Source: Saccharopolyspora thermophila
Lineage (GTDB): Bacteria; Actinomycetota; Actinomycetes; Mycobacteriales; Pseudonocardiaceae
Length of the DNA stretch: 64,000 nt
Reading direction: 5' to 3'
Assembly: GCF_014646075.1 (NCBI RefSeq)
Contig: NZ_BMMT01000001.1
Coordinates: 335,930-399,929, forward strand
Below are positions 1-64,000 of this stretch, one piece after another. Both the position numbers and the translations under genes were made by a program. Below the pieces are notes generated by a model. The model was not told the DNA's origin. It did no database searches and saw only the letters and a program-made list of their open reading frames with translations. Position 1 is the stretch's first letter. Every line of letters starts with the position of its first letter.

Positions 1-820
1 CCGCTTCGGCGTCGCTGGCGGCGGGCGACCGGCTGACCAGCGTGGGTGCGCCGCGCAGTTCCTTGAAGCCGCTGGGGCCGACGTAGGCCGCGCCGGGCAG
101 GTCCTGGGTGGCCGCGTAGAGCGTCGGCAGCGCACCGGCGCTGCTGCTCTGCGCGACGAGCTTGTTGCAGAGGACCATGAGCGTGCGCGCGACCGGGTTG
201 TGGACGCGGCTCTGCAGCGGCGTGTCCGACCAGCCCGGGTGCGCGGCGAGCGCGCGGACCGGGGAGCGGATGCCGGTGAGGCGGCGCTGGAGCTCCAGCG
301 TGAACAGCAGGTTGGCCAGTTTGGACTGCGCGTAGCCCAGGGACGCGCGGTACTCGCCGACGAGGTTGGGGTTGTCAAAGCGGATTCGACCGGAGCGGTG
401 GGCCACCGACGACACGGTGACCACCCGGTCGGTCAGCGAGCGCAGCAGCAGGTTGGTCAGGGCGAAGTGGCCCAGGTGGTTGACGCCGAACTGCGTCTCG
501 AACCCGTCCTTCGTGGCGCTCTCCGGCGGCATCATGACGCCCGCGTTGTTGATGAGCACGTCCAGGTCGCCCTGCCACGAGTCGGCGAATGCGCGGATCG
601 ACGCGAGATCGGCCAGGTCGAGGTGGCGCACCTCGGTGCTGCCGTCGACGGTGCGGGCCGCCGCGCGACCGCGCGCGAGGTCGCGCACCGCGAGCACGAC
701 GTGTGCCCCGGCGCGGGCGAGCGCGCGCGTGGTGGCGAGGCCGAGCCCGCCGGTGGCGCCGGTGACGACGACCGTCCTGCCGGTGAGGTCGGGCAGGCCG
801 AAGGAGTTCCGTGCGGTCAT
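1..820 (-). CDS. Short-chain dehydrogenase/reductase, 3' end beyond the window
   Basis: The frame opens at an ATG (complement of 818-820) and stays open to the left edge, so the C-terminus is missing. The N-terminus carries an SDR cofactor motif (TGATGGLG), a mid-protein NNAG and the catalytic YAQSK (YxxxK). The sequence resembles the retinol-dehydrogenase/oxidoreductase branch of classical SDRs, which are NAD(P)-dependent and cytosolic. A GAAAGG about 10 nt upstream can serve as ribosome-binding site. It lies 95 bp downstream of the SnoaL-like gene on the same strand, so the two may be co-transcribed, divergent from the large operon. Substrate unknown. It could be a tailoring enzyme of the cluster or flanking DNA. 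Confidence 0.85.
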   Translation of the reverse strand, partial: MTARNSFGLPDLTGRTVVVTGATGGLGLATTRALARAGAHVVLAVRDLARGRAAARTVDGSTEVRHLDLADLASIRAFADSWQGDLDVLINNAGVMMPPESATKDGFETQFGVNHLGHFALTNLLLRSLTDRVVTVSSVAHRSGRIRFDNPNLVGEYRASLGYAQSKLANLLFTLELQRRLTGIRSPVRALAAHPGWSDTPLQSRVHNPVARTLMVLCNKLVAQSSSAGALPTLYAATQDLPGAAYVGPSGFKELRGAPTLVSRSPAASDAEA

Positions 821-915
821 GGTCGGCGGGCCTTTCGACATGAGGAACTGTCACGAACCGGAGTGCCTCGCGGCGAGGGGCGCCCAGGCAGTGCAGGGAC
901 GCCCCGCTCCGGACG

Positions 916-1320
916 TCACTGCTCGGTGCGCATCGAGTCGAGCAGGGCGATCGCCTTGCCCGGGTCGACGTATTCCCGGAAGCGGACCACCCGGCCGTCG
1001 CGCACCGTGAAGAACGACGCGAAGCCGACGTCGTAGGCTGTGCCGTTCTTCACCTCGCCGTAGTGCCGGCCGCGCACGATAACCAGTTCGTCGCCGAACG
1101 CGTCGAAATCGGTGATCTCGACGTGCTGGCTCGCGTAGTAGGAAGGGATGGTGGCGAGCAGTTCCACCACGGCGTCCGGCCCGCGGAAAACTCCCCCGTA
1201 GGGGAATTCTCGCGGGATTTCCCACTCGACGTCCTCGGCGAGGAGCGACTTGAACTCCGGAATGTTCCCGCTTTCGAAAGCGGCATAACCCCGGCGCACG
1301 ATATCAGCATTCGAGTCCAA
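916..1320 (-). CDS. SnoaL/NTF2-like small protein
   Basis: This 134-residue protein has the pattern of the SnoaL-like NTF2 fold: N-terminal helix with RRGYAAFESG, a central VEWEIP strand, and a C-terminal strand ending FREYVDP. Members of this family act as polyketide cyclases, epoxide hydrolases, isomerases or small-ligand binders in the cytosol. The only upstream in-frame start is TTG at 1320, supported by AGGAAGG 8 nt ahead; an in-frame stop lies just beyond. Divergent from the main operon across a 344-bp promoter region, it could act on the ring product, but no active-site assignment is possible from sequence alone. Confidence 0.75.
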   Translation of the reverse strand: MDSNADIVRRGYAAFESGNIPEFKSLLAEDVEWEIPREFPYGGVFRGPDAVVELLATIPSYYASQHVEITDFDAFGDELVIVRGRHYGEVKNGTAYDVGFASFFTVRDGRVVRFREYVDPGKAIALLDSMRTEQ

Positions 1321-1405
1321 TGCGGGCGCCTTCCTCGTGGTCGATCACGTCAGCCTGGTTCGACGATCCGCAACCTACATCGGGGATTCCACCGGAAAAG
1401 GCGAC

Positions 1406-1421
1406 TGTGATGCTTGTCACA
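1406..1421. promoter_or_regulatory. CRP-type binding site (TGTGA-N6-TCACA)
   Basis: A perfect TGTGA-N6-TCACA palindrome, the consensus of CRP/FNR-family regulators including the GlxR/Crp proteins of actinobacteria. It overlaps the -35 hexamer of the proposed operon promoter and sits 86 bp from the start of the divergent SnoaL-like gene, so it could affect either direction. The match is seen directly. That a CRP protein binds it is inference. Confidence 0.5.
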
Positions 1422-1442
1422 TCTGTCTCGAAACGGTAACGT
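1414..1442 (+). promoter_or_regulatory. Candidate promoter of the biosynthetic operon
   Basis: TTGTCA at 1414-1419 is followed after exactly 17 nt by TAACGT at 1437-1442, close to the housekeeping pattern TTGACA-17-TANNNT. It points toward the plus-strand operon and leaves a leader of about 215 nt before the first small ORF. The remaining intergenic DNA from 1321 to 1664 holds no convincing gene. Confidence 0.45.
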
Positions 1443-1664
1443 CCGGGCGGTGCATAATGTGTCCGAATGTGGGGGACTTTCGTCGCTGTGGCTGCGGTAG
1501 CCGTGCTGAGCTGGAGTTTTGGCTTCCTTGTCTGCCGTCAGGTGCATTGCGGAGTGCGCTGTTCGTCGTAATCGCGAAAACCATGTTGACATCCCACCGG
1601 GGCCTGTGGCTAGCGTTTGGGCGAGTCGCTCGCCGAGCAGTCGCCGGCGATCTGGAGGGGGCTC

Positions 1665-1736
1665 ATGGCGCGGAGAAACAATCGGGAGTTATTCGTGGCG
1701 CTCGTTTTCCGCGGTCGGTTGGGGACTCGACGGTGA
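1665..1736 (+). CDS. Possible 23-residue leader peptide with a TTA codon
   Basis: A short frame starts at ATG 1665 behind a strong ribosome-binding site (GGAGGGGG at 1654-1661, 3-4 nt spacing). Its TGA (1734-1736) overlaps the GTG start of the monooxygenase (1733-1735) in a GTGA arrangement typical of translational coupling. Codon 9 is TTA, rare in such GC-rich genomes. The peptide is basic (starts MARRNN) and matches nothing I recognise. It may be a regulatory uORF that couples translation of the first enzyme to decoding of the rare leucine codon, or chance. Support is only the RBS and overlap. Confidence 0.4.
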   Translation: MARRNNRELFVALVFRGRLGTRR

Positions 1737-3223
1737 ACTCCGACCGGCCTCCGTTACGTGGCAGTGTCCGAGAAGTTTCGATCGCGGTGATCGGTGCTGG
1801 ATTCGCCGGTATCGGACTGGTGCACCAGCTGCGCTCGGCCGGATTTCACGACGTCGTGGTGCTGGAACGGGCGGACTCCGTCGGCGGCGCGTGGCGGGAC
1901 AACACCTACCCGGGCTGCACGTGCGACATCCCGTCGAACCTGTACTCGTACTCGTTCGCGCCGAACCCGAACTGGACGTCCTCGTTCGCCGGGCAGGCCG
2001 AGATCCTGGCGTACCTGCGGGACTGCGCCCGCCGCTGGGGTGTTGACGAGCACGTCGAGCTGGGCACCGAGCTGACCGCGGCGGAGTGGGACGAGCAGGA
2101 CCGGTGCTGGCTGCTCACCACCAGCCGGGGGCGGTTGCGGGCCGTTGTGCTGGTCGTGGCCACCGGGCCGTTCGCCCGGCCGAACCTGCCCGACATCCCG
2201 GGGCTCGACCGGTTCACCGGGTCGGTGTTCCACTCGGCCGACTGGGACCACGACGTCGACCTCACCGCGCAGCGGATCGCCGTGGTCGGCACCGGGGCGT
2301 CGGCGGTGCAGATCGTGCCCGCGGTGGCGGAGAAGGCCAAGCAGGTGCAGGTCTACCAGCGCACACCGCCCTGGGTGATGCCAAAGGCGGTCCGGCCGGT
2401 GCCCCGCGCTGTGCGCGCGCTGTACCGCCGGGTGCCGCTGGCGCAGCGCGCGGTGCGCGCGGTCCAGTACTGGACGCGGGAGATCCCGGCGCTGGCCCTC
2501 ACCGGGCGCCGCCGCCTGCTGGCCGCAGCGAAGCGCCAGGCCCGCGCGCACCTGGCCGCCCAGGTGCCGGACCCGGAGCTGCGGCGGCGCCTCACACCGA
2601 CGTACTCCTTGTTCTGCAAGCGGGTCCTGATCTCCAGCGACTACTACCCGACGCTGACCAGGCCACACGTCGAGCTGGTGACCGAGCCGATCCAGCGGGT
2701 CGAGGCGAACGGGATCGTCACCGCCGACGGTGCCGAGCGCCTCGCCGACGTGATCGTGCTCGCCACCGGGTTCACCGTGACCGATCCGCCGGTGGCGCAC
2801 CGGCTGTTCGGCCGGGACGGCCGGTCGCTGGCCGAGACCTGGCGCGTCGACGGCCGGTCCGCCTACCTGGGCACCAGCGTCGCGGGGTTCCCGAACCTGT
2901 TTTTGTTCACCGGACCTGGTGCCGGCACCGGACACACCTCGCTGCTGGTCATGATCGAGGCGCAGATCCGCTACGTCGTCGACTGCCTGCGGGTGATGGC
3001 CCGTGACGGCCTCCGCGACATCGAGGTGCGCCCGGAGGTGCAGCGCCGCTTCGCCGCCGAGGTGCAGCGCGCGATGACCGGCAGCGTGTGGACCAGCGGT
3101 GGCTGCACCAGCTACTACCTCGACGCCACCGGCCGCAACACCACGCTGTGGCCCGGTCCGACGTGGACGTTCCGCAGGCGCACCGCGCGCTTCGACGTGG
3201 CGTCCTACCGCATTCGCCGCTGA
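1733..3223 (+). CDS. Flavin-containing (Baeyer-Villiger-type) monooxygenase
   Basis: The 496-residue protein has an N-terminal FAD Rossmann motif (GAGFAG, residues 21-26), a second NADPH-type Rossmann motif (GTGASA, near 184-193) and, between them, FTGSVFHSADWD at 161-172, matching the Baeyer-Villiger fingerprint FxGxxxHxxxW(P/D). Such enzymes use NADPH and O2 to turn ketones into esters or lactones. The GTG start is chosen because the Rossmann fold begins 15 residues later and the start overlaps the stop of a small leader ORF; upstream sequence in frame looks non-coding. Codon 8 is TTA. First enzyme of the operon. A ring ketone or cyclohexanedione intermediate is a plausible but inferred substrate. 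Confidence 0.85.
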   Translation: MNSDRPPLRGSVREVSIAVIGAGFAGIGLVHQLRSAGFHDVVVLERADSVGGAWRDNTYPGCTCDIPSNLYSYSFAPNPNWTSSFAGQAEILAYLRDCARRWGVDEHVELGTELTAAEWDEQDRCWLLTTSRGRLRAVVLVVATGPFARPNLPDIPGLDRFTGSVFHSADWDHDVDLTAQRIAVVGTGASAVQIVPAVAEKAKQVQVYQRTPPWVMPKAVRPVPRAVRALYRRVPLAQRAVRAVQYWTREIPALALTGRRRLLAAAKRQARAHLAAQVPDPELRRRLTPTYSLFCKRVLISSDYYPTLTRPHVELVTEPIQRVEANGIVTADGAERLADVIVLATGFTVTDPPVAHRLFGRDGRSLAETWRVDGRSAYLGTSVAGFPNLFLFTGPGAGTGHTSLLVMIEAQIRYVVDCLRVMARDGLRDIEVRPEVQRRFAAEVQRAMTGSVWTSGGCTSYYLDATGRNTTLWPGPTWTFRRRTARFDVASYRIRR

Positions 3224-3258
3224 CCCGTTTTTCGTCCACGGCAAGGAAAGAGGACAAC

Positions 3259-3540
3259 ATGGACGTTCGGCGAGAAGTCCATTCCGCGGTCGAGAACTTC
3301 CTGACCGACGTGTGCGGTGTCGATGGCGCGACGGTCACCGACACCACCCGGCTCTCCGACGTGGAGGTCGAGTCGCTGGAGCTCGTGGCCCTGGTGCAGG
3401 AGTTGCAGCGGCGCTTCGACATCGCGCTGACCGACGAGCGGCTGATGGGCGTGCAGACCGTCGGCGAGCTGGTCGACCTCGTCGCCCTGCGCCTCGACGA
3501 GCACGCCACGACCGCCGACCGAGTGTCCCTGGGGGAGTAG
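3259..3540 (+). CDS. Acyl carrier protein, DarC-like
   Basis: A 93-residue stand-alone ACP. Ser39 lies in the motif VESLELVAL, the expected 4'-phosphopantetheine site (DSLEL-type), followed by the usual helix-III region. Start ATG follows AAGGAAAGAGG. It ends in TAG immediately before the KASIII ATG, so the two are tightly coupled. Dialkylresorcinol clusters pair such an ACP (DarC) with DarB and DarA, and the same order is seen here. It probably carries one acyl or beta-ketoacyl substrate for the KASIII next door. No phosphopantetheinyl transferase gene is present in the window, so activation must come from elsewhere. Confidence 0.85.
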   Translation: MDVRREVHSAVENFLTDVCGVDGATVTDTTRLSDVEVESLELVALVQELQRRFDIALTDERLMGVQTVGELVDLVALRLDEHATTADRVSLGE

Positions 3541-4674
3541 ATGCCTGCCTACATCACCAGCACCGGCCGGTTCCTGCCCGGTGCGCCGGTGCCCAACGAG
3601 GAGATCGACGAGTACCTGGGCGCGGTCGGCCCGAACTCCGAGATCGTGCGCGACCAGACGTTGGCGAACAACGGGATCAAGACCCGCCACTACGCCATCG
3701 ACAAGCAGCAGCGGACGACCGTGTCGAACACGGAGATGGCGGTGTCGGCGATTCGGGAGGCGCTGCGCCGCGGCGAGGTCGGCGTCGACGAGATCGACCT
3801 GATCGCCGCCGGGACCACGATCGCCGACCTGCTCGCACCCGGGTTCGCCAGCATGATCCACGGCGCGCTGGACTGCCCGCCCTGCGAGGTGATCAGCGCC
3901 GGGGGCCTGTGCAACGCCGGGATGACCGCGCTGAAGGCCGCGCACCTGCAGATCACGGCGGGGGAGAAGCAAACCGCGGTGGTGGCCGCCTCCGAGTTCT
4001 CCTCGCGCGCCTTCAAAAGCCAGCGCTACCAGGGCGTGCGGCCCGCGGCCGAGGACGGCTCGATGGCGCTGGAGATGGCGTTCCTGCGGTACATGCTCTC
4101 CGACGGCGCCGGCGCTTTCGTGGTGCGGGACCGGCCCGCCGCGCGGGGCGTGAGCCTGCGCATCGACTGGATCAGCCTGACCTCCTACGCCAACACCGGC
4201 CCCACCTGCATGTACTTCGGCAGCGAGTCCGGCGGCACGGAGCGCACCTGGCTGGACCACGCCACCGACCAGGACGCGTCGGCCGCCGGTGCCCTGGTGA
4301 TGCGGCAGAACCTCGCGCTGCTGCCGCACCTGGTCAGGTGTGGGGTCGACGAGTACGAGCGGCTGCTGGCCGAGGGCCGCTTCGACCCGGACGAGATTCG
4401 CTGGTTCCCGGCGCACTACTCCAGCGAGAAGATGAAGGAGATGGTGCTCAAGCAGCTCCAGCGGCGCAAGGTGCACGGCCCGCCGCTGGAGTCCTGGTTC
4501 AGCAACCTGCAGCAGGTCGGCAACATCGGCAGCGCGGCGATCTTCGTGATCCTCGACGAGCTGGTGACCTCGGGGCTGGTGTCCGAAGGGGACAAACTGC
4601 TGTGCATGGTGCCGGAGTCGGGCCGGTTTTCCATCGCGTTCATGCACCTGACCGCGGTCGGGGCGGACGGATGA
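3541..4674 (+). CDS. KASIII-like ketosynthase of the dialkylresorcinol (DarB) type
   Basis: The 377-residue protein has a thiolase-fold KASIII with triad Cys124 (GGLCNAG), His292 (FPAHYSS) and Asn328 (VGNIGSA). Signature stretches NNGIKTRHYAI, FLRYMLSDGAGAF and VPESGRFS match my memory of DarB proteins rather than FabH. DarB enzymes join two fatty-acid-derived thioesters head to head to a 2,5-dialkylcyclohexane-1,3-dione. It directly follows the ACP and overlaps the DarA-like gene by 4 bp (ATGA). No thioesterase occurs in the operon, so this enzyme is the likely chain-releasing step. The alternative is a generic KASIII starter enzyme; neighbour identity argues against that. Confidence 0.85.
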   Translation: MPAYITSTGRFLPGAPVPNEEIDEYLGAVGPNSEIVRDQTLANNGIKTRHYAIDKQQRTTVSNTEMAVSAIREALRRGEVGVDEIDLIAAGTTIADLLAPGFASMIHGALDCPPCEVISAGGLCNAGMTALKAAHLQITAGEKQTAVVAASEFSSRAFKSQRYQGVRPAAEDGSMALEMAFLRYMLSDGAGAFVVRDRPAARGVSLRIDWISLTSYANTGPTCMYFGSESGGTERTWLDHATDQDASAAGALVMRQNLALLPHLVRCGVDEYERLLAEGRFDPDEIRWFPAHYSSEKMKEMVLKQLQRRKVHGPPLESWFSNLQQVGNIGSAAIFVILDELVTSGLVSEGDKLLCMVPESGRFSIAFMHLTAVGADG

Positions 4675-5591
4675 CCGCAGCACGCCCGCCACGGCTGCGG
4701 GTCTACTGGTACTCGCAGACCGGTCAGCTCACCGACGCCGTGGACGCCTTCGTCGCGCCGCTGGTCGAGGCGGGGTGGGAGATCCGGTGGAGCCAGGTGC
4801 GGCCGCGCACCGCGTTCCCCTTCCCGTGGTCGCTGCGGCGGTTCGTCGGCCTGGTGCCCGACGCCGTCCACCCAGAGTCCACTGTGGAGGTCGAGGTGGT
4901 CGGGGACGACGAGCCGGTGGACCTGGTGCTGTTCGCGTTCCAGGTGTGGTACCTCGCGCCGTCGATCCCGATGCGCTCGGTGCTGGCCGGTCCGCAGCGG
5001 TTCGCCGGGCAGCGCGTAATCGGGCTGACCGCGTGCCGGAACATGTGGTACTCGGCGGCCCTGGCGGTGAGCCGCCGGGTCACCGCCCGCGGTGCCCGCT
5101 ACCTCGGCACCGTCGCCGCCATCGACGACGCCCCGCCGCTGGCGACGTTCTTCACCACCATGCGGTGGTTGCTGACCGGCCGCCGGGATCCGTTCTGGTT
5201 CTTCCCGCGCGCGGGCGTGGGTCCCGCGCAGCTGGCGCGGGTGCGGGCGGTCGGCGAGAAGCTCGCCGCCACGGCGCGGCCGGGTGACGCGGACTTCGAC
5301 GACCGGGTGGTCCAGGCCCTCGCGGCCACCGACGCCGCCGCGGTCGATCCGGCCCTGGCCACGGCGGACCTGCTGGCCAGCCGGGTCTTCCGGGCGTGGG
5401 TCGCGGTGGCCCGCGCCGTACGTCCCGGCCTGCCGCGCAACCTGGTGCTCGCCGCGTTCGCCGCGTGGCTCGTGCCCACCGCCGCGCTCGGCCTGCCCGC
5501 GGTGGCCGTCGCGCGGAAGGCGGCTCGGCGGCGTTTCGACGCCGCTGTGCATCGCGCGCTCGCGCCGGCGGTCGCGGAGGTGCGGCGATGA
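4671..5591 (+). CDS. Flavodoxin-fold aromatase-like protein, DarA type
   Basis: A 306-residue protein starting with a flavodoxin-like strand and phosphate loop, YWYSQTGQL (residues 12-20), followed by a region rich in W and F and a hydrophobic, basic C-terminal tail (about 245-300) that could touch membrane. The SQTGQL loop and its place after a DarB-like KASIII match DarA, annotated as dialkylresorcinol condensing enzyme and shown in other bacteria to aromatise the cyclohexanedione to the resorcinol. The ATG overlaps the preceding stop, and its own stop overlaps the next start. Cofactor (FMN) use is inferred from fold only. Confidence 0.75.
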   Translation: MTAARPPRLRVYWYSQTGQLTDAVDAFVAPLVEAGWEIRWSQVRPRTAFPFPWSLRRFVGLVPDAVHPESTVEVEVVGDDEPVDLVLFAFQVWYLAPSIPMRSVLAGPQRFAGQRVIGLTACRNMWYSAALAVSRRVTARGARYLGTVAAIDDAPPLATFFTTMRWLLTGRRDPFWFFPRAGVGPAQLARVRAVGEKLAATARPGDADFDDRVVQALAATDAAAVDPALATADLLASRVFRAWVAVARAVRPGLPRNLVLAAFAAWLVPTAALGLPAVAVARKAARRRFDAAVHRALAPAVAEVRR

Positions 5592-7174
5592 CCCGCCGGG
5601 TGACCGCGCAGGTGGTCGTGGTCGGCGGCGGCCCGGTCGGGCTGGCCGCGGCGCACCTGCTCGCGCAACGAGGCGTGCGGACCGTCCTGGTCGAGCGCCG
5701 CCGGGAGCCCTCGCCGCACCCGCGGGCGACCATCGTCAACGTCCGCACCATGGAGGTGCTGCGCACGCTCGGCCTGGCCGACCGGGTGCGCGAGGCCGGG
5801 GTGCCGCCGCAGGAGGCGGGGCGGATCAGCTTCCGGACCGCGCTGGCCGGGACCGAGTTCGGCCACCTGGACGTGGTGGAGTCGGCCGAGAAGCTGATGC
5901 TGATGGCCGCGCAGAGCCCGGAGCTGCCGGGCATCTGCCCGCAGCACCGCATCGTGTCGATCCTGGCCGCTGCCCTCGCCGATCGCCCCACCGTCACAGC
6001 GCTGTTCGGCACCACCGCGACGGGCCTGTCGACCGGCGCGGCCGGCGTGGTGGTCGAGGCGACCGGAGCGGACGGGCCGTGCCGCATCGAGGCCGACTAC
6101 GCGCTGCTCGCCGAGGGCCTGCACGGTGAGCTGCGGGAGCAGGTCGGGATCGCGCCGGTGGCCGAGCCGCCGCTGGGGCGGTTGCTCGACGTGCACTTCC
6201 GGGCCGACCTGCGGCGGTGGACGCAGCACAACGGCAGCGCGCTCTACTGGATCGCCAACAGCGCGGTGCGGGGTGCGCTGATCACAGTGGACCCCGTCGG
6301 CGGCGAGTGGCTGCTCGAGGTGCCCGCATCCGGCCCGCACGACGAGCAGCGGCTGTTCGACCCCGGGCTGGACCACGCGGCCCTGGTCGGGTCCGCCGTG
6401 GGCGCGGACGTCGAGGTGGCCGTGCTCTCGGTTCGCTCGTGGCGGATGGGCAGCACCGGCGTCGACCGGTGGCGCGACGCCAGCGGGCGGGTGTTCGTCG
6501 CCGGGGACGCCGCGCACACCTTCCCCCCGACCGGCGGGTTCGGGATGAACACCGGCATCCAGGACGCGCACAACCTCGCGTGGAAGCTCGCCGGGGTGCT
6601 CCAGGGCTGGGCGCGCCCGGAACTGCTGGACAGCTACGAGACCGAGCGGCGCCCGGTGGCGGAGTTCAACGCCCGGCAGAGCGAGCACAACGCCCGGCAG
6701 ATCGAGGCACTGCTCACCGGGCTCCCACCGGGCGACGAGGTGCGGCAGCTGATCGAGCAGCAACGCCCGCACTTCGACTACCCGGGCCAGGCGCTGGGCT
6801 TCTGCTACCAGCGCGACCCGGTGGTGGCGGACGTGATGCGCCTCGACGACGCCGTCGCCGTCGGCGCCCGCATGCCGCACCGGTGGATCGACGACGCCCA
6901 CGAAGTGTCCACATGCGACATCGGGGTGAGCGGTTTCGCCGTGCTGGCCGACCAGCGCCACGCCGAGGCGTTCGCGGCCGCCTGCCAGGACGTCCCGCAC
7001 GTGCGGGCCGTCGCCTTCGACGACGCCGACCGGATGCTCGGACACCACGCGGCGGTGCTGGTCCGGCCGGACGGGCACGTCGCCGCCGAACTGCCCGGCG
7101 ACGATCCGGCGGCCGAGGTCGCCGCCGCCCTCGTCGTCGCCGGGGCCACCGCACACGAGGAGCAGCACGCATGA
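5588..7174 (+). CDS. FAD-dependent aromatic hydroxylase (PHBH/MhpA-type), first copy
   Basis: The 528-residue protein begins with the FAD dinucleotide motif GGGPVG (residues 13-18), has the second FAD-contact motif GDAAHTFPPTGGFGMNTGIQD near 300-320 and a C-terminal thioredoxin-like domain as in phenol hydroxylases and MhpA/PgaE enzymes. These use NADPH, O2 and FAD to hydroxylate an activated aromatic ring, usually ortho to a phenol. A resorcinol made by the DarB/DarA pair would be a fitting substrate (inference). Four-base overlaps on both sides tie it to the operon. Related enzymes can also carry out epoxidation or Baeyer-Villiger chemistry. Confidence 0.9.
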   Translation: MTRRVTAQVVVVGGGPVGLAAAHLLAQRGVRTVLVERRREPSPHPRATIVNVRTMEVLRTLGLADRVREAGVPPQEAGRISFRTALAGTEFGHLDVVESAEKLMLMAAQSPELPGICPQHRIVSILAAALADRPTVTALFGTTATGLSTGAAGVVVEATGADGPCRIEADYALLAEGLHGELREQVGIAPVAEPPLGRLLDVHFRADLRRWTQHNGSALYWIANSAVRGALITVDPVGGEWLLEVPASGPHDEQRLFDPGLDHAALVGSAVGADVEVAVLSVRSWRMGSTGVDRWRDASGRVFVAGDAAHTFPPTGGFGMNTGIQDAHNLAWKLAGVLQGWARPELLDSYETERRPVAEFNARQSEHNARQIEALLTGLPPGDEVRQLIEQQRPHFDYPGQALGFCYQRDPVVADVMRLDDAVAVGARMPHRWIDDAHEVSTCDIGVSGFAVLADQRHAEAFAAACQDVPHVRAVAFDDADRMLGHHAAVLVRPDGHVAAELPGDDPAAEVAAALVVAGATAHEEQHA

Positions 7175-7647
7175 CCGAACACCGGACCCTCACCGAGGCC
7201 GAGCTGTCCGCCCTGACCACCGCGGACCGCGCCGCGTTGCGCGCGGCCGTCGACGGCGTGCCGCGCCGGGAGCTGACCGCGCTGCTGGCCACCGACACCG
7301 GCGGCAAGGCGCTGCGCGCGGCGTTCGAGCGGATGCCGGAGTTCCACACCGGGCGAGCGGTGGACGCGCCGGTCGTCGTCCGCTGGCGGGTGCGCCGCGA
7401 ACCGGCCGAGACGATCGAGTACGACCTGTCCCTGGCGGGCAGTTCGTGCGCGGTGCGCCCGGCGCGGGAGGACACCCAGCCCACGGTCACGTTGAGCATG
7501 GACGCGGTCAGCTTCCTGGAGATGGCCTCCGGCCTGCGCAGCGGGATGAGCCTGCTGATGCGGGGTCGCCTGCGGATCAAGGGCGACGTCGGCCTCGCCA
7601 CCCGGCTGGAGTCGCTGTTCGGTCTCGACGACGCGAGCGCGCGATGA
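7171..7647 (+). CDS. SCP2 sterol-carrier-like lipid-binding protein
   Basis: A 158-residue protein with a SCP2-domain pattern in its C-terminal two-thirds (PTVTLSMDAVSFLEMASGL followed by GRLRIKGDVGLATRLESLF), where a hydrophobic tunnel binds acyl lipids. It has no obvious catalytic residues and no signal peptide, so it is likely cytosolic. Position between two overlapping genes suggests a carrier or chaperone that presents a long-chain hydrophobic intermediate to the oxygenases. That role is inferred; the family assignment rests on the characteristic G-x-L-x-I-x-G-D motif. Confidence 0.8.
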   Translation: MTEHRTLTEAELSALTTADRAALRAAVDGVPRRELTALLATDTGGKALRAAFERMPEFHTGRAVDAPVVVRWRVRREPAETIEYDLSLAGSSCAVRPAREDTQPTVTLSMDAVSFLEMASGLRSGMSLLMRGRLRIKGDVGLATRLESLFGLDDASAR

Positions 7648-8861
7648 CCCGCGTGGTGGTCACCGGGATCGGGTTGGTCACCCCGGTCGGCATCGGCACC
7701 GACGCGACCTGGGACGCCCTGGTCGGCGGGGTGTCCGGGGCGGGGCCGATCACCACGTTCGACGCGTCCCGGCACGACGTGCGGATCGCCGCGGAGGTGA
7801 CCGGGTTCGACCCGTTGGACTTCTGCCGCCGGCACGAGGCCCGCCGGGCGGACCGCTTCTGCCAGTTCGCGCAGGCCGCGGCGGCGATGGCGCTGGACGG
7901 CGCGGTCTTCGCCGACCGCAGCGAGGTGGCCACGGTGGTGGGCAGCGCGATCGGCGGGGCGGCGACGATCATCGACGGGGTCCGCACCGAACGCCCGGCC
8001 ATGGTGTCGCCGTTCTTCGTGCCGTCCTCGATCGTCAACATGGCGGCCGGCACGATCGCCCGGCTGCACGGTTTCGGCGGTCCGTCCGCGGCCCCGGCCA
8101 CCGCCTGCGCGGCGGGCGCGGATGCCGTCGCGCACGCCTTCCGGCTCATCCGCGACGGGTACGCGACCGCGGCGGTGGCCGGTGGCGCCGAGGCGTGCAT
8201 CGTCGGGCCGCTCATCGCCGGGTTCGGTAACATGCGCGCGCTCTCGCGGCGCAACGACGATCCGCAGCGGGCTTCCCGGCCGTTCGACGCCGAGCGCGAC
8301 GGGTTCGTGATGGGCGAGGGCGCGGGGATGCTGCTGCTGGAGTCGCTGGCGGCGGCCGAGGCCCGGGGCGCGCACGTGTTCGCCGAGATCGTTGGGTGCG
8401 GCCACACCAACGACGCGCACAGCCCCACCCGGCCGGCACCGGACGGCGCGCCCGCGGCGCGGGCGATGCGGCTGGCCCTGCGCGACGCCGGACTCGATCC
8501 CTCCGCCGTGGACTACGTCAACGCGCACGGCACCTCCACCAGGGCGTCCGACGCGATGGAAACCGCCGCGCTCAAACGGGTCTTCGGCGAGCACAGCACG
8601 CGGATCGCGGTCAGCTCGACGAAATCCACGACCGGGCACCTGCTCGGCGCGACCGGCGGGGTCGAGGCCGCCGTCTGCGCGCTGGCCATCGACCGTGGCC
8701 AGCTGCCGCCGACGATCAACCAGGAGATGCCCGACCCGGAGTGCGACCTCGACTACGTGCCGAACAAGGCGCGCGCAGCCGACGTGAACGTAGCCCTGTC
8801 CAACTCGTTCGCGTTCGGCGGCCACAACACGTCGCTGGTTTTCCGCAGATTCGAGGGGTGA
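7644..8861 (+). CDS. FabF-like ketosynthase (KASII)
   Basis: A 405-residue condensing enzyme with Cys155 (TACAAG), His295 (NAHGTST) and His332 (TTGHLLGATG), the intact Cys-His-His set, so it should decarboxylate malonyl-ACP and elongate acyl chains. It begins MTRVVVTGIG as FabF proteins do. It is separate from the KS of the megasynthase, so the operon carries three ketosynthase types (KASIII, KASII, PUFA-type KS). It might provide the beta-ketoacyl-ACP partner for the DarB-like enzyme. ATG overlaps the SCP2 stop by 4 bp. Confidence 0.93.
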   Translation: MTRVVVTGIGLVTPVGIGTDATWDALVGGVSGAGPITTFDASRHDVRIAAEVTGFDPLDFCRRHEARRADRFCQFAQAAAAMALDGAVFADRSEVATVVGSAIGGAATIIDGVRTERPAMVSPFFVPSSIVNMAAGTIARLHGFGGPSAAPATACAAGADAVAHAFRLIRDGYATAAVAGGAEACIVGPLIAGFGNMRALSRRNDDPQRASRPFDAERDGFVMGEGAGMLLLESLAAAEARGAHVFAEIVGCGHTNDAHSPTRPAPDGAPAARAMRLALRDAGLDPSAVDYVNAHGTSTRASDAMETAALKRVFGEHSTRIAVSSTKSTTGHLLGATGGVEAAVCALAIDRGQLPPTINQEMPDPECDLDYVPNKARAADVNVALSNSFAFGGHNTSLVFRRFEG

Positions 8862-8864
8862 GCA

Positions 8865-10499
8865 ATGGCCGAGCAGACCCGGGTTCTCGTCGTCGGGGCG
8901 GGGCCGACCGGACTGGCCGTGGCCTGCGAGCTGCTGCGCGCGGGCGTGCCGGTGCGGGTGGTGGAGGCGGGCACCGAGCGGTCGCCGCGCTCCAAGGGGA
9001 TCGCGATCTGGCCGCGGACCCTGGAGATCCTGCACGACCTCGGTATCGCCGAGGAGGCCACCGCACGCGGCCTGCCGCTGCGCAAGGGCACACTGTGGTC
9101 CCAGGGGCAGCCACTGACCACCTTCGACCTGACCGACCTGCGCTCCCGCTTCGGCTGGGGCCTGGTCCTGCCGCAGTACGAGACCGAGTCGCTGCTGGAG
9201 CGGCGGCTGGTCGAGCTCGGCGGCAAGGTCGAAAAGGGCGTCCGCTGCGCCGAACTCAGCTGGTCGGCCTCCGGCCTGCCGCGGGTGGCGCTGGTCAGCT
9301 CGGCCGGGACCGAGCAGGCCGAGGTGGACTGGCTGATCGCCTGCGACGGCCCGGGCAGCACGATCCGCGCGGCGGCCGGCATCGACATGGCCGGTGAACT
9401 GGAGCGCTACGGCTGGGTGCTGGCCGACGTGCGGATGGACACCGAGCTGCCGCGGGACGGCGTCAACTGGTTCCTGCACCGCGACGCGGTGCTGCACGCG
9501 CTACCGATGCCCGGCGACCAGTGGCGGCTGACCATGACCGTCGGCCGGGAGCGGCCGGACCCCGCGCAGTGGCCGGTGGAGCGCATCCAGCGGATTCTCG
9601 ACGAGCGCAGCCCGGTCCCGATGCGGTTGTCCACCGCGGAGTGGGTCAGCGGGTTCCGGGTCCGGCAGGGCATCGCCCGGCAGTTCCGGCGCGGCCGGGT
9701 GCTGCTGGCCGGGGACGCCGCGCACGTGCACAGCCCGGCCGGGGCGCAGGGCGTCAACGCTGGGCTGCAGGACGCGGCGAACCTCGGGTGGAAGCTGGCC
9801 CTGGTGTGCCGGGGCGACGCGTCACCGACCCTGCTGGATTCCTACGACGCCGAGCGGCGACCGGCCGCGTCACTGACGGTCCGGCTGGCCAACCGCGCGA
9901 CCAGGGGCGCGACCCTGGCCAGCGCCGCCGCCCGCGCCGGACGCGACCTGATCTGGTCGACCGCGGGCCGCCGAGGTGTGGTGCAGCGTGTGGTGCCGCC
10001 CGCGGTGAGCGGTGTGCTGCAGAGCTATCCCGCCGGGCTCACCGCGGCTTCCGGGCCGCTGCTGGCCGCCCGCCGCCTGCGCTCCGTGGTGGACCTGGTG
10101 CGCGGGCGTCCGGGTACGGGCGCGCGGCTGCCCGACGTGCGGCTGGTCGACGGGTGGCTGTGGGACCTGCTGCCCGCCACCGGCCCGGTGGTACTGGCCT
10201 GGGCCGGGCGCGGCCGCGCATGGGACGACGTCGACGGGTTCACCGCGCTGCACCGCGCCGTGCCCCGCGACGTCCCGGTGCTCGTCTTCGACTCGCCCGG
10301 CGCGCCCGCGGACGCGATCCCCGACTCGCCGCGGTGGCGCGTGGTGGCCGACTTCGGCGGCCGGGTGCGGCGGGCGCTCGCCGCGGGCCCGGACACCGCC
10401 GTCGTCGTCCGCCCCGACCGGTACCTGGGCGCGCGTGGTTCGAGCGCCTCACCCGGTGCCGTCCGCAGCTACTTCAAGACCGTGGGAGGAACCCCCTGA
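8865..10499 (+). CDS. FAD-dependent aromatic hydroxylase (PHBH/MhpA-type), second copy
   Basis: The 544-residue protein has GAGPTG (residues 11-16), a conserved mid-domain DGPGSTIR (DG motif) near 164-171 and GDAAHVHSPAGAQGVNAGLQD near 285-305, then a C-terminal thioredoxin-like domain. This is the complete three-motif set of class A flavoprotein hydroxylases. It is clearly diverged from the first copy (it keeps the DG motif more clearly), so the two probably act at different steps, for example successive hydroxylations or an oxidative rearrangement. Separated from the ketosynthase by 3 bp, and its stop overlaps the cupin start (TGATG). Confidence 0.9.
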   Translation: MAEQTRVLVVGAGPTGLAVACELLRAGVPVRVVEAGTERSPRSKGIAIWPRTLEILHDLGIAEEATARGLPLRKGTLWSQGQPLTTFDLTDLRSRFGWGLVLPQYETESLLERRLVELGGKVEKGVRCAELSWSASGLPRVALVSSAGTEQAEVDWLIACDGPGSTIRAAAGIDMAGELERYGWVLADVRMDTELPRDGVNWFLHRDAVLHALPMPGDQWRLTMTVGRERPDPAQWPVERIQRILDERSPVPMRLSTAEWVSGFRVRQGIARQFRRGRVLLAGDAAHVHSPAGAQGVNAGLQDAANLGWKLALVCRGDASPTLLDSYDAERRPAASLTVRLANRATRGATLASAAARAGRDLIWSTAGRRGVVQRVVPPAVSGVLQSYPAGLTAASGPLLAARRLRSVVDLVRGRPGTGARLPDVRLVDGWLWDLLPATGPVVLAWAGRGRAWDDVDGFTALHRAVPRDVPVLVFDSPGAPADAIPDSPRWRVVADFGGRVRRALAAGPDTAVVVRPDRYLGARGSSASPGAVRSYFKTVGGTP

Positions 10500-11083
10500 T
10501 GCTCGACGTCGGCGAGGTCATCGAGAACACCCAGTCCGGAGAGCGCGTCAAGATCCGCACCGGTCGGCTGGACACCAACGGGGAGCTGGTCGAGGGCGAC
10601 TTTCTGCTCCGGGCGGGCGGCGCGGTCGCCGCCACGCATATCCACCCGCACCAGACCGAGACCTTCGAGGTCCTCGAAGGCGAGGTGCTGATCCAGATCG
10701 GATCCGAGGAGATCCTGGCCCGGCCCGGCAAGCGCTACGTGGCCCCGCCGGGCGTGCCGCACCGGATGATCAACCACGGCTCCACCGACGCCAGGCTGAT
10801 CAGCGGCGCGTACCCGGCGCTGCGCATGGACGAGCTGCTGGAGACGCTGTGGGGCCTGGCCACCGACGGCCGGACGAACCGGTGGGGCCACCCCAGCCCG
10901 CTGCGCGCGGCGGCGATCGCCGCGGAGTTCCGCGACGAGTTCCGGCTCACCTGGCCGCAGTGGCTGCAGGACGCGGTGTTCCGCCCGCTGCTGCCGCTCG
11001 CCCGCGCCCTGTCCTACCCGGGCACCTACGTGCCCGTCGACCGCCGTCGGCTGCGCCCCGCGTCGGCCCCGAGGAGGCGATGA
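10499..11083 (+). CDS. Cupin-domain protein
   Basis: A 194-residue protein whose first half is a cupin barrel: HIHPHQTETFEVLEGEV supplies His, His and Glu of motif 1, and PPGVPHRMINH supplies the His of motif 2, so a metal site is intact. The C-terminal 80 residues are helical and hydrophobic. Cupins in biosynthetic operons act as dioxygenases, isomerases, cyclases or binding proteins; here ring oxidation or cleavage would fit but cannot be read from sequence. The ATG overlaps the preceding stop, with GGGAGG just upstream. Confidence 0.85.
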   Translation: MLDVGEVIENTQSGERVKIRTGRLDTNGELVEGDFLLRAGGAVAATHIHPHQTETFEVLEGEVLIQIGSEEILARPGKRYVAPPGVPHRMINHGSTDARLISGAYPALRMDELLETLWGLATDGRTNRWGHPSPLRAAAIAAEFRDEFRLTWPQWLQDAVFRPLLPLARALSYPGTYVPVDRRRLRPASAPRRR

Positions 11084-12504
11084 TGACCCAGCAGGCACAA
11101 GAGCAGATCCGCAGCGAGCACGACGTCCCCGGCCCGCGCGGGTTGCGCCCGGGCATGCTCCGGGACCTGCAGGCCGACACCCCGAACTTCCTCGCCGGGC
11201 TGCGCGACCGGTACGGGCCGATCGTCCGGGTGCCCCTTGGCCCCACCACGATCTACCTGGTCAGCGACCCGGTCGCGATCAACGACGTGCTGATCTCCTC
11301 GGCACCGCACTTCGACAGCGACATCATCGGCAAGGGCAGCAACCGCGAGGCGCCGCTGACCCGCCTGCTCGGCCGCGGCCTGCTCACCAGCACCGGCGAG
11401 CACCACAAGAAGCAGCGCAAGCTGCTGCAACCGCTGTTCCACCGGCAGCGCGTCGCCGGGTACGCCGACACCTTCGCGGAGCTGGCCGCCCAGCGCAGCG
11501 CCACCTGGTCCGACGGCCAGCGGCTGGATGTGCTGGTGGAGATGGTGGAGCTGACGCTGGCCGTCGTGACCAGGACGATTTTCGACGTCGACCTGGACAG
11601 CGACGTGACCCGCACGGTGCGCACCGCGCTGCCGAAGAACGACGGCCCGCTGCGCTGGGCCATGTCGCCGGGCGGATCGCTGCTGGTCCGCCTGCCCCTG
11701 CCCAGCAACCTGCGGTTCCAGCGCGGCCGCCGGGCGCTGGATGCCGTGGTGCACCGGATGGTGCAGGAGCGGCGGCGCACCGGCGTGGTCGGCGAGGACC
11801 TGCTGTCGATGCTGATCGCGGCGCGCGACGCCGACACCGGCGAACCCATGTCCGACCAGCAGATCCGCGACGAGGTGCTGACCCTGCTGATGGCCGGGCA
11901 CGACACCACCGCCAACGGGCTGGCCTGGACGTTCCACCTGCTGGGCAGCAACCCGCGGGCCGCGGAGCTGTTGGCCGCCGAGGTCGACGAGGTGCTCGGC
12001 GACCGGCTGCCGACCTTCGCCGACCTGCCCCGACTGGCCTGGACGAAGGCGGTGTTCTCCGAGGCGCTGCGCATCTACCCTCCAGTGTGGACGGTGGCAC
12101 GGCGGGCGTTGACCGAGTACACCGTGCTCGGCTACCGGCTGCCGGTCGACGCCACCGTGATGATGAGTTCCTGGGTGGTACACCGGGATCCACGGTGGTG
12201 GCCCGACCCGGAGCGGTTCGCCCCGCAACGCTGGGTGCCGAGCGCCCCGGACGGGTCGACCGACAACCTCACCGGCACCGCGCTCGACCGCGACCGCCCG
12301 CGGTTCAGCTACTTCCCGTTCGGCGGTGGTCCGCGCCAGTGCATCGGCAACGAGTTCGCGCTGCTGGAGGCGGTGATGGCCCTGGCCACCATCGCACAGC
12401 GCTGGCGCTTCGAACCGGTGCCCGGGCACCGCGTCGCGCCGCGCGCGAAGATCATCGTCCGGCCGCGCGGCGGGCTGCCGATGACCGTCCGCGCCCGCTC
12501 CTGA
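11083..12504 (+). CDS. Cytochrome P450
   Basis: The 473-residue P450 has the I-helix oxygen-binding motif AGHDTT (271-276), ExxR (EALR, 327-330) and the haem loop FGGGPRQCIG with Cys420. Overall it resembles the longer bacterial P450s related to fatty-acid hydroxylases (CYP4/CYP102-like) rather than the short CYP105/107 types. It would insert oxygen into an alkyl chain or ring with electrons from a ferredoxin/reductase not encoded here. GAGGAGG at 11071-11077 favours ATG 11083 over the in-frame ATG at 11080. The start overlaps the cupin stop. Confidence 0.93.
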   Translation: MTQQAQEQIRSEHDVPGPRGLRPGMLRDLQADTPNFLAGLRDRYGPIVRVPLGPTTIYLVSDPVAINDVLISSAPHFDSDIIGKGSNREAPLTRLLGRGLLTSTGEHHKKQRKLLQPLFHRQRVAGYADTFAELAAQRSATWSDGQRLDVLVEMVELTLAVVTRTIFDVDLDSDVTRTVRTALPKNDGPLRWAMSPGGSLLVRLPLPSNLRFQRGRRALDAVVHRMVQERRRTGVVGEDLLSMLIAARDADTGEPMSDQQIRDEVLTLLMAGHDTTANGLAWTFHLLGSNPRAAELLAAEVDEVLGDRLPTFADLPRLAWTKAVFSEALRIYPPVWTVARRALTEYTVLGYRLPVDATVMMSSWVVHRDPRWWPDPERFAPQRWVPSAPDGSTDNLTGTALDRDRPRFSYFPFGGGPRQCIGNEFALLEAVMALATIAQRWRFEPVPGHRVAPRAKIIVRPRGGLPMTVRARS

Positions 12505-12575
12505 CCCGCGAGTTGACCCGAGCCGCTCCCACGACCCACGCAGAACCATCCGCGATCTCTGGAGAAGGTGCGCAG

Positions 12576-13997
12576 ATGTCACAGCAGGAGACCGTGTTCC
12601 TCTTCCCCGGCCAGGGCGGCTACGACGGCCGCGCGCTCGCGCTCGCCCGCGAGCGGTATCCGCAGGTCGGGGAGGTTTTCGCGGAACTCGACGAGGTGGC
12701 CGCCGAGCTGTTCGGGCGGCCGGTGAGCGAGGTCCTGGACGCCGAAACCGACCTCGCCCGACTGCTGCACCACGACCCGTGGGTGTCGCAGTTCGCGATC
12801 TACGGCGCCGCGGTCGCGGCGGGCCGGGTGCTGCTGGAGCGCGGCGTGCGCCCCGACGTGCTCGTCGGGCACAGCCTCGGCGAGATCGCCGCACTGGTCA
12901 CCGCGGGCGTGTTCGGGGTGGCCGACGGCGCGCGGATCGTCGCGCACCGGGTGCGGGTGATCGAGGAACTGGGCGTCGAACCCGGCCGGATGGTCGCGTT
13001 GGGCGCCGACGAGCAGCGCGCCCAGCACCTCGTCGAGCTGCTCGCCGACGACCAGGTGGCCGTCGCCGCGCACAACCACCCGACGCAAACCGTCCTCAGT
13101 GGACCGCAGCGGTCCGTCGGCCGGGTGCTGGGCATCGCCCGGCTGCTGGAGATCGGTGCGGTGGAGCTGAACTCACCGTTCGCCTTCCACAGCCCGCTGC
13201 TGCAGCCCGCGGTGTCCGCGCTGGCCGCGCGGATCGGCGAACTGCACGCCACAGATCCGCGCATCCCGGTGTACTCGCCGATCCAGCAGGATTACTACCG
13301 TCCCGGACAGGACGTCGCCGCGCTCATCGCCCAGCACCTCGTGCGGCCGGTGCGCTTCGCGGCGGCTGTTGCGCACCTGCGCGAGGCGGGCGCGCACCGG
13401 TTCGTCGAGGTCGGTGGCGCAACGGCGCTGGCCCAGCTGGTCCGCAGGAACGTCGACCACGACGACGTGTCCACCTGGTCCACGCTGGCCCTCGACCGCA
13501 CCGGTGGCCTGGCCCTGGACGCCACCCTGGCGGCCCTGGCCGGACCCGCCCCGGCAGACCCGGAGGCCGTGGCCCGGCTGGGTGAGGTGCTCGCGCCCGG
13601 CACCAGCGCGGAGGTGTTCGCCGAGTTCTGGGCGGCGGCCGGGGAGCGGATCGCGGCCTCGGTGCGCGCCGAGCTCGCCGAGTTCACCGCGGGCCGCGAC
13701 GCGACTCCGGCGCCCCCGGCGCAGCCGGTGGTCATCGACAAGGACGTCCTCGCCAAGGAGCTGCGCGCCCAGTACGCGGCCGCGCTGGAGTACCCGGAGG
13801 AGGTCTTCGGCGACGACGTGCGGCTGGAGGCCGAACTCGGCATCGACTCGGTCAAGCAGGTGGAGCTGGTCTCCCGCGCGTTCCAGCGGTACGGCCTGCC
13901 CGAACGCGAGGGCGGCATCCGGATCAGCGAGTACGACACCATCGCGAAGGTCGTCGAGCTGGTCCACAGCGCCCTGCGCGAACAGGCCGCCCGGTAG
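12576..13997 (+). CDS. Acyltransferase-ACP didomain protein, PUFA-synthase-like
   Basis: The 473-residue protein is an FabD-type acyltransferase (GHSLGE with Ser100, His205 in an AFHSPLL stretch, which favours malonyl over methylmalonyl) joined by an Ala/Pro linker to an ACP whose Ser425 lies in GIDSVKQVEL, the form typical of polyunsaturated-fatty-acid-synthase and enediyne carrier domains. It should load malonyl units onto its own ACP and serve the megasynthase that follows, which has neither AT nor ACP. GGAGAAGG at 12561-12568 supports the ATG. The 71-bp gap to the P450 contains no clear terminator. Confidence 0.9.
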   Translation: MSQQETVFLFPGQGGYDGRALALARERYPQVGEVFAELDEVAAELFGRPVSEVLDAETDLARLLHHDPWVSQFAIYGAAVAAGRVLLERGVRPDVLVGHSLGEIAALVTAGVFGVADGARIVAHRVRVIEELGVEPGRMVALGADEQRAQHLVELLADDQVAVAAHNHPTQTVLSGPQRSVGRVLGIARLLEIGAVELNSPFAFHSPLLQPAVSALAARIGELHATDPRIPVYSPIQQDYYRPGQDVAALIAQHLVRPVRFAAAVAHLREAGAHRFVEVGGATALAQLVRRNVDHDDVSTWSTLALDRTGGLALDATLAALAGPAPADPEAVARLGEVLAPGTSAEVFAEFWAAAGERIAASVRAELAEFTAGRDATPAPPAQPVVIDKDVLAKELRAQYAAALEYPEEVFGDDVRLEAELGIDSVKQVELVSRAFQRYGLPEREGGIRISEYDTIAKVVELVHSALREQAAR

Positions 13998-14075
13998 GGG
14001 CGCGGCACCGCGGATGTCGCCCGCACCGGACGGCATCCGCCTGGCACCGCTTCCACGAGCACGAGGGATTTCGTG

Positions 14076-17000
14076 ATGGGACAGCTGGAGAACAAGCTCG
14101 CGCTGGTCACCGGCGGCGGGAAGAACGTCGGTGCGGCCATCGCCCGGGAACTGGGCCGGCGCGGCGCGCACGTGATCATCAACTACTTCCACTCGCCCGA
14201 GCGGGCCAGGCGGACCGCGGAGGAACTGCGCGACCTCGGCGTGCGGGTCGACCTGATCCGCGCCTCGGTGGCCCGCCAGGACCAGGTGGACCGGATGTTC
14301 GCCGAGCTCGAGGAGCGGTTCGGATACCTGGACATCCTGGTCAACAACGCGGCCAACGGGGCGCTGCTGCCGCTCGCGGAGATCACCGACGAGCACCTCG
14401 ACAAGGCCGTCGACACCAACTACAAGGGGGGCCTGCGGTGCGCCCGCGCGGCCGCCCCGCTCATGGCCCGCCGCGGCGGAGGTTCCATCGTCACCATCTC
14501 CGCCCTGGGCTCCTCGCAGCTGGTGATGAACGGCTACCTCGCCTGCGCCCCGGCCAAGGCCGCCGCCGAGGCGGTGACCCGCTACCTCGCGGTGGAGTTC
14601 GCGCCGCTGAACATCCGGGTCAACACCGCGTCCGCGGCGATGCTGCGCGGCGAGGTCGCCGACGCCTTCCCACGGGCCGCCGAGATGCAGGAGGTCATCC
14701 GGCGGTCCACCCCGCTGGGCAGACTCGGTGAACCGGAGGACCTGGCCGCCGTGGTGGCGTTTTTGGCCTCGGACGACGCCCGCTGGGTGACCGGCCAGGT
14801 GGTGCTCGCCGACGGCGGTCTCTCCCTCGGCGCCAGCCTGCTGTCCCCACCCCCGCAGACGGAATCGGCCACGACCACCCCCGAAGACGCGGCGAGTACG
14901 GCGGAATCGCGGGACCGCGAGCGGGGCGCCGCAAGCGCCGCCGTCGCCGTCGTCGAGGCAGCGCCGGGACCCGCGGTCGTGACCGAACGGCGTGACGAGG
15001 CGCCGACCGACGACATCGCCATCGTCGGCATGGGCCTGGCCGTGGCCGGCGCGAACAGCCCGGAGGAGTTCTGGGAGCTGCGCACCACCGGCGCGGAGCT
15101 GTTCGTCCGGCCGCCCGAGGACCGCTGGGAGCGGGACAGTTTCTACTCGCCGGACCCGGCCGCGGAGGACAAGACCTACCAGGACCGGTTCGCGTTCATC
15201 ACCGGGTTCCAACCCGACCCCGGCTCGGCGCTGCCGGGCGAGCCGGAGCTCACCACGGCGTGGCTGCGGCACTCGCTGGCGCAGGCGCTGCGCCCGGTGC
15301 ACCTGGGTGCCGACGACCGGGTGTCGTTCCTGGTCGGCTACACCCCGGACGGCAGCCAGCACCTGGAGGACGCCGGGGTGCTGGCCTCGGCCCGGCAACG
15401 GGTGCCGCGGCTGCTGGACGACATGGGCGTGCCCGCGCACCGCCGCGCCGAACTGCTGTCCGCTGTGGACGCCGTGCTTCTCGACCGCTACCGGCGCGGG
15501 GCCCGCGACCCCCACCTGCTGCTGCCGGACCGGGTGGCCCGGCAGGCCATGGCGGGCCTGCTGCCCGCGGACACCGAGATCCAGCTGGTCGACACGGCCT
15601 GCTCGTCGTCGATGTACGCCATCGACATCGGGGTGCGCAGCCTGCTGCTCGGCGAGCACGACGTGGCGGTGTGCGGCGGCGCGTTCGCGCTGACCCCGCG
15701 CGCCATGGTGATGTTCGCGAAGCTGCGCGGCCTGTCCCGCCGTGGCGAGGTGCGGGCCATGGACGACTCCGCGGACGGCGTGCTGTTCGCCGACGGCGCG
15801 GGCATCGTCGTGCTCAAGCGGTTGGACCGCGCGCGCCGCGACGGCGACCGGGTGCTGGCCGTGCTCGGCTCGGTCGGCACCTCCTCCGACGGCAGCGGCA
15901 CCGCGATCTACGCGCCCAACCCGGACGGGCAGGACCTCGCCGTGCGACGCGCGCTGACCGGCCCGGTGTCCGGCGACGACGTCGACTGGGTGCTGGCGCA
16001 CGCCACCGGCACCCCGGCCGGTGACCTGGCCGAGTTCACCACCATCCGCAAGCACTTCCACGCCGACCGGACCCAGTACCTGACCTCGAACAAGTCGCTG
16101 ATCGGGCACACCGGCTGGGCGGCCGGCGTGGCGTCGGTGGTGGAGGCGGTGCTGGCCCTGCAGCGGGACACCATCCCGGCGCAGTTCCGGCTGACCAGCC
16201 CGCAGCGCGACTTCCGGATCGACGAGACGAAGCTGGAGATCCCCGCCGAGCCGGTGCCGTGGCCGCCGCGCGCCGACCGGCCGCGGGCCGTCGGGGTGTC
16301 CGGTTTCGGCTTCGGCGGCACCAACGCGCACCTCGTGGTGCGGGAGGCGTCCGCGGGTGGCGCGGCCCCGCGCCGCCGGAGAGACGACCGGGTCGTCATC
16401 GTGGGCTGGTCCGCGCGCCTGCCCGGCCTGTCCTCACGCGACCAGGTCACCCGCTGGCTCACCGGCGCGGGCGACGCCCCGCAGGACGGCTTCGGCGACC
16501 AGTACCCGGCGCCGCCCTTCGAGCAGGTCCGGCTGCCGCCGAAGACGGTCCGGATGATGGACCGCTGCCAGCTGATGATGGTGTGGTGCGCGCAGGAGCT
16601 GCGCGATGAGATCCCGGAGTTCTGGCAGCGCAACACCGAGAGCACCGGGGTCTTCGTGGGCAACATGGGGCCCACGCGGATGGGCATGCTGCTGGGCGAC
16701 CGCGTCTACCTGGACCAGGTGAGCACGGCGCTGCGCACCGACCCGCGCACCGCCGAGCTGCCCGAACTGCCCGAGCTGGTGGAGCGGCTGCGCGCCGACG
16801 TGCGCTCGCGCGTGGAACCGTCCAATGAGGACTCGTTCCCGGGCATGATGCCGAACATCATCTCGGCGCGGGTCGCCAGCCGGTTCGATCTGACCGGGCC
16901 GAACGTGACGCTGGACTCCGGGCTGAGCTCCGCGCTGACCGCGATCGAGACGGCCGCCCGCTACCTGCGGACCGGTGACGTGCGCCTCGCGCTGGCCGCG

Positions 17001-19877
17001 GGCGTCAACGGCAACAGTCTACCCGAGTTCGCGGCCCTGCTCGGCGACTCGCTCGGCGCGGGCCCCGCCGCGGGTGCGGGACTCGCCGAGGGTGCCTTCG
17101 CGTTCGCCCTGACCACGGAGCGGACCGCCGTCGAGGAAGGGCTGCCGATCCTGGCGTACGTCAACGGCCTGTCCACAGTCGACGACGGCGGTCCGGCCGG
17201 GCGCGAGGTCGTCGAGTGCGGCGTGGCCGCACCGGACGTGGCCCGCTACGTCGGGGCCGCCGGCGGGCTGGGCGTGCTGCGGGCCCTGCACGGCGGGGCA
17301 GGCGAGATCGGCGTGCGCTGCACGGGCCCGGACGGGGTGGCCGACGTGGAACTGGCCCTCACCGTCCCGGCGGCCGAGCCCGCCCGGCTGCCCGCCCGGT
17401 TCCGGGACGCCGAGCAGTTCGCGCCCGGGCAACGACCGCTGGTCCGCCGCCACGTGCCCGCGCTGCGCCCCGCCCCCGCGGTCGAGGTCGGGGAGCGCAC
17501 CCCGTTCCTGCCGCCAGGCGTGGTCGTGCTGACCGACCTGACCGACCTCGGCGGACTCCCCCTGCCGCCGGACGCCACCGTGCTGTGCACCGCGGCCGGC
17601 GCTCCGCCGGACTGGATCCACCTGCCCCAGCCCACACCCGAGACAGTGCGGGAGGCGTTACGCGGGGACGTCCGCCACGTGCGGATCGTCACCGACCTGG
17701 CGCGCACCAGCCCGCTCACCGACCCGGACAACCCACCGGCGGACTCGTTGATCGCCCTGCACGACGCGTTCTTTCTCGCCGTCCAGCACACCTCGCCGGA
17801 GTCGGTGCTGGTGCTGCTGGCAGGCGGCATCGCGGACGGCGTGCCGCACCCGATGACCGGGCTGTTCACCGGTCTGCTCAAGGCGGTCGACCTGGAACTG
17901 CCGGACTGCCGGACGTTCGCGCTGGTCACCGGCACGAGCGAGCTGACCGACGCGGCGCGGCTGGCGGAGCGGGAGAGCGCCTGCCGCCGGCCGTTTCCGA
18001 TCGTCTACGCCGAGGGCGGCACCACGTCGGTGCCGGTGCTCGCCGAGGAACCCGTCGAGGTCATCGACGCGCCCGCGCGCCTGGGCCCCGACTCGGTGGT
18101 GCTCGCCGTCGGCGGGGCCCGCGGCATCACCGCCGAGATCGTCAAGGTGCTCGCAGCCGAGTTCCGGCCCCGGGTCTATTTGTTCGGCAGCAACCGGCTC
18201 GACGACTACCCGGACGAGGTGTTCGCCGGGGATGACGCGTCCTTCGCGGCCGGTCGCCGCGACTTCATCCGGCGGGGCGTGGCAGAGGGGAAGTCGGTGG
18301 CGCAGCTGAACCGGGAGTACGACCGCATGCGGCATGCCCGGGCCGCCCGGCGCACCATCGCCGAGCTGGAACGCCACTGCGGGCCTGGCCGCGTCACGTA
18401 CCTGGCCTGCGACGTCGCCGACGCCGAGGCCACCACCACGGCGGTGCGGAAGGTCCTGGCCGAGGTCGACCGGGTGGACCTGCTGATCAACGCCGCCGGG
18501 CGCAACCACTCCGCGTTGATCGGCGACAAGGACTTCGCGTCGTTCACCGCGATCCGCGACATCAAACTCCGCGGGTACCGCAACCTCAAGCGGGCCTTCG
18601 GCGCCGACCAGCCGGAGGTGTGGTGCAACTTCGGTTCGCTGCTGGGCTACTTCGGCCAGCGCGGCGAGGCCGACTACGCCGCCGGCAACGACTTTCTGGC
18701 CTCGGCCGCGGTGCACGCCGCCTCGCGGGGGCGTCGGGAGTTCACCATCGGCTGGACCTTCTGGGACGGCGTCGGGATGGTCGGCGAGGGCGGCGGCCTG
18801 GCCAACACGCACTTCAAGAAGGTCGGCTCCTACAGCGACATGTCGGTCGCCGAGGGCGTGCACCACTTCGTGCGCGAGCTGCACGCCGACCGGGTCGCCC
18901 CCTCGACCGTCCACATGGGACAGGCGGAGCGGCGCATGGTCGAGGGGCTGTACCCGGGCTACCTCGACGCCTGCGCCGAGCAGGCCCCGCGCGGCCGGTT
19001 CTACCTGCGGCGGCTGCTGGCGCAGACCGCCGACTCGGTGACCTTCGAGACGCCGTTCGACCTGGAGACCGACAGCTACCTGCGGTACCACCCGGTGCGG
19101 GGGGTGCCGACGCTGCCCGGCGCGTTCGTCGCCGAACTGGCCGCCGAGGCGGCGCTGCACCTGGTGCCCGGCGGCACCGTCATTGGCTTCGACGACACGT
19201 GCTTCAACAACTTCCTGCACGTCTACCTCGAACTGCCGACACCCCCGAAGCGGATCGCCGCGCGGATCGCCGACCGCAGCGGCGGCATCACCGTGGTGGA
19301 CGTCCGGATCACCACCGACGTGCTGTCGCCGACAGGGATCAAGCTCGTCACGGACCGGGCCCACTTCACCTCCCGGGTGCTGGTCGCGGACGGCTACCGG
19401 CCGCCCCGCCGGTGGCAGCCGTGGCCCGACCCGGAGGTCGACGTCCCGGCGGAGGAGTCGTTCCGCGCCGAGGGCGCCCCGATCCTGCTGAGCGGGCCGT
19501 TTTTGTGCGTCGACGACATCCGCCGGTCGGACGGCCGGGCGCGGGCGACGTACCGGTTCCGGCAGCCGCCGCAGGATCCGCTGGCCGCCGCGTTCGTCGC
19601 TCCTCCGTTCCTGCTGGACGCCATGGTCCGGGTCGGGTTCCTCACCGACGCCGACGGGCGCGACGCACCGGTGTCCGCGCCCACCCGCATCGACCGGGTG
19701 GAGCTGTACGAGGACGGCAACGACTGGGAGCTGATGCGGCGCTACGGGCACCTCGGGCTGTATGCGGAGGTGGCCGGCAGCGGCCCCGATCGGGTGCATC
19801 ACCTGATCGCCACCGCGCCGGACGGCCACGTGGTCGCCTGGGCGCGCGGCGTGCACACCGCCGTCGTCAACTGGTGA
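14076..19877 (+). CDS. Iterative megasynthase: FabL-type ER - KS - CLF-like KS - KR - DH
   Basis: 1933 residues. Residues 1-250 are an SDR closest to enoyl-ACP reductase FabL, with Tyr154-X6-Lys161 instead of FabG's YxxxK. After a linker, about 310-780 is a PfaA/PfaC-like ketosynthase with Cys509 (DTACSS), His642 and His678 intact. About 785-1130 is a second KS fold where the Cys is replaced by Leu950 (DSGLSS), as in chain-length factors. About 1340-1640 is a PUFA-type KR with Tyr1534 (YAAGN). The C-terminal 250 residues are a hot-dog dehydratase with His1672 in HPVRGVPTLP. It lacks AT, ACP and release domains, supplied in trans by the preceding gene and the DarB-like enzyme. The full KR-DH-ER set predicts reduced or partly unsaturated acyl chains. 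One TTA codon lies at 17658. ATG 14076 fits GAGGGA; GTG at 14073 is possible. Confidence 0.9.
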   Translation: MGQLENKLALVTGGGKNVGAAIARELGRRGAHVIINYFHSPERARRTAEELRDLGVRVDLIRASVARQDQVDRMFAELEERFGYLDILVNNAANGALLPLAEITDEHLDKAVDTNYKGGLRCARAAAPLMARRGGGSIVTISALGSSQLVMNGYLACAPAKAAAEAVTRYLAVEFAPLNIRVNTASAAMLRGEVADAFPRAAEMQEVIRRSTPLGRLGEPEDLAAVVAFLASDDARWVTGQVVLADGGLSLGASLLSPPPQTESATTTPEDAASTAESRDRERGAASAAVAVVEAAPGPAVVTERRDEAPTDDIAIVGMGLAVAGANSPEEFWELRTTGAELFVRPPEDRWERDSFYSPDPAAEDKTYQDRFAFITGFQPDPGSALPGEPELTTAWLRHSLAQALRPVHLGADDRVSFLVGYTPDGSQHLEDAGVLASARQRVPRLLDDMGVPAHRRAELLSAVDAVLLDRYRRGARDPHLLLPDRVARQAMAGLLPADTEIQLVDTACSSSMYAIDIGVRSLLLGEHDVAVCGGAFALTPRAMVMFAKLRGLSRRGEVRAMDDSADGVLFADGAGIVVLKRLDRARRDGDRVLAVLGSVGTSSDGSGTAIYAPNPDGQDLAVRRALTGPVSGDDVDWVLAHATGTPAGDLAEFTTIRKHFHADRTQYLTSNKSLIGHTGWAAGVASVVEAVLALQRDTIPAQFRLTSPQRDFRIDETKLEIPAEPVPWPPRADRPRAVGVSGFGFGGTNAHLVVREASAGGAAPRRRRDDRVVIVGWSARLPGLSSRDQVTRWLTGAGDAPQDGFGDQYPAPPFEQVRLPPKTVRMMDRCQLMMVWCAQELRDEIPEFWQRNTESTGVFVGNMGPTRMGMLLGDRVYLDQVSTALRTDPRTAELPELPELVERLRADVRSRVEPSNEDSFPGMMPNIISARVASRFDLTGPNVTLDSGLSSALTAIETAARYLRTGDVRLALAAGVNGNSLPEFAALLGDSLGAGPAAGAGLAEGAFAFALTTERTAVEEGLPILAYVNGLSTVDDGGPAGREVVECGVAAPDVARYVGAAGGLGVLRALHGGAGEIGVRCTGPDGVADVELALTVPAAEPARLPARFRDAEQFAPGQRPLVRRHVPALRPAPAVEVGERTPFLPPGVVVLTDLTDLGGLPLPPDATVLCTAAGAPPDWIHLPQPTPETVREALRGDVRHVRIVTDLARTSPLTDPDNPPADSLIALHDAFFLAVQHTSPESVLVLLAGGIADGVPHPMTGLFTGLLKAVDLELPDCRTFALVTGTSELTDAARLAERESACRRPFPIVYAEGGTTSVPVLAEEPVEVIDAPARLGPDSVVLAVGGARGITAEIVKVLAAEFRPRVYLFGSNRLDDYPDEVFAGDDASFAAGRRDFIRRGVAEGKSVAQLNREYDRMRHARAARRTIAELERHCGPGRVTYLACDVADAEATTTAVRKVLAEVDRVDLLINAAGRNHSALIGDKDFASFTAIRDIKLRGYRNLKRAFGADQPEVWCNFGSLLGYFGQRGEADYAAGNDFLASAAVHAASRGRREFTIGWTFWDGVGMVGEGGGLANTHFKKVGSYSDMSVAEGVHHFVRELHADRVAPSTVHMGQAERRMVEGLYPGYLDACAEQAPRGRFYLRRLLAQTADSVTFETPFDLETDSYLRYHPVRGVPTLPGAFVAELAAEAALHLVPGGTVIGFDDTCFNNFLHVYLELPTPPKRIAARIADRSGGITVVDVRITTDVLSPTGIKLVTDRAHFTSRVLVADGYRPPRRWQPWPDPEVDVPAEESFRAEGAPILLSGPFLCVDDIRRSDGRARATYRFRQPPQDPLAAAFVAPPFLLDAMVRVGFLTDADGRDAPVSAPTRIDRVELYEDGNDWELMRRYGHLGLYAEVAGSGPDRVHHLIATAPDGHVVAWARGVHTAVVNW

Positions 19878-19881
19878 TGGC

Positions 19882-19959
19882 CGCCGGGAGGCCACCGCGC
19901 CTCCCGGCGCCCGGCCGAAAAAGCGCCGGGCGAACGGTCGGTGACCGTCCGCCCGGCGC
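19882..19959. terminator. Double hairpin terminator between convergent genes
   Basis: Two GC-rich hairpins lie between the megasynthase stop and the clpP stop. The first pairs CGCCGGGAGG (19882-19891) with CCTCCCGGCG (19900-19909). The second pairs GCGCCGGGCG (19923-19932) plus ACGGTC with GACCGT plus CGCCCGGCGC (19950-19959), with one mismatch. They can end transcription from both sides. Confidence 0.75.
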
Positions 19960-19973
19960 CGGAAGAAGAATGG

Positions 19974-20543
19974 TCAGCGCTGGTTCGGTGTAATAACCGA
20001 ATCGACGAGTCCGTAGTCACGTGCCTCGGTCGCGGTGAACCAGCGGTCGCGGTCGAAATCCCGCATGATGGTCTCGACGGAATTGCCTGACTGCGCCGCC
20101 GTCAATTCCGCGATCTGCCGCTTTGTCTGGCTGAACATCTCCGCCTGGATCCGGGTGTCGGACGCCGTCCCGCCGATTCCCGCGGAGGGCTGGTGCATCA
20201 TGATCCGGGCGTGCTCCAGCGCGTACCGCTTGCCCGGGGCGCCCGCGGTCAGCAGCACCTGCCCCATCGAGGCGGCCAGCCCGAAGGCGTAGGTCTGCAC
20301 GTCGCAGCTGATGAGCTGCATCGTGTCGTAGATGGCAAACCCGGCGGTGACCGAACCGCCCGGCGAGTTGATGTAGAGCTTGATGTCCTCGTCCGGGTCC
20401 TCGGCCTGCAGCAGGAGCAGCTGCGCGCAGATCCGGTTGGCGACGTCGTCGTTGACCTCGGAACCAAGAACGATGATCCGCGTCTTGAGCAGGCTCTGGA
20501 AAAGGGAGTCGGTCAGATTGCTGAGGTTGCTGAGATCGCTCAT
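19974..20543 (-). CDS. clpP: ClpP-type serine protease subunit, lone copy at the cluster edge
   Basis: A 189-residue ClpP with catalytic Ser92 (AASMG), His117 (MMHQPS) and Asp162 (RDFDRDRW) all present, plus the INSPGGSVTAG oxyanion region, so it should be an active peptidase subunit needing a Clp ATPase. Actinobacterial clpP genes normally come in pairs beside clpX; this one has neither partner nor chaperone and stands opposite a biosynthetic operon. Extra clpP copies are known as self-resistance genes in clusters for ClpP inhibitors. That role here is inference; a general stress-induced ClpP3-like paralogue is the alternative. ATG 20543 gives the usual length; a TTG 39 bp upstream is also open but has no RBS. 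Confidence 0.92.
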   Translation of the reverse strand: MSDLSNLSNLTDSLFQSLLKTRIIVLGSEVNDDVANRICAQLLLLQAEDPDEDIKLYINSPGGSVTAGFAIYDTMQLISCDVQTYAFGLAASMGQVLLTAGAPGKRYALEHARIMMHQPSAGIGGTASDTRIQAEMFSQTKRQIAELTAAQSGNSVETIMRDFDRDRWFTATEARDYGLVDSVITPNQR

Positions 20544-20659
20544 TATTACCGCCAGGTCCACGGGATCGGTGTCGTCCGCCAACTGTCCAGCGTCAATTGT
20601 CGGTGCATGTTTTCACGGTGCTGGTATCACGCTGATTTCTGCGGCGTGACTCGGTTTCC

Positions 20660-20691
20660 AACATAGCACGATCATGCCCCTGCATGATCGT
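20660..20691 (-). promoter_or_regulatory. Perfect 10-bp inverted repeat overlapping a candidate clpP promoter
   Basis: ACGATCATGC (20668-20677) and GCATGATCGT (20682-20691) form a perfect dyad with a 4-nt spacer. Read on the minus strand, TATGTT (20665-20660), a TANNNT-type -10, follows directly, so a bound regulator would cover the promoter spacer. It could control clpP, the divergent small ORF and aminotransferase, or both. No regulator gene is nearby. The dyad is seen; the operator role is inferred. Confidence 0.45.
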
Positions 20692-20721
20692 TCGGGTTCG
20701 CACAGGAAGAAGAGTTCACCT

Positions 20722-20820
20722 ATGGCGAACACGACACTCGACGAAACCCCCGATCCGTCGCGGGGTGGCGGCGGCCCGCGGTACCCGACGGGCCCAGCAG
20801 AAGAAAATCTTCCTCTGTAG
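20722..20820 (+). CDS. Possible 32-residue small protein, unrecognised
   Basis: ATG 20722 is preceded by AGGAAGAAGAG with 7-nt spacing, a good ribosome-binding site. The peptide begins MANTTLDETPD, has a Gly-rich centre (GGGG) and ends acidic/hydrophobic (EENLPL). It has no Cys, no membrane segment and no family I know. It lies between the clpP operator region and the aminotransferase, on the aminotransferase strand. It could be a leader peptide, a short peptide precursor or a chance frame in a region of lower GC content. The rest of the 20544-20924 spacer contains a weak TTGCTT-18-TAATTC promoter-like pair at 20842-20871 before the aminotransferase. Confidence 0.3.
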   Translation: MANTTLDETPDPSRGGGGPRYPTGPAEENLPL

Positions 20821-20924
20821 CGCAGTCTTCACGGAAGGATGTTGCTTTGAGTCCAACCTTTGATGTAATTCTTCTTGAGAGGTGACGGGCGACACGCCCG
20901 CAACGGGCGCCGGGAGGCCGAAAC

Positions 20925-22292
20925 ATGACCGCTCAGCGAGAGACCATCCGAGACGTGGCAGCAGCCGACGTCCCAGTGCCGCGCGACGCGGCGGGCGATG
21001 TGGTCGCGGCCCTGAAGGCGCAGGTGACCGGGGATTTGCTGGACATCGTGGTGGACCTCGACGCCGGCCACGGCTGCCGCCTGCGCGACGCGCGCGACGG
21101 CACCGAGTACCTGGACATGACGATGTTCTTCAGCTCCGCGCCGCTCGGGCACGGCCACCCCGGGCTGCGCACGCCCGAGTTCGAGGCCGCCCTGGTGCGC
21201 GCGGGCCGGGTGAAGCCGTCCAACCCCGACTTCGCCACCGTCGAGCAGGCACGCTTCGTGGAGACCTTCCGCCGCGTGGTGGGCGTGCCCGAGCTGCCGC
21301 TGCTGTTCTTCATCGACGGCGGCACCCTCGCGGTGGAGAACGCCCTGAAGGTCGCCTTCGACTGGAAGACCAAGGTCAACGCACGCGGCGGGCACGCCGT
21401 ACGCGGCAGCCGGGTCCTGCACCTGGAGCGCGCCTTCCACGGCCGCAGCGGCTACACCCTCTCGCTGACCAACACCGACCCGGCCAAGATCCGGGACTAC
21501 CCGATGTTCGACTGGCCGCGCATCCCCAGCCCGGCCATCGAACCCGGCGAGCGCTGGCACAGCGCCGAACTCCTGCCGGAGGAGGCGGTGGCGCTCGACG
21601 CGGCCCGCGCCGCCCTGCGCCGCTACGGCCGCGAGATCGCCTGCTTCGTCTACGAGCCGATCCAGGGCGAGGGCGGCGACCGCCACCTGCGCCCGGAGTT
21701 CCTGCAGGCGATGCAGCAGCTGTGCCGGGACAACGACGTGCTCACCGTCGCCGACGAGGTGCAGACCGGGGCGCTGACCGGGCAGGCGTGGGCGCACCAG
21801 GCGCTCGGGCTGGAACCGGACCTGGTGGCCTTCGGCAAGCGCCTGCAGGTCTGCGGCGTGATGGGCGGCCGCCGGGTGCTGGAGGTGTCGGACAACGCCT
21901 TCCGCGAGGCCAGTCGGATCAGCTCCACCTGGGGCGGCTCGCTGGTCGACATGGTGCGCGCCACCCGCATCCTGGAGGTGATCGAGGCCGAGGGGCTGTT
22001 CGAGCACAGCAGGCAGATGGGCGAACTGCTGCTGGGCGAACTGCGTGACCTGGCGGCGGAGTTTCCGTCGGTGATCCGCGACCCGCGCGGCCGCGGCCTG
22101 ATGTGTGCGATCAGCTTTCACGAGCCGGCCCAGCGCGACCGGGCCATCGCGATCGCCCGCGAGCGCTACCGGACCCTGTTCCTGCCGTCGGGCCCGGACT
22201 CGCTGCGCTGCCGCCCGCCGCTTTCGGCCCGCCCGGAGGAACTCGTCGAAGCGGTCGCGGCCCTCCGCAAGGCCCTCACCGACCTCCCCTGA
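20925..22292 (+). CDS. lat: Class III aminotransferase, L-lysine 6-transaminase-like
   Basis: The 455-residue PLP enzyme matches lysine epsilon-aminotransferase (Lat): FFIDGGTLAVENALK, VYEPIQGEGGD, DEVQTG and the Schiff-base Lys305 in FGKRLQVCGVMGG, followed by STWGGSLVDMVR. Lat converts lysine and 2-oxoglutarate to 2-aminoadipate semialdehyde, which cyclises to piperideine-6-carboxylate, either for lysine catabolism or as a building block (as in cephamycin clusters). GGGAGG 8 nt upstream supports ATG. It may be the last gene of the cluster or a housekeeping gene at its edge. No NRPS or amide-forming gene is seen here to use an amino acid. Confidence 0.88.
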   Translation: MTAQRETIRDVAAADVPVPRDAAGDVVAALKAQVTGDLLDIVVDLDAGHGCRLRDARDGTEYLDMTMFFSSAPLGHGHPGLRTPEFEAALVRAGRVKPSNPDFATVEQARFVETFRRVVGVPELPLLFFIDGGTLAVENALKVAFDWKTKVNARGGHAVRGSRVLHLERAFHGRSGYTLSLTNTDPAKIRDYPMFDWPRIPSPAIEPGERWHSAELLPEEAVALDAARAALRRYGREIACFVYEPIQGEGGDRHLRPEFLQAMQQLCRDNDVLTVADEVQTGALTGQAWAHQALGLEPDLVAFGKRLQVCGVMGGRRVLEVSDNAFREASRISSTWGGSLVDMVRATRILEVIEAEGLFEHSRQMGELLLGELRDLAAEFPSVIRDPRGRGLMCAISFHEPAQRDRAIAIARERYRTLFLPSGPDSLRCRPPLSARPEELVEAVAALRKALTDLP

Positions 22293-22381
22293 CGGGCCTC
22301 ACCGCGTCGACCGATCCGGCAGACTCGGCCCCGACGTTGTGCTCGTGGCGCGTCGTGGGCGTGCCCGGGTCGGGGACCGGC

Positions 22382-23953
22382 TCAGCGCCAGGACGGCAGC
22401 CAGAGCTCCGCCTGCCAGTGCTCCTGGGTGATCGGTTCCCCGTTGAGGATCGGCCACAGCCACACGAAGTTCGCCACCACCAGCCCCACGTACAGCGACA
22501 CCGCGAGCAGCCCGGTGCGGCGCCGCTCGAAGTGGTCCCGCGCGGTGCCCAGAAGCTCCCCGAGCACCAACACGATTCCCAGCACCAGGAACGGCACCAG
22601 CGGCGTCGCGTAGAAGTAGTACATCTGCCGGTCCAGGTTGATGAACCACGGCAGGTACCCCGCGCCGTAGCCCACCAGCACCGCGGCGTAGCGCCAGTCC
22701 ATCCGGCTGGTCGCGCGCCACACCGCCCAGCCCGCGACCGGCAGCGCCAGCCACCACATCGCCGGCGTGCCGATCAGCATCGTCGCCTCGATGCAGCTGG
22801 TGCGACCACACCCGGGCATCCCGGACTCGTAGTAGTAGAGCATCGGGCGCATGCCCATCGGCCACGCCCACGGCTTCGACTCCCACGGGTGCGGGTCCTT
22901 CGGCGTCACCAGGTGGGTGTGGAAGTCCAGCACGTTGAGCTGGTAGTACAGCAGCGACCGCAGCGCGTCCGGCAGGAAGCCGAAACCCACGTCGTCGGCG
23001 ACCAGGGTGGCGTGCCGGTCCGTGGCCGTCTCGCTGGCGAACCACCCCGACCAGGTCGCGAAGTACACCAGCAGCGGGATCGCCACCAGCGACCACAACG
23101 CCGGGGCCGTGTCACGCACCAGCGCGGCCCGCCACGGTCGGCGCACCCCGGCGGCGCGCCGGGCCAGCGCGTCCCAGATCACACTGAGCAGGCCGAACGC
23201 CATGATGTAGTAGATGCCGTTCCACTTGACGCCGCAGGCCAGGCCGAGCAGCACCCCGGTGCCGAAGCGCCACCAGCGGAACCCCAGCCGCGGTCCCCAC
23301 CCGGCCGGGTCCAGGCGGCCGTCGACGCAGACCTGCCACATGCGCTCCCGCACCTGGTCACGGTCGACCAGCAGGCAGGCGAACGCGGCCAGCAGGAACG
23401 TCGCCTGGAAGATGTCCAGCATCCCGACGCGCGACTGCACGTGGCTGAGCCCGTCGCAGATCAGCAGCACCCCGGCGATGGCGCCGAGCAATGTCGACCG
23501 GGTCATCCGCCGCGCGATGCGCACCACCAGCAGCACCATGAGCGTGCCGAACAGCGCGGCCATGATGCGCCAACCCCACGGGGTGTAGCCGAGCAGCCAC
23601 TCGCCGATGGCGATCAGCTGCTTGCCGACCGGTGGGTGGGCGACGAGTTCGTAACCCGGGTTGTCCTCGTAGCCGCCGTTGCGCAGCATCTGCCACGCCT
23701 GCGGCACGTAGTGCTTCTCGTCGAAAACCGGGGTGCCCTCGTCCGTGGCGTGCCCGAGATCCCACAACCGGACCAGCCCGGCGACCAGCGTGATCACGAT
23801 CGTGACCAGCCAGCCGCGCAGCCGGTCGGTGGGCATCGCCACGTCAAGCAGCGGGCGCGGATCGCTCTCGCCCGGTAGCCGAGCCGGTGGTGTGCGGCCG
23901 ACCTGGACCAGCTCGTCGGCGTTGCCGCCGGCGTTGGGGACGAGGACGCTCAC
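22382..23953 (-). CDS. pmt: Protein O-mannosyltransferase (PMT family, Rv1002c-like)
   Basis: A 523-residue polytopic membrane protein with about ten hydrophobic segments and the GT39/PMT motif: an acidic first loop ending FDEKHYVPQAW. It transfers mannose from polyprenyl-phosphomannose to Ser/Thr of secreted proteins at the membrane. In mycobacteria the same gene is divergent from the rsmI orthologue, as here. GTG start at 23953 has GGAGG only 2 nt away, an unusually short spacing, so the true start could lie slightly downstream. First gene of the conserved core block to the right of the cluster. Confidence 0.93.
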   Translation of the reverse strand: MSVLVPNAGGNADELVQVGRTPPARLPGESDPRPLLDVAMPTDRLRGWLVTIVITLVAGLVRLWDLGHATDEGTPVFDEKHYVPQAWQMLRNGGYEDNPGYELVAHPPVGKQLIAIGEWLLGYTPWGWRIMAALFGTLMVLLVVRIARRMTRSTLLGAIAGVLLICDGLSHVQSRVGMLDIFQATFLLAAFACLLVDRDQVRERMWQVCVDGRLDPAGWGPRLGFRWWRFGTGVLLGLACGVKWNGIYYIMAFGLLSVIWDALARRAAGVRRPWRAALVRDTAPALWSLVAIPLLVYFATWSGWFASETATDRHATLVADDVGFGFLPDALRSLLYYQLNVLDFHTHLVTPKDPHPWESKPWAWPMGMRPMLYYYESGMPGCGRTSCIEATMLIGTPAMWWLALPVAGWAVWRATSRMDWRYAAVLVGYGAGYLPWFINLDRQMYYFYATPLVPFLVLGIVLVLGELLGTARDHFERRRTGLLAVSLYVGLVVANFVWLWPILNGEPITQEHWQAELWLPSWR

Positions 23954-24044
23954 AACCTCCGATCGTAAGGTGGAGCCAGGGGGTACGGTCCGCGCCCTGC
24001 GACGGCTGCGGCACTGCTCGCACGGGGACCACGACCGGGACGAC

Positions 24045-24050
24045 TACGCT
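24045..24050 (+). promoter_or_regulatory. -10 element for a leaderless rsmI transcript
   Basis: TACGCT ends 8 nt before the rsmI ATG, the geometry of leaderless actinobacterial genes in which transcription starts at the A of the start codon. No Shine-Dalgarno sequence is visible. The same hexamer precedes metG and ispE. Confidence 0.45.
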
Positions 24051-24058
24051 GTGCAGCC

Positions 24059-24892
24059 ATGGAACCCGGCACGCTGCTGCTCGCCGCCACTCCGCTGGGC
24101 GACGCCCGCGACGCCTCGGCGCGGCTGGTCGACGCGCTCGGCACGGCCGACGTCGTGGCCGCCGAGGACACCCGCCGGGTGCGCGCGCTGGCCAGCGCCC
24201 TGGGCGTCACGCTCACCGGGCGGGTGGTCAGCTACTACGAAGCCGTCGAGTCCGCGCGGACACCCATGTTGCTGGACGCGCTGCGCGAGGGCCGCACCGT
24301 GCTCCTGGTCACCGACGCCGGGATGCCGAGCGTGTCCGACCCGGGCTACCGGCTGGTGTCGGCGTGCGTCGCCGAGCAGCTGCCGGTCACGTGCCTGCCC
24401 GGGCCGTCCGCGGTGACCACGGCGCTGGCCGTGTCGGGGCTGCCGTCGGACCGGTTCTGCTTCGAGGGCTTCCCGCCGCGCAAACCGGGGGAGCGGCGAC
24501 GTTGGTTCGGCCGGCTCGCCACCGAGGAGCGCACCTGCGTGTTCTTCGAGGCGCCGCACCGGCTCGCCGACACCCTCGCGGACGCCGTCAGCGTGCTCGG
24601 CGGCGACCGGCGCGCGGCGGTCTGCCGCGAACTCACCAAGACCTACGAGGAGATCCGCCGCGGCACCCTCGACGAGCTGGCGGCCTGGGCCTCCGACGGC
24701 GTGCGCGGCGAGATCACCGTGGTGCTCGGCGGAGCCGAGCAGGCGACGACGGATCCGGCGGAGCTCGTGGCGCAGGTCGAGGAGCGCGCCGCGGGAGGCG
24801 TGCGGTTGAAGGATGCGGTGGCGGAGGTCGCGGAGCTCGCGGGCGTGCGGAAGAAGGAGCTGTACGACGCGGTCCTCGCCGCCCGCCGCTGA
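24059..24892 (+). CDS. rsmI: 16S rRNA 2'-O-methyltransferase RsmI
   Basis: A 277-residue member of the tetrapyrrole-methylase fold family. ATPLGDARDASARL near the N-terminus, AAEDTRRVRAL and the later TDAGMPSVSDPGYRL are hallmarks of RsmI, which 2'-O-methylates C1402 of 16S rRNA with SAM. Length is typical. It is divergent from pmt across 105 bp, as in mycobacteria. No RBS precedes the ATG; a TACGCT -10 suggests a leaderless message. Confidence 0.95.
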   Translation: MEPGTLLLAATPLGDARDASARLVDALGTADVVAAEDTRRVRALASALGVTLTGRVVSYYEAVESARTPMLLDALREGRTVLLVTDAGMPSVSDPGYRLVSACVAEQLPVTCLPGPSAVTTALAVSGLPSDRFCFEGFPPRKPGERRRWFGRLATEERTCVFFEAPHRLADTLADAVSVLGGDRRAAVCRELTKTYEEIRRGTLDELAAWASDGVRGEITVVLGGAEQATTDPAELVAQVEERAAGGVRLKDAVAEVAELAGVRKKELYDAVLAARR

Positions 24893-25275
24893 CCCGGGCA
24901 TGACCGCGGGACGCGCTGTGCTGGTCTGAACCGGCACTGGCAGGCCAACGTCATCTTGCGCGCCAACGACCACTCTGGCACACAATGTCCACCCGCCGCC
25001 CCGGGCGTGCACCCACATTTGGGCAAAGTTGGAAGACCTCAGACCTCAGCCGGGTTAGGAGCCCAACCCGGGTTTCGCGACAGCGGGCTGTCGCACACGG
25101 CGGAAGCTCCGCGGCAACCTGGGGCACAGGCCGCACGGTACGTGATCATTCGTAACGAGATGGCCGATTGACCAGGGATGGCCAGGTCCACAGGCTCTGA
25201 TCACGAAGAGTAGAGGGTTTGGGTACGTAGGGTGGTGGTGTTCAGTCCGCTCCTCGAGCTTGGGAGTACCCCGAC
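24893..25275. other. Intergenic stretch without a supported gene
   Basis: The 383-bp gap between rsmI and the small CxxC protein is less GC-rich than its surroundings. It contains a short dyad CGACAG-N4-CTGTCG near 25078-25093 and a direct repeat of GACCTCA near 25035. Open frames here have no RBS and implausible composition. It may be a promoter region plus remnant of inserted DNA. Confidence 0.3.
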
Positions 25276-25542
25276 ATGGCAACCGTCCGCGTGCACCCGA
25301 TCCAGCTTGAGTACACCGCCAGGTCCGACGGAACGCAGACCTGCAACCTGTGTGGCGCTGAGGAACGCTGGACCGCCAGCAACAAGCCAACGGTGTTCGG
25401 CGATGCGCTCAGGCGATCGCTTCACCTCGTACACCTGGTGAGGGAGCACAAGGTGGACGTCCGAGCCACTTTCAGCGCCTCCGAGCGCAAGAAAGAAAAG
25501 TGGGTAGATGCAGGGGAAACGACCGCAACCACCGCAGGGTAA
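25276..25542 (+). CDS. Small protein with a CxxC pair, unknown function
   Basis: An 88-residue frame with CNLCG (about residues 23-27) and a His-rich helix LHLVHLVREH about 25 residues later, a spacing that could bind one zinc ion. The C-terminus is charged and ends TTATTAG. A GGGAG lies 10 nt before the ATG. Composition is less GC-biased than neighbouring genes, and no Mycobacterium counterpart sits at this point of the conserved order, so it may be of accessory origin. I do not recognise a family. Confidence 0.5.
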   Translation: MATVRVHPIQLEYTARSDGTQTCNLCGAEERWTASNKPTVFGDALRRSLHLVHLVREHKVDVRATFSASERKKEKWVDAGETTATTAG

Positions 25543-25851
25543 GCCGAATTCGGCCCGACGCTGATCACTGATCGCAAGGGGACGACAAGGTCAAGGACCT
25601 CGTCGGCACCGCCAAGGACGACGAGAAGGAGCACGCAGCACCAAAAACCCCCGGAGCGCCACGCACCGGGGGTTTCTCTTACGGTGCTGCAAGATGCGCC
25701 CTGAGCAGCAAAGATGTCGCGCGAGCGCCTACGCCTGGCAGGGAGGCCGTCGAGGTGCTCGCCAGGCGGCCGGGTGACGAGTGAAAGTCGGCGCACGCCG
25801 GTACCCATGGGATTCGTGCTCCGGGGGCGGGCCAGGACGGGCGCGGGGCGG
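25543..25851. other. Intergenic stretch with possible gene remnant and terminator
   Basis: Between 25583 and 25642 the plus strand encodes, without a start, a Lys/Asp/Glu-rich helix (DKVKDLVGTAKDDEKEHA) that looks like a piece of a small coiled protein cut off at its front. A terminator follows at 25645. From 25680 to 25851 nothing further is seen; pabB ends at 25852 on the other strand. Confidence 0.25.
25645..25675 (+). terminator. Intrinsic terminator
   Basis: AAACCCCCGG (25645-25654) pairs with CCGGGGGTTT (25666-25675), a perfect 10-bp stem with an 11-nt loop, followed by CTCTT. It would end transcription of the small CxxC gene, and the A-rich 5' side also allows termination from the opposite side. 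Confidence 0.75.
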
Positions 25852-27129
25852 TTACGCCCCGGACGGGTTCGGGGTCAGCAGGGAGAGGGCCGGGGCTGCC
25901 TTGGTGAGGACCTCTCGCCACTCGCGTTCCGGGTCGGAGTCCGCCGTGATTCCTCCGCCGACACCCAGGTGGAGCACCCCGTCCGCGTACTCCAGGGTGC
26001 GGATGGCCACGTTGAGCTCCAGGCCCGCCAGCGGCGACACCATGCCCACCGCTCCGCAGTAGACCTCCCGTGGGTGCGCCTCCAGTGCCGCGATCACCTC
26101 CAGCGCCCGGGGTTTCGGGGCACCGGTGACCGACGCCGGGGGAAACGCGGCCGCCAGCAGCGCCGAGTTCGGCAGCTCCGCCGGGACCTCCGCACGCACG
26201 TCCGACACCAGGTGCCACACGCCGGGGTGGGCCTGCACGTCCAGCAGGCGCGGCACCGACACCCGCCCCACCTCGGCCACCCGGCCCAGGTCGTTGCGCG
26301 CCATGTCCACGATCATCACGTTCTCCGCGACGTCCTTCGCGGACCGGCGCAGCAGTTCGGCGTTCCCGTCGTCCTGCGGGCCGCGCCGCGGCAGCGTGCC
26401 CTTGATCGGGCTGGATTGCACCACGCGCCCCCGGCGGGACAGGAACCGCTCCGGCGACAACGACGCGACCGCGCCCCACGCCCCGGCCACGTACGCCGCC
26501 CGCGCCGGGCGAAACCGCTCGCTGCCGACGGCGAACAGCTCCAGCGGGTCGCCGCGGAAGGGCACCGCGAACCGGGTGCAGATGTTGGCCTGGAAGATCT
26601 CGCCGGCGGCGATCTCCTCCACGCAGCTGCGCACCGCCTTGCGGTATTCGTCGGCGTCCGGCTCGGCCACCGGGCCCGCGGTCCACCCCGCCGGCGGCGG
26701 GTCGTCACCGGCCACCAGCCCGGCGAGCTCGGCGACGAGCTCCGGCTCCGGCCTGCTCAGCGACTCGAACCACCATTGGCCGCCCGCGTCCCGCCGCAGC
26801 ACGTGGTCCGCCCAGCCCCACGCCGCGGTCGGCAGGCGCCGCGGCCACGGGCCCGGGTCGGTGAGGCCGTAGCCGAGGTACCCGATCCAGCCGCCGCCGA
26901 CCGGTCCCGGCTCGGCCGTGCCGGCGGGCAGGTCCACGGTGCTGAAGGCGTTCTCCGGCGCAACCGCCTTGACCTCGACGGACGGGGCGAGGACAGCGCC
27001 CCCGCCGAACCAGTCCCCGGTCAGCGCGGCGGGCGGCGGCAGGCCGCGGCGGTGGGCGCGGGCCGCCAGGCGACGCAGCACCTGCGCCGGGCTCGCTGCT
27101 GCCTCGATCGACCGGGTGAAGATTTGCAC
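25852..27129 (-). CDS. pabB: Aminodeoxychorismate synthase component I
   Basis: The 425-residue chorismate-binding enzyme has the C-terminal block IVDMARNDLGRV, SVTGAPKPRALEVI and GVGGGITADSDPEREW, characteristic of PabB/TrpE; SPERFL and PIKGTLPRRG are also present. With an amidotransferase (PabA, elsewhere) it converts chorismate to 4-amino-4-deoxychorismate for folate. The mycobacterial counterpart pabB (Rv1005c) occupies the same position. The GTG start at 27129 has no RBS, but CATACT ends 6 nt upstream, again the geometry of a leaderless gene. TrpE-type anthranilate synthase is less likely given the genomic context. Confidence 0.9.
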   Translation of the reverse strand: MQIFTRSIEAAASPAQVLRRLAARAHRRGLPPPAALTGDWFGGGAVLAPSVEVKAVAPENAFSTVDLPAGTAEPGPVGGGWIGYLGYGLTDPGPWPRRLPTAAWGWADHVLRRDAGGQWWFESLSRPEPELVAELAGLVAGDDPPPAGWTAGPVAEPDADEYRKAVRSCVEEIAAGEIFQANICTRFAVPFRGDPLELFAVGSERFRPARAAYVAGAWGAVASLSPERFLSRRGRVVQSSPIKGTLPRRGPQDDGNAELLRRSAKDVAENVMIVDMARNDLGRVAEVGRVSVPRLLDVQAHPGVWHLVSDVRAEVPAELPNSALLAAAFPPASVTGAPKPRALEVIAALEAHPREVYCGAVGMVSPLAGLELNVAIRTLEYADGVLHLGVGGGITADSDPEREWREVLTKAAPALSLLTPNPSGA

Positions 27130-27374
27130 GCGGTCAGTATGACTGCGCCCAGCACCGCCTCTTCCGCCAGGAGCCCTGTTGACCAGCGAGAACGGTGCCT
27201 ACCGTGATGCCGTGGTGCGGGTGAGTCGCTGGCCCTGCCACGTTGAGCCGTTGGGGTCCCTGCGCCGTCGACCTCTTCCGTGCTGACCTTGTCGGCTGAT
27301 TGGGTGGTCGCGTCACTATTTCGATCCGAGCCCGTTGTGTTTCGTAAAGCCGCACAACGAGGTTGAGGTCGACC

Positions 27375-28211
27375 ATGGGGATACGAGGCGTCGTCGCCGC
27401 CCTGGCAGCCGTGCTCGCGGTCACCGCCGCAGCCCAACCCGCCGCAGCCGAACCCGCCGCACCGCCCGGCGTCAACGACTGGGGCTGCCGGCCCAGCGCC
27501 GAGCACCCGACGCCCGTGGTGCTGGTGCACGGGCTCGGCGGAGCCGCCGCCACCAACTGGGTCTACCTCGGACCACTCCTGGTCGACCAGGGCTACTGCG
27601 TGTTCGCCCTCACCTACGGTCGGCCCGCCGGCGTCCCGCCGATCACCGGCGGCTTCGCGCCGATGCAGGACAGCGCCCCCGAACTCGCCGAGTTCGTCGA
27701 CCGGGTGCTGGCGGCCACCGGGACCGACCGGGTTGACCTGGTCGGGCACTCCGAAGGCACCGTGATGCCGCAGTACTACCTGAAGTTCCTCGGCGGAGCC
27801 GAGAAGGTGCGGCGCTACGTCGCCCTCACCCCGCTCTACGACGGCACCACGCTGCACAACACCTCGGAGATCCTCGACCGGCTGGCCGAGGAGATCCCGA
27901 TCGTCGGACAGATCCCGGACGAGCTGTGCGGGGCGTGTCGCCAGTTCTTCGCCGGCTCGGAGTTCATGACCAGGCTCAACGAGGGCGGCGCCGCGGTGCC
28001 CGGCATCGAGTACACCACGATCATGACCCGGTACGACCAGCTGGTCACCCCGTGGACCAGCGGATACCTGGACGGTGCGACCAACATCGTGCTGCAGGAC
28101 GTCTGCCCGCTGGACTTCGCCGAGCACGTCGCGGTGGCGTTCGACCCGCACGTCGGGCGCCTGGTCCTCAACGCCCTCGACCCCGCGCACGCGAAGCCCG
28201 TGCGCTGCTGA
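27375..28211 (+). CDS. Secreted alpha/beta-hydrolase lipase
   Basis: A 278-residue protein with a Sec signal peptide (about 1-26, ending AAAEP), an oxyanion strand VVLVHGLGG and nucleophile elbow GHSEG, as in the secreted triacylglycerol lipases/esterases of Streptomyces and Amycolatopsis. The catalytic Ser is in GHSEGT; an Asp/His pair lies toward the C-terminus ([12 protein letters not shown]). Four cysteines after the signal peptide are compatible with extracellular disulfides. Preceded by GAGG 6-7 nt upstream. Stands between pabB (divergent) and metG. Confidence 0.88.
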
Positions 28212-28278
28212 TCACGGGCGGTGAGCGGGGGTGGCGCCGAAACGCAGAACCGGTTCGAGGTCACCCCCTGCGGAAACG

Positions 28279-28284
28279 TACGCT
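28279..28284 (+). promoter_or_regulatory. -10 element for a leaderless metG transcript
   Basis: TACGCT ends 7 nt before the metG ATG inside the string ACGTACGCTAAG, almost the same string as in front of ispE. No RBS is visible at the start codon. Confidence 0.45.
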
Positions 28285-28291
28285 AAGCACC

Positions 28292-30085
28292 ATGAGTGCC
28301 TCTGTGTTGACCGCTGTGGCCTGGCCCTACGCGAACGGCCCGCGGCACATCGGCCACGTCTCCGGTTTCGGTGTGCCCTCGGACGTCTTCTCGCGCTACC
28401 AGCGAATGGCGGGCAACCGGGTGCTCATGGTGTCCGGCACCGACGAGCACGGCACGCCGATCTCGGTCCAGGCCGAGAAGGAGGGCCTCACCACCCGCCA
28501 GCTCGCCGACAAGTACAACCGGATCATCGCCGAGGACCTGCAGGGCCTGGGCCTGTCCTACGACCTGTTCACCCGCACCACCACGGGCAACCACTACGAG
28601 GTCGTCCAGCAGATCTTCCTCGCCCTGCACCGCAACGGCTACGTGGTGCCCAAGACCACCACGGGCGCGATCAGCCCGTCCACCGGCCGCACCCTGCCGG
28701 ACCGCTACATCGAGGGCACCTGCCCGATCTGCGGCTACGACGGGGCGCGCGGCGACCAGTGCGACAACTGCGGCAACCAGCTCGACCCGGCCGACCTGAT
28801 CAATCCGGTGTCCCGGATCAACGGCGAGCGACCGCAGTTCGTCGAGACCGAGCACCTGTTCCTGGACCTGCCCGCGTTCACCGAGTCCCTGGGCAAGTGG
28901 CTGTCCACCCGCACCGACTGGCGACCCAACGTTGTCAAGTTCACCCAGAACCTGGTGGAGGACATGCGGCCGCGGGCGATCAGCCGCGACCTGGACTGGG
29001 GCGTGCCGATCCCGCTGGACGGCTGGCGCGACCAGCCGATGAAGCGGTTCTACGTCTGGTTCGACGCGGTGATCGGCTACTTCTCGGCCAGCGTCGAGTG
29101 GGCGCGGCGCACCGGCGACCCGGACGCCTGGAAGCAGTGGTGGACCGACCCGTCGGCCAAGGGCTACTACTTCATGGGCAAGGACAACATCACCTTCCAC
29201 GCCCAGATCTGGCCCGCACTGCTGATGGGCCACAACGGCCAGGGCGACAGGGGCGGCGAGGTCGGCCCGTACGGCGAGCTGAACCTGCCGGGCGAGATCG
29301 TCTCCAGCGAGTTCCTCACCATGAGCGGGTCGAAGTTCTCCACCTCCCGCGGCACGGTGATCTACGTGCGGGACTTCCTGCGCGAGTTCGGCCCGGACAC
29401 CCTGCGCTACTTCATCTCGGTGGCCGGCCCGGAGAACCAGGACACCGACTTTACCTGGGACGAGTTCGTCCGCCGCATCAACTTCGAGCTGGCCAACGAG
29501 TGGGGCAACCTGGTCAACCGCTCCATCTCGATGGCCGCGAAGAACAACGGCGCGGTGCCCGCCCCGACCCGCCCGGAGGCAGCCGACGAGGAGCTGAAGG
29601 CGTTGGCGCGCAACGCCTTCGACACCGTGGGCGGGCACCTGCAGCGGTCCCGGTTCAAGGCGGCCGCGCAGGAGGCGATGCGGGTCGTGTCGGCGGCGAA
29701 CAAGTACCTGTCCGACCAGGAGCCGTGGAAGCTCAAGGACGATCCGGACCGGCGGGACGCGGTGCTGCACACCGCGCTGCAGGTGGTCTCCGACGCCAAC
29801 ACGCTGCTCACCCCGTTCCTGCCGCACTCGGCGCAGAAGGTGCACGAGCTGCTGGGCGGCACCGGCGTGTGGTCGGCGCAGCCCGAAATTCGCGAGGTCA
29901 CCGACCTGGACGACGAGAGCGTGCGGTACCCGGTGCTGATGGGCGACTACGGCGCGGAGCAGGCGGTGTGGCGCTCCACCGACATCGAGGTGGGGCGGCC
30001 GCTGAGCAAGCCGACGCCGCTGTTCGCCAAGCTCGACCCGAAGCTGGGCGAGACCGGCCCGGAGTGGGCTCCCATCCAGAGCTGA
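28292..30085 (+). CDS. metG: Methionyl-tRNA synthetase
   Basis: The 597-residue class I synthetase has HIGH at residues 19-22, a zinc knuckle CPIC/CDNC at 144-147 and 157-160, and a KMSKS-type loop [12 protein letters not shown] at 343-354, followed by the anticodon-binding helical domain. It charges tRNA(Met). Length matches mycobacterial MetS; the dimerising C-terminal OB domain of the E. coli enzyme is absent, as in that group. It starts the conserved metG-tatD-rpf-ksgA-ispE run. Confidence 0.97.
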
Positions 30086-30102
30086 GTCCCGGGTGCGATG
30101 TC

Positions 30103-30138
30103 CGGGGAAATCGACGAGCGCGATTCCCCCGGGAATCG
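30103..30138. repeat. GC-rich dyad, first copy of a dispersed element
   Basis: GATGTCCGGGGAAATCG is followed by CGCGATTCCCCCGGGAATCG, so the two halves can fold into a hairpin. A nearly identical 17-mer in inverse orientation lies at 44898-44914 just after the nitroreductase gene. It may be a small dispersed repeat or simply a recurring terminator type. Confidence 0.35.
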
Positions 30139-30158
30139 GGTTGTGCGACAGGGGTGAG

Positions 30159-30992
30159 ATGAGTAAGCGCGACAGGAGGCGCGAACTGCCGCCGGTGCCC
30201 GAGGCGCTGCCGGTGCCGGCGGTCGACGCGCACACCCACCTCGACGCCTGCGGCGCGAAGACCGCGGACGAGGTGCGGGCGGTGGTGGACCGCGCGGAGG
30301 CCGCCGGGATCGGGCGAGTGGTGACCGTCGCCGACGACATCGCCTCCGCGCAGTGGGCCGTCGAGGCGGCCGGGTGGGACGAGCGGGTGTACGCGGCCGT
30401 GGCGCTGCACCCGACCCGGACCAAGGACTTCGACGACGCCGACCGGGCGGTGCTGGAGCGGCTCGTCGAGCAGCCACGCGTGGTGGCCGTCGGCGAGACG
30501 GGCCTGGACTACTACTGGGACTATTCGCCGCCGGGACCGCAGCAGGAGGCGTTCCGCTGGCACATCGACCTGGCCAAGCGGTCCGGCAAGGCGCTGATGA
30601 TCCACGATCGCGAGGCGCACGACGACATCCTGCGCATCCTGGCCGAGGAGGGTGCCCCGGAGACGGTGGTGTTCCACTGCTTCTCCGGGGACGCGGAGTT
30701 CGCGCGGGCCTGCGTGGACGCCGGATACGTGCTGTCGTTCGCCGGGACCGCGACCTTCCGCAACGCCAGGGCGCTGCGGGAGGCCGCGAAGCTGGTCCCG
30801 CCGGACCAGATGCTGGTGGAGACCGACGCGCCGTTTCTGACGCCGCACCCGTTCCGCGGCCAGCCGAACGAGCCCTACTGCGTCAATTACACACTCCGGG
30901 ACCTCGCGGAACTCCGTGGTATGAGCCTGGAGGAACTCGTCGTGGCGACCACTGCCACGGCCGAGCGAGTTTTTCGCCTCGACCAGGCGTAA
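30159..30992 (+). CDS. tatD: TatD-family metal-dependent DNase
   Basis: A 277-residue TIM-barrel hydrolase with metal ligands in [17 protein letters not shown] (Glu), [15 protein letters not shown] and ETDAPFL. TatD proteins are Mg-dependent 3'-5' nucleases involved in repair and RNA processing. ATG at 30159 is preceded by GGGGTGAG; a longer upstream frame lacks conserved sequence. Spacing of 73 bp from metG includes a GC-rich hairpin (see the dispersed element near 30105-30135). Confidence 0.95.
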
Positions 30993-31170
30993 CCCGACCC
31001 ACCTGTTGTTCACGCGCGGTTTTCTGATATTAGCCGTCGCGCCGCGCCCGCTTGCAGACCGCGCCGCCGCACTTACCGTCCACTGTGGAAGCCGGGAGGG
31101 GATCGGGGCCCCGAAGCTCCGCGCCGCGGAGACCCGTCCCCCGCCCGGACCTACGGCAGTCAGGATGGCA

Positions 31171-31533
31171 ATGAAGTTCGGAATTCTGGGCAAGGCGGCA
31201 GTGGTGGCGGCCATCGCGGTCTGCGGTGGCGGGTCGTTGGCGGCGGCGTCCCCGAGCGCGCAGGTCCTGGCGAGCCCCCGGGCCGGCGTCTGGGACCGGC
31301 TGGCGAAATGCGAGTCCGGCGGCAACTGGCATGCCAACACCGGCAACGGCTACTACGGTGGCCTGCAGTTCAAGCGGAGCACGTGGGCCGCCTACGGCGG
31401 TGAGAGGTTCCACCGCTACCCGCACCGGGCGACCCGCGAGCAGCAGATCGTGATCGCCGAGGCGCTGCGCGCGGCCCGCGGCGGGTTCGGAGCGTGGCCC
31501 GCGTGCGCCCGGAAACTGGGGCTGCCGCGGTAG
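31171..31533 (+). CDS. Resuscitation-promoting factor, short form
   Basis: A 120-residue secreted protein: signal sequence (about 1-27) and a single Rpf domain with the catalytic Glu in [21 protein letters not shown], ending [11 protein letters not shown]. Rpf domains are lysozyme/lytic-transglycosylase folds that cut peptidoglycan and help growth resumption. It has no DUF348 or LysM segment. Start at ATG 31171 has AGG 6 nt upstream; an in-frame ATG two codons earlier is possible. It sits directly before the RpfB-like gene, so two Rpf genes are adjacent. Confidence 0.88.
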
Positions 31534-31577
31534 CCGAGTCGTCCCCGTGGCCGTTCGGTCGAGGGGCGAGGGAGGGG

Positions 31578-31612
31578 AGGCCGGTCCGGGCGGGGTGCCC
31601 GGACCGGCCTTT
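31578..31612 (+). terminator. Terminator of the short rpf gene
   Basis: AGGCCGGTCCGGGC (31578-31591) pairs perfectly with GCCCGGACCGGCCT (31597-31610) around a 5-nt loop, followed by TTTGTG. It begins 45 bp after the stop codon. Confidence 0.75.
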
Positions 31613-32095
31613 GTGCGTTCGGCGCAGCAACAACCGAAGGTGTCGGTGGCGTGTGATATGTCACCCGATTTGGGGCGGAGAACCTGATAACGAAGCCCGT
31701 TGTGTACCCCCGAACGGGGCAAATTTGTGCGTTTTTGATTACAGGACGTACTCGGTTGCGTGGCAATTAGGCGTAACCCGGATCACAAGCCGGAACAGGG
31801 TTCTTGGCTGCACCCGTTGATCACGCTAAAGTCTCGGCCTCGTAACCGATGACAACCAGTCATGGGGAACGCCCGTAAGTCTCGCCGGTGTACGTCGGGG
31901 AAGCGGGCCGCGAGCAACGGTGCTCGAGGTCGGCTGGACGGCGCAAGGCTCTCGGGAGTCGGATACAGACACGAAGCACGAAGGTTGCGTGCCCGCAAGG
32001 AGCGAGGGAGTTGAGCGACGACATGGTCTCGCCCGACACCGCCCTCGTCCGCTGCAGCGCGAGCGCGACTTCCGCCTTCGGGAGGTAACGACCCT
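31613..32095 (+). promoter_or_regulatory. Long 5' region of the rpfB-like gene
   Basis: About 480 bp without a supported ORF lie between the terminator and the GTG of the RpfB-like gene. The stretch around 31640-31800 is AT-richer and is the likely promoter zone. The part from about 31850 to 32080 is rich in short complementary segments and ends in GGGAGGT, a good RBS. It may be a structured leader RNA. I could not align it with the c-di-AMP (ydaO-type) riboswitch that controls some rpf genes. Confidence 0.35.
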
Positions 32096-33595
32096 GTGAA
32101 CGGACGCGGCGAGCCCGGTCATCACGGCCAGTTCGACAGGCACGACGACGGCTACTGGGCTGATTCCTTCGACACACGCACGGACTGGTTCACCCCGGTG
32201 CAGGCGGCCGACCAGCACACCGCGGTCGGGCTGCTGGAACGCCCGGAGACCGAGCGTTACCCGGCCCAGGACCACCCCAGCTTCCCGCCCGGCGCGCTGG
32301 AGATCACGCCGGAGGACATCTACGAGGTCCTCGGCCCGGACGCCGAGGACATGCTGGCGACCGCCGAGATCGACGTCGACGAGGTCATCCGCCTCATCAA
32401 CGCCGAGACCACGGTCCTGCCTCCGCTGGTCATCCCGGACACGCTGCCGGAGGTCGAGGAGGGCCAGGCGCCCCCGCCGGAGGTCGTGGAGGCGATCTCC
32501 ACCTGGAAGCGGCGCTTCCTCAAGGGCGCGGTGGCCGGCGTGCTGCTGACCCTCACCGGCACCGGCGGCGCGGCCGCCGCGATGGACAAGTCGGTGACCG
32601 TCGAGATCGACGGCCAGGAACGCACCATCAACACCTACGAGGACACCGTCGGCGAGGTCCTCGCCGACGAGGGCATCACCGTCGGCGAGCACGACGCCCT
32701 CAGCCCCTCGCCGCAGGCCGAGGTCGGCCACGGCGACACCATCACCCTCGACCGCGGTCGGCTGCTGAAGCTGAACGTCGATGGCGAGATGCGCGAGGAG
32801 TGGGTCCGCTCCGTCACCGTCGACCAGGCGCTGCGCCAGCTGGGCGTGGCCGCCGACAGGGCATGGGTCTCCGCAGACCGCAGCATGGCCGTGCCCGTCG
32901 AGGGCATGGAGCTGACGGTCAAGACGCTCAAGAACATCACCGTCATCGACGGGGCGAATGCGCCGCGGCAGCTGACCACCCACGCCGTCACCATCGACGA
33001 GCTGGTCCACGACGAGCAGTTCAAGCTCGGCCCCGAGGACACCGTCACGCCGGGCGGCGACCAGCGCCTGGTCGACGGCGCCGAGGTACGGATCACCCGC
33101 AACGGCAGCACGGTGATCAACGTGACGATGCCGGTGGAGCCGCCGGTGCAGGAGATCGTCGACAACACGATGTTCAAGGGCGAGGAGCGCGTCGATTTCC
33201 CCGGTGTGCCCGGCGAGAAGATCGTGACGGCCCGCGTGATCACCCGCAACGGCGAGGAGGTCAGGCGGGAAACGGTCGGCGAGAAGGTCCTCAAACAGGC
33301 GCAGCCCAGGGTGGTGCGCGTGGGTGGCAAGCCGCGCCCCACCGACGGGGTGTGGGACAAGCTCGCCCAGTGCGAGGCCACCGGCAACTGGCACGCCAAC
33401 ACCGGCAACGGCTACTACGGCGGCCTGCAGTTCAACAAGTCCACCTGGGACGCCTACGGCGGCGACCAGTATGCGCCGTACCCGCACCAGGCCAGCCGCG
33501 AGCAGCAGATCGCGGTGGCGGAGAAGGTGCGCGCGGCCCGCGGCGGCAGCTACGGCGCCTGGCCGCACTGCTCGGCCAAACTCGGCCTCGACTGA
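32096..33595 (+). CDS. rpfB: RpfB-like resuscitation-promoting factor with DUF348 and G5 domains
   Basis: The 499-residue protein has a cytosolic or disordered N-terminus of about 140 residues, a membrane anchor ([20 protein letters not shown], about 144-163), three DUF348 repeats (about 165-340), a G5 domain (about 345-415) and a C-terminal Rpf domain with Glu in [19 protein letters not shown]. The architecture matches RpfB of M. tuberculosis except for the long N-terminal extension, also seen in other Pseudonocardiales (my recollection). It cleaves peptidoglycan, with RipA as partner in mycobacteria. GTG start with GGGAGGT 9 nt upstream. It precedes ksgA and ispE, as in mycobacteria. Confidence 0.95.
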
Positions 33596-33603
33596 ACCGT
33601 TCC

Positions 33604-33653
33604 GGTGAGGGGTGCTCGTCACCCGCGCACGCGGGTGACGAGCACCCCTCACC
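33604..33653. terminator. Perfect 23-bp hairpin after rpfB
   Basis: GGTGAGGGGTGCTCG (continuing to 33626) is mirrored without mismatch at 33631-33653 around a GCAC loop. It begins 9 bp after the stop codon. No T-run follows, which is common for actinobacterial terminators. The stem is unusually long and symmetric, so it would work in both directions or could be a processing site. Confidence 0.7.
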
Positions 33654-33788
33654 ATTGCCCGCACCTCCCGCGCGAGCTCCCAGGTTCAGGCAGATCTGGG
33701 AAACCACAGCCGGGCACGTGCCGGCGGAGCCGCCGAGCACGGTGCCCCGCTCGTTGCCGACGGCCGGGCACGGGTAGCTTTCTGTCGT

Positions 33789-34658
33789 GTGGAGGACCAG
33801 CAGGCGACACTGCTCGGCCCGGCCGACGTGCGCCGGCTGGCCGAGGAACTCGGCATCCGGCCGACCAAGAAGCTCGGCCAGAACTTCGTGCACGACCCGA
33901 ACACGGTGCGCCGCATCGTTGCCGCGGCGTCGGTCTCGGCCGCCGACGTCGTCCTGGAGGTCGGTCCGGGCCTCGGCTCGTTGACGCTCGCGCTGCTCCC
34001 GGCGGCCGGGGCGGTGACGGCGGTGGAGATCGACCCGGTGCTGGCGGCCCGGTTGCCGCGCACCGCCGAGGAGTTCGCCCCGGGCCTGGCGGACCGGCTC
34101 ACCGTGATCGAGGCGGACGCGCTGCGGGTCCGCGCCGAGGACTTCGCCCAGCCACCGACCGCCCTGGTCGCCAACCTGCCCTACAACGTGGCGGTGCCGG
34201 TCGTGCTGCACCTGCTGGCGGAGCTCCCGACGCTGGCGCACGGACTGGTCATGGTGCAGTCGGAGGTCGCCGACCGGATGGCCGCCCGGCCGGGCAGCCG
34301 GGTCTACGGCGTGCCGAGCGTGAAGGCCGCGTGGTTCGCCGACGTGCGCCGCGCCGGTCCGGTGCCACGCACGGTGTTCTGGCCGGTGCCCAATGTGGAC
34401 TCCGGGCTGGTGGCGTTGCGCCGCGTCCCGCCGCCGTCCACCGCGCCGCGGCAGGACGTCTTCCGGGTCGTGGACGCGGCTTTCGCCCAGCGACGTAAGA
34501 CGTTGCGCGCCGCGCTGGCGGGCTGGGCCGGGTCGGCGACACGGGCCGAGGCGGTCCTGCGCTCCGCGGGCGTCGATCCCGCTACCCGCGGGGAGCAGTT
34601 GGAAATCGGTGACTTCGCCCGGATCGCGGAGGCCGCTACGACCGTTGGCGGGCACTGA
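33789..34658 (+). CDS. ksgA: 16S rRNA dimethyladenosine transferase KsgA
   Basis: A 289-residue Rossmann methyltransferase with the SAM loop [10 protein letters not shown], acidic VEIDPVL, and the catalytic NLPYN at 129-133, the KsgA/Dim1 signature. It dimethylates A1518 and A1519 of 16S rRNA with SAM in late 30S assembly. The GTG start lies 9 nt after TAGCTT, a possible -10 for a leaderless message. Position between rpfB and ispE is conserved in actinobacteria, although here a methionine transporter is inserted before ispE. Confidence 0.96.
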
Positions 34659-34834
34659 ACCACCCGTCCGGCCCCTTGCGAACGGACGTCCTTTCGTAAC
34701 TCGGAGTCACCGGCAACGCTGTGTATGACGGGAAAATTCCCGCTCGTCCGGGTGTGTGATTCATCAAACGATTCCGGAAAGTGACGACTATCAACTTGCG
34801 CGGGAATCCGCCAGTGGGGTCTACTGTGTGGGAA

Positions 34835-34924
34835 ATCCATCCCGAGCGGCCGAGAGACCTGGCTCCGAGACGCCGCAGCAACCACCCGACCCCGGGCAGG
34901 TGCTAACGCCAGGACCGATGGAGT
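34835..34924 (+). promoter_or_regulatory. SAM-I (S-box) riboswitch
   Basis: The core pattern of the S-box aptamer is present: CCATC (P1) ... CGAGAGACCTGGCTC ... GACGCCGCAGCAACC ... CAGGTGCTAACGCCAGGA ... GATGG (P1'). P1 pairs TCCATC at 34836-34841 with GATGGA at 34917-34922. S-box RNAs switch off methionine and SAM genes when SAM is bound. The next genes encode a methionine ABC transporter, as expected. No clear intrinsic terminator follows, so control is probably at translation, as usual in high-GC actinobacteria. Confidence 0.88.
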
Positions 34925-35022
34925 TGCTGTGGAATCCAACGCGCTGCCAGCCCGCCCGCGCCCGAGCGCGACCGCTGCGCGAACCGTGCGATCCCGGCAA
35001 TCCCACATCCGGAGGCTGCTGA
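34918..35022 (+). CDS. Possible 34-residue uORF starting inside the riboswitch P1 stem
   Basis: ATG 34918 is part of the 3' strand of P1 and CAGGA lies 5 nt before it, inside the aptamer, so SAM binding would hide both. The frame encodes a Pro/Arg/Cys-rich peptide ending GGC and stops at 35022, 139 bp before metN. It could couple SAM sensing to downstream expression, or be a chance frame. The rest of 34659-35161 holds no gene; -10-like and -35-like sequences are not clear. Confidence 0.3.
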   Translation: MELLWNPTRCQPARARARPLREPCDPGNPTSGGC

Positions 35023-35161
35023 CGCAACGCCGCGTCATCGATCACGGGCGGCGCACCACCACCGCCTGTCGTCGCGAGATGTGACCCAGCCCTTTCCCTC
35101 CCCCAACCGGTGAAGATCCTCGCCTGCCGCCGTTCGTCGGGCGCGGCCGTCGTGAGCTGAT

Positions 35162-36193
35162 GTGGAGCCGATCGTGATCACAGTCGAGAACCTGACGAAG
35201 ACCTTCCAGCACAGCAGCGGAACCGTCCGCGCCCTCGACGGCGTGTCGATGGAGGTGCCTGCTGGGGCGGTGTGCGGCGTGGTCGGTCCCAGCGGAGCTG
35301 GCAAGTCCACGTTGGCCCGGTGCATCGCGCTGCTGGAGAAGCCCGACTCGGGTGCCATCCGCGTCGACGGCACCGACCTGGTTTCCCTCGACGGCAAGGC
35401 GCTGCGCGCCGCGCGCCGCCAGATCGGCGTCGTGCCGCAGGGAGATTCGCTGCTGCGGCAGCGCACCGCCGCGGGCAACATCGCGTTGCCGCTGGAAGCG
35501 GCCGGGGTGAGCGGCCCGCAGCGGCGCAGCCGTGTGGGCGAGCTGCTGGACCTCGTCGGTCTGACCGACAAGGCCGGGATGTACCCCGACCAGCTCTCCG
35601 GCGGGCAGCGGCAGCGGATCGCGGTGGCCCGCGCGCTGGCCGCCAAGCCGTCGGTGCTGCTGGCCGACGAGCCGACCTCGGCGCTGGACCCGGCCACCAC
35701 CGACTCGGTGCTCACCGTCCTGGACCGAGCCCGGTCCGAGCTGGGCGTCACCGTCCTGGTCGTCACGCACGACATGGCGGTGGTGCGCAGGATCGCCGAC
35801 GACGTCGCGGTGCTGGAGGGCGGTCGCGTCGTCGAGCACGGCAAGGTGCTGGACCTGGTCGCCGAACCCGGCAGCCGGGTCGGAGCCACGCTGCTGCCCG
35901 ACACCGACCAGGCCGAGCCGCTCCGGCCGACCGACGGCCGCCACGACGTGGTCGCCGAGGTCGTGTTGGTCGGCTTTGCCGCCGTCGGCGCGCTGCTGCC
36001 GGAAGCCGCCAACCGGTTCGGGGTCGAGCTGGCCATCCTGGGCGGCGGGCTGACCCGCCTGGGCGACACGCCGGTGGCGAAGTTCCGGATCGGTCTGACC
36101 GGTGAGCGCTCCGAGGCGGCCCTGAAGTGGATGATCGAGCGGGACGCGCATGTGCGACGCGCCCCGGTGTGTGTTGACGGAGCAGCTGCGTGA
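35162..36193 (+). CDS. metN: Methionine ABC transporter ATPase MetN
   Basis: The 343-residue ATPase has Walker A GPSGAGKST (about 42-50), signature LSGGQRQRIAVARAL, Walker B VLLADEPTSALDP, and a C-terminal ACT-like NIL domain (about 265-340) that in MetN binds methionine and inhibits transport. GTG 35162 is the likely start; no strong RBS is visible, and GTG 35174 is an alternative. Overlaps metI by 4 bp. The riboswitch upstream and a MetQ lipoprotein downstream settle the substrate as methionine. Confidence 0.95.
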   Translation: MEPIVITVENLTKTFQHSSGTVRALDGVSMEVPAGAVCGVVGPSGAGKSTLARCIALLEKPDSGAIRVDGTDLVSLDGKALRAARRQIGVVPQGDSLLRQRTAAGNIALPLEAAGVSGPQRRSRVGELLDLVGLTDKAGMYPDQLSGGQRQRIAVARALAAKPSVLLADEPTSALDPATTDSVLTVLDRARSELGVTVLVVTHDMAVVRRIADDVAVLEGGRVVEHGKVLDLVAEPGSRVGATLLPDTDQAEPLRPTDGRHDVVAEVVLVGFAAVGALLPEAANRFGVELAILGGGLTRLGDTPVAKFRIGLTGERSEAALKWMIERDAHVRRAPVCVDGAAA

Positions 36194-36873
36194 GTGATGT
36201 GACCCCCTGGTCGGAGGTCCTCGAAATCCTGGCTGAATCGACGGTCGCGACGCTCTACATGGTGCTGGTGTCGACCCTGCTGGCGGTCCTCGGCGGACTG
36301 CCGCTCGGGGTCCTGCTGCACATGAGCTCGCCGGTCGGACTGAGTCCGCGACCCGTCCTGTACCGGGCGCTCGGCGTCGTGGTCGACGTGGTGCGCTCGG
36401 TGCCGTTCGTGGTGCTGCTGGTGATCCTGGCGTCGTTCACCCGGTTGCTGATCGGCACGTCGATCGGCACCACCGCGGTGATCGTGCCGCTGGTCATCGG
36501 CGCCGTGCCGTTCTTCGCGCGGTTGACGCAGAACGCGCTGCGCGAGGTCAGCTTCACGGTCGTGGAGGCGGCGATCACCACCGGCTCCAGCCGGCTGCGG
36601 ATCGTGTGGACGGTGTTGCTGGGCGAGGCGCGGGCCGCGCTGGTCGGCGCGGTCGGTGTCACCGCGGTGGCGCTGATCGGCTACGCCGCGATGGCCGGCG
36701 CGATCGGCGGCGGTGGCCTCGGCACGACCGCGATCCAGGACGGCTACCAGGGTTACGACGACCGGCTGCTCTACGGCTCCGTGCTGGTGCTCGCGGTGCT
36801 GGCCTTCGGGATGCAGCTGATCACCGACAGCACCGCCAAACTCGTCGACCGCCGCCGCACCGCGAGCGGCTGA
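36190..36873 (+). CDS. metI: Methionine ABC transporter permease MetI
   Basis: A 227-residue permease with five to six membrane segments and the EAA-type coupling loop EAAITTGSSRLRIVWTVLL. It forms the membrane channel with MetN below and MetQ outside. The GTG start overlaps the metN stop (GTGA). Length and order match MetI of other Gram-positive bacteria. Confidence 0.95.
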   Translation: MSDVTPWSEVLEILAESTVATLYMVLVSTLLAVLGGLPLGVLLHMSSPVGLSPRPVLYRALGVVVDVVRSVPFVVLLVILASFTRLLIGTSIGTTAVIVPLVIGAVPFFARLTQNALREVSFTVVEAAITTGSSRLRIVWTVLLGEARAALVGAVGVTAVALIGYAAMAGAIGGGGLGTTAIQDGYQGYDDRLLYGSVLVLAVLAFGMQLITDSTAKLVDRRRTASG

Positions 36874-36976
36874 AACCCCGTTGCCCGCCGGGAGGTCGCG
36901 GCGACCGCGGCCTCCCGCGGCCCCTGCTGCCCGCGTGCGGGCCCCCACCCGACTGTCCAGAAAGGACACCACTGAG

Positions 36977-37789
36977 ATGCGTTTGCGCTTTGCCGCTCTG
37001 ATCGCCGCCGCCGGACTGGCGCTGGCCGCGTGCGGAGGCGGCGGCACCCCGGCGGCCCAGGACCCGAACGCGCCGCTGAAGATCGGTGTCAGCCCGACCC
37101 CGCACGGCGAGATCCTGGAGTACGTCCGGGACAACCTCGCCCCGCAGGCCGGGATCGGTATCGAGATCCAGAAGTTCGACGACTACAACCGGCCGAACGA
37201 GGCCGTCGCGCACGGCGAGCTGGACGCCAACTACTTCCAGCACCAGCCCTACCTGGACGAGTACCGCAAGCAGCGCGGCGGCGACTTCGTCTGGATCGCG
37301 GCGGTGCACCTGGAGCCACTGGCGGTGTACTCCAAGCAGTACAGGTCGCTGCGGGAGCTGCCCGACGGCGCGACCGTGACGCTGTCCAACGACCCGGCCA
37401 ACCAGTTCCGCGGCCTGAAGCTGCTGGAGGCCGGCGGACTGCTCAGGCTCAGGCCGGAAGCCACGGTCGGCACCCGGCTGGAGGCGGCGATCGCCGAGAA
37501 CCCCAAGAACATCCAGCTGAAGGACCTCTCGCCCGACCAGCTGCCGCGTTCGATCGACGACGCCGCGGCCGCGGTGGTCAACGGCAACTACGCGATCAAG
37601 GCCGGCCTGCAGAACCCGATCCAGGTGGAGAGCGCGGCGAACAACCCGTACGCCAACGGCCTGGTGACCAGCCCGGCGCTGGCGAGGGACCCGCGGATCC
37701 TCAAGCTGGCCGACCTGCTGCGGTCGCAACAGGTCAAGGACTTCATCAACCAGAAGTGGGGCGGCGTCGCCGTCATCCCGGCGTCCTGA
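36977..37789 (+). CDS. metQ: Methionine-binding lipoprotein MetQ
   Basis: The 270-residue lipoprotein has signal peptide and lipobox LALAAC (Cys near 20), followed by the NLPA/MetQ domain with GVSPTPHGEILEYV and ELDANYFQHQPYLDEY, typical of MetQ. It captures methionine outside the membrane for MetNI. AAAGGA lies about 10 nt before the ATG, and the 103-bp gap to metI holds no terminator, so the three genes form one riboswitch-controlled operon. Confidence 0.95.
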   Translation: MRLRFAALIAAAGLALAACGGGGTPAAQDPNAPLKIGVSPTPHGEILEYVRDNLAPQAGIGIEIQKFDDYNRPNEAVAHGELDANYFQHQPYLDEYRKQRGGDFVWIAAVHLEPLAVYSKQYRSLRELPDGATVTLSNDPANQFRGLKLLEAGGLLRLRPEATVGTRLEAAIAENPKNIQLKDLSPDQLPRSIDDAAAAVVNGNYAIKAGLQNPIQVESAANNPYANGLVTSPALARDPRILKLADLLRSQQVKDFINQKWGGVAVIPAS

Positions 37790-37810
37790 CCCGCGACCGG
37801 TCCGACCACC

Positions 37811-37845
37811 GAGGGGCACCCGTCACGGGTGCCCCTCAGCTTTTC
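37811..37845 (+). terminator. Terminator of the metNIQ operon
   Basis: GAGGGGCACCCG (37811-37822) pairs with CGGGTGCCCCTC (37826-37837) over a 3-nt loop, followed by AGCTTTTCC. It begins 22 bp after the metQ stop. Confidence 0.85.
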
Positions 37846-37904
37846 CACGCGGCCGTGCGTAGGGAAGTCGGCGGCGGGGTTACGCGGGCACGTACGCTCT
37901 AAGA

Positions 37905-38870
37905 GTGCTCTCCGTGGTTCCCACCCCCATCACCGTCCGCGTCCCGGCCAAGGTGAACCTGCACCTGTCGGTCGGTGACGCCCGCCCGGACGGCTACCAC
38001 GAACTGGTCACCGTCTTCCAGGCACTGTCCATGACCGACGAGGTCACCGTCCTGGTCGCCGAGGAGCCGGGGATCGACGTGTACGGCGACGGCGCGGACT
38101 CGGTGCCCACCGGGGCCAGCAACCTGGCGTGGAAGGCGGTGCGGCTGCTCGCCGAGCACAGTGGCCGGGACCCGGAGGAGCCCGGGGTGCGGTTGTCGAT
38201 CCACAAGGGCATCCCGGTGGCCGGCGGGATGGCCGGGGGCAGCGCCGACGCCGCCGCGACGCTGGTGGCGCTGAACCACCTGTGGCGGCTGGAGCTGGGC
38301 CGCGACGCCCTCAGCGAGCTGGCCGCAAAGCTGGGCAGCGACGTCCCGTTCTCGCTGCAGGGCGGCACCGCGCTGGGCACCGGCCGCGGCGAGCGGCTCG
38401 TCCCGGTGCTGGCCCGGCACACCTTCCACTGGGTGATCGCGCTGGACCGGCGCGGCCTGAGCACCCCCGCTGTCTACACGGAGCTGGACCGGCTGCGGGC
38501 GGAGTCCCGGCCGAGCCGGGTGGGCGACGTCGAACCGCTGCTGGAGGCACTGGCCACCGGGGACCCGCGCCAGCTGGCGCTGCTGCTCGGCAACGACCTG
38601 CAGGCGGCGGCCGTGTCGCTGCGCCCGGGCCTGCGCCGCACGCTGCGCGCGGGCGTGCAGGCGGGTGCGCTGGCCGGCATCGTGTCCGGCTCGGGACCCA
38701 CCTGCGCCTTCCTGTGCACCGACGCGGAATCGGCCGTCCGCGTGGCGGCGGAGCTGTCCGGCGCGGGAGTGTGCCGCACCGTTCGGGTGGCACACGGCCC
38801 GGTCCCGGGTGCTCGGATCGTCACCGAGGAACGCGCGGACCGCCCCACCCCGCCCCAGGTCCACGCCTAG
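37905..38870 (+). CDS. ispE: 4-diphosphocytidyl-2-C-methyl-D-erythritol kinase
   Basis: A 321-residue GHMP kinase: [12 protein letters not shown] at the N-terminus, the ATP loop [17 protein letters not shown], and [10 protein letters not shown] near the C-terminus. It phosphorylates CDP-ME in the MEP isoprenoid pathway. GTG 37905 lies 6 nt after TACGCT in a leaderless arrangement; GTG 37914 is an alternative. The downstream gene follows by 112 bp. Confidence 0.96.
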
Positions 38871-38982
38871 CGGCGCTGCTCGATCGAGGAATGTGGATGT
38901 CACGGACCGCATTTCTCGAGGACCGTGCGCCCGCCCGGACCTGTGGCCACGTGACGTAGTCGATGGAGTGGATCAAGCCCCG

Positions 38983-40761
<1,779 letters not shown>

Positions 40762-40802
40762 CCCGCTCGGCGGTTTCGGTGGGCGGGCGATCACGCTCGC
40801 CG

Positions 40803-40808
40803 TAAGCT
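40803..40808 (+). promoter_or_regulatory. -10 element before the acyl-AMP ligase gene
   Basis: TAAGCT ends 7 nt before the ATG at 40816, and no RBS is visible: the leaderless pattern again. Confidence 0.35.
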
Positions 40809-40815
40809 GCCTCAC

Positions 40816-42471
40816 ATGAGTCGGTTCGTGGAGAAGATCGTGGCATCCGCGCGGGAGAACGCGGGCCCGCACGGCCGAGGGCTCACGACTGGCGAGCCCG
40901 CGCAGCCCCGGCACCGCACCTGGGCGGACGTGCACGCGGAGGCGTTGCGGATCGCCGGGGGACTGGGGTCCGACCTGCGGCTCGGCAGCGTCGTGGCGAT
41001 CCTCGCCGCCGATCCCGGCCTGATCGCCCCCGCCGTGCAGGCCGTGTGGCTCGGCGGCGGCAGCGTGACGATGCTGCACCAGCCGACGCCGCGCACGAAT
41101 CTCGCGCACTGGGCGGAGGACACCCTGCGGGTGCTCAAGATGATCGATGCCCGCCTGGTCCTGCTGGGCCCCCCGTTCGAGCAACTGACTGGGGTGCTGG
41201 AGGAGAACGGCATCGCCTACCGGAACCTCGCCGAGCTCGTGGTGTCCGACACCCGGCCGCTGGCCGAACCGGTGCCGGTCGGCGAGGACGCGACGGCGCT
41301 GCTGCAGCTGACCAGTGGCTCCACCGCCGAACCGAAGGCGGTACGGATCACCCACGGCAATCTGTACGCCAACCTGGTGGCCATGGTGCGCGCGGCCGAG
41401 CTGGACGCGGCGCGGGACGTGGCGGTGTCGTGGCTGCCACTGTTCCACGACATGGGGATGGTCGGCTGCCTCACCGTGCCGATGGCGATCGGCATGGCGG
41501 CGGTGAAGGTGACCCCCGCTGACTTCCTCGCCCGGCCGCTGCTGTGGCCCGAGCTGATCAGCAAGTACCGCGGCACCGTCACCGCCGCGCCGAACTTCGC
41601 CTACGCCATCGTGGGGCGGCGGATGGCACGCGCCGACGACGGCGCCTTCGACCTGTCCAGCCTGCGGTTCACGCTCAACGGGGCCGAGCCGATCGACCCG
41701 GCCGCGGCGCAGGCGTTCACCGACGCGGGTGCCCGCTTCGGGCTGGACCCGACCTGTATGGTGTGCGCTTTCGGGATGGCCGAGGCGACGCTCGCGGTCT
41801 CGTTCGCGCCGCTGCGGCGCGGGCTGGAGGTCGACGTCGTGGACGCGGACGCGCTGGAGCAGCACCGCCGCGCCGACCCGGTGTCGACGGGAACCGGGCG
41901 GGCGCGCCGGTTCGCGTTGCTGGGCAGGCCACTGCCGGGCCTGGAGGTCGACGTGGTGGACGACTCCGGGGCGCGGCTGGGCGAGCGGCAGGTGGGGCGC
42001 CTGCGGATCCGGGGCGAGGCGGTGACGCCCGGCTACCTGACGGTGGACGGTCCGCTGGCGACACAGAACGCGGACGGCTGGTTGGACACCGGGGACGAGG
42101 GCTACCTGGTCGACGGCCAGGTGGTGATCTGCGGGCGCCGCAAGGACGTGATCATCATGGGCGGCCGCAACATCTACCCGGTCGACATCGAGCGCGCGGC
42201 CTGCCAGGTGGAGGGGGTGCGCCCGGGCAACGCGGCCGCGGTCCGGCAGGACGCGGGCAGCCGCCGCGAGCGGTTCGCCGTGGTGCTGGAGTCCACGTTG
42301 GCCGGTGACGAGGCGGCGGAGAAGACGCTGCGCAAGGAGGTCGCGGCGCGCGTGGTCGACGCGGTGGGCGTGCGGCCCTCGGCGGTGGTGGTGCTGCCAC
42401 CGGGCAGCCTGCCGAAGACGCCGTCGGGCAAACTCCGCCGCGCGGCCACGGCCGCCCTGGTGCCCAGCTGA
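40816..42471 (+). CDS. Fatty-acyl-AMP ligase / acyl-CoA synthetase (Rv1013-like)
   Basis: The 551-residue ANL-superfamily enzyme has the P-loop TSGSTAEPKAVRITH, LPLFHDMGMVG, the adenylate contact AFGMAEATLAVSF, GWLDTGDEGYLVDGQ and C-terminal Lys in LPKTPSGKLRRAA. The LFHDMGM motif is typical of long-chain fatty-acyl-AMP ligases. In M. tuberculosis Rv1013 (named pks16, although it is a ligase) has the same place before pth. It activates a fatty acid as adenylate and passes it to CoA or a carrier protein. No PKS is adjacent, so its partner is unknown; loading the cluster's ACP is possible but unsupported. Confidence 0.9.
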   Translation: MSRFVEKIVASARENAGPHGRGLTTGEPAQPRHRTWADVHAEALRIAGGLGSDLRLGSVVAILAADPGLIAPAVQAVWLGGGSVTMLHQPTPRTNLAHWAEDTLRVLKMIDARLVLLGPPFEQLTGVLEENGIAYRNLAELVVSDTRPLAEPVPVGEDATALLQLTSGSTAEPKAVRITHGNLYANLVAMVRAAELDAARDVAVSWLPLFHDMGMVGCLTVPMAIGMAAVKVTPADFLARPLLWPELISKYRGTVTAAPNFAYAIVGRRMARADDGAFDLSSLRFTLNGAEPIDPAAAQAFTDAGARFGLDPTCMVCAFGMAEATLAVSFAPLRRGLEVDVVDADALEQHRRADPVSTGTGRARRFALLGRPLPGLEVDVVDDSGARLGERQVGRLRIRGEAVTPGYLTVDGPLATQNADGWLDTGDEGYLVDGQVVICGRRKDVIIMGGRNIYPVDIERAACQVEGVRPGNAAAVRQDAGSRRERFAVVLESTLAGDEAAEKTLRKEVAARVVDAVGVRPSAVVVLPPGSLPKTPSGKLRRAATAALVPS

Positions 42472-42515
42472 CCACAGTGGACAACGCGGTCGAGTCGCTC
42501 CGCGAAGTTCACCCG

Positions 42516-43091
42516 TCAGTGGAAGACGTTCTGGGTGGCTTCGAGGCCCTTGGTGATCAGCGACTCGACCGCGTCCGCGCAGCGGTCGACGAAGTAGGGC
42601 AGCTCCTTGCGTTCGGCACCGGAGAAGTCCTTCAGGACGTAGTCGGCCGGGTCCATCCGGCCCGGTGGCCGGTCGATGCCGAACCGCACCCGGAGGTAGT
42701 CGCGGGTGCCGAGGGACTTGCTGATCGAGCGCAGTCCGTTGTGGCCGTTCTCCCCGCCGCCGCGCTTGAGCCGGATCGTGCCGTAGGGCAGGTCCAGCTC
42801 GTCGTGGATGACGACCAGCGACTCCAGCGGCACCTTGTAGAACTTCACCGCGCCGGCCACCGGACCGCCAGAGAGGTTCATGAACGAGCGCGGCTTCACC
42901 AGGACCGCGCGGACACCGGCCAGCCGGCCCTCGACGACCTCGGCACCGGCCTTGTGTGCCCGGAACTTCCCGCCGATCCGGTCGGCGAGCTCGTCGGCCA
43001 CCAGGAATCCGATGTTGTGCCGGGTCAGCTCGTAGCGCGGGCCGGGGTTGCCGAGCCCGACGATCAACGCCACCGAATCCGGGTTGTTCAC
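42516..43091 (-). CDS. pth: Peptidyl-tRNA hydrolase
   Basis: A 191-residue Pth with [18 protein letters not shown] (catalytic His), [19 protein letters not shown] (catalytic Asp) and [13 protein letters not shown]. It releases peptides from prematurely dropped peptidyl-tRNA. GTG 43091 is chosen because it stands right before the conserved start and has AGGAG about 10 nt upstream. It follows rplY on the same strand by 88 bp, the same pairing as in mycobacteria. Confidence 0.96.
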
Positions 43092-43179
43092 GTCGATGAA
43101 GTCTCCTGCTCTGCCTGGCGCGCAGCGCGCTGCCCCACACGATCGGGTGGGGCAGCGCGCGATGCCCGACGTCGGAGGC

Positions 43180-43785
43180 TCAGCCCTCCTGGGCGGCCTC
43201 ACCCTCGGCGGCCTCGGCGGGGGCCTCCTCGGCCAGCGCCGCAGCAGCCTCGGTGATGTTGACGACCAGGGCCTCGGGGTCGGTCTGCAGCGACACACCG
43301 GCGGGCAGCTTGATGTCGGAGGCGTGGAGCTGGGTGCCGATCTCGGCGCCGGCAATGGACAGCTCCAGCTGCTCGGGGATGTGCAGCGCCTCGGCCTCGA
43401 CCTCCACCTCGGTGATCTCCTGGCTGACCAGGGCGCCCGGGCCGGGCTCGCCGGTCAGCACGATCGGCACCGCGACGGTGACCTTCTCGCCGCGCTGCAC
43501 CAGCAGCAGGTCAACGTGCTCGATGTAGTTCTTGATCGGGTGGGTGGTGATGGTCTTGGTGAGCGCGAGCTCACTCTCACCGCCGGCGACGTCGAGCGTC
43601 AGCACCGCGTTGTGCCCGTTCTCGCGGATGGCGCGGGCGAACTCGACGGACGGCAGGGACAGGTGCTTGGGGGCGGAGCCATGGCCGTAGAGCACCGCGG
43701 GGATCTTGCCGGCGCGGCGGGTACGGCGGGCCGCCCCTTTGCCGAACTCGGTACGCGGTTCGACGGCGATACGGACCTCGGACAC
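43180..43785 (-). CDS. rplY: 50S ribosomal protein L25/general stress protein Ctc
   Basis: The 201-residue two-domain (TL5/Ctc-type) L25: N-terminal 5S rRNA-binding part ([24 protein letters not shown]) and a C-terminal beta domain ([20 protein letters not shown]), then an Ala/Glu-rich tail. It binds 5S rRNA. GTG start has GAGGAG 9 nt upstream. Upstream on the minus strand TAGACT (43997-43992) with AAAACG 17 nt before it may be the promoter. Pairs with pth. Confidence 0.95.
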
Positions 43786-44275
43786 GGTGGTGCACTCCTC
43801 ATGGCGTCGGGCGGAACGTGAATGGTCGCTGGCCTGCGGCGGTGGGGCGCGCTACGGGCGTGGGTTCGGCGCGGTGCCGACAGGCACCGGGTGTGAGCGA
43901 CAGGTGCGCCGACCGCTCAGGTCGGCGGCCACCGTGCCACCGCGCCGATCACGCCGGGCGAACGTCCCGACCTCGCCGAGGCAACCCGAACAGTCTAAAC
44001 GGTGCTTGCATAGTCGTTTTCGCACGGGTGACCCCCGCGGCCCGGCAGCGCGGCGCCGCCCGGCGATGATCGCCTGCCCTCCGGTCGCGGTGCGCCGCCG
44101 GGGCTGTGCCTGCTGCTGTTCGTCGCGGGGGCACGAGTCGGCCGACGGTGATGTTGGTTACAAGCCGGTCGTCGCGGATTGCTTGAAGGCTCAAGGGTGT
44201 TGGGATGGGATGTTCGCCCCCGACGGCGCGGGGCACCGCGTACCCGCGCACCGCACGTTCGAGGAAGTGAGTCCC
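43786..44275. other. Intergenic region between divergent rplY and nitroreductase
   Basis: 490 bp without a supported gene. It has the rplY promoter-like pair on the minus strand, and toward the nitroreductase a small dyad CTTGA-N4-TCAAG (44183-44196) that could be a regulator site. Open frames in this stretch lack an RBS and have irregular codon use. Confidence 0.4.
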
Positions 44276-44890
44276 ATGACCGCGACCGACCAGATCCAGC
44301 TCCTCACCCTCGCCGAGGACGCCCAGAACCTGCTGTTCCGTGAGGCCCGCACCGCGAACACCTTCAGCGACGAGCCGGTCTCCGACGAGCAGGTCCGGGC
44401 CATCTACGACCTCATCAAGTGGGGTCCGACCTCGATGAACCAGCAGCCGCTGCGGATCGTGCTGGTGCGTTCCGAGCAGGGGCGCGAGCGGCTGCTGCGG
44501 CACCTGGTGGAGGGCAACCGAGCCAAGGCCGCGAAGGCCCCGCTGGTGGCGATCCTCGCCGCCGACACCGACTTCCACGAGAACCTGCCGCGCACCTTCC
44601 CGCACGCGCCGAAGGCCAAGGACATGTTCGTCGGCAACGACGAGTTCCGCCTGAGCAGCGCGCGGCTGAACGCGTCCCTGCAGATCGCGTACTTCATCCT
44701 CGGCGTGCGCGCCGCCGGGCTGGCCGCGGGCCCGATGACCGGCTTCGACCCGGCGGGCCTGAACGCGGAGTTCTTCCCGGACGGCAGGCAGCAGGCCCTG
44801 GTGGTGATGAACATCGGCAAGCCGGGCGAGAACCCGTGGTTCGACCGCCTGCCCCGCCTCGACTACGACGAGGTCGTCACCACGGTGTGA
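44276..44890 (+). CDS. Nitroreductase-family protein, malonic semialdehyde reductase (RutE)-like
   Basis: The 204-residue FMN-dependent protein has FREARTANTFSDEPVSDEQV, WGPTSMNQQPLRIV and AAGLAAGPMTGFD, a pattern found in RutE and its relatives, which reduce 3-oxopropanoate to 3-hydroxypropanoate in pyrimidine breakdown. No other rut genes are near, so it may instead be a general quinone or nitro reductase. GAGGAAG 8 nt upstream of the ATG. The last gene of a single-gene unit; a terminator follows. Confidence 0.88.
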   Translation: MTATDQIQLLTLAEDAQNLLFREARTANTFSDEPVSDEQVRAIYDLIKWGPTSMNQQPLRIVLVRSEQGRERLLRHLVEGNRAKAAKAPLVAILAADTDFHENLPRTFPHAPKAKDMFVGNDEFRLSSARLNASLQIAYFILGVRAAGLAAGPMTGFDPAGLNAEFFPDGRQQALVVMNIGKPGENPWFDRLPRLDYDEVVTTV

Positions 44891-44897
44891 CGCGGCG

Positions 44898-44930
44898 GCG
44901 ATTCCCCCGGACATCTGATCGCCGGGGAGA
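44898..44930. repeat. GC-rich dyad, second copy of a dispersed element
   Basis: CGATTCCCCCGGACATC is the reverse complement, with one difference, of the sequence at 30105-30121 after metG; here it is followed by GATCGCCGGGGAGATCGCG, so a hairpin can form. Both copies sit immediately downstream of a stop codon. Confidence 0.35.
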
Positions 44931-44948
44931 TCGCGCTGCGACGCAGCA

Positions 44949-44982
44949 CGGCCCCGGTCCGCAGGGAACCGGACCGGGGCCG
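44949..44982. terminator. Bidirectional terminator between nitroreductase and prs
   Basis: CGGCCCCGGTCC (44949-44960) pairs perfectly with GGACCGGGGCCG (44971-44982) over a 10-nt loop. It separates two convergent genes. Confidence 0.75.
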
Positions 44983-45053
44983 CTCGAGCTCAGCACCCGA
45001 TGCCTCGGACTCGTGGACCCGCCCGAGCGGCGCGACCACGAGCCCCGAGCGGA

Positions 45054-46040
45054 TCAGGCGCGGCCGTCGAAGAGGCTGGTGACCGAGCCGTCCTCGAAGA
45101 CCTGGTGGATCGCTTCGGCCACCAGCGGGGCGATCGACAGGACCGTCAGGTTCGGGAAGCGACGCTCCTCCGGGATCGGCAGCGTGTTGGTCAGCACGAC
45201 CTCCTTCGCGCCGCAGGACGACAGCCGCTCCGCGGCCGGGCCGGACAGCACCGCGTGGGTCGCCGCGATGATGACGTCCTTCGCGCCCGCCGCGATCAGC
45301 TGCTCGGTCGCCTTGGTGATGGTGCCGCCGGTGTCGATCATGTCGTCGACCAGCACGCACAGCCGGCCTTCGACGTCACCGACGACGCGGTTGGCCACCA
45401 CCTGGTTGGGCTTGTTGGGGTCGCGGGTCTTGTGGATGAACGCCAGCGGGGTGCCGCCGAGCTCGTCGGCCCACTTCTCCGCCACCCGGACGCGACCGGA
45501 GTCGGGGGAGACCACGGTGATCTGCTCGTTGGCGTAGGTGTCGCGGATGTAGCCGGCCAGCAGCTTCTGGGCCATCAGGTGGTCCACCGGGCCGTCGAAG
45601 AAGCCCTGGATCTGGTCGGTGTGCAGATCCACCGCCATGATCCGGTCCGCGCCCGCGGTCTTGAACAGATCCGCCATCAGCCGCGCCGAGATCGGCTCGC
45701 GGCCCTTGTGCTTCTTGTCCTGGCGGGCGTAGCCGTAGAACGGCATAACCACGGTGATGCGCTTGGCGCTGGCGCGCTTGAGCGCGTCCACCATGATCAG
45801 CTGTTCCATGATGGCGTCGTTGAGCGGGTTGCAGTGCGACTGGATGACGAAGGCGTCGCAGCCGCGCACCGACTCGTCGTACCGCACGAAGATCTCGCCG
45901 TTGGCGAACTTGTAGGCAGCCTGGGGCGTGACCGTTACGTCGAGCTGCTTGGCCACCTCCTCGGCAAGTTCCGGGTGACTGCTACCGGAGAAGAGCTTGA
46001 GGCTCTTCTTCGGGGTCGCAGACATGGCACTCACGGTCAT
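45054..46040 (-). CDS. prs: Ribose-phosphate pyrophosphokinase
   Basis: A 328-residue class I PRPP synthetase with FANGEIFVRYDESVRGCD, YGYARQDKKHKGREPISARL (ATP loop), DLHTDQIQGFF and the PRPP-binding VDDMIDTGGTI. It makes PRPP for nucleotide, His and Trp synthesis. ATG 46040 is chosen because GGGGAGGG is 3-4 nt upstream; an earlier in-frame ATG at 46067 would overlap glmU. It follows glmU closely, as in mycobacteria. Confidence 0.97.
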   Translation of the reverse strand: MTVSAMSATPKKSLKLFSGSSHPELAEEVAKQLDVTVTPQAAYKFANGEIFVRYDESVRGCDAFVIQSHCNPLNDAIMEQLIMVDALKRASAKRITVVMPFYGYARQDKKHKGREPISARLMADLFKTAGADRIMAVDLHTDQIQGFFDGPVDHLMAQKLLAGYIRDTYANEQITVVSPDSGRVRVAEKWADELGGTPLAFIHKTRDPNKPNQVVANRVVGDVEGRLCVLVDDMIDTGGTITKATEQLIAAGAKDVIIAATHAVLSGPAAERLSSCGAKEVVLTNTLPIPEERRFPNLTVLSIAPLVAEAIHQVFEDGSVTSLFDGRA

Positions 46041-46063
46041 CGTCCCTCCCCGTTCGACGTCCG

Positions 46064-47581
46064 TCATCGGGCGTCTTCCGTCGGATTGGTGGTTCGTTCC
46101 TTCGCCAAAGCCTGTTGTGCGGCCTGGTCAGCGGCGGTGCCGGGGCGGCGCCTGGCCACCCAGCCCTCGATGTTGCGTTGCCTCCCGCGGGCGACCGCCA
46201 TCGCTCCGGGGGGGACATCCTCGGTGATCGTCGACCCGGCGGCGGTGTAGGCCCCGTCGCCGATCTCGACCGGGGCGACGAACGTGTTGTCCGCGCCGGT
46301 GCGGGCGTGCGACCCGACCACGGTGCGGTGCTTGTGCACCCCGTCGTAGTTGACGAAGATCGTGGCGGCGCCGATGTTGCTGTGGTCGCCGATGGTCGCA
46401 TCGCCCACATAGGTCAGGTGCGGCACCTTGGTGCCCTCGCCGATGGTGGCGTTCTTGGTCTCCACGAACGTGCCGATCTTGCCGTTGGCGCCGAGCGCGG
46501 TGCCGGGCCGCAGGAACGCGAACGGCCCGACCTTGGCGCCCGGGCCGATCTCGGCGCCGTCGCCGTGGGTGCGCACCACGGACGCACCGGGGTGCACCAC
46601 GCAGCCGGTCAGGGTGGTGTCCGGGCCGATGGTGGCGCCCTCGCCGACGGTGGTCCCGGCGCGCAGCTGCACCCCGGGTTCGAGCACGACGTCGCGGTCC
46701 AGCTCGACGTCGCAGTCCAGCCACACCGAGGCGGGGTCGACGACCGTGACACCCGCGCGCATCCAGCGCTCCAGCAGCCGCCGGTTCAGCTCGGCGCCGA
46801 GCCGGGCCAGCTGGACACGGTCGTTGACGCCTTCCACCAGCCACGGATCGCCGCACACCAGGGCGCCGACCGGGCGCCCGTCGGCGCGGGCGATCGACAG
46901 CACATCGGTGAGGTACAGCTCGCCCTGGGCGTTGTCGGTGGACAGCCGCTGGAGCGCGTCGGCGAGCACGGCCGCGTCGAAGGCGTACACTCCGGAGTTG
47001 ATCTCGGTGATCTCCGCCTGCTCCGGGCTGGCGTCCTTCTGCTCGACGATGCCGGTGACCCGGCCGTCGGCGTCGCGCAGCATGCGGCCGTACCCGGTGG
47101 GGTCCTCGACGACCGCGGTCAGCACGGTGACCGCGTTGCCGGCCCCGGCGTGCTCGTCGAGCAGGGCGCGCAGCGTCGCGCCGTCCAGCAGCGGCACGTC
47201 ACCGTAGCTGACCAGCACGGTGCCGGTGCGGCCGCCGGGCAGCGCGGACAGCCCGCAGGCGACGGCGTGGCCGGTGCCGAGCTGCTCCTCCTGCACCGCG
47301 GTCCGCAGCGGGCGGCCGAGCGCGTCGGCCAGCCCGCTCAGGTGCTCGGCGACGGCGTCGCGGCCGTGGCCCAGCACGACGACCAGCTCGTCGGGGTCGA
47401 CGTCGGCCGCGGCGCGCACCGCGTGTTCGACCAGGGGTCTGCCGGCGAGCCGGTGCAGCACCTTCGGTGTGGCCGATCGCATCCTGGTGCCCTCGCCCGC
47501 GGCGAGCACGATGGTGCTGACCGGGTGCGGGTGCGACGCGGCGACGGGGGAGGAGGGCTGGGCGAGGTCGCCCTGGAGCAT
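46064..47581 (-). CDS. glmU: Bifunctional GlcNAc-1-phosphate uridylyltransferase / GlcN-1-P acetyltransferase
   Basis: The 505-residue protein has the N-terminal nucleotidyltransferase ([26 protein letters not shown]) and a C-terminal left-handed beta-helix of hexapeptide repeats ([39 protein letters not shown]). It makes UDP-GlcNAc for cell wall synthesis. ATG 47581 has GGGAGAGCG close upstream. An extra 25 residues precede the catalytic fold. The Ala-rich tail is longer than in E. coli, as in other actinobacteria. Confidence 0.96.
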
Positions 47582-47869
47582 CAGCGCTCTCCCTTGATCT
47601 CTAAAGCGGCTCGACGGCCGACAGTGCCTGTTGCGTCCAAGCGGGTGAAGGGTAACCGGCCCAGTGCCCCCGTGGGTCCGGTGCCCCCGCACGCCCCTCC
47701 GGCGGGTGTGATGGTACCGCCGATCGGGCCTATCCTGACCACGCAGAAGGGTCTCTAGCTGCGGCTTTGTGATCTTCACCGCGGTTGGCCGGGTGGGGGC
47801 CGGCCGGTCTCGCGCGGCTCCGCCGCGGCCGGTGCCGAGGCGCTCGGCCCGACCCCGTTCGGGACCGGT

Positions 47870-49627
47870 TCAGAGGGCGTCCGGGGGGATCCAGGTGGAA
47901 TGGTCCGCGGCCGGGCGGGACTGCGGGGTGGTGCTCGCCCCGGACAAGGCGGCCACGCGGTTGCCGCCGTCCCGCTTCGCCTGGTACATCGCGGCGTCCG
48001 CGCGGGCCAGCACCTGCGCGGCCGACTCCTGCGGGCGCATCGCGACCACGCCGATGGACAGCGTCACACCGCGCGACAGCTCGGGGGGCAGCCGGTCGAC
48101 CGCCTCGACGGTGCGCTGCAGCGCGGCCTCGGCGGCGCCGAGCGTGGCGCCCGGGAGCAGGACCACGAACTCGTCCCCGCCGTAGCGGGCCACGAAGTCG
48201 TCCGTGCGCAGCGTGTCGCGCAGGGTGACCGCGACGGTGCGCAGCACGTCGTCGCCCTCGGCGTGCGAGCAGCGGTCGTTGACGCTCTTGAAACCGTCGA
48301 GGTCGACCAGCGCCACCGCGAGCGGTTGCGCGTCGGGCTCGTTCAGCAGGGTCTCCAGGCGGTCGTCGAGCGCGCGGCGGTTGGACAGCCCGGTCAGCGG
48401 GTCCTGCAGCGCCTGGCGCGTGATCGCGTCGTGCTTGTGGCTCAGCCGCGAGTTCTCCAGCCGGGTGACCAAAGTGGACAACCGGGCCTGGCGCATCGTC
48501 CACAGCTCGGTCTCCAGCTCCAGCGCGTACTCCCGCAGCGCGTCGTGCAGGTCCGTGCTGTCCAGTTCGGTCAGGTGCGCGTACTCGCGGGCCAGCGAGA
48601 TCCGCAGCGTGGGTTCGGAGGTGTCGTTCTCCAGCTCCGTGCGGGTGTCCGCGAGCAGGTCCACGGCCTCGTCCCCGCGTCCGGCCCGCACCAGGCATCG
48701 CGACAGCGCGATCGCGACGATGATCTTCTCGCGCGGGTGGATGGCGCGGTCCTGGGTCCGTAGCACCTCCAGCCGCTCGATGTGTTCCTCGTGCGGTTGC
48801 GCCAGCGCGTGCGCCGCGCCCAGCACGGGCAGCTGCTCCGCGGCCGGGCGGTCGGACACCCGGGGGAACAACGACTCCCGCCACGGGCCCTCCACCGCGA
48901 CCGCGATGGCCGAGGCGGTGGAGAACCGGGCGTTGGCCTCGTCGTCCTGGCCGATGCGCTCCAGGCGCAGGCCCCAGCCGAGCAGCATCCGGCACCGGTT
49001 GATCATGTGCACCGCGATCTCGTGCGGACCGCCGCTTTCCCGGATGCGCTGGTGGGCGCGGGCCATCACCTCGTCGGCCATCTCGTACACACCGAGCTGG
49101 GTGAGCACCAGGCCGATGTCGATCAGCGAGGTCGCCAGCAGCCGATCCCAGGACCGGCGGCCCAGCGTGCGGTCGGGCACCAGTTCCTCGTCGAGCATCG
49201 CCAGGCCGTGCGCGACCTCGGTCAGCGCGCTGTCCTCGCTGCCAGCGAGCAGGGCGCGTCGGCCGCGCAGCGCATGCGCGTCGGCCTGCAGCACGTCGAG
49301 GCCGTGCCGGCGGGTGTGGCTGAGTAGTTCGTCGAGCAGCGGGTCGGCGCTGTCCACCAGGTCAGGGGTGGCCAGCCGCATGGCCGCGCAGTGCCGCAGC
49401 AGCTGGGCGACGATGCGCGGTTCACCGCGCCGCTGCGCCTCGGCGAGCAGGTTGTCGGCCTCGCGGATCGTGCTGCGCTGGCTGGCCGGGTCGCTGTGCT
49501 GGCCGACTGCGTTGAGTTCGCGGGCGCGCCCCACCAACCACGCGTCGGACACCTCGCTCAGCGTGGTTGCCGCTTCCTCCCGCACGGCGGTCGTGTCGTC
49601 GCGCAGCGGCCCACACCCCCTGTTCAC
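47870..49627 (-). CDS. Diguanylate cyclase (GGDEF) with helical-repeat N-terminus
   Basis: A 585-residue soluble protein. About residues 20-390 form Ala/Leu-rich helical repeats of TPR type, 390-420 a linker helix, and 420-570 a GGDEF domain with intact YGGDEFVVLLPG and an RTDD inhibitory site five residues before it (RxxD). It should make c-di-GMP with product inhibition. GTG 49627 has GGGAGG 4-5 nt upstream and lies after the tRNA gene; the open frame further upstream runs through the tRNA and is not coding. No sensor domain of known type is visible. Confidence 0.9.
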   Translation of the reverse strand: MNRGCGPLRDDTTAVREEAATTLSEVSDAWLVGRARELNAVGQHSDPASQRSTIREADNLLAEAQRRGEPRIVAQLLRHCAAMRLATPDLVDSADPLLDELLSHTRRHGLDVLQADAHALRGRRALLAGSEDSALTEVAHGLAMLDEELVPDRTLGRRSWDRLLATSLIDIGLVLTQLGVYEMADEVMARAHQRIRESGGPHEIAVHMINRCRMLLGWGLRLERIGQDDEANARFSTASAIAVAVEGPWRESLFPRVSDRPAAEQLPVLGAAHALAQPHEEHIERLEVLRTQDRAIHPREKIIVAIALSRCLVRAGRGDEAVDLLADTRTELENDTSEPTLRISLAREYAHLTELDSTDLHDALREYALELETELWTMRQARLSTLVTRLENSRLSHKHDAITRQALQDPLTGLSNRRALDDRLETLLNEPDAQPLAVALVDLDGFKSVNDRCSHAEGDDVLRTVAVTLRDTLRTDDFVARYGGDEFVVLLPGATLGAAEAALQRTVEAVDRLPPELSRGVTLSIGVVAMRPQESAAQVLARADAAMYQAKRDGGNRVAALSGASTTPQSRPAADHSTWIPPDAL

Positions 49628-49686
49628 CCTGCCTCCCGGCCGGTCGGCGATGCCGCGCTCCGCGTCCGCTCCGGGAGGACCGCTCG

Positions 49687-49757
49687 CTCCGCCGCCAGGA
49701 TTCGAACCTGGACCATCGGAACCAAAATCCGAGGTGCTGCCTTTACACCACGGCGGA
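49687..49757 (-). tRNA. tRNA-Gln (anticodon UUG)
   Basis: The minus strand folds as a tRNA: acceptor TCCGCCG/CGGCGGA, D-arm GGTGTAAAGGCAGC, anticodon stem TCGGA/TCCGA around TTTTGGT giving anticodon TTG, and T-arm with GGTTCGAATCC. CCA is not encoded. A glutamine tRNA is found in this part of the chromosome in other actinobacteria too (my recollection). Confidence 0.95.
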
Positions 49758-50045
49758 TCGGGCGTCCTCGGCCCTCGGCGCCGGTGTGCTGCCCCCCGGC
49801 GCCGCTGCCCGAGCTTACCGGCCCGGGATGACAGGCGGTGGTACCCGGGCGACATCGTGGCACGGGCGTCCGGACGGGTCGGGTCGCGGGGGGCGGCGCG
49901 GTCGGCACGTCGTTGGGACGTGATGCGAGCCCACCCGGTTGCGTCCACCATCGAATGGGTGAACACCGGCGATTCGGACACGCCCGGGGGAGCGCGACAC
50001 GCCGCGATTTTGCCGCCCGGGGGTGACGATTCGGCATCAAAGAAC

Positions 50046-50075
50046 TTACGCTAGCGTAGGTTACGGTTCCGTAGG
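50046..50075. promoter_or_regulatory. Two tandem palindromic operators (TTACG-N4-CGTAGG x2)
   Basis: Unit 1 is TTACGCTAGCGTAGG (50046-50060) and unit 2 is TTACGGTTCCGTAGG (50061-50075), back to back. Each contains an internal dyad (TACG-N4-CGTA). They lie about 80-105 bp before the desaturase start and overlap a possible -10 (TACGCT). The form fits a TetR-family dimer site; a TetR gene follows the desaturase. The rest of 49758-50152 has no gene. Confidence 0.65.
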
Positions 50076-50152
50076 TGGAGGTGTTGCGGAGCCGTGCTTC
50101 CCCGCGCTGAACGCAGTTTTCCCACCTCCACAACGCCATTCGAGGTATGAGC

Positions 50153-51121
50153 ATGACCGCAGCAACCGAGCGCGTCGTCGCTTCCGAGGCCCGCGCGGAG
50201 TCCGGGCCCAAGCCGTTGACCGCAGGCACCCGCCCCTTCGTTGCGCAGCTGTCGGTGTACGTGTTCGTGGTGGTGCCGTTCATCGCGCTGCTGGCGGCGG
50301 TCCCGGCGGCCTGGGGCTGGGGCCTCGGCTGGGTCGACGTCACCCTGGCGGCGGTCCTCTACGTCGCGACGGGGCTGGGCGTCACGGTCGGCTACCACCG
50401 CTACTTCACGCACGGCTCGTTCAAGACCAACCGCGGCGTCAAGCTGACGCTGGCGATCGCCGGCATGATGGCCGTCCAGGGCCCGGTGATCAACTGGGTC
50501 GCCGACCACCGCCGCCACCACGCCTACTCCGACCGCGAGGGCGACCCGCACTCCCCGTGGCGCTTCGGCAGCTCCCCGGTCGCGCTGGCCAAGGGCTTCT
50601 GGTACGCCCACATGGGCTGGCTGTTCCAGCGCGACCTGACCAACCAGGACCGCTTCGCCCCCGACCTGCTCAAGGACCGCGAGCTGGTGCGGGTCAACAG
50701 GCTGTTCCCGCTGTGGACCGCGGTCAGCCTGGTGTTGCCGGCCGTGCTGGGCGGCCTGATCACCTGGTCGCTGTGGGGAGCCTTCACCGCGTTCTTCTGG
50801 GCCGGTCTGGTGCGGGTGTCGCTGCTGCACCACGTGACCTGGTCGGTGAACTCGATCTGCCACATGATCGGTGAGCGGCCGTTCAAGAGCCGCGACCGGG
50901 CGGCGAACTTCTGGCCGCTGGCGATCCTGTCCTTCGGCGAGTCCTGGCACAACTCGCACCACGCCGACCCGACCTGTGCCCGGCACGGGGTGCTGCGTGG
51001 CCAGCTGGACATCTCGGCGCGGGTGATCTGGTTTCTTGAGAAGCTCGGCTGGGCATGGAAGGTCCGCTGGCCCAACGACAAGCGCCTGGCGCGCATCGCG
51101 GTCACCAAGTACAAGAGCTGA
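50153..51121 (+). CDS. Membrane acyl-CoA/acyl-lipid desaturase
   Basis: A 322-residue membrane di-iron desaturase with the three histidine boxes HRYFTH, DHRRHH and HNSHH and four hydrophobic segments. It introduces a double bond (probably delta-9) into fatty acyl chains, with electrons from a separate ferredoxin or reductase. It has no cytochrome b5 domain. ATG 50153 has GAGG 7 nt upstream; ATG 50147 is too close to that RBS. The operators and downstream TetR suggest control by lipid state. Confidence 0.93.
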   Translation: MTAATERVVASEARAESGPKPLTAGTRPFVAQLSVYVFVVVPFIALLAAVPAAWGWGLGWVDVTLAAVLYVATGLGVTVGYHRYFTHGSFKTNRGVKLTLAIAGMMAVQGPVINWVADHRRHHAYSDREGDPHSPWRFGSSPVALAKGFWYAHMGWLFQRDLTNQDRFAPDLLKDRELVRVNRLFPLWTAVSLVLPAVLGGLITWSLWGAFTAFFWAGLVRVSLLHHVTWSVNSICHMIGERPFKSRDRAANFWPLAILSFGESWHNSHHADPTCARHGVLRGQLDISARVIWFLEKLGWAWKVRWPNDKRLARIAVTKYKS

Positions 51122-51136
51122 TCGCCCCGCAGGCGG

Positions 51137-51173
51137 AGCGTCCGCGTGGCACCGGCCGTGCGGACGCTTTTTT
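51137..51173 (+). terminator. Intrinsic terminator after the desaturase
   Basis: AGCGTCCGC (51137-51145) pairs with GCGGACGCT (51160-51168), directly followed by a run of six T. It is the most classical terminator in the window. Confidence 0.9.
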
Positions 51174-51221
51174 CGTCGGGTCGCCACCATGCGGTCGGGT
51201 GTGCACCTTAGGGTGGTGCGA

Positions 51222-51893
51222 GTGGTATCGAGACGACGCGGGCGGAACGCGCCCGAACCCGCCGCGGCGCGGCCGACGGGGCGCACCGCACGGGTTCGGA
51301 TGACCGGGAAGGAACGCCGCCAGCAGCTGCTTGACGTGGCGCGCGCGCTGTTCGCGGAGAAGGGCTTCGACGGCACGTCGATCGAGGAGATCGCGCACCG
51401 GGCCGGGGTCTCCAAGCCGGTGGTCTACGAGCACTTCGGCGGCAAGGAGGGCATCTACGCGGTGGTGGTGGACCGCGAGATGCGCAACCTGCTCGACCTG
51501 GTCGTCTCCGCGTTGTCCGCCGGGCACCCGCGGGACCTGCTGGAGCAGGCGGCGCGGGCGCTGCTGGACTACATCGACAGTTCCACCGACGGCTTCCGGG
51601 TGCTGGTGCGTGACTCGCCGGTGGCCAGCACCAGCGGCACGTTCTCGAGCCTGCTCAACGACATCGCCAGCCAGGTCGAGCACATCCTGGGGCTGCAGTT
51701 CAGCGCCCGCGGCTACGACGCGAAGCTCGCCCCGCTCTACAGCCAGGCGCTGGTTGGCATGGTGGCCCTCACCGGGCAGTGGTGGCTGGAGGCCCGCAAA
51801 CCGAAGAAGGAGGAGGTCGCCGCGCACCTGGTCAACCTCGCCTGGAACGGCCTGTCCCACCTGGAGCACAAGCCGCGCCTGTCCACGAAATGA
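51222..51893 (+). CDS. TetR-family regulator, probable desaturase regulator
   Basis: About 223 residues. The N-terminal helix-turn-helix is ALFAEKGFDGTSIEEIAHRAGVSKPVVYEHFGGKEGIYA, a clear TetR head; the C-terminal ligand domain is unassigned. The GTG start at 51222 has AGGG upstream and keeps the RVRMTGKERRQ lead-in often seen in this subgroup; ATG 51300 would give a 197-residue form. It follows the desaturase in the same direction and is the best candidate to bind the tandem operators (inference). Confidence 0.9.
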   Translation: MVSRRRGRNAPEPAAARPTGRTARVRMTGKERRQQLLDVARALFAEKGFDGTSIEEIAHRAGVSKPVVYEHFGGKEGIYAVVVDREMRNLLDLVVSALSAGHPRDLLEQAARALLDYIDSSTDGFRVLVRDSPVASTSGTFSSLLNDIASQVEHILGLQFSARGYDAKLAPLYSQALVGMVALTGQWWLEARKPKKEEVAAHLVNLAWNGLSHLEHKPRLSTK

Positions 51894-51922
51894 CCGGGCG
51901 TTCGCAGCAGCGACGGCAATCG

Positions 51923-53119
51923 TCACGGCGTCCCGGCGGTGATGCGCAGGACCTTGTCGTCCATGCCGTTGGAGGTGGTGACGTAGAGGGCCCCGTCGGG
52001 GCCCTGGCGGGCGGCGCGGAGGCGGCCGTGGGTGCCGTCGAGCTCCGCCGGGACGTGCACCTCGCGCACAACGCCGTCGGGGCCGATGCGGAACAGCAGC
52101 AGCTTGCTGCCGTGCAGCGTGGCGACGGCCAGCATCCCGTCCAGCGAACCCCACTGCGGGCCGGTCAGGAACGTCGCACCGCAGGGGGCCAGACGTGCCG
52201 AGCCGGAGGACCACACCGCCGGGACGGCGTCCGGGAAACGCTGCAGGTCGGTCATCGGCACGTCCTCGTCGTAGCTGGACTCGGTGCCGCCGCGCGACGG
52301 GTCCCAGCCGTGGTTGCCGCCGGCCCGCAGCAGGTTGATCTCGTCCTCACCGACCGGTCCGTGTTCGGAGACGAACACCTGGCCGCCCGGCCGCGGTGCC
52401 ACGCCCTGCACGTTGCGGTGCCCGTAGCTGTAGATCAGCCGTTCGCGCGGGTCGGGTGCGGTGCGGAACGGGTTGTCCGGCGGCGGGGCACCGGTGTCGA
52501 GGTTCATCCGTAGCACCTTCCCGCCCAGGGATCGGCGGTTCTGCGGGACCGCGGGACGCGCGGTGTCGCCGGTGCCCACCAGCAGTGAGCCGTCCGCGGC
52601 CAGCGCCGGGCGGCAGCCCGAGTGCCGGCCGCTGGGGTTCACCGGCAGCCCGGTGAGCAGGTCGCCGAGGCGGTCGGCGCGGGTGCCGTCCTCGGCCAGT
52701 CGCCAGGTGACGAGGCGGACGTCCACCGCGGTGCCGCCGACCTGGTGTGTCTGGCAGGTGATGAACCGCCGGTTGGTGGCGAAGTCCGGGTGGACCAGCA
52801 TGCCCAGCTGGCCGCCCTCGCCCTCGGCCAGCACGTCGCCGAGGTCGGCCTGCACCGGGCGCAGCTGCGCGCCCGGCGAGTGACCGGTGAGCAGCGCGAG
52901 CCGGCCGGGCCGCTGGGCGACCAGGGCGGTGCCGTCCGGCAGGAAGCCGATGTCCCACGGGTGCTCCAACCCGCTGGCCACCACCTCGACGCGCAGCGCC
53001 GGGGCGAGTGCGCTGCCGGTCGGCGCCGACCGGTTCGCGTTGCCCGCGTCGGTGCAGCCCGCGAGGGCGCAGACCAGGGCGAACACGGCGAACCGGGGGG
53101 CGAACCGGGGAGCGTGCAT
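51923..53119 (-). CDS. Lipoprotein PQQ-dependent sugar dehydrogenase-like protein
   Basis: The 398-residue protein has a lipoprotein signal (LVCALAGC) and a six-bladed propeller of the soluble glucose/aldose dehydrogenase (YliI/Gdh-B) family: GLEHPWDIGFLPDG, EGGQLGMLVHPDF, YGHRNVQGVA (PQQ/catalytic His region), SEHGPVGEDEINLL and GGNHGWDP. It would oxidise sugars outside the membrane if PQQ is available. No pqq genes are present. Convergent with the TetR gene; its start faces mfd across a spacer with tandem repeats. Confidence 0.9.
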   Translation of the reverse strand: MHAPRFAPRFAVFALVCALAGCTDAGNANRSAPTGSALAPALRVEVVASGLEHPWDIGFLPDGTALVAQRPGRLALLTGHSPGAQLRPVQADLGDVLAEGEGGQLGMLVHPDFATNRRFITCQTHQVGGTAVDVRLVTWRLAEDGTRADRLGDLLTGLPVNPSGRHSGCRPALAADGSLLVGTGDTARPAVPQNRRSLGGKVLRMNLDTGAPPPDNPFRTAPDPRERLIYSYGHRNVQGVAPRPGGQVFVSEHGPVGEDEINLLRAGGNHGWDPSRGGTESSYDEDVPMTDLQRFPDAVPAVWSSGSARLAPCGATFLTGPQWGSLDGMLAVATLHGSKLLLFRIGPDGVVREVHVPAELDGTHGRLRAARQGPDGALYVTTSNGMDDKVLRITAGTP

Positions 53120-53124
53120 GTGTC

Positions 53125-53162
53125 CAGTGTCACACCGATCATGCAGTGTCACATCGATCGTG
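53125..53162. repeat. Tandem 19-bp repeat in the divergent promoter region
   Basis: CAGTGTCACACCGATCATG (53125-53143) and CAGTGTCACATCGATCGTG (53144-53162) are back to back with two differences. Each includes GTGTCACA; on the other strand TGTGACAC. The repeat begins 6 bp upstream of the sugar dehydrogenase start codon, so it may be an operator or part of its promoter. Confidence 0.55.
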
Positions 53163-53296
53163 CGGTGCGTTCGGGCCGCCGCAGTGGTGTCGTCCCTGCG
53201 TCGTAGGCTGGGAGCCGACGCCTCTGGCCCTGGTTGCGGCGTGGTCCCGGGCAGAGGTGTGTCCGCATTCGCGACGTCTCGCTGCGAGGTAGCTCC

Positions 53297-56893
<3,597 letters not shown>

Positions 56894-57008
56894 CGCGGGT
56901 CAGGGTAACCGCTGTTCATCTCACCCGCACCCTCCTGAGTTGCCGGGATCCTGACGCGGCGTGACGGTTGATCCGGCTCCGCATCGGGTGACGAGGAGGC
57001 GCGGGATC

Positions 57009-58697
57009 ATGAACGGCAAGGCACCTGACCAGGCGCGCGACAACATCCCCCGGGCGCCCGATGCTTTCGCGGGCGGGCACGTGGCCCGCACCGACTTCGT
57101 GGTCTTCGGGACCACCGCGGCCATCACGGTGGCCTTCGTCATGTGGGGCGTGCTGTCCACCGGATCGCTGGCCCGCATGTCGAACGCCGCACTGTCGTGG
57201 TTGGTGACCAACGTCGGCTGGGGGTTCGTGCTGGCCGCCTCCGGGTTCGTGGTGTTCGCGCTGTGGCTGGCCTTCAGCCGCTACGGCGCCATCCCGTTGG
57301 GCGGGGACGACGAGGAACCGGAGTTCCGCACGGTCTCCTGGATCGCGATGATGTTCAGTGCGGGCATGGGCATCGGGTTGATGTTCTTCGGCGTCGCCGA
57401 GCCGCTGGCGCACTTCGTGGAACCCCCGCCCGGGACGGTGCCGCCGCTGAGCGACCAGGCGATCGAGACGGCGATGGCGACGTCGTTGTTCCACTGGACC
57501 CTGCACCCGTGGTCGATCTACGCCGTGGTCGGCATGTCGATCGCCTACTCCACGTTCCGGCGCGGCCGCAGGCAGCTGATCAGCGCGGTGTTCACGCCGT
57601 TGATCGGCAGGCGCCGAGCCGAGGGCCCGGTCGGGCGGCTGATCGACATCCTGGCGCTGTTCGCGACGCTGTTCGGCTCCGCGGCCTCCCTCGGCCTGGG
57701 CACGTTGCAGATCCAGAGCGGCATGCAGTCGGCCGGCTGGATCGGCGGGGTGGGCAACGCGGTGCTGGTGCTGATCATCGTGGTGCTGACGATCTGCTTC
57801 ATCTTCTCCGCGGTGTCCGGCATCGCCCGGGGCATCCAGTGGCTGTCCAACATCAACATGGTGTTGGCGGCGCTGCTGGCGGTGTTCGTGTTCGTGGCCG
57901 GCCCGACGGTGTTCGTGCTCGACCTGCTGCCCATGTCGATCGGGGACTACCTGCGTGACTTCGGCGAGATGGCGTCGCGGTCCGGTGCCACCGGTGGTGC
58001 CGCGATGAACGACTGGCTGTCCAGCTGGACGATCTTCTACTGGGCGTGGTGGATCTCCTGGACCCCGTTCGTGGGGATGTTCATCGCGCGGATCAGCCGG
58101 GGCCGCACCATCCGCCAGTTCGTGTCCGGGGTGATCCTGGTGCCCAGCGCGGTGAGCGTGGTGTGGTTCGCCGTCCTCGGCGGCAGCGCGATCCACATCC
58201 AGGACACCGGGATCGACGTCTTCCGCAGCGGTGGTGAGGAGGCGCAGACGTTCGCGGTGCTGGAGACGCTGCCGCTGTCGGCGATCACCACGGTGTTGGT
58301 GATGGTGCTGGTGGCGATCTTCTTCGTCTCCGGGGCGGACGCCGCGTCGGTGGTGATGGGCACGTTGTCGCAGCGCGGGTCCATTGAACCCATGCGCTGG
58401 ATGGTGGTGTTCTGGGGTGCGGCCACCGGTGCGGTCGCGGCGATCATGCTGATCGTCGGTGGGGAGGACGCGCTCAGCGGTATCCAGAACCTGACGTTCC
58501 TGGCCTCGGCACCGTTCGCGGTGGTGATGGTGTTGCTGTGTGTGGCGCTGACGAAGGACCTGCGTGACGACCCGATGATGCGGCGCGGCGAGAAGGGCGC
58601 GCAGGTGCTGGAGCAGGCGGTCATCGCGGGCACCAGGCGGCACGGCGGCGACTTCCAGTTGGAGGTGGGGCCGGCGGAGCGCCGCGAGGACGTCTGA
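57009..58697 (+). CDS. BCCT-family betaine/choline transporter
   Basis: The 562-residue protein has twelve membrane segments and the BCCT signatures MFSAGMGIGLMFFGVAEPL and WWISWTPFVGMFIARISRGRTIRQF. It is a sodium- or proton-coupled importer of glycine betaine, choline or carnitine for osmoprotection. GAGGAGG about 10 nt before the ATG. It lies between mfd and the SurA-like lipoprotein gene, where mycobacteria have no such gene. Confidence 0.95.
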   Translation: MNGKAPDQARDNIPRAPDAFAGGHVARTDFVVFGTTAAITVAFVMWGVLSTGSLARMSNAALSWLVTNVGWGFVLAASGFVVFALWLAFSRYGAIPLGGDDEEPEFRTVSWIAMMFSAGMGIGLMFFGVAEPLAHFVEPPPGTVPPLSDQAIETAMATSLFHWTLHPWSIYAVVGMSIAYSTFRRGRRQLISAVFTPLIGRRRAEGPVGRLIDILALFATLFGSAASLGLGTLQIQSGMQSAGWIGGVGNAVLVLIIVVLTICFIFSAVSGIARGIQWLSNINMVLAALLAVFVFVAGPTVFVLDLLPMSIGDYLRDFGEMASRSGATGGAAMNDWLSSWTIFYWAWWISWTPFVGMFIARISRGRTIRQFVSGVILVPSAVSVVWFAVLGGSAIHIQDTGIDVFRSGGEEAQTFAVLETLPLSAITTVLVMVLVAIFFVSGADAASVVMGTLSQRGSIEPMRWMVVFWGAATGAVAAIMLIVGGEDALSGIQNLTFLASAPFAVVMVLLCVALTKDLRDDPMMRRGEKGAQVLEQAVIAGTRRHGGDFQLEVGPAERREDV

Positions 58698-58714
58698 GAT
58701 CAACAGCCGGCGCG

Positions 58715-58741
58715 CCGCCGTCCTCAAGGGACAGACGGCGG
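58715..58741 (+). terminator. Hairpin after the BCCT gene
   Basis: CCGCCGTC (58715-58722) pairs with GACGGCGG (58734-58741) over an 11-nt loop, 17 bp after the stop codon. No T-run follows. Confidence 0.5.
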
Positions 58742-58883
58742 ACGGTGCGCGTCGAGGGCGAGAAGGTGATCGTCGACATGGCGGCCGGGTCGCTGGGCCG
58801 CTGAGACGAGTGTGTTGCCCCGAGTCGACTTCGGACTGTGTCGGCACTTCACCGCGGGGTCGCGACGTGAGAGAGTGCGCGCC

Positions 58884-59816
58884 GTGAGATTCCGCACGCG
58901 CCACGGGCGCCTCCTCGCTTCGATCGCCGCGGCCGGGCTGCTGCTCGCCGGCTGCGGTACGGGTCCCAGCCAGGCCGGCGCCGCCGCCATCGTCGGCGAC
59001 ACCCGTATCCCGGTCACCGAGGTGCAGTCCTGGTTCGGGCAGGTCCTCGACAAGGAGCCGGGGCTCCGGCCGCAGTTGCGGCAGCAGGGGCAGCTGGACG
59101 AGCTGGGGCGACAGCTGGCCGCCCAGCTGGTCCGGGAGGAACTCGTCGAGCAGACCGCCCGCGCCGAGCGGCTGGTGGTCACCGACCAGCAGATCGACGA
59201 TCTGATCAACCAGATGGGCGGGCCCCAGGCGGCCACCGCGGGAAAGATCTACACCCCGCAGAACATCCGCGAGATGGTCCGGACCCGGCTGCTGACCACG
59301 GAACTGGGCCGCCGGTACTTCGACCGGCTGTCCGTCACCTTCGACTTCACCCAGGCCACCACCCGCCGCGAGGCGCAGGAGAAGGCGCAGCGCATGGCGC
59401 AGGGGCCGGACTCCGCCGCCGCGCTGGTCGACGCCGACGTCAGAGCCGGCATCCCCGCCGGAAAGGACCGGCGGTTGCGCGCGGCGGACAGTCCGCAGAT
59501 GGCGGCCACGACACCGCTGTTCGGCGCCCGCCCGGGCACCGTGCTGGCCTTCGAACCGGAACCCCACTCGGGGCAGTGGCTCGTCGTGCTGGTGAAGGAG
59601 CGCCGCACCGACGAGGCCCCGACCCCGGCCGCGGGCGGCGCCGACGACCAGACGTTGCAGCGCGTCGGCACCTACCTGCTCGGCATCACCGCGGACGAGG
59701 TCGGGGTGCGGTTGAGCCCCCGCTACGGCGTCTGGGACCCGGTCAACCTGACCACAGCGCCCAACGAGAACGAGACGACCGGATTCCGGCTGCACGTCCC
59801 GGCCACGTCGTCGTGA
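58884..59816 (+). CDS. SurA-N-terminal-domain lipoprotein
   Basis: A 310-residue lipoprotein (lipobox LLLAGC) with a SurA/PrsA-like N-terminal chaperone region: AAIVGDTRIPVTEVQSWF, then helices LVREELVEQTARAERLVVTDQQIDDLI. No parvulin PPIase domain is recognisable. It probably helps the folding of exported proteins. GTG 58884 is preceded by GAGAG; GTG 58875 is possible. It stands before mazG at 51 bp distance and has the same position in related actinobacteria (my recollection). Confidence 0.8.
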   Translation: MRFRTRHGRLLASIAAAGLLLAGCGTGPSQAGAAAIVGDTRIPVTEVQSWFGQVLDKEPGLRPQLRQQGQLDELGRQLAAQLVREELVEQTARAERLVVTDQQIDDLINQMGGPQAATAGKIYTPQNIREMVRTRLLTTELGRRYFDRLSVTFDFTQATTRREAQEKAQRMAQGPDSAAALVDADVRAGIPAGKDRRLRAADSPQMAATTPLFGARPGTVLAFEPEPHSGQWLVVLVKERRTDEAPTPAAGGADDQTLQRVGTYLLGITADEVGVRLSPRYGVWDPVNLTTAPNENETTGFRLHVPATSS

Positions 59817-59866
59817 GCGGTGATCCCGCGGCTCCGCCTGCCGCGGGCGCTTGGGACAATCGCGGT

Positions 59867-60871
59867 ATGAGCGAGGTCCGGGTGAGGGAAGGTTCCGCGG
59901 TCGTCGTGGTCGACGACCGCCTCGGCGAGGTCGTTCCCGCCGCGGCGGTCCCGCTGCTGCGCGGTGCGGCCGTCTACGCGGCGCCCGGGCTCGCGCCCGC
60001 TGCTCGCGAGGCGCTCGCCGCCCCGGAACCGCCCGCCGACCTGCTGGCGCGGGCGACCCGCGAACCGGTGGTGCTGTTCGTCGGCGATGTCGACTCCGCC
60101 GAGGCCACGGCGCTGCGCGCGGCCGGTGCGCGGCTGGTGACCGCACCGCCCCCGCCGGGAGTGGAACTGCTGGACGCGGTGACGGTGATGGACCGGCTGC
60201 GGTCGCCCGGTGGGTGCCCGTGGGACGCCGAGCAGGACCACGACTCGTTGCGCCAGTACCTGGTGGAGGAGACCTACGAGCTGCTCGACGCGATCGAGCA
60301 GCGCGACCGGGAGGCGCTGCGCGAGGAACTCGGCGACGTGCTGCTGCAGGTGCTCTTCCACGCGCGAGTGGCCACCGAGGACGAGCAGGACCCGTTCGAC
60401 ATCGACGCGGTGGCCGCCGGGCTGGTCAGCAAGCTGGTGTCGCGGCACCCGCACGTCTTCGCCGACGGTCCGGCGGTGCTCGACGCCGAGTCACAGCACG
60501 CCCGCTGGGAAGAGCTCAAGCAGCAGGAGAAGCAGCGCGAGTCCATTGTGGATGGAGTGGCGGTCGGGCAGCCCGCGGTGGCGCTGGCCGCCAAGCTGGT
60601 CCAGCGCGCGCACCGGGCCGGGATCCCGGCCGACGCGATGCCCCGCGGCGAAACCCCTGGCGAGGCGCTTTTCCACACCACCGCGCAGGCCAAGCTCGCC
60701 GGCGCCGACCCGGAGGACGGGCTGCGCGCGGTGGCTCTCGACTTTGCCGCGCGGATCCGCGGGGCCGAGCAGCGGGCCCGCGAGGCGGGCCGCGAACCGG
60801 CGCAGCTCTCCGCCGACGACTGGCGCGAACTGCTCGCCGAGGCGCCCGCGGGCGCCCGAACCGATTCCTGA
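59867..60871 (+). CDS. mazG: Nucleoside triphosphate pyrophosphohydrolase MazG
   Basis: The 334-residue protein has a C-terminal MazG domain with CPWDAEQDHDSLRQYLVEETYELLDAIE and REELGDVLLQVLFHA, the metal-binding EExxE...ExxD motifs. The N-terminal 105 residues are an extension also found in mycobacterial MazG. It hydrolyses non-canonical NTPs to clean the nucleotide pool. Conserved neighbour of mfd and eno. Confidence 0.95.
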   Translation: MSEVRVREGSAVVVVDDRLGEVVPAAAVPLLRGAAVYAAPGLAPAAREALAAPEPPADLLARATREPVVLFVGDVDSAEATALRAAGARLVTAPPPPGVELLDAVTVMDRLRSPGGCPWDAEQDHDSLRQYLVEETYELLDAIEQRDREALREELGDVLLQVLFHARVATEDEQDPFDIDAVAAGLVSKLVSRHPHVFADGPAVLDAESQHARWEELKQQEKQRESIVDGVAVGQPAVALAAKLVQRAHRAGIPADAMPRGETPGEALFHTTAQAKLAGADPEDGLRAVALDFAARIRGAEQRAREAGREPAQLSADDWRELLAEAPAGARTDS

Positions 60872-60959
60872 CGCAGCCCCTGATCGCGCCGGCTGACGAC
60901 ACCGCGATCTCCCGGTGAGGCCTGGAAAGCGAAAGCTACTGTTAAGTAGCCTGGGTCGC

Positions 60960-61763
60960 ATGATCAGGACCACGCCGGCCGCGCTCGCCGCTCTCGGGCG
61001 GCTCGCCGTCGCCCTCGGGCTGCTGGCCAGCGCGGTCGGCGGCGTCGGACTGGTCGGCTGGTTCGGCAGGCCCCCGGAGTCCCCGGTCGCCGCTGCGCGA
61101 CTGGGGCCGCAGGAAGTGCAACCCGCCCCGGTTCAGCCCGGCTCGATCGCCCCGCCCGTCGAGGAGCCGCTGCCGCAGCCCACCCCCGGCACCGACCCGG
61201 TGCGCCAGTGGGCCGACCAGGTCGCGACCGTGGTGGACATCCCGGCCCGGGCTCTCGTCTCCTACGTCAACGCCGACCTCGCGATGCGCGAACACCAGCC
61301 CGGCTGCCGGATTTCCTGGGCCACTCTGGCCGGCATCGGCCGCATCGAGTCCGACCACGGCCGCTTCGGCCGCCGCCTGTTGCGGGAGGACGCCCGGCCG
61401 TCCAGCCCGATCGTCGGCGTCCCGCTCAACGGCGCACCCGGCATCCGGGAGATCCCGGACACCGACCGCGGCGCCCTCGACGGCGACGTGGTGCACGACC
61501 GCGCGGTCGGACCGATGCAGTTCATCCCCTCCACCTGGCGACGGTGGGCCACCGACGGCAACGGCGACGGCATCGGCGACCCGCAGAACCTCGACGACGC
61601 GGCCATGGCCGCGGCCCGCTATCTCTGCGCGGGCAACCGCGACATGACCACCGGCGCGGGCTGGTGGTCCGGCGTGCTGTCGTACAACAACTCGGTTGAA
61701 TACGGCCAGAAGGTGTTCGCCCTGGCCCAGACCTACGCGCAGGCGGGCAACCGGCTCCGCTGA
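60960..61763 (+). CDS. Secreted lytic transglycosylase (LpqU-like)
   Basis: The 267-residue protein has an uncleaved or signal-type membrane helix (about 10-40), a Pro-rich linker and an SLT domain with catalytic Glu in IGRIESDHGRFG and AVGPMQFIPSTWRRW, followed by DAAMAAARYLC. It cuts glycan strands of peptidoglycan at the cell surface. ATG 60960 is chosen; GTG 60915 upstream is in frame. GCTACT-N4-AGTAGC (60935-60950) lies in the promoter region. The corresponding mycobacterial gene at this place is lpqU, which carries a lipobox; here none is evident. Confidence 0.9.
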   Translation: MIRTTPAALAALGRLAVALGLLASAVGGVGLVGWFGRPPESPVAAARLGPQEVQPAPVQPGSIAPPVEEPLPQPTPGTDPVRQWADQVATVVDIPARALVSYVNADLAMREHQPGCRISWATLAGIGRIESDHGRFGRRLLREDARPSSPIVGVPLNGAPGIREIPDTDRGALDGDVVHDRAVGPMQFIPSTWRRWATDGNGDGIGDPQNLDDAAMAAARYLCAGNRDMTTGAGWWSGVLSYNNSVEYGQKVFALAQTYAQAGNRLR

Positions 61764-61782
61764 CGCGGGTTTCCACCGGGGG

Positions 61783-62160
61783 TCAGTCGGCGCGGGTCGC
61801 GATGTGGGCGTTGATCTCGCCCAGCGCCTCCTGGTACGCGGGCACCGGGTGCATGGTGGTGGCCAGCCGGATCTGGGTGCGCGCCTCGTCCAGCCGTCCC
61901 TGCCGCTGCAGCGTGCGCCCCAGTACGAGCCGCGCATAGTGGTCGGACGGGTCGAGCTCGAGCACACGCTGGAGCGCGCGCTCCGCACGGCGCAGCTGGG
62001 CGGAGAAGTAGTAGGCCCGCCCGAGCAGCAGCTGCACGCTCGGCTTGTCGGCGGCGACGTCGAGCACGGGTTCCAAGGCGCGGATCGCCTCGAGCGGACG
62101 GCGTTGCGCGAGCAGTTCCTCCGCCCGGCGGAACGCTTCGACAGTGCCTTCGGTCGTCAT
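61783..62160 (-). CDS. Small TPR protein
   Basis: A 125-residue protein made of about three tetratricopeptide repeats: PLEAIRALEPVLDVAADKPSVQLLLGRAYYF, AERALQRVLELDPSDHYARLVLGRTL and DEARTQIRLATTMHP. It likely acts as a protein-binding adaptor. ATG 62160 is used since it starts the repeat region; no RBS is clear. Convergent with the transglycosylase gene by 19 bp and divergent from eno. Confidence 0.85.
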   Translation of the reverse strand: MTTEGTVEAFRRAEELLAQRRPLEAIRALEPVLDVAADKPSVQLLLGRAYYFSAQLRRAERALQRVLELDPSDHYARLVLGRTLQRQGRLDEARTQIRLATTMHPVPAYQEALGEINAHIATRAD

Positions 62161-63754
<1,594 letters not shown>

Positions 63755-63757
63755 CCC

Positions 63758-64000
63758 ATGCCGGTCGGGCGCGCATCGGATCGACGGCGGCGCGCCCGCC
63801 GGGGCGAGGACCCGGCGGAGCGCCGGTCCGAGCGCGCCCGCCGGACCGGCAGCGGTAAGGGCACCGGGAAGCGACCGCAGTCCGCGGCACGATCCCGGCA
63901 ACGGTCGAGCACCGCGGGCGCCTTCAAGCTGTCCTCGACGCGGCGGGCCGCTGGCCTGGCGATGCTGGTGTGTGTGATGGCGCTGAGCGTGTCGGTGCCG
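63758..64000 (+). CDS. Septum-formation-initiator family protein (DivIC/FtsB-like), 5' part
   Basis: The first 81 residues are visible before the window ends. They are a strongly basic, Arg/Gly/Ser-rich cytosolic tail followed by the start of a membrane segment (LAMLVCVMALSVSVP). Mycobacteria have a DivIC/FtsB-like gene (Rv1024) directly after eno; the topology fits: cytosolic tail, one helix, then an extracytoplasmic coiled coil not seen here. It would act in the divisome with FtsL and FtsQ. Confidence 0.8.
   Translation, partial: MPVGRASDRRRRARRGEDPAERRSERARRTGSGKGTGKRPQSAARSRQRSSTAGAFKLSSTRRAAGLAMLVCVMALSVSVP

Follow-up and report, generated by a model that had tools for sequence, protein, structure and literature searches.

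A probable dialkylresorcinol-type gene cluster with a putative ring-hydroxylation core and a putative ClpP target copy in Saccharopolyspora thermophila

The 64,000-nucleotide stretch of Saccharopolyspora thermophila DNA analysed here (hereafter referred to as the window) carries what is probably a specialised-metabolite cluster built on dialkylresorcinol (DAR)-type ring formation, in which the ring would be heavily oxidised and an extra ClpP could be a resistant copy of the product's target. The cluster spans approximately positions 916–20543, from a SnoaL-like gene (916) and a Baeyer-Villiger-type monooxygenase gene (1766) to a ClpP gene (19974–20543). The region 3259–19877 delimited in the initial annotation was too narrow, as these three genes lie beyond it; that annotation also mentions neither the extra ClpP gene nor the Baeyer-Villiger-type enzyme, nor the conserved set for ring hydroxylation. 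What is new here is a variant of the dialkylresorcinol clusters that comes with a target prediction; a dedicated fatty acid synthase for resorcinol formation is already known from Azotobacter.

Results

Gene organization of the cluster

The SnoaL-like protein (916–1320, reverse strand; PF12680, E = 2.9e-17) is encoded divergently from the operon; it is 55% identical over 127 amino acids to the homologue at locus L032, and the same place is kept in Actinosynnema. All genes from the monooxygenase to the iterative synthase lie on the forward strand. The FAD monooxygenase (1766–3223, with a deduced start; PF13738/PF00743) contains the Baeyer-Villiger fingerprint FTGSVFHSADWD. Its nearest NCBIfam model is PtlE (215.7 of 1100 bits), and its homologues at L032 and L095 are 64% and 48% identical, respectively.

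The Dar trio follows in the order DarC-DarB-DarA, as first annotated: a DarC-like acyl carrier protein (ACP; 3259–3540; PF00550, E = 3.3e-12), a DarB-like ring-forming ketosynthase of the StlD/DarB family (3541–4674) and a DarA-like protein, the proposed aromatase (4671–5591). Downstream are FAD2, an FAD-dependent aromatic-ring hydroxylase with a C-terminal Rng_hyd_C domain (5588–7174; PF01494, E = 8.8e-80; PF21274, E = 3e-10), an SCP2-like lipid-binding protein (7171–7647; PF02036, E = 8.7e-13) and a FabF-type ketosynthase (7644–8861; TIGR03150, 530.5 bits against a cut-off of 493.75), whose Cys-His-His residues are retained in the window and 11 relatives (locus L049 omitted). The ACP and DarB genes abut, and 4-base overlaps (ATGA) join DarB to DarA, DarA to FAD2, FAD2 to SCP2 and SCP2 to FabF, so that the Dar core genes look translationally coupled.

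The operon continues with FAD3, a second FAD monooxygenase (8865–10499; PF01494, E = 1e-70), a cupin protein (10499–11083; PF07883, E = 9.9e-16), a cytochrome P450 (11080–12504; PF00067, E = 4.5e-74), an acyltransferase (AT)-ACP didomain protein (12576–13997; PF00698 and PF00550; GHSLGE and GIDSV motifs) and an iterative synthase with the Pfam domain order SDR-KS-CLF-KR-DH (14073–19877). FabF, the AT-ACP and the synthase, already placed in one operon with the Dar trio, are thus all present by their Pfam or NCBIfam matches. A convergent intergenic stretch with strong hairpins (19878–19973; fold z-score of −5.3 for 19875–19975), probably a two-way terminator, separates the synthase gene from that of the extra unpaired ClpP, the proposed self-resistance copy (19974–20543, reverse strand; PF00574, E = 1.6e-73).

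Assignment of DarB and DarA

The ketosynthase matched the StlD/DarB family model NF005293 with 374.6 bits (E = 5.1e-112), as against 75–83 bits for FabH models (best E = 2e-23), and the StlD structure 5gk0 matched it at E = 3e-74. Its GLCNAG, AHYSS and GNIGSAA motifs, which hold the Cys, His and Asn, can be aligned with those of StlD. Because neither score reaches the curated NCBIfam cut-off (374.6 bits against 450, 332.1 against 550), we regard the protein as a divergent StlD/DarB relative, not as a certified DarB. In the tree it clusters with StlD/DarB, and two KASIII proteins of the same genome lie outside that group (support 99/99); the branches of the FabH outgroup are saturated, which makes the root weak, and L049, a locus with several frame breaks and an open DarB frame, was omitted. 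The model, structure and tree results all agree with the DarB assignment of the initial annotation. A DarB need not by itself imply a resorcinol, since Pseudoalteromonas and three genomes from another family of the class have StlD/DarB relatives with no DarA homologue next to them. A search of PMC4578411 and PMC13291983 turned up nothing on DarB in actinobacteria.

The DarA-like protein had no Pfam or NCBIfam match at E = 0.01 and nothing significant in PDB sequence searches; a profile search of the PDB gave only 4ici, a putative flavoprotein, at E = 0.75 and 2mwm at E = 0.43. Its assignment, also proposed earlier, is upheld by an identity of 25–32%, or 25–27% across the alignment, to its DarA-like counterparts at two loci of Bacteroidales and by its company: DarB lay within 0.6 kb of DarA, adjoining it, in 21 of the 21 DarA loci found (two in Bacteroidales, one of which is a flexirubin cluster). 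The YSQTGQL and ACRNMWY motifs are seen in alignment A3, comprising the window protein and 20 relatives, two of them from Bacteroidales, with L049 omitted; the invariance of ACRNMWY is partly built in, since this motif served as a search pattern. At the Bacteroidales locus L050, FlxA scores 839 bits (cut-off 700) and DarB, at 583.9 bits, also passes its own cut-off of 550; the DarA encoded there hit a flavodoxin model with E = 1.5e-4, short of the cut-off. Distant DarA-like matches (23–27% identity) in a Mycobacterium-type genus (L008–L014) had no DarB within 1.5 kb, and the two neighbourhoods read (L021 and L023) resemble PKS/acyltransferase clusters. Two Streptomyces plasmid records label the actinobacterial DarA 'hypothetical protein'.

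A recurring ring-hydroxylation core

When the same gene order was sought in other genomes, the DarB-DarA pair was found again in other genera, mostly with an ACP upstream; this recurrence argues that the pairing is not due to chance. The larger core DarB-DarA-FAD2-SCP2-FabF recurs at 10 of the 19 related actinobacterial loci. A plasmid search found DarA in three Streptomyces records and in no others, and FAD2-SCP2-FabF stands behind DarA in both of the plasmid loci read. At three Nocardia loci, DarA is fused to a C-terminal domain of the FAD2 ring-hydroxylase type; the best matches of these domains (E = 1e-17, 1e-18 and 1e-22) were all to FAD2 of other Nocardia, and one of the three matched PF21274 at E = 1e-5, below the cut-off. 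The recurring core and the fusion suggest that the ring is probably hydroxylated.

The synthase and the chain supply

The synthase contains DTACSS (KS) followed by DSGLSS, in which the CLF has Leu in place of the active-site Cys. FabL is the best equivalog of its SDR domain, below the cut-off. KS-CLF, AT, ACP, KR and DH are common to the window and to Pfa (PUFA) and secondary lipid synthases, whereas the tandem ACPs and PfaD-type enoyl reductase (ER) of Pfa synthases are replaced in the window by a single ACP motif and an SDR-type reductase with Y-x6-K, with no PfaD-type ER. As the protein also falls short of the PfaA model (TIGR02813, 317 of 1010 bits), we rejected a PUFA synthase identity.

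The dedicated chain supply originally proposed is retained in part: the KS-CLF-KR-DH synthase, the AT-ACP and the FabL-like reductase domain are there, but Actinosynnema alone among the 19 related actinobacterial loci has the synthase at its cluster, without a fused reductase domain, and a dedicated supply is therefore rejected as a defining trait of the cluster family. The new type of ring suggested alongside it is at this stage a conjecture.

An extra ClpP beside three clusters

The cluster ClpP is the third of its genome, in which a tandem pair lies elsewhere. Within the stretches read, an unpaired ClpP accompanied all three clusters of one subtype (the window, Actinosynnema and Dactylosporangium) and none of the 14 others (Fisher p = 0.0015, the groups having been defined after the data were seen). 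Dactylosporangium has a further unpaired ClpP far from its cluster. The ClpP tree, from which L091 was left out as a duplicate of the L069 ClpP, separates the three (p-AU = 0.0007); a single ancestral cluster ClpP was thus rejected, and the three appear to have been duplicated separately, a reading that the long branches make less secure. A shared resistance signature was likewise rejected: four columns differ in all three cluster ClpPs, which is not exceptional, 46 of 1140 other triples having at least as many such columns.

Co-located extra copies of target genes are known self-resistance markers. By analogy, the spare ClpP beside this subtype in three lineages suggests that the product may inhibit ClpP.

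Proposed pathway and alternatives

These sequences are best explained by DAR-type ring formation, and we infer from it the following reactions, product and target. The AT-ACP and the synthase would build a fatty chain that can be passed on as 2-enoyl-ACP, and FabF would provide 3-oxoacyl-ACP. DarB would couple the two into a 2,5-dialkylcyclohexane-1,3-dione, which DarA would aromatise to the resorcinol. During ring hydroxylation by FAD2, the SCP2 protein may keep hold of the lipophilic intermediate, in a role like that of UbiJ with the flavin hydroxylases of ubiquinone synthesis. Further oxidation, perhaps giving a quinone or lactone, would fall to FAD3, the P450, the cupin and the Baeyer-Villiger-type enzyme. 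ClpP may be the target of the product, and the extra gene would then encode a resistant copy of it.

The ClpP gene might instead be an unrelated neighbour of an ordinary dialkylresorcinol pathway with tailoring, which we find somewhat doubtful. The core pair is that of DAR clusters, an odd number of ClpP matches in 20 of 60 genomes shows that unpaired copies are common in the family, the three cluster ClpPs lack a special common signature, and the window gene is convergent to the operon and outside it; the linkage of 3/3 versus 0/14, with its post hoc groups, speaks against mere proximity, as does the Dactylosporangium gene, which sits between cluster genes and the FMO homologue.

A separate lipid product of the synthase and AT-ACP, merely sharing the locus with the Dar genes, seems unlikely to us. 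It would accord with the presence of similar synthases outside the Dar cluster both in Nocardia wallacei and in the Actinosynnema genome that also has one at the cluster, with the 18 of 19 related Dar loci devoid of the synthase, and with the gaps of 71 and 75 bases before the AT-ACP and synthase genes. Against it, the synthase follows the P450 in identical position and order in the window and Actinosynnema, and everything is on the same strand. Still less probable is that DarB and DarA work on other substrates and that the flavin enzymes act on a ring which undergoes no aromatisation, such as a cyclohexanedione or pyrone. Both proteins score below or outside the curated models, and StlD/DarB relatives do exist apart from DarA; yet DarA adjoins DarB at 21 of 21 loci, and its fusion to an aromatic-ring hydroxylase domain at three Nocardia loci counts against such a ring.

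Discussion

Clipibicyclene clusters bear clpP, and in the clusters of such ClpP inhibitors an extra clpP is co-located with the biosynthetic genes, as here. The same is reported for the metaze cluster (PMC13386464). The biosynthetic genes of the window differ from those of both, and its product and resistance role are putative. In the darABC and flexirubin DarA-DarB clusters of Pseudomonas chlororaphis, Chitinophaga and Azoarcus, ACP, DarB and DarA occur together, as in the window. It is reported that darA and darB mutants made no 2-hexyl-5-propyl resorcinol (PMC6403133) and that Chitinophaga darB and darA yielded a DAR in a heterologous host (PMC3992019). The window differs in its order DarC-DarB-DarA, in its coupled ring hydroxylase, SCP2 and FabF genes and in having its own synthase; additional to those clusters are the P450, the cupin, the Baeyer-Villiger-type enzyme and ClpP. 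The stilbene ketosynthase StlD belongs to the same sequence family as the window DarB, with the Cys/His/Asn motifs retained; unlike the StlD system, the cluster has a fatty-chain synthase and no ammonia-lyase among its proteins. The phenolic lipids of Azotobacter (type P), in which a dedicated FAS/PKS supplies the chain to the resorcinol-forming enzyme (PMC3098273), are a precedent for such feeding and work alike. The Azotobacter enzyme is a type III PKS, and no chalcone/stilbene-synthase domain was found among the cluster proteins of the window.

These findings extend DarA/DarB chemistry to recurrent actinobacterial clusters that tie the ring to a hydroxylase and a lipid carrier, and they provide an annotation handle for the actinobacterial DarA. 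For one subtype they point directly to ClpP as the predicted target of a still uncharacterised product. When three lineages have each taken up such a copy separately, the lead is stronger than where a single gene is co-located. We tentatively propose that a family of actinobacterial clusters converts dialkylresorcinols, which in this branch are made with a fatty-acid synthase of the cluster's own, to highly oxidised and electrophilic lipids that inhibit ClpP, and that in each of three lineages a separate ClpP duplicate was recruited as the resistant target. ClpP is a wanted antibacterial target. If the proposal is true, these lipids would add a chemically new class to the inhibitors of ClpP.

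Organization of the gene cluster

Twelve plus-strand genes occupy positions 1766–19877 of the window, in the order FAD monooxygenase with a Baeyer-Villiger-type fingerprint (FMO), ACP, DarB-like, DarA-like, FAD ring hydroxylase (FAD2), SCP2, FabF, second FAD monooxygenase (FAD3), cupin, P450, AT-ACP and a large synthase, with ATGA overlaps at four successive junctions from DarB through FabF. They include everything that the initial annotation had seen together: a DarC-DarB-DarA trio, FabF, AT-ACP and the synthase. The set is flanked by minus-strand genes for a SnoaL-like protein (916–1320) and ClpP (19974–20543), and the convergent gap ahead of the latter folds far more strongly than shuffled sequences (z −5.3). 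Just past ClpP, an L-lysine 6-transaminase gene (20925–22292; TIGR03251, over the cut-off) is probably unrelated to the cluster. The genes from 20925 onward look like housekeeping genes, as judged by profile scan for this first one alone and by reading for the rest.

Identity of DarB and DarA

The window DarB matched the StlD/DarB family model NF005293 (E 5e-112, 374.6 bits) and NF053539 (332 bits), scores below the NCBIfam cut-offs of 450 and 550, respectively, whereas FabH models gave 75–83 bits. In a PDB search, StlD came top (E 3e-74), against E 2.5e-10 for the best FabH. The window protein retains the Cys, His and Asn motifs. In our trees, the actinobacterial DarBs with DarA neighbours formed one group (100/99); the outgroup, two KASIII encoded in the window genome, was separated from all StlD/DarB rows (99/99) but had saturated branches. 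Models, structure and trees thus favour the assignment as DarB over FabH/KASIII. DarB is reported to couple a 3-oxoacyl chain with a 2-enoyl chain. StlD/DarB relatives also occur apart from DarA, at L029 9107–10261, L030 8858–10066, L031 9614–10777 and L055 11992–13092; two conserved genes of similar size follow in the first three loci, and genes annotated as iron-containing redox enzyme and hypothetical protein in L055. In L056, L057 and L058, three Bacteroidales plasmid loci in which no DarA homologue was seen, a StlD/DarB-family gene lies immediately behind one annotated as TetR/AcrR or helix-turn-helix.

No Pfam or NCBIfam match was found for the window DarA. NCBIfam seems to be without a DarA model, because the DarA-like proteins of a Bacteroidales locus (L051), Actinosynnema and a Streptomyces plasmid were unmatched and that of a second Bacteroidales locus, L050, had only a weak flavodoxin match (E 1.5e-4, below the cut-off). 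Our alignment of 21 DarA-like sequences has 27 invariant columns; they include ACRNMWY, which had served as a search pattern for collecting the members, and Q-x-GQL in the YSQTGQL loop. L050 is a flexirubin locus, with an ammonia-lyase over the FlxA cut-off and a DarB over the DarB cut-off. The genes behind DarA-DarB in L051 resemble, by our own reading, the darD-darE-darF order of Azoarcus, whose DarB and DarA are labelled DAR-cyclase and DAR-aromatase (PMC3949708). Distant DarA-like proteins are encoded in what look like mycobacterial PKS/acyltransferase clusters (L021 6151–6846, L023 6981–7658), adjoining small genes that read as SRPBCC-like and nitroreductase-like.

Recurrence of the DarB-DarA pair

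Full-length DarA matches are rare. Of 397 genomes in the order, 12 had a DarA match of any length and three a full-length one, namely the window genome, G172 and G052, the last two sharing a genus label. Five genomes out of 396 from the phylum had a DarB match; in the window and G052 it adjoins DarA, and the remaining three showed no DarA in 19 kb. One DarA scan of genome contigs yielded 21 loci, 19 actinobacterial and two from Bacteroidales, and a DarB match lay within 0.6 kb of DarA in every one, divergently in three Nocardia; the pairing proposed for the window therefore recurs elsewhere. ACP was called immediately upstream of DarB in 16 of the 19 actinobacterial loci, and not in L040, L043 and L048.

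These 19 loci show three architectures. Ten, from Actinosynnema, Streptomyces, Streptacidiphilus, Paractinoplanes, Dactylosporangium and Nocardia, carry FAD2-SCP2-FabF behind DarA. DarA also occurs in three Streptomyces plasmid records, and the two plasmid loci that were read show this order as well. These two (L053, L054) bear an ACP-DarB-DarA-FAD2-SCP2-FabF-P450-ACP-FabG-F420 oxidoreductase set, with multicopper oxidase and PPTase genes close to it. L049 (Streptomyces diastatochromogenes) has broken frames in DarA, FAD2 and FabF, perhaps from a raw assembly. In six loci (L036, L037, L038, L040, L043, L048), four of them from Mycolicibacterium, ACP and a KS-AT PKS come after DarB-DarA; FAD monooxygenase- or methyltransferase-like genes lie close by in several. 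The other three, from Nocardia, have a divergent DarA with PKS genes. The literature matches listed, judged by title and opening of the abstract and with few subscription journals covered, included no paper describing such a cluster.

Probable ring hydroxylation

The domains of FAD2 are FAD_binding_3 and Rng_hyd_C. In three Nocardia loci (L041 9956–11254, L044 9953–11242, L045 10001–11257), DarA runs in one open frame into an aromatic-ring-hydroxylase-like domain matching the FAD2 C-terminus, and no FAD2 was found in the fetched loci. The best matches of the fused domains were to FAD2 from elsewhere in Nocardia, with E 1e-17, 1e-18 and 1e-22, and those to the window FAD2 were weak (E 4e-5, 0.006 and 2e-5); one of the three had a Pfam match, slightly below the cut-off. 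The SCP2 gene adjoins a flavin hydroxylase gene, reminiscent of UbiJ, a protein that binds the hydrophobic intermediates of ubiquinone synthesis, where flavin monooxygenases also act (PMC6747719). The sole NCBIfam match of SCP2 was UbiT (E 0.007, below the cut-off).

Proposed chain supply

The initial annotation had proposed a dedicated chain supply by a PUFA-like synthase. AT-ACP and the synthase, of domain order SDR-KS-CLF-KR-DH, do lie in the operon, but the synthase falls short of the PfaA model (317 of 1010 bits), so we do not class it as a PUFA synthase. Its SDR has Y-x6-K (best equivalog FabL, below the cut-off), its CLF has Leu at the nucleophile position and its DH retains HxxxGxxxxP. 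Besides the window, only Actinosynnema has it at a Dar cluster (1 of 19 loci read); whole-genome searches of 14 of the 19 added a second copy in Actinosynnema and, in Nocardia wallacei, a split match, both located elsewhere. Because of this single locus and the copies away from Dar clusters, the synthase is an accessory of one branch. AT-ACP and KS-CLF synthases without Dar genes are present at L070 9303–15217 (Actinosynnema) and L071 8556–12145 (Nocardia wallacei), the latter with a fused SDR like that of the window. FabF is encoded in all loci with FAD2-SCP2-FabF, and Cys-His-His is retained in 12 of 12 rows checked (the window and 11 relatives, L049 being left out). FabF would produce the 3-oxoacyl-ACP for DarB, and the synthase could provide the enoyl-ACP. 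In Azotobacter, a dedicated FAS/PKS feeds a resorcinol-forming enzyme, there a type III PKS (PMC3098273).

The ClpP gene and the product

The clpP gene at the cluster is the third of the window genome, the other two forming a tandem pair. An unpaired ClpP gene lies 2.85 kb downstream of the synthase in Actinosynnema (L069) and 2.6 kb past the cluster P450, ahead of a 48% FMO homologue, in Dactylosporangium (L095), whose genome has another far off. Only the clusters of these three organisms unite FAD3, P450 and FMO with a cupin match of full length; the cupin match of L033 spans 77 residues only. ClpP was searched in 16 of the 19 genomes (L043, L048 and L049 left out). No ClpP was found inside the fetched loci of 14 genomes with other cluster types, loci read about 10 kb to each side or less, a distance just beyond which the Dactylosporangium ClpP lies. 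Unpaired ClpPs were listed in just two of these 14, in G780 on a longer contig than the Dar contig and in G788 outside L046, which covers almost the whole of its contig. The difference, 3 of 3 versus 0 of 14, gives a Fisher p of 0.0015 for groups defined post hoc. Unpaired ClpPs are common: by our own count, 20 genomes out of 60 in the family, among them that of the window, have an odd number of matches. A single group of the three cluster ClpPs is rejected (p-AU 0.0007), so they look like separate duplications; their shared substitutions are unremarkable. Extra clpP genes have served as a guide to ClpP-directed clusters (PMC13386464).

These results confirm what the initial annotation had seen and partly support its interpretation. 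Our best reading is that the cluster makes a DAR-type ring from fatty chains, which would be hydroxylated and then oxidised further, and the product of the window-type subtype is possibly ClpP-directed.
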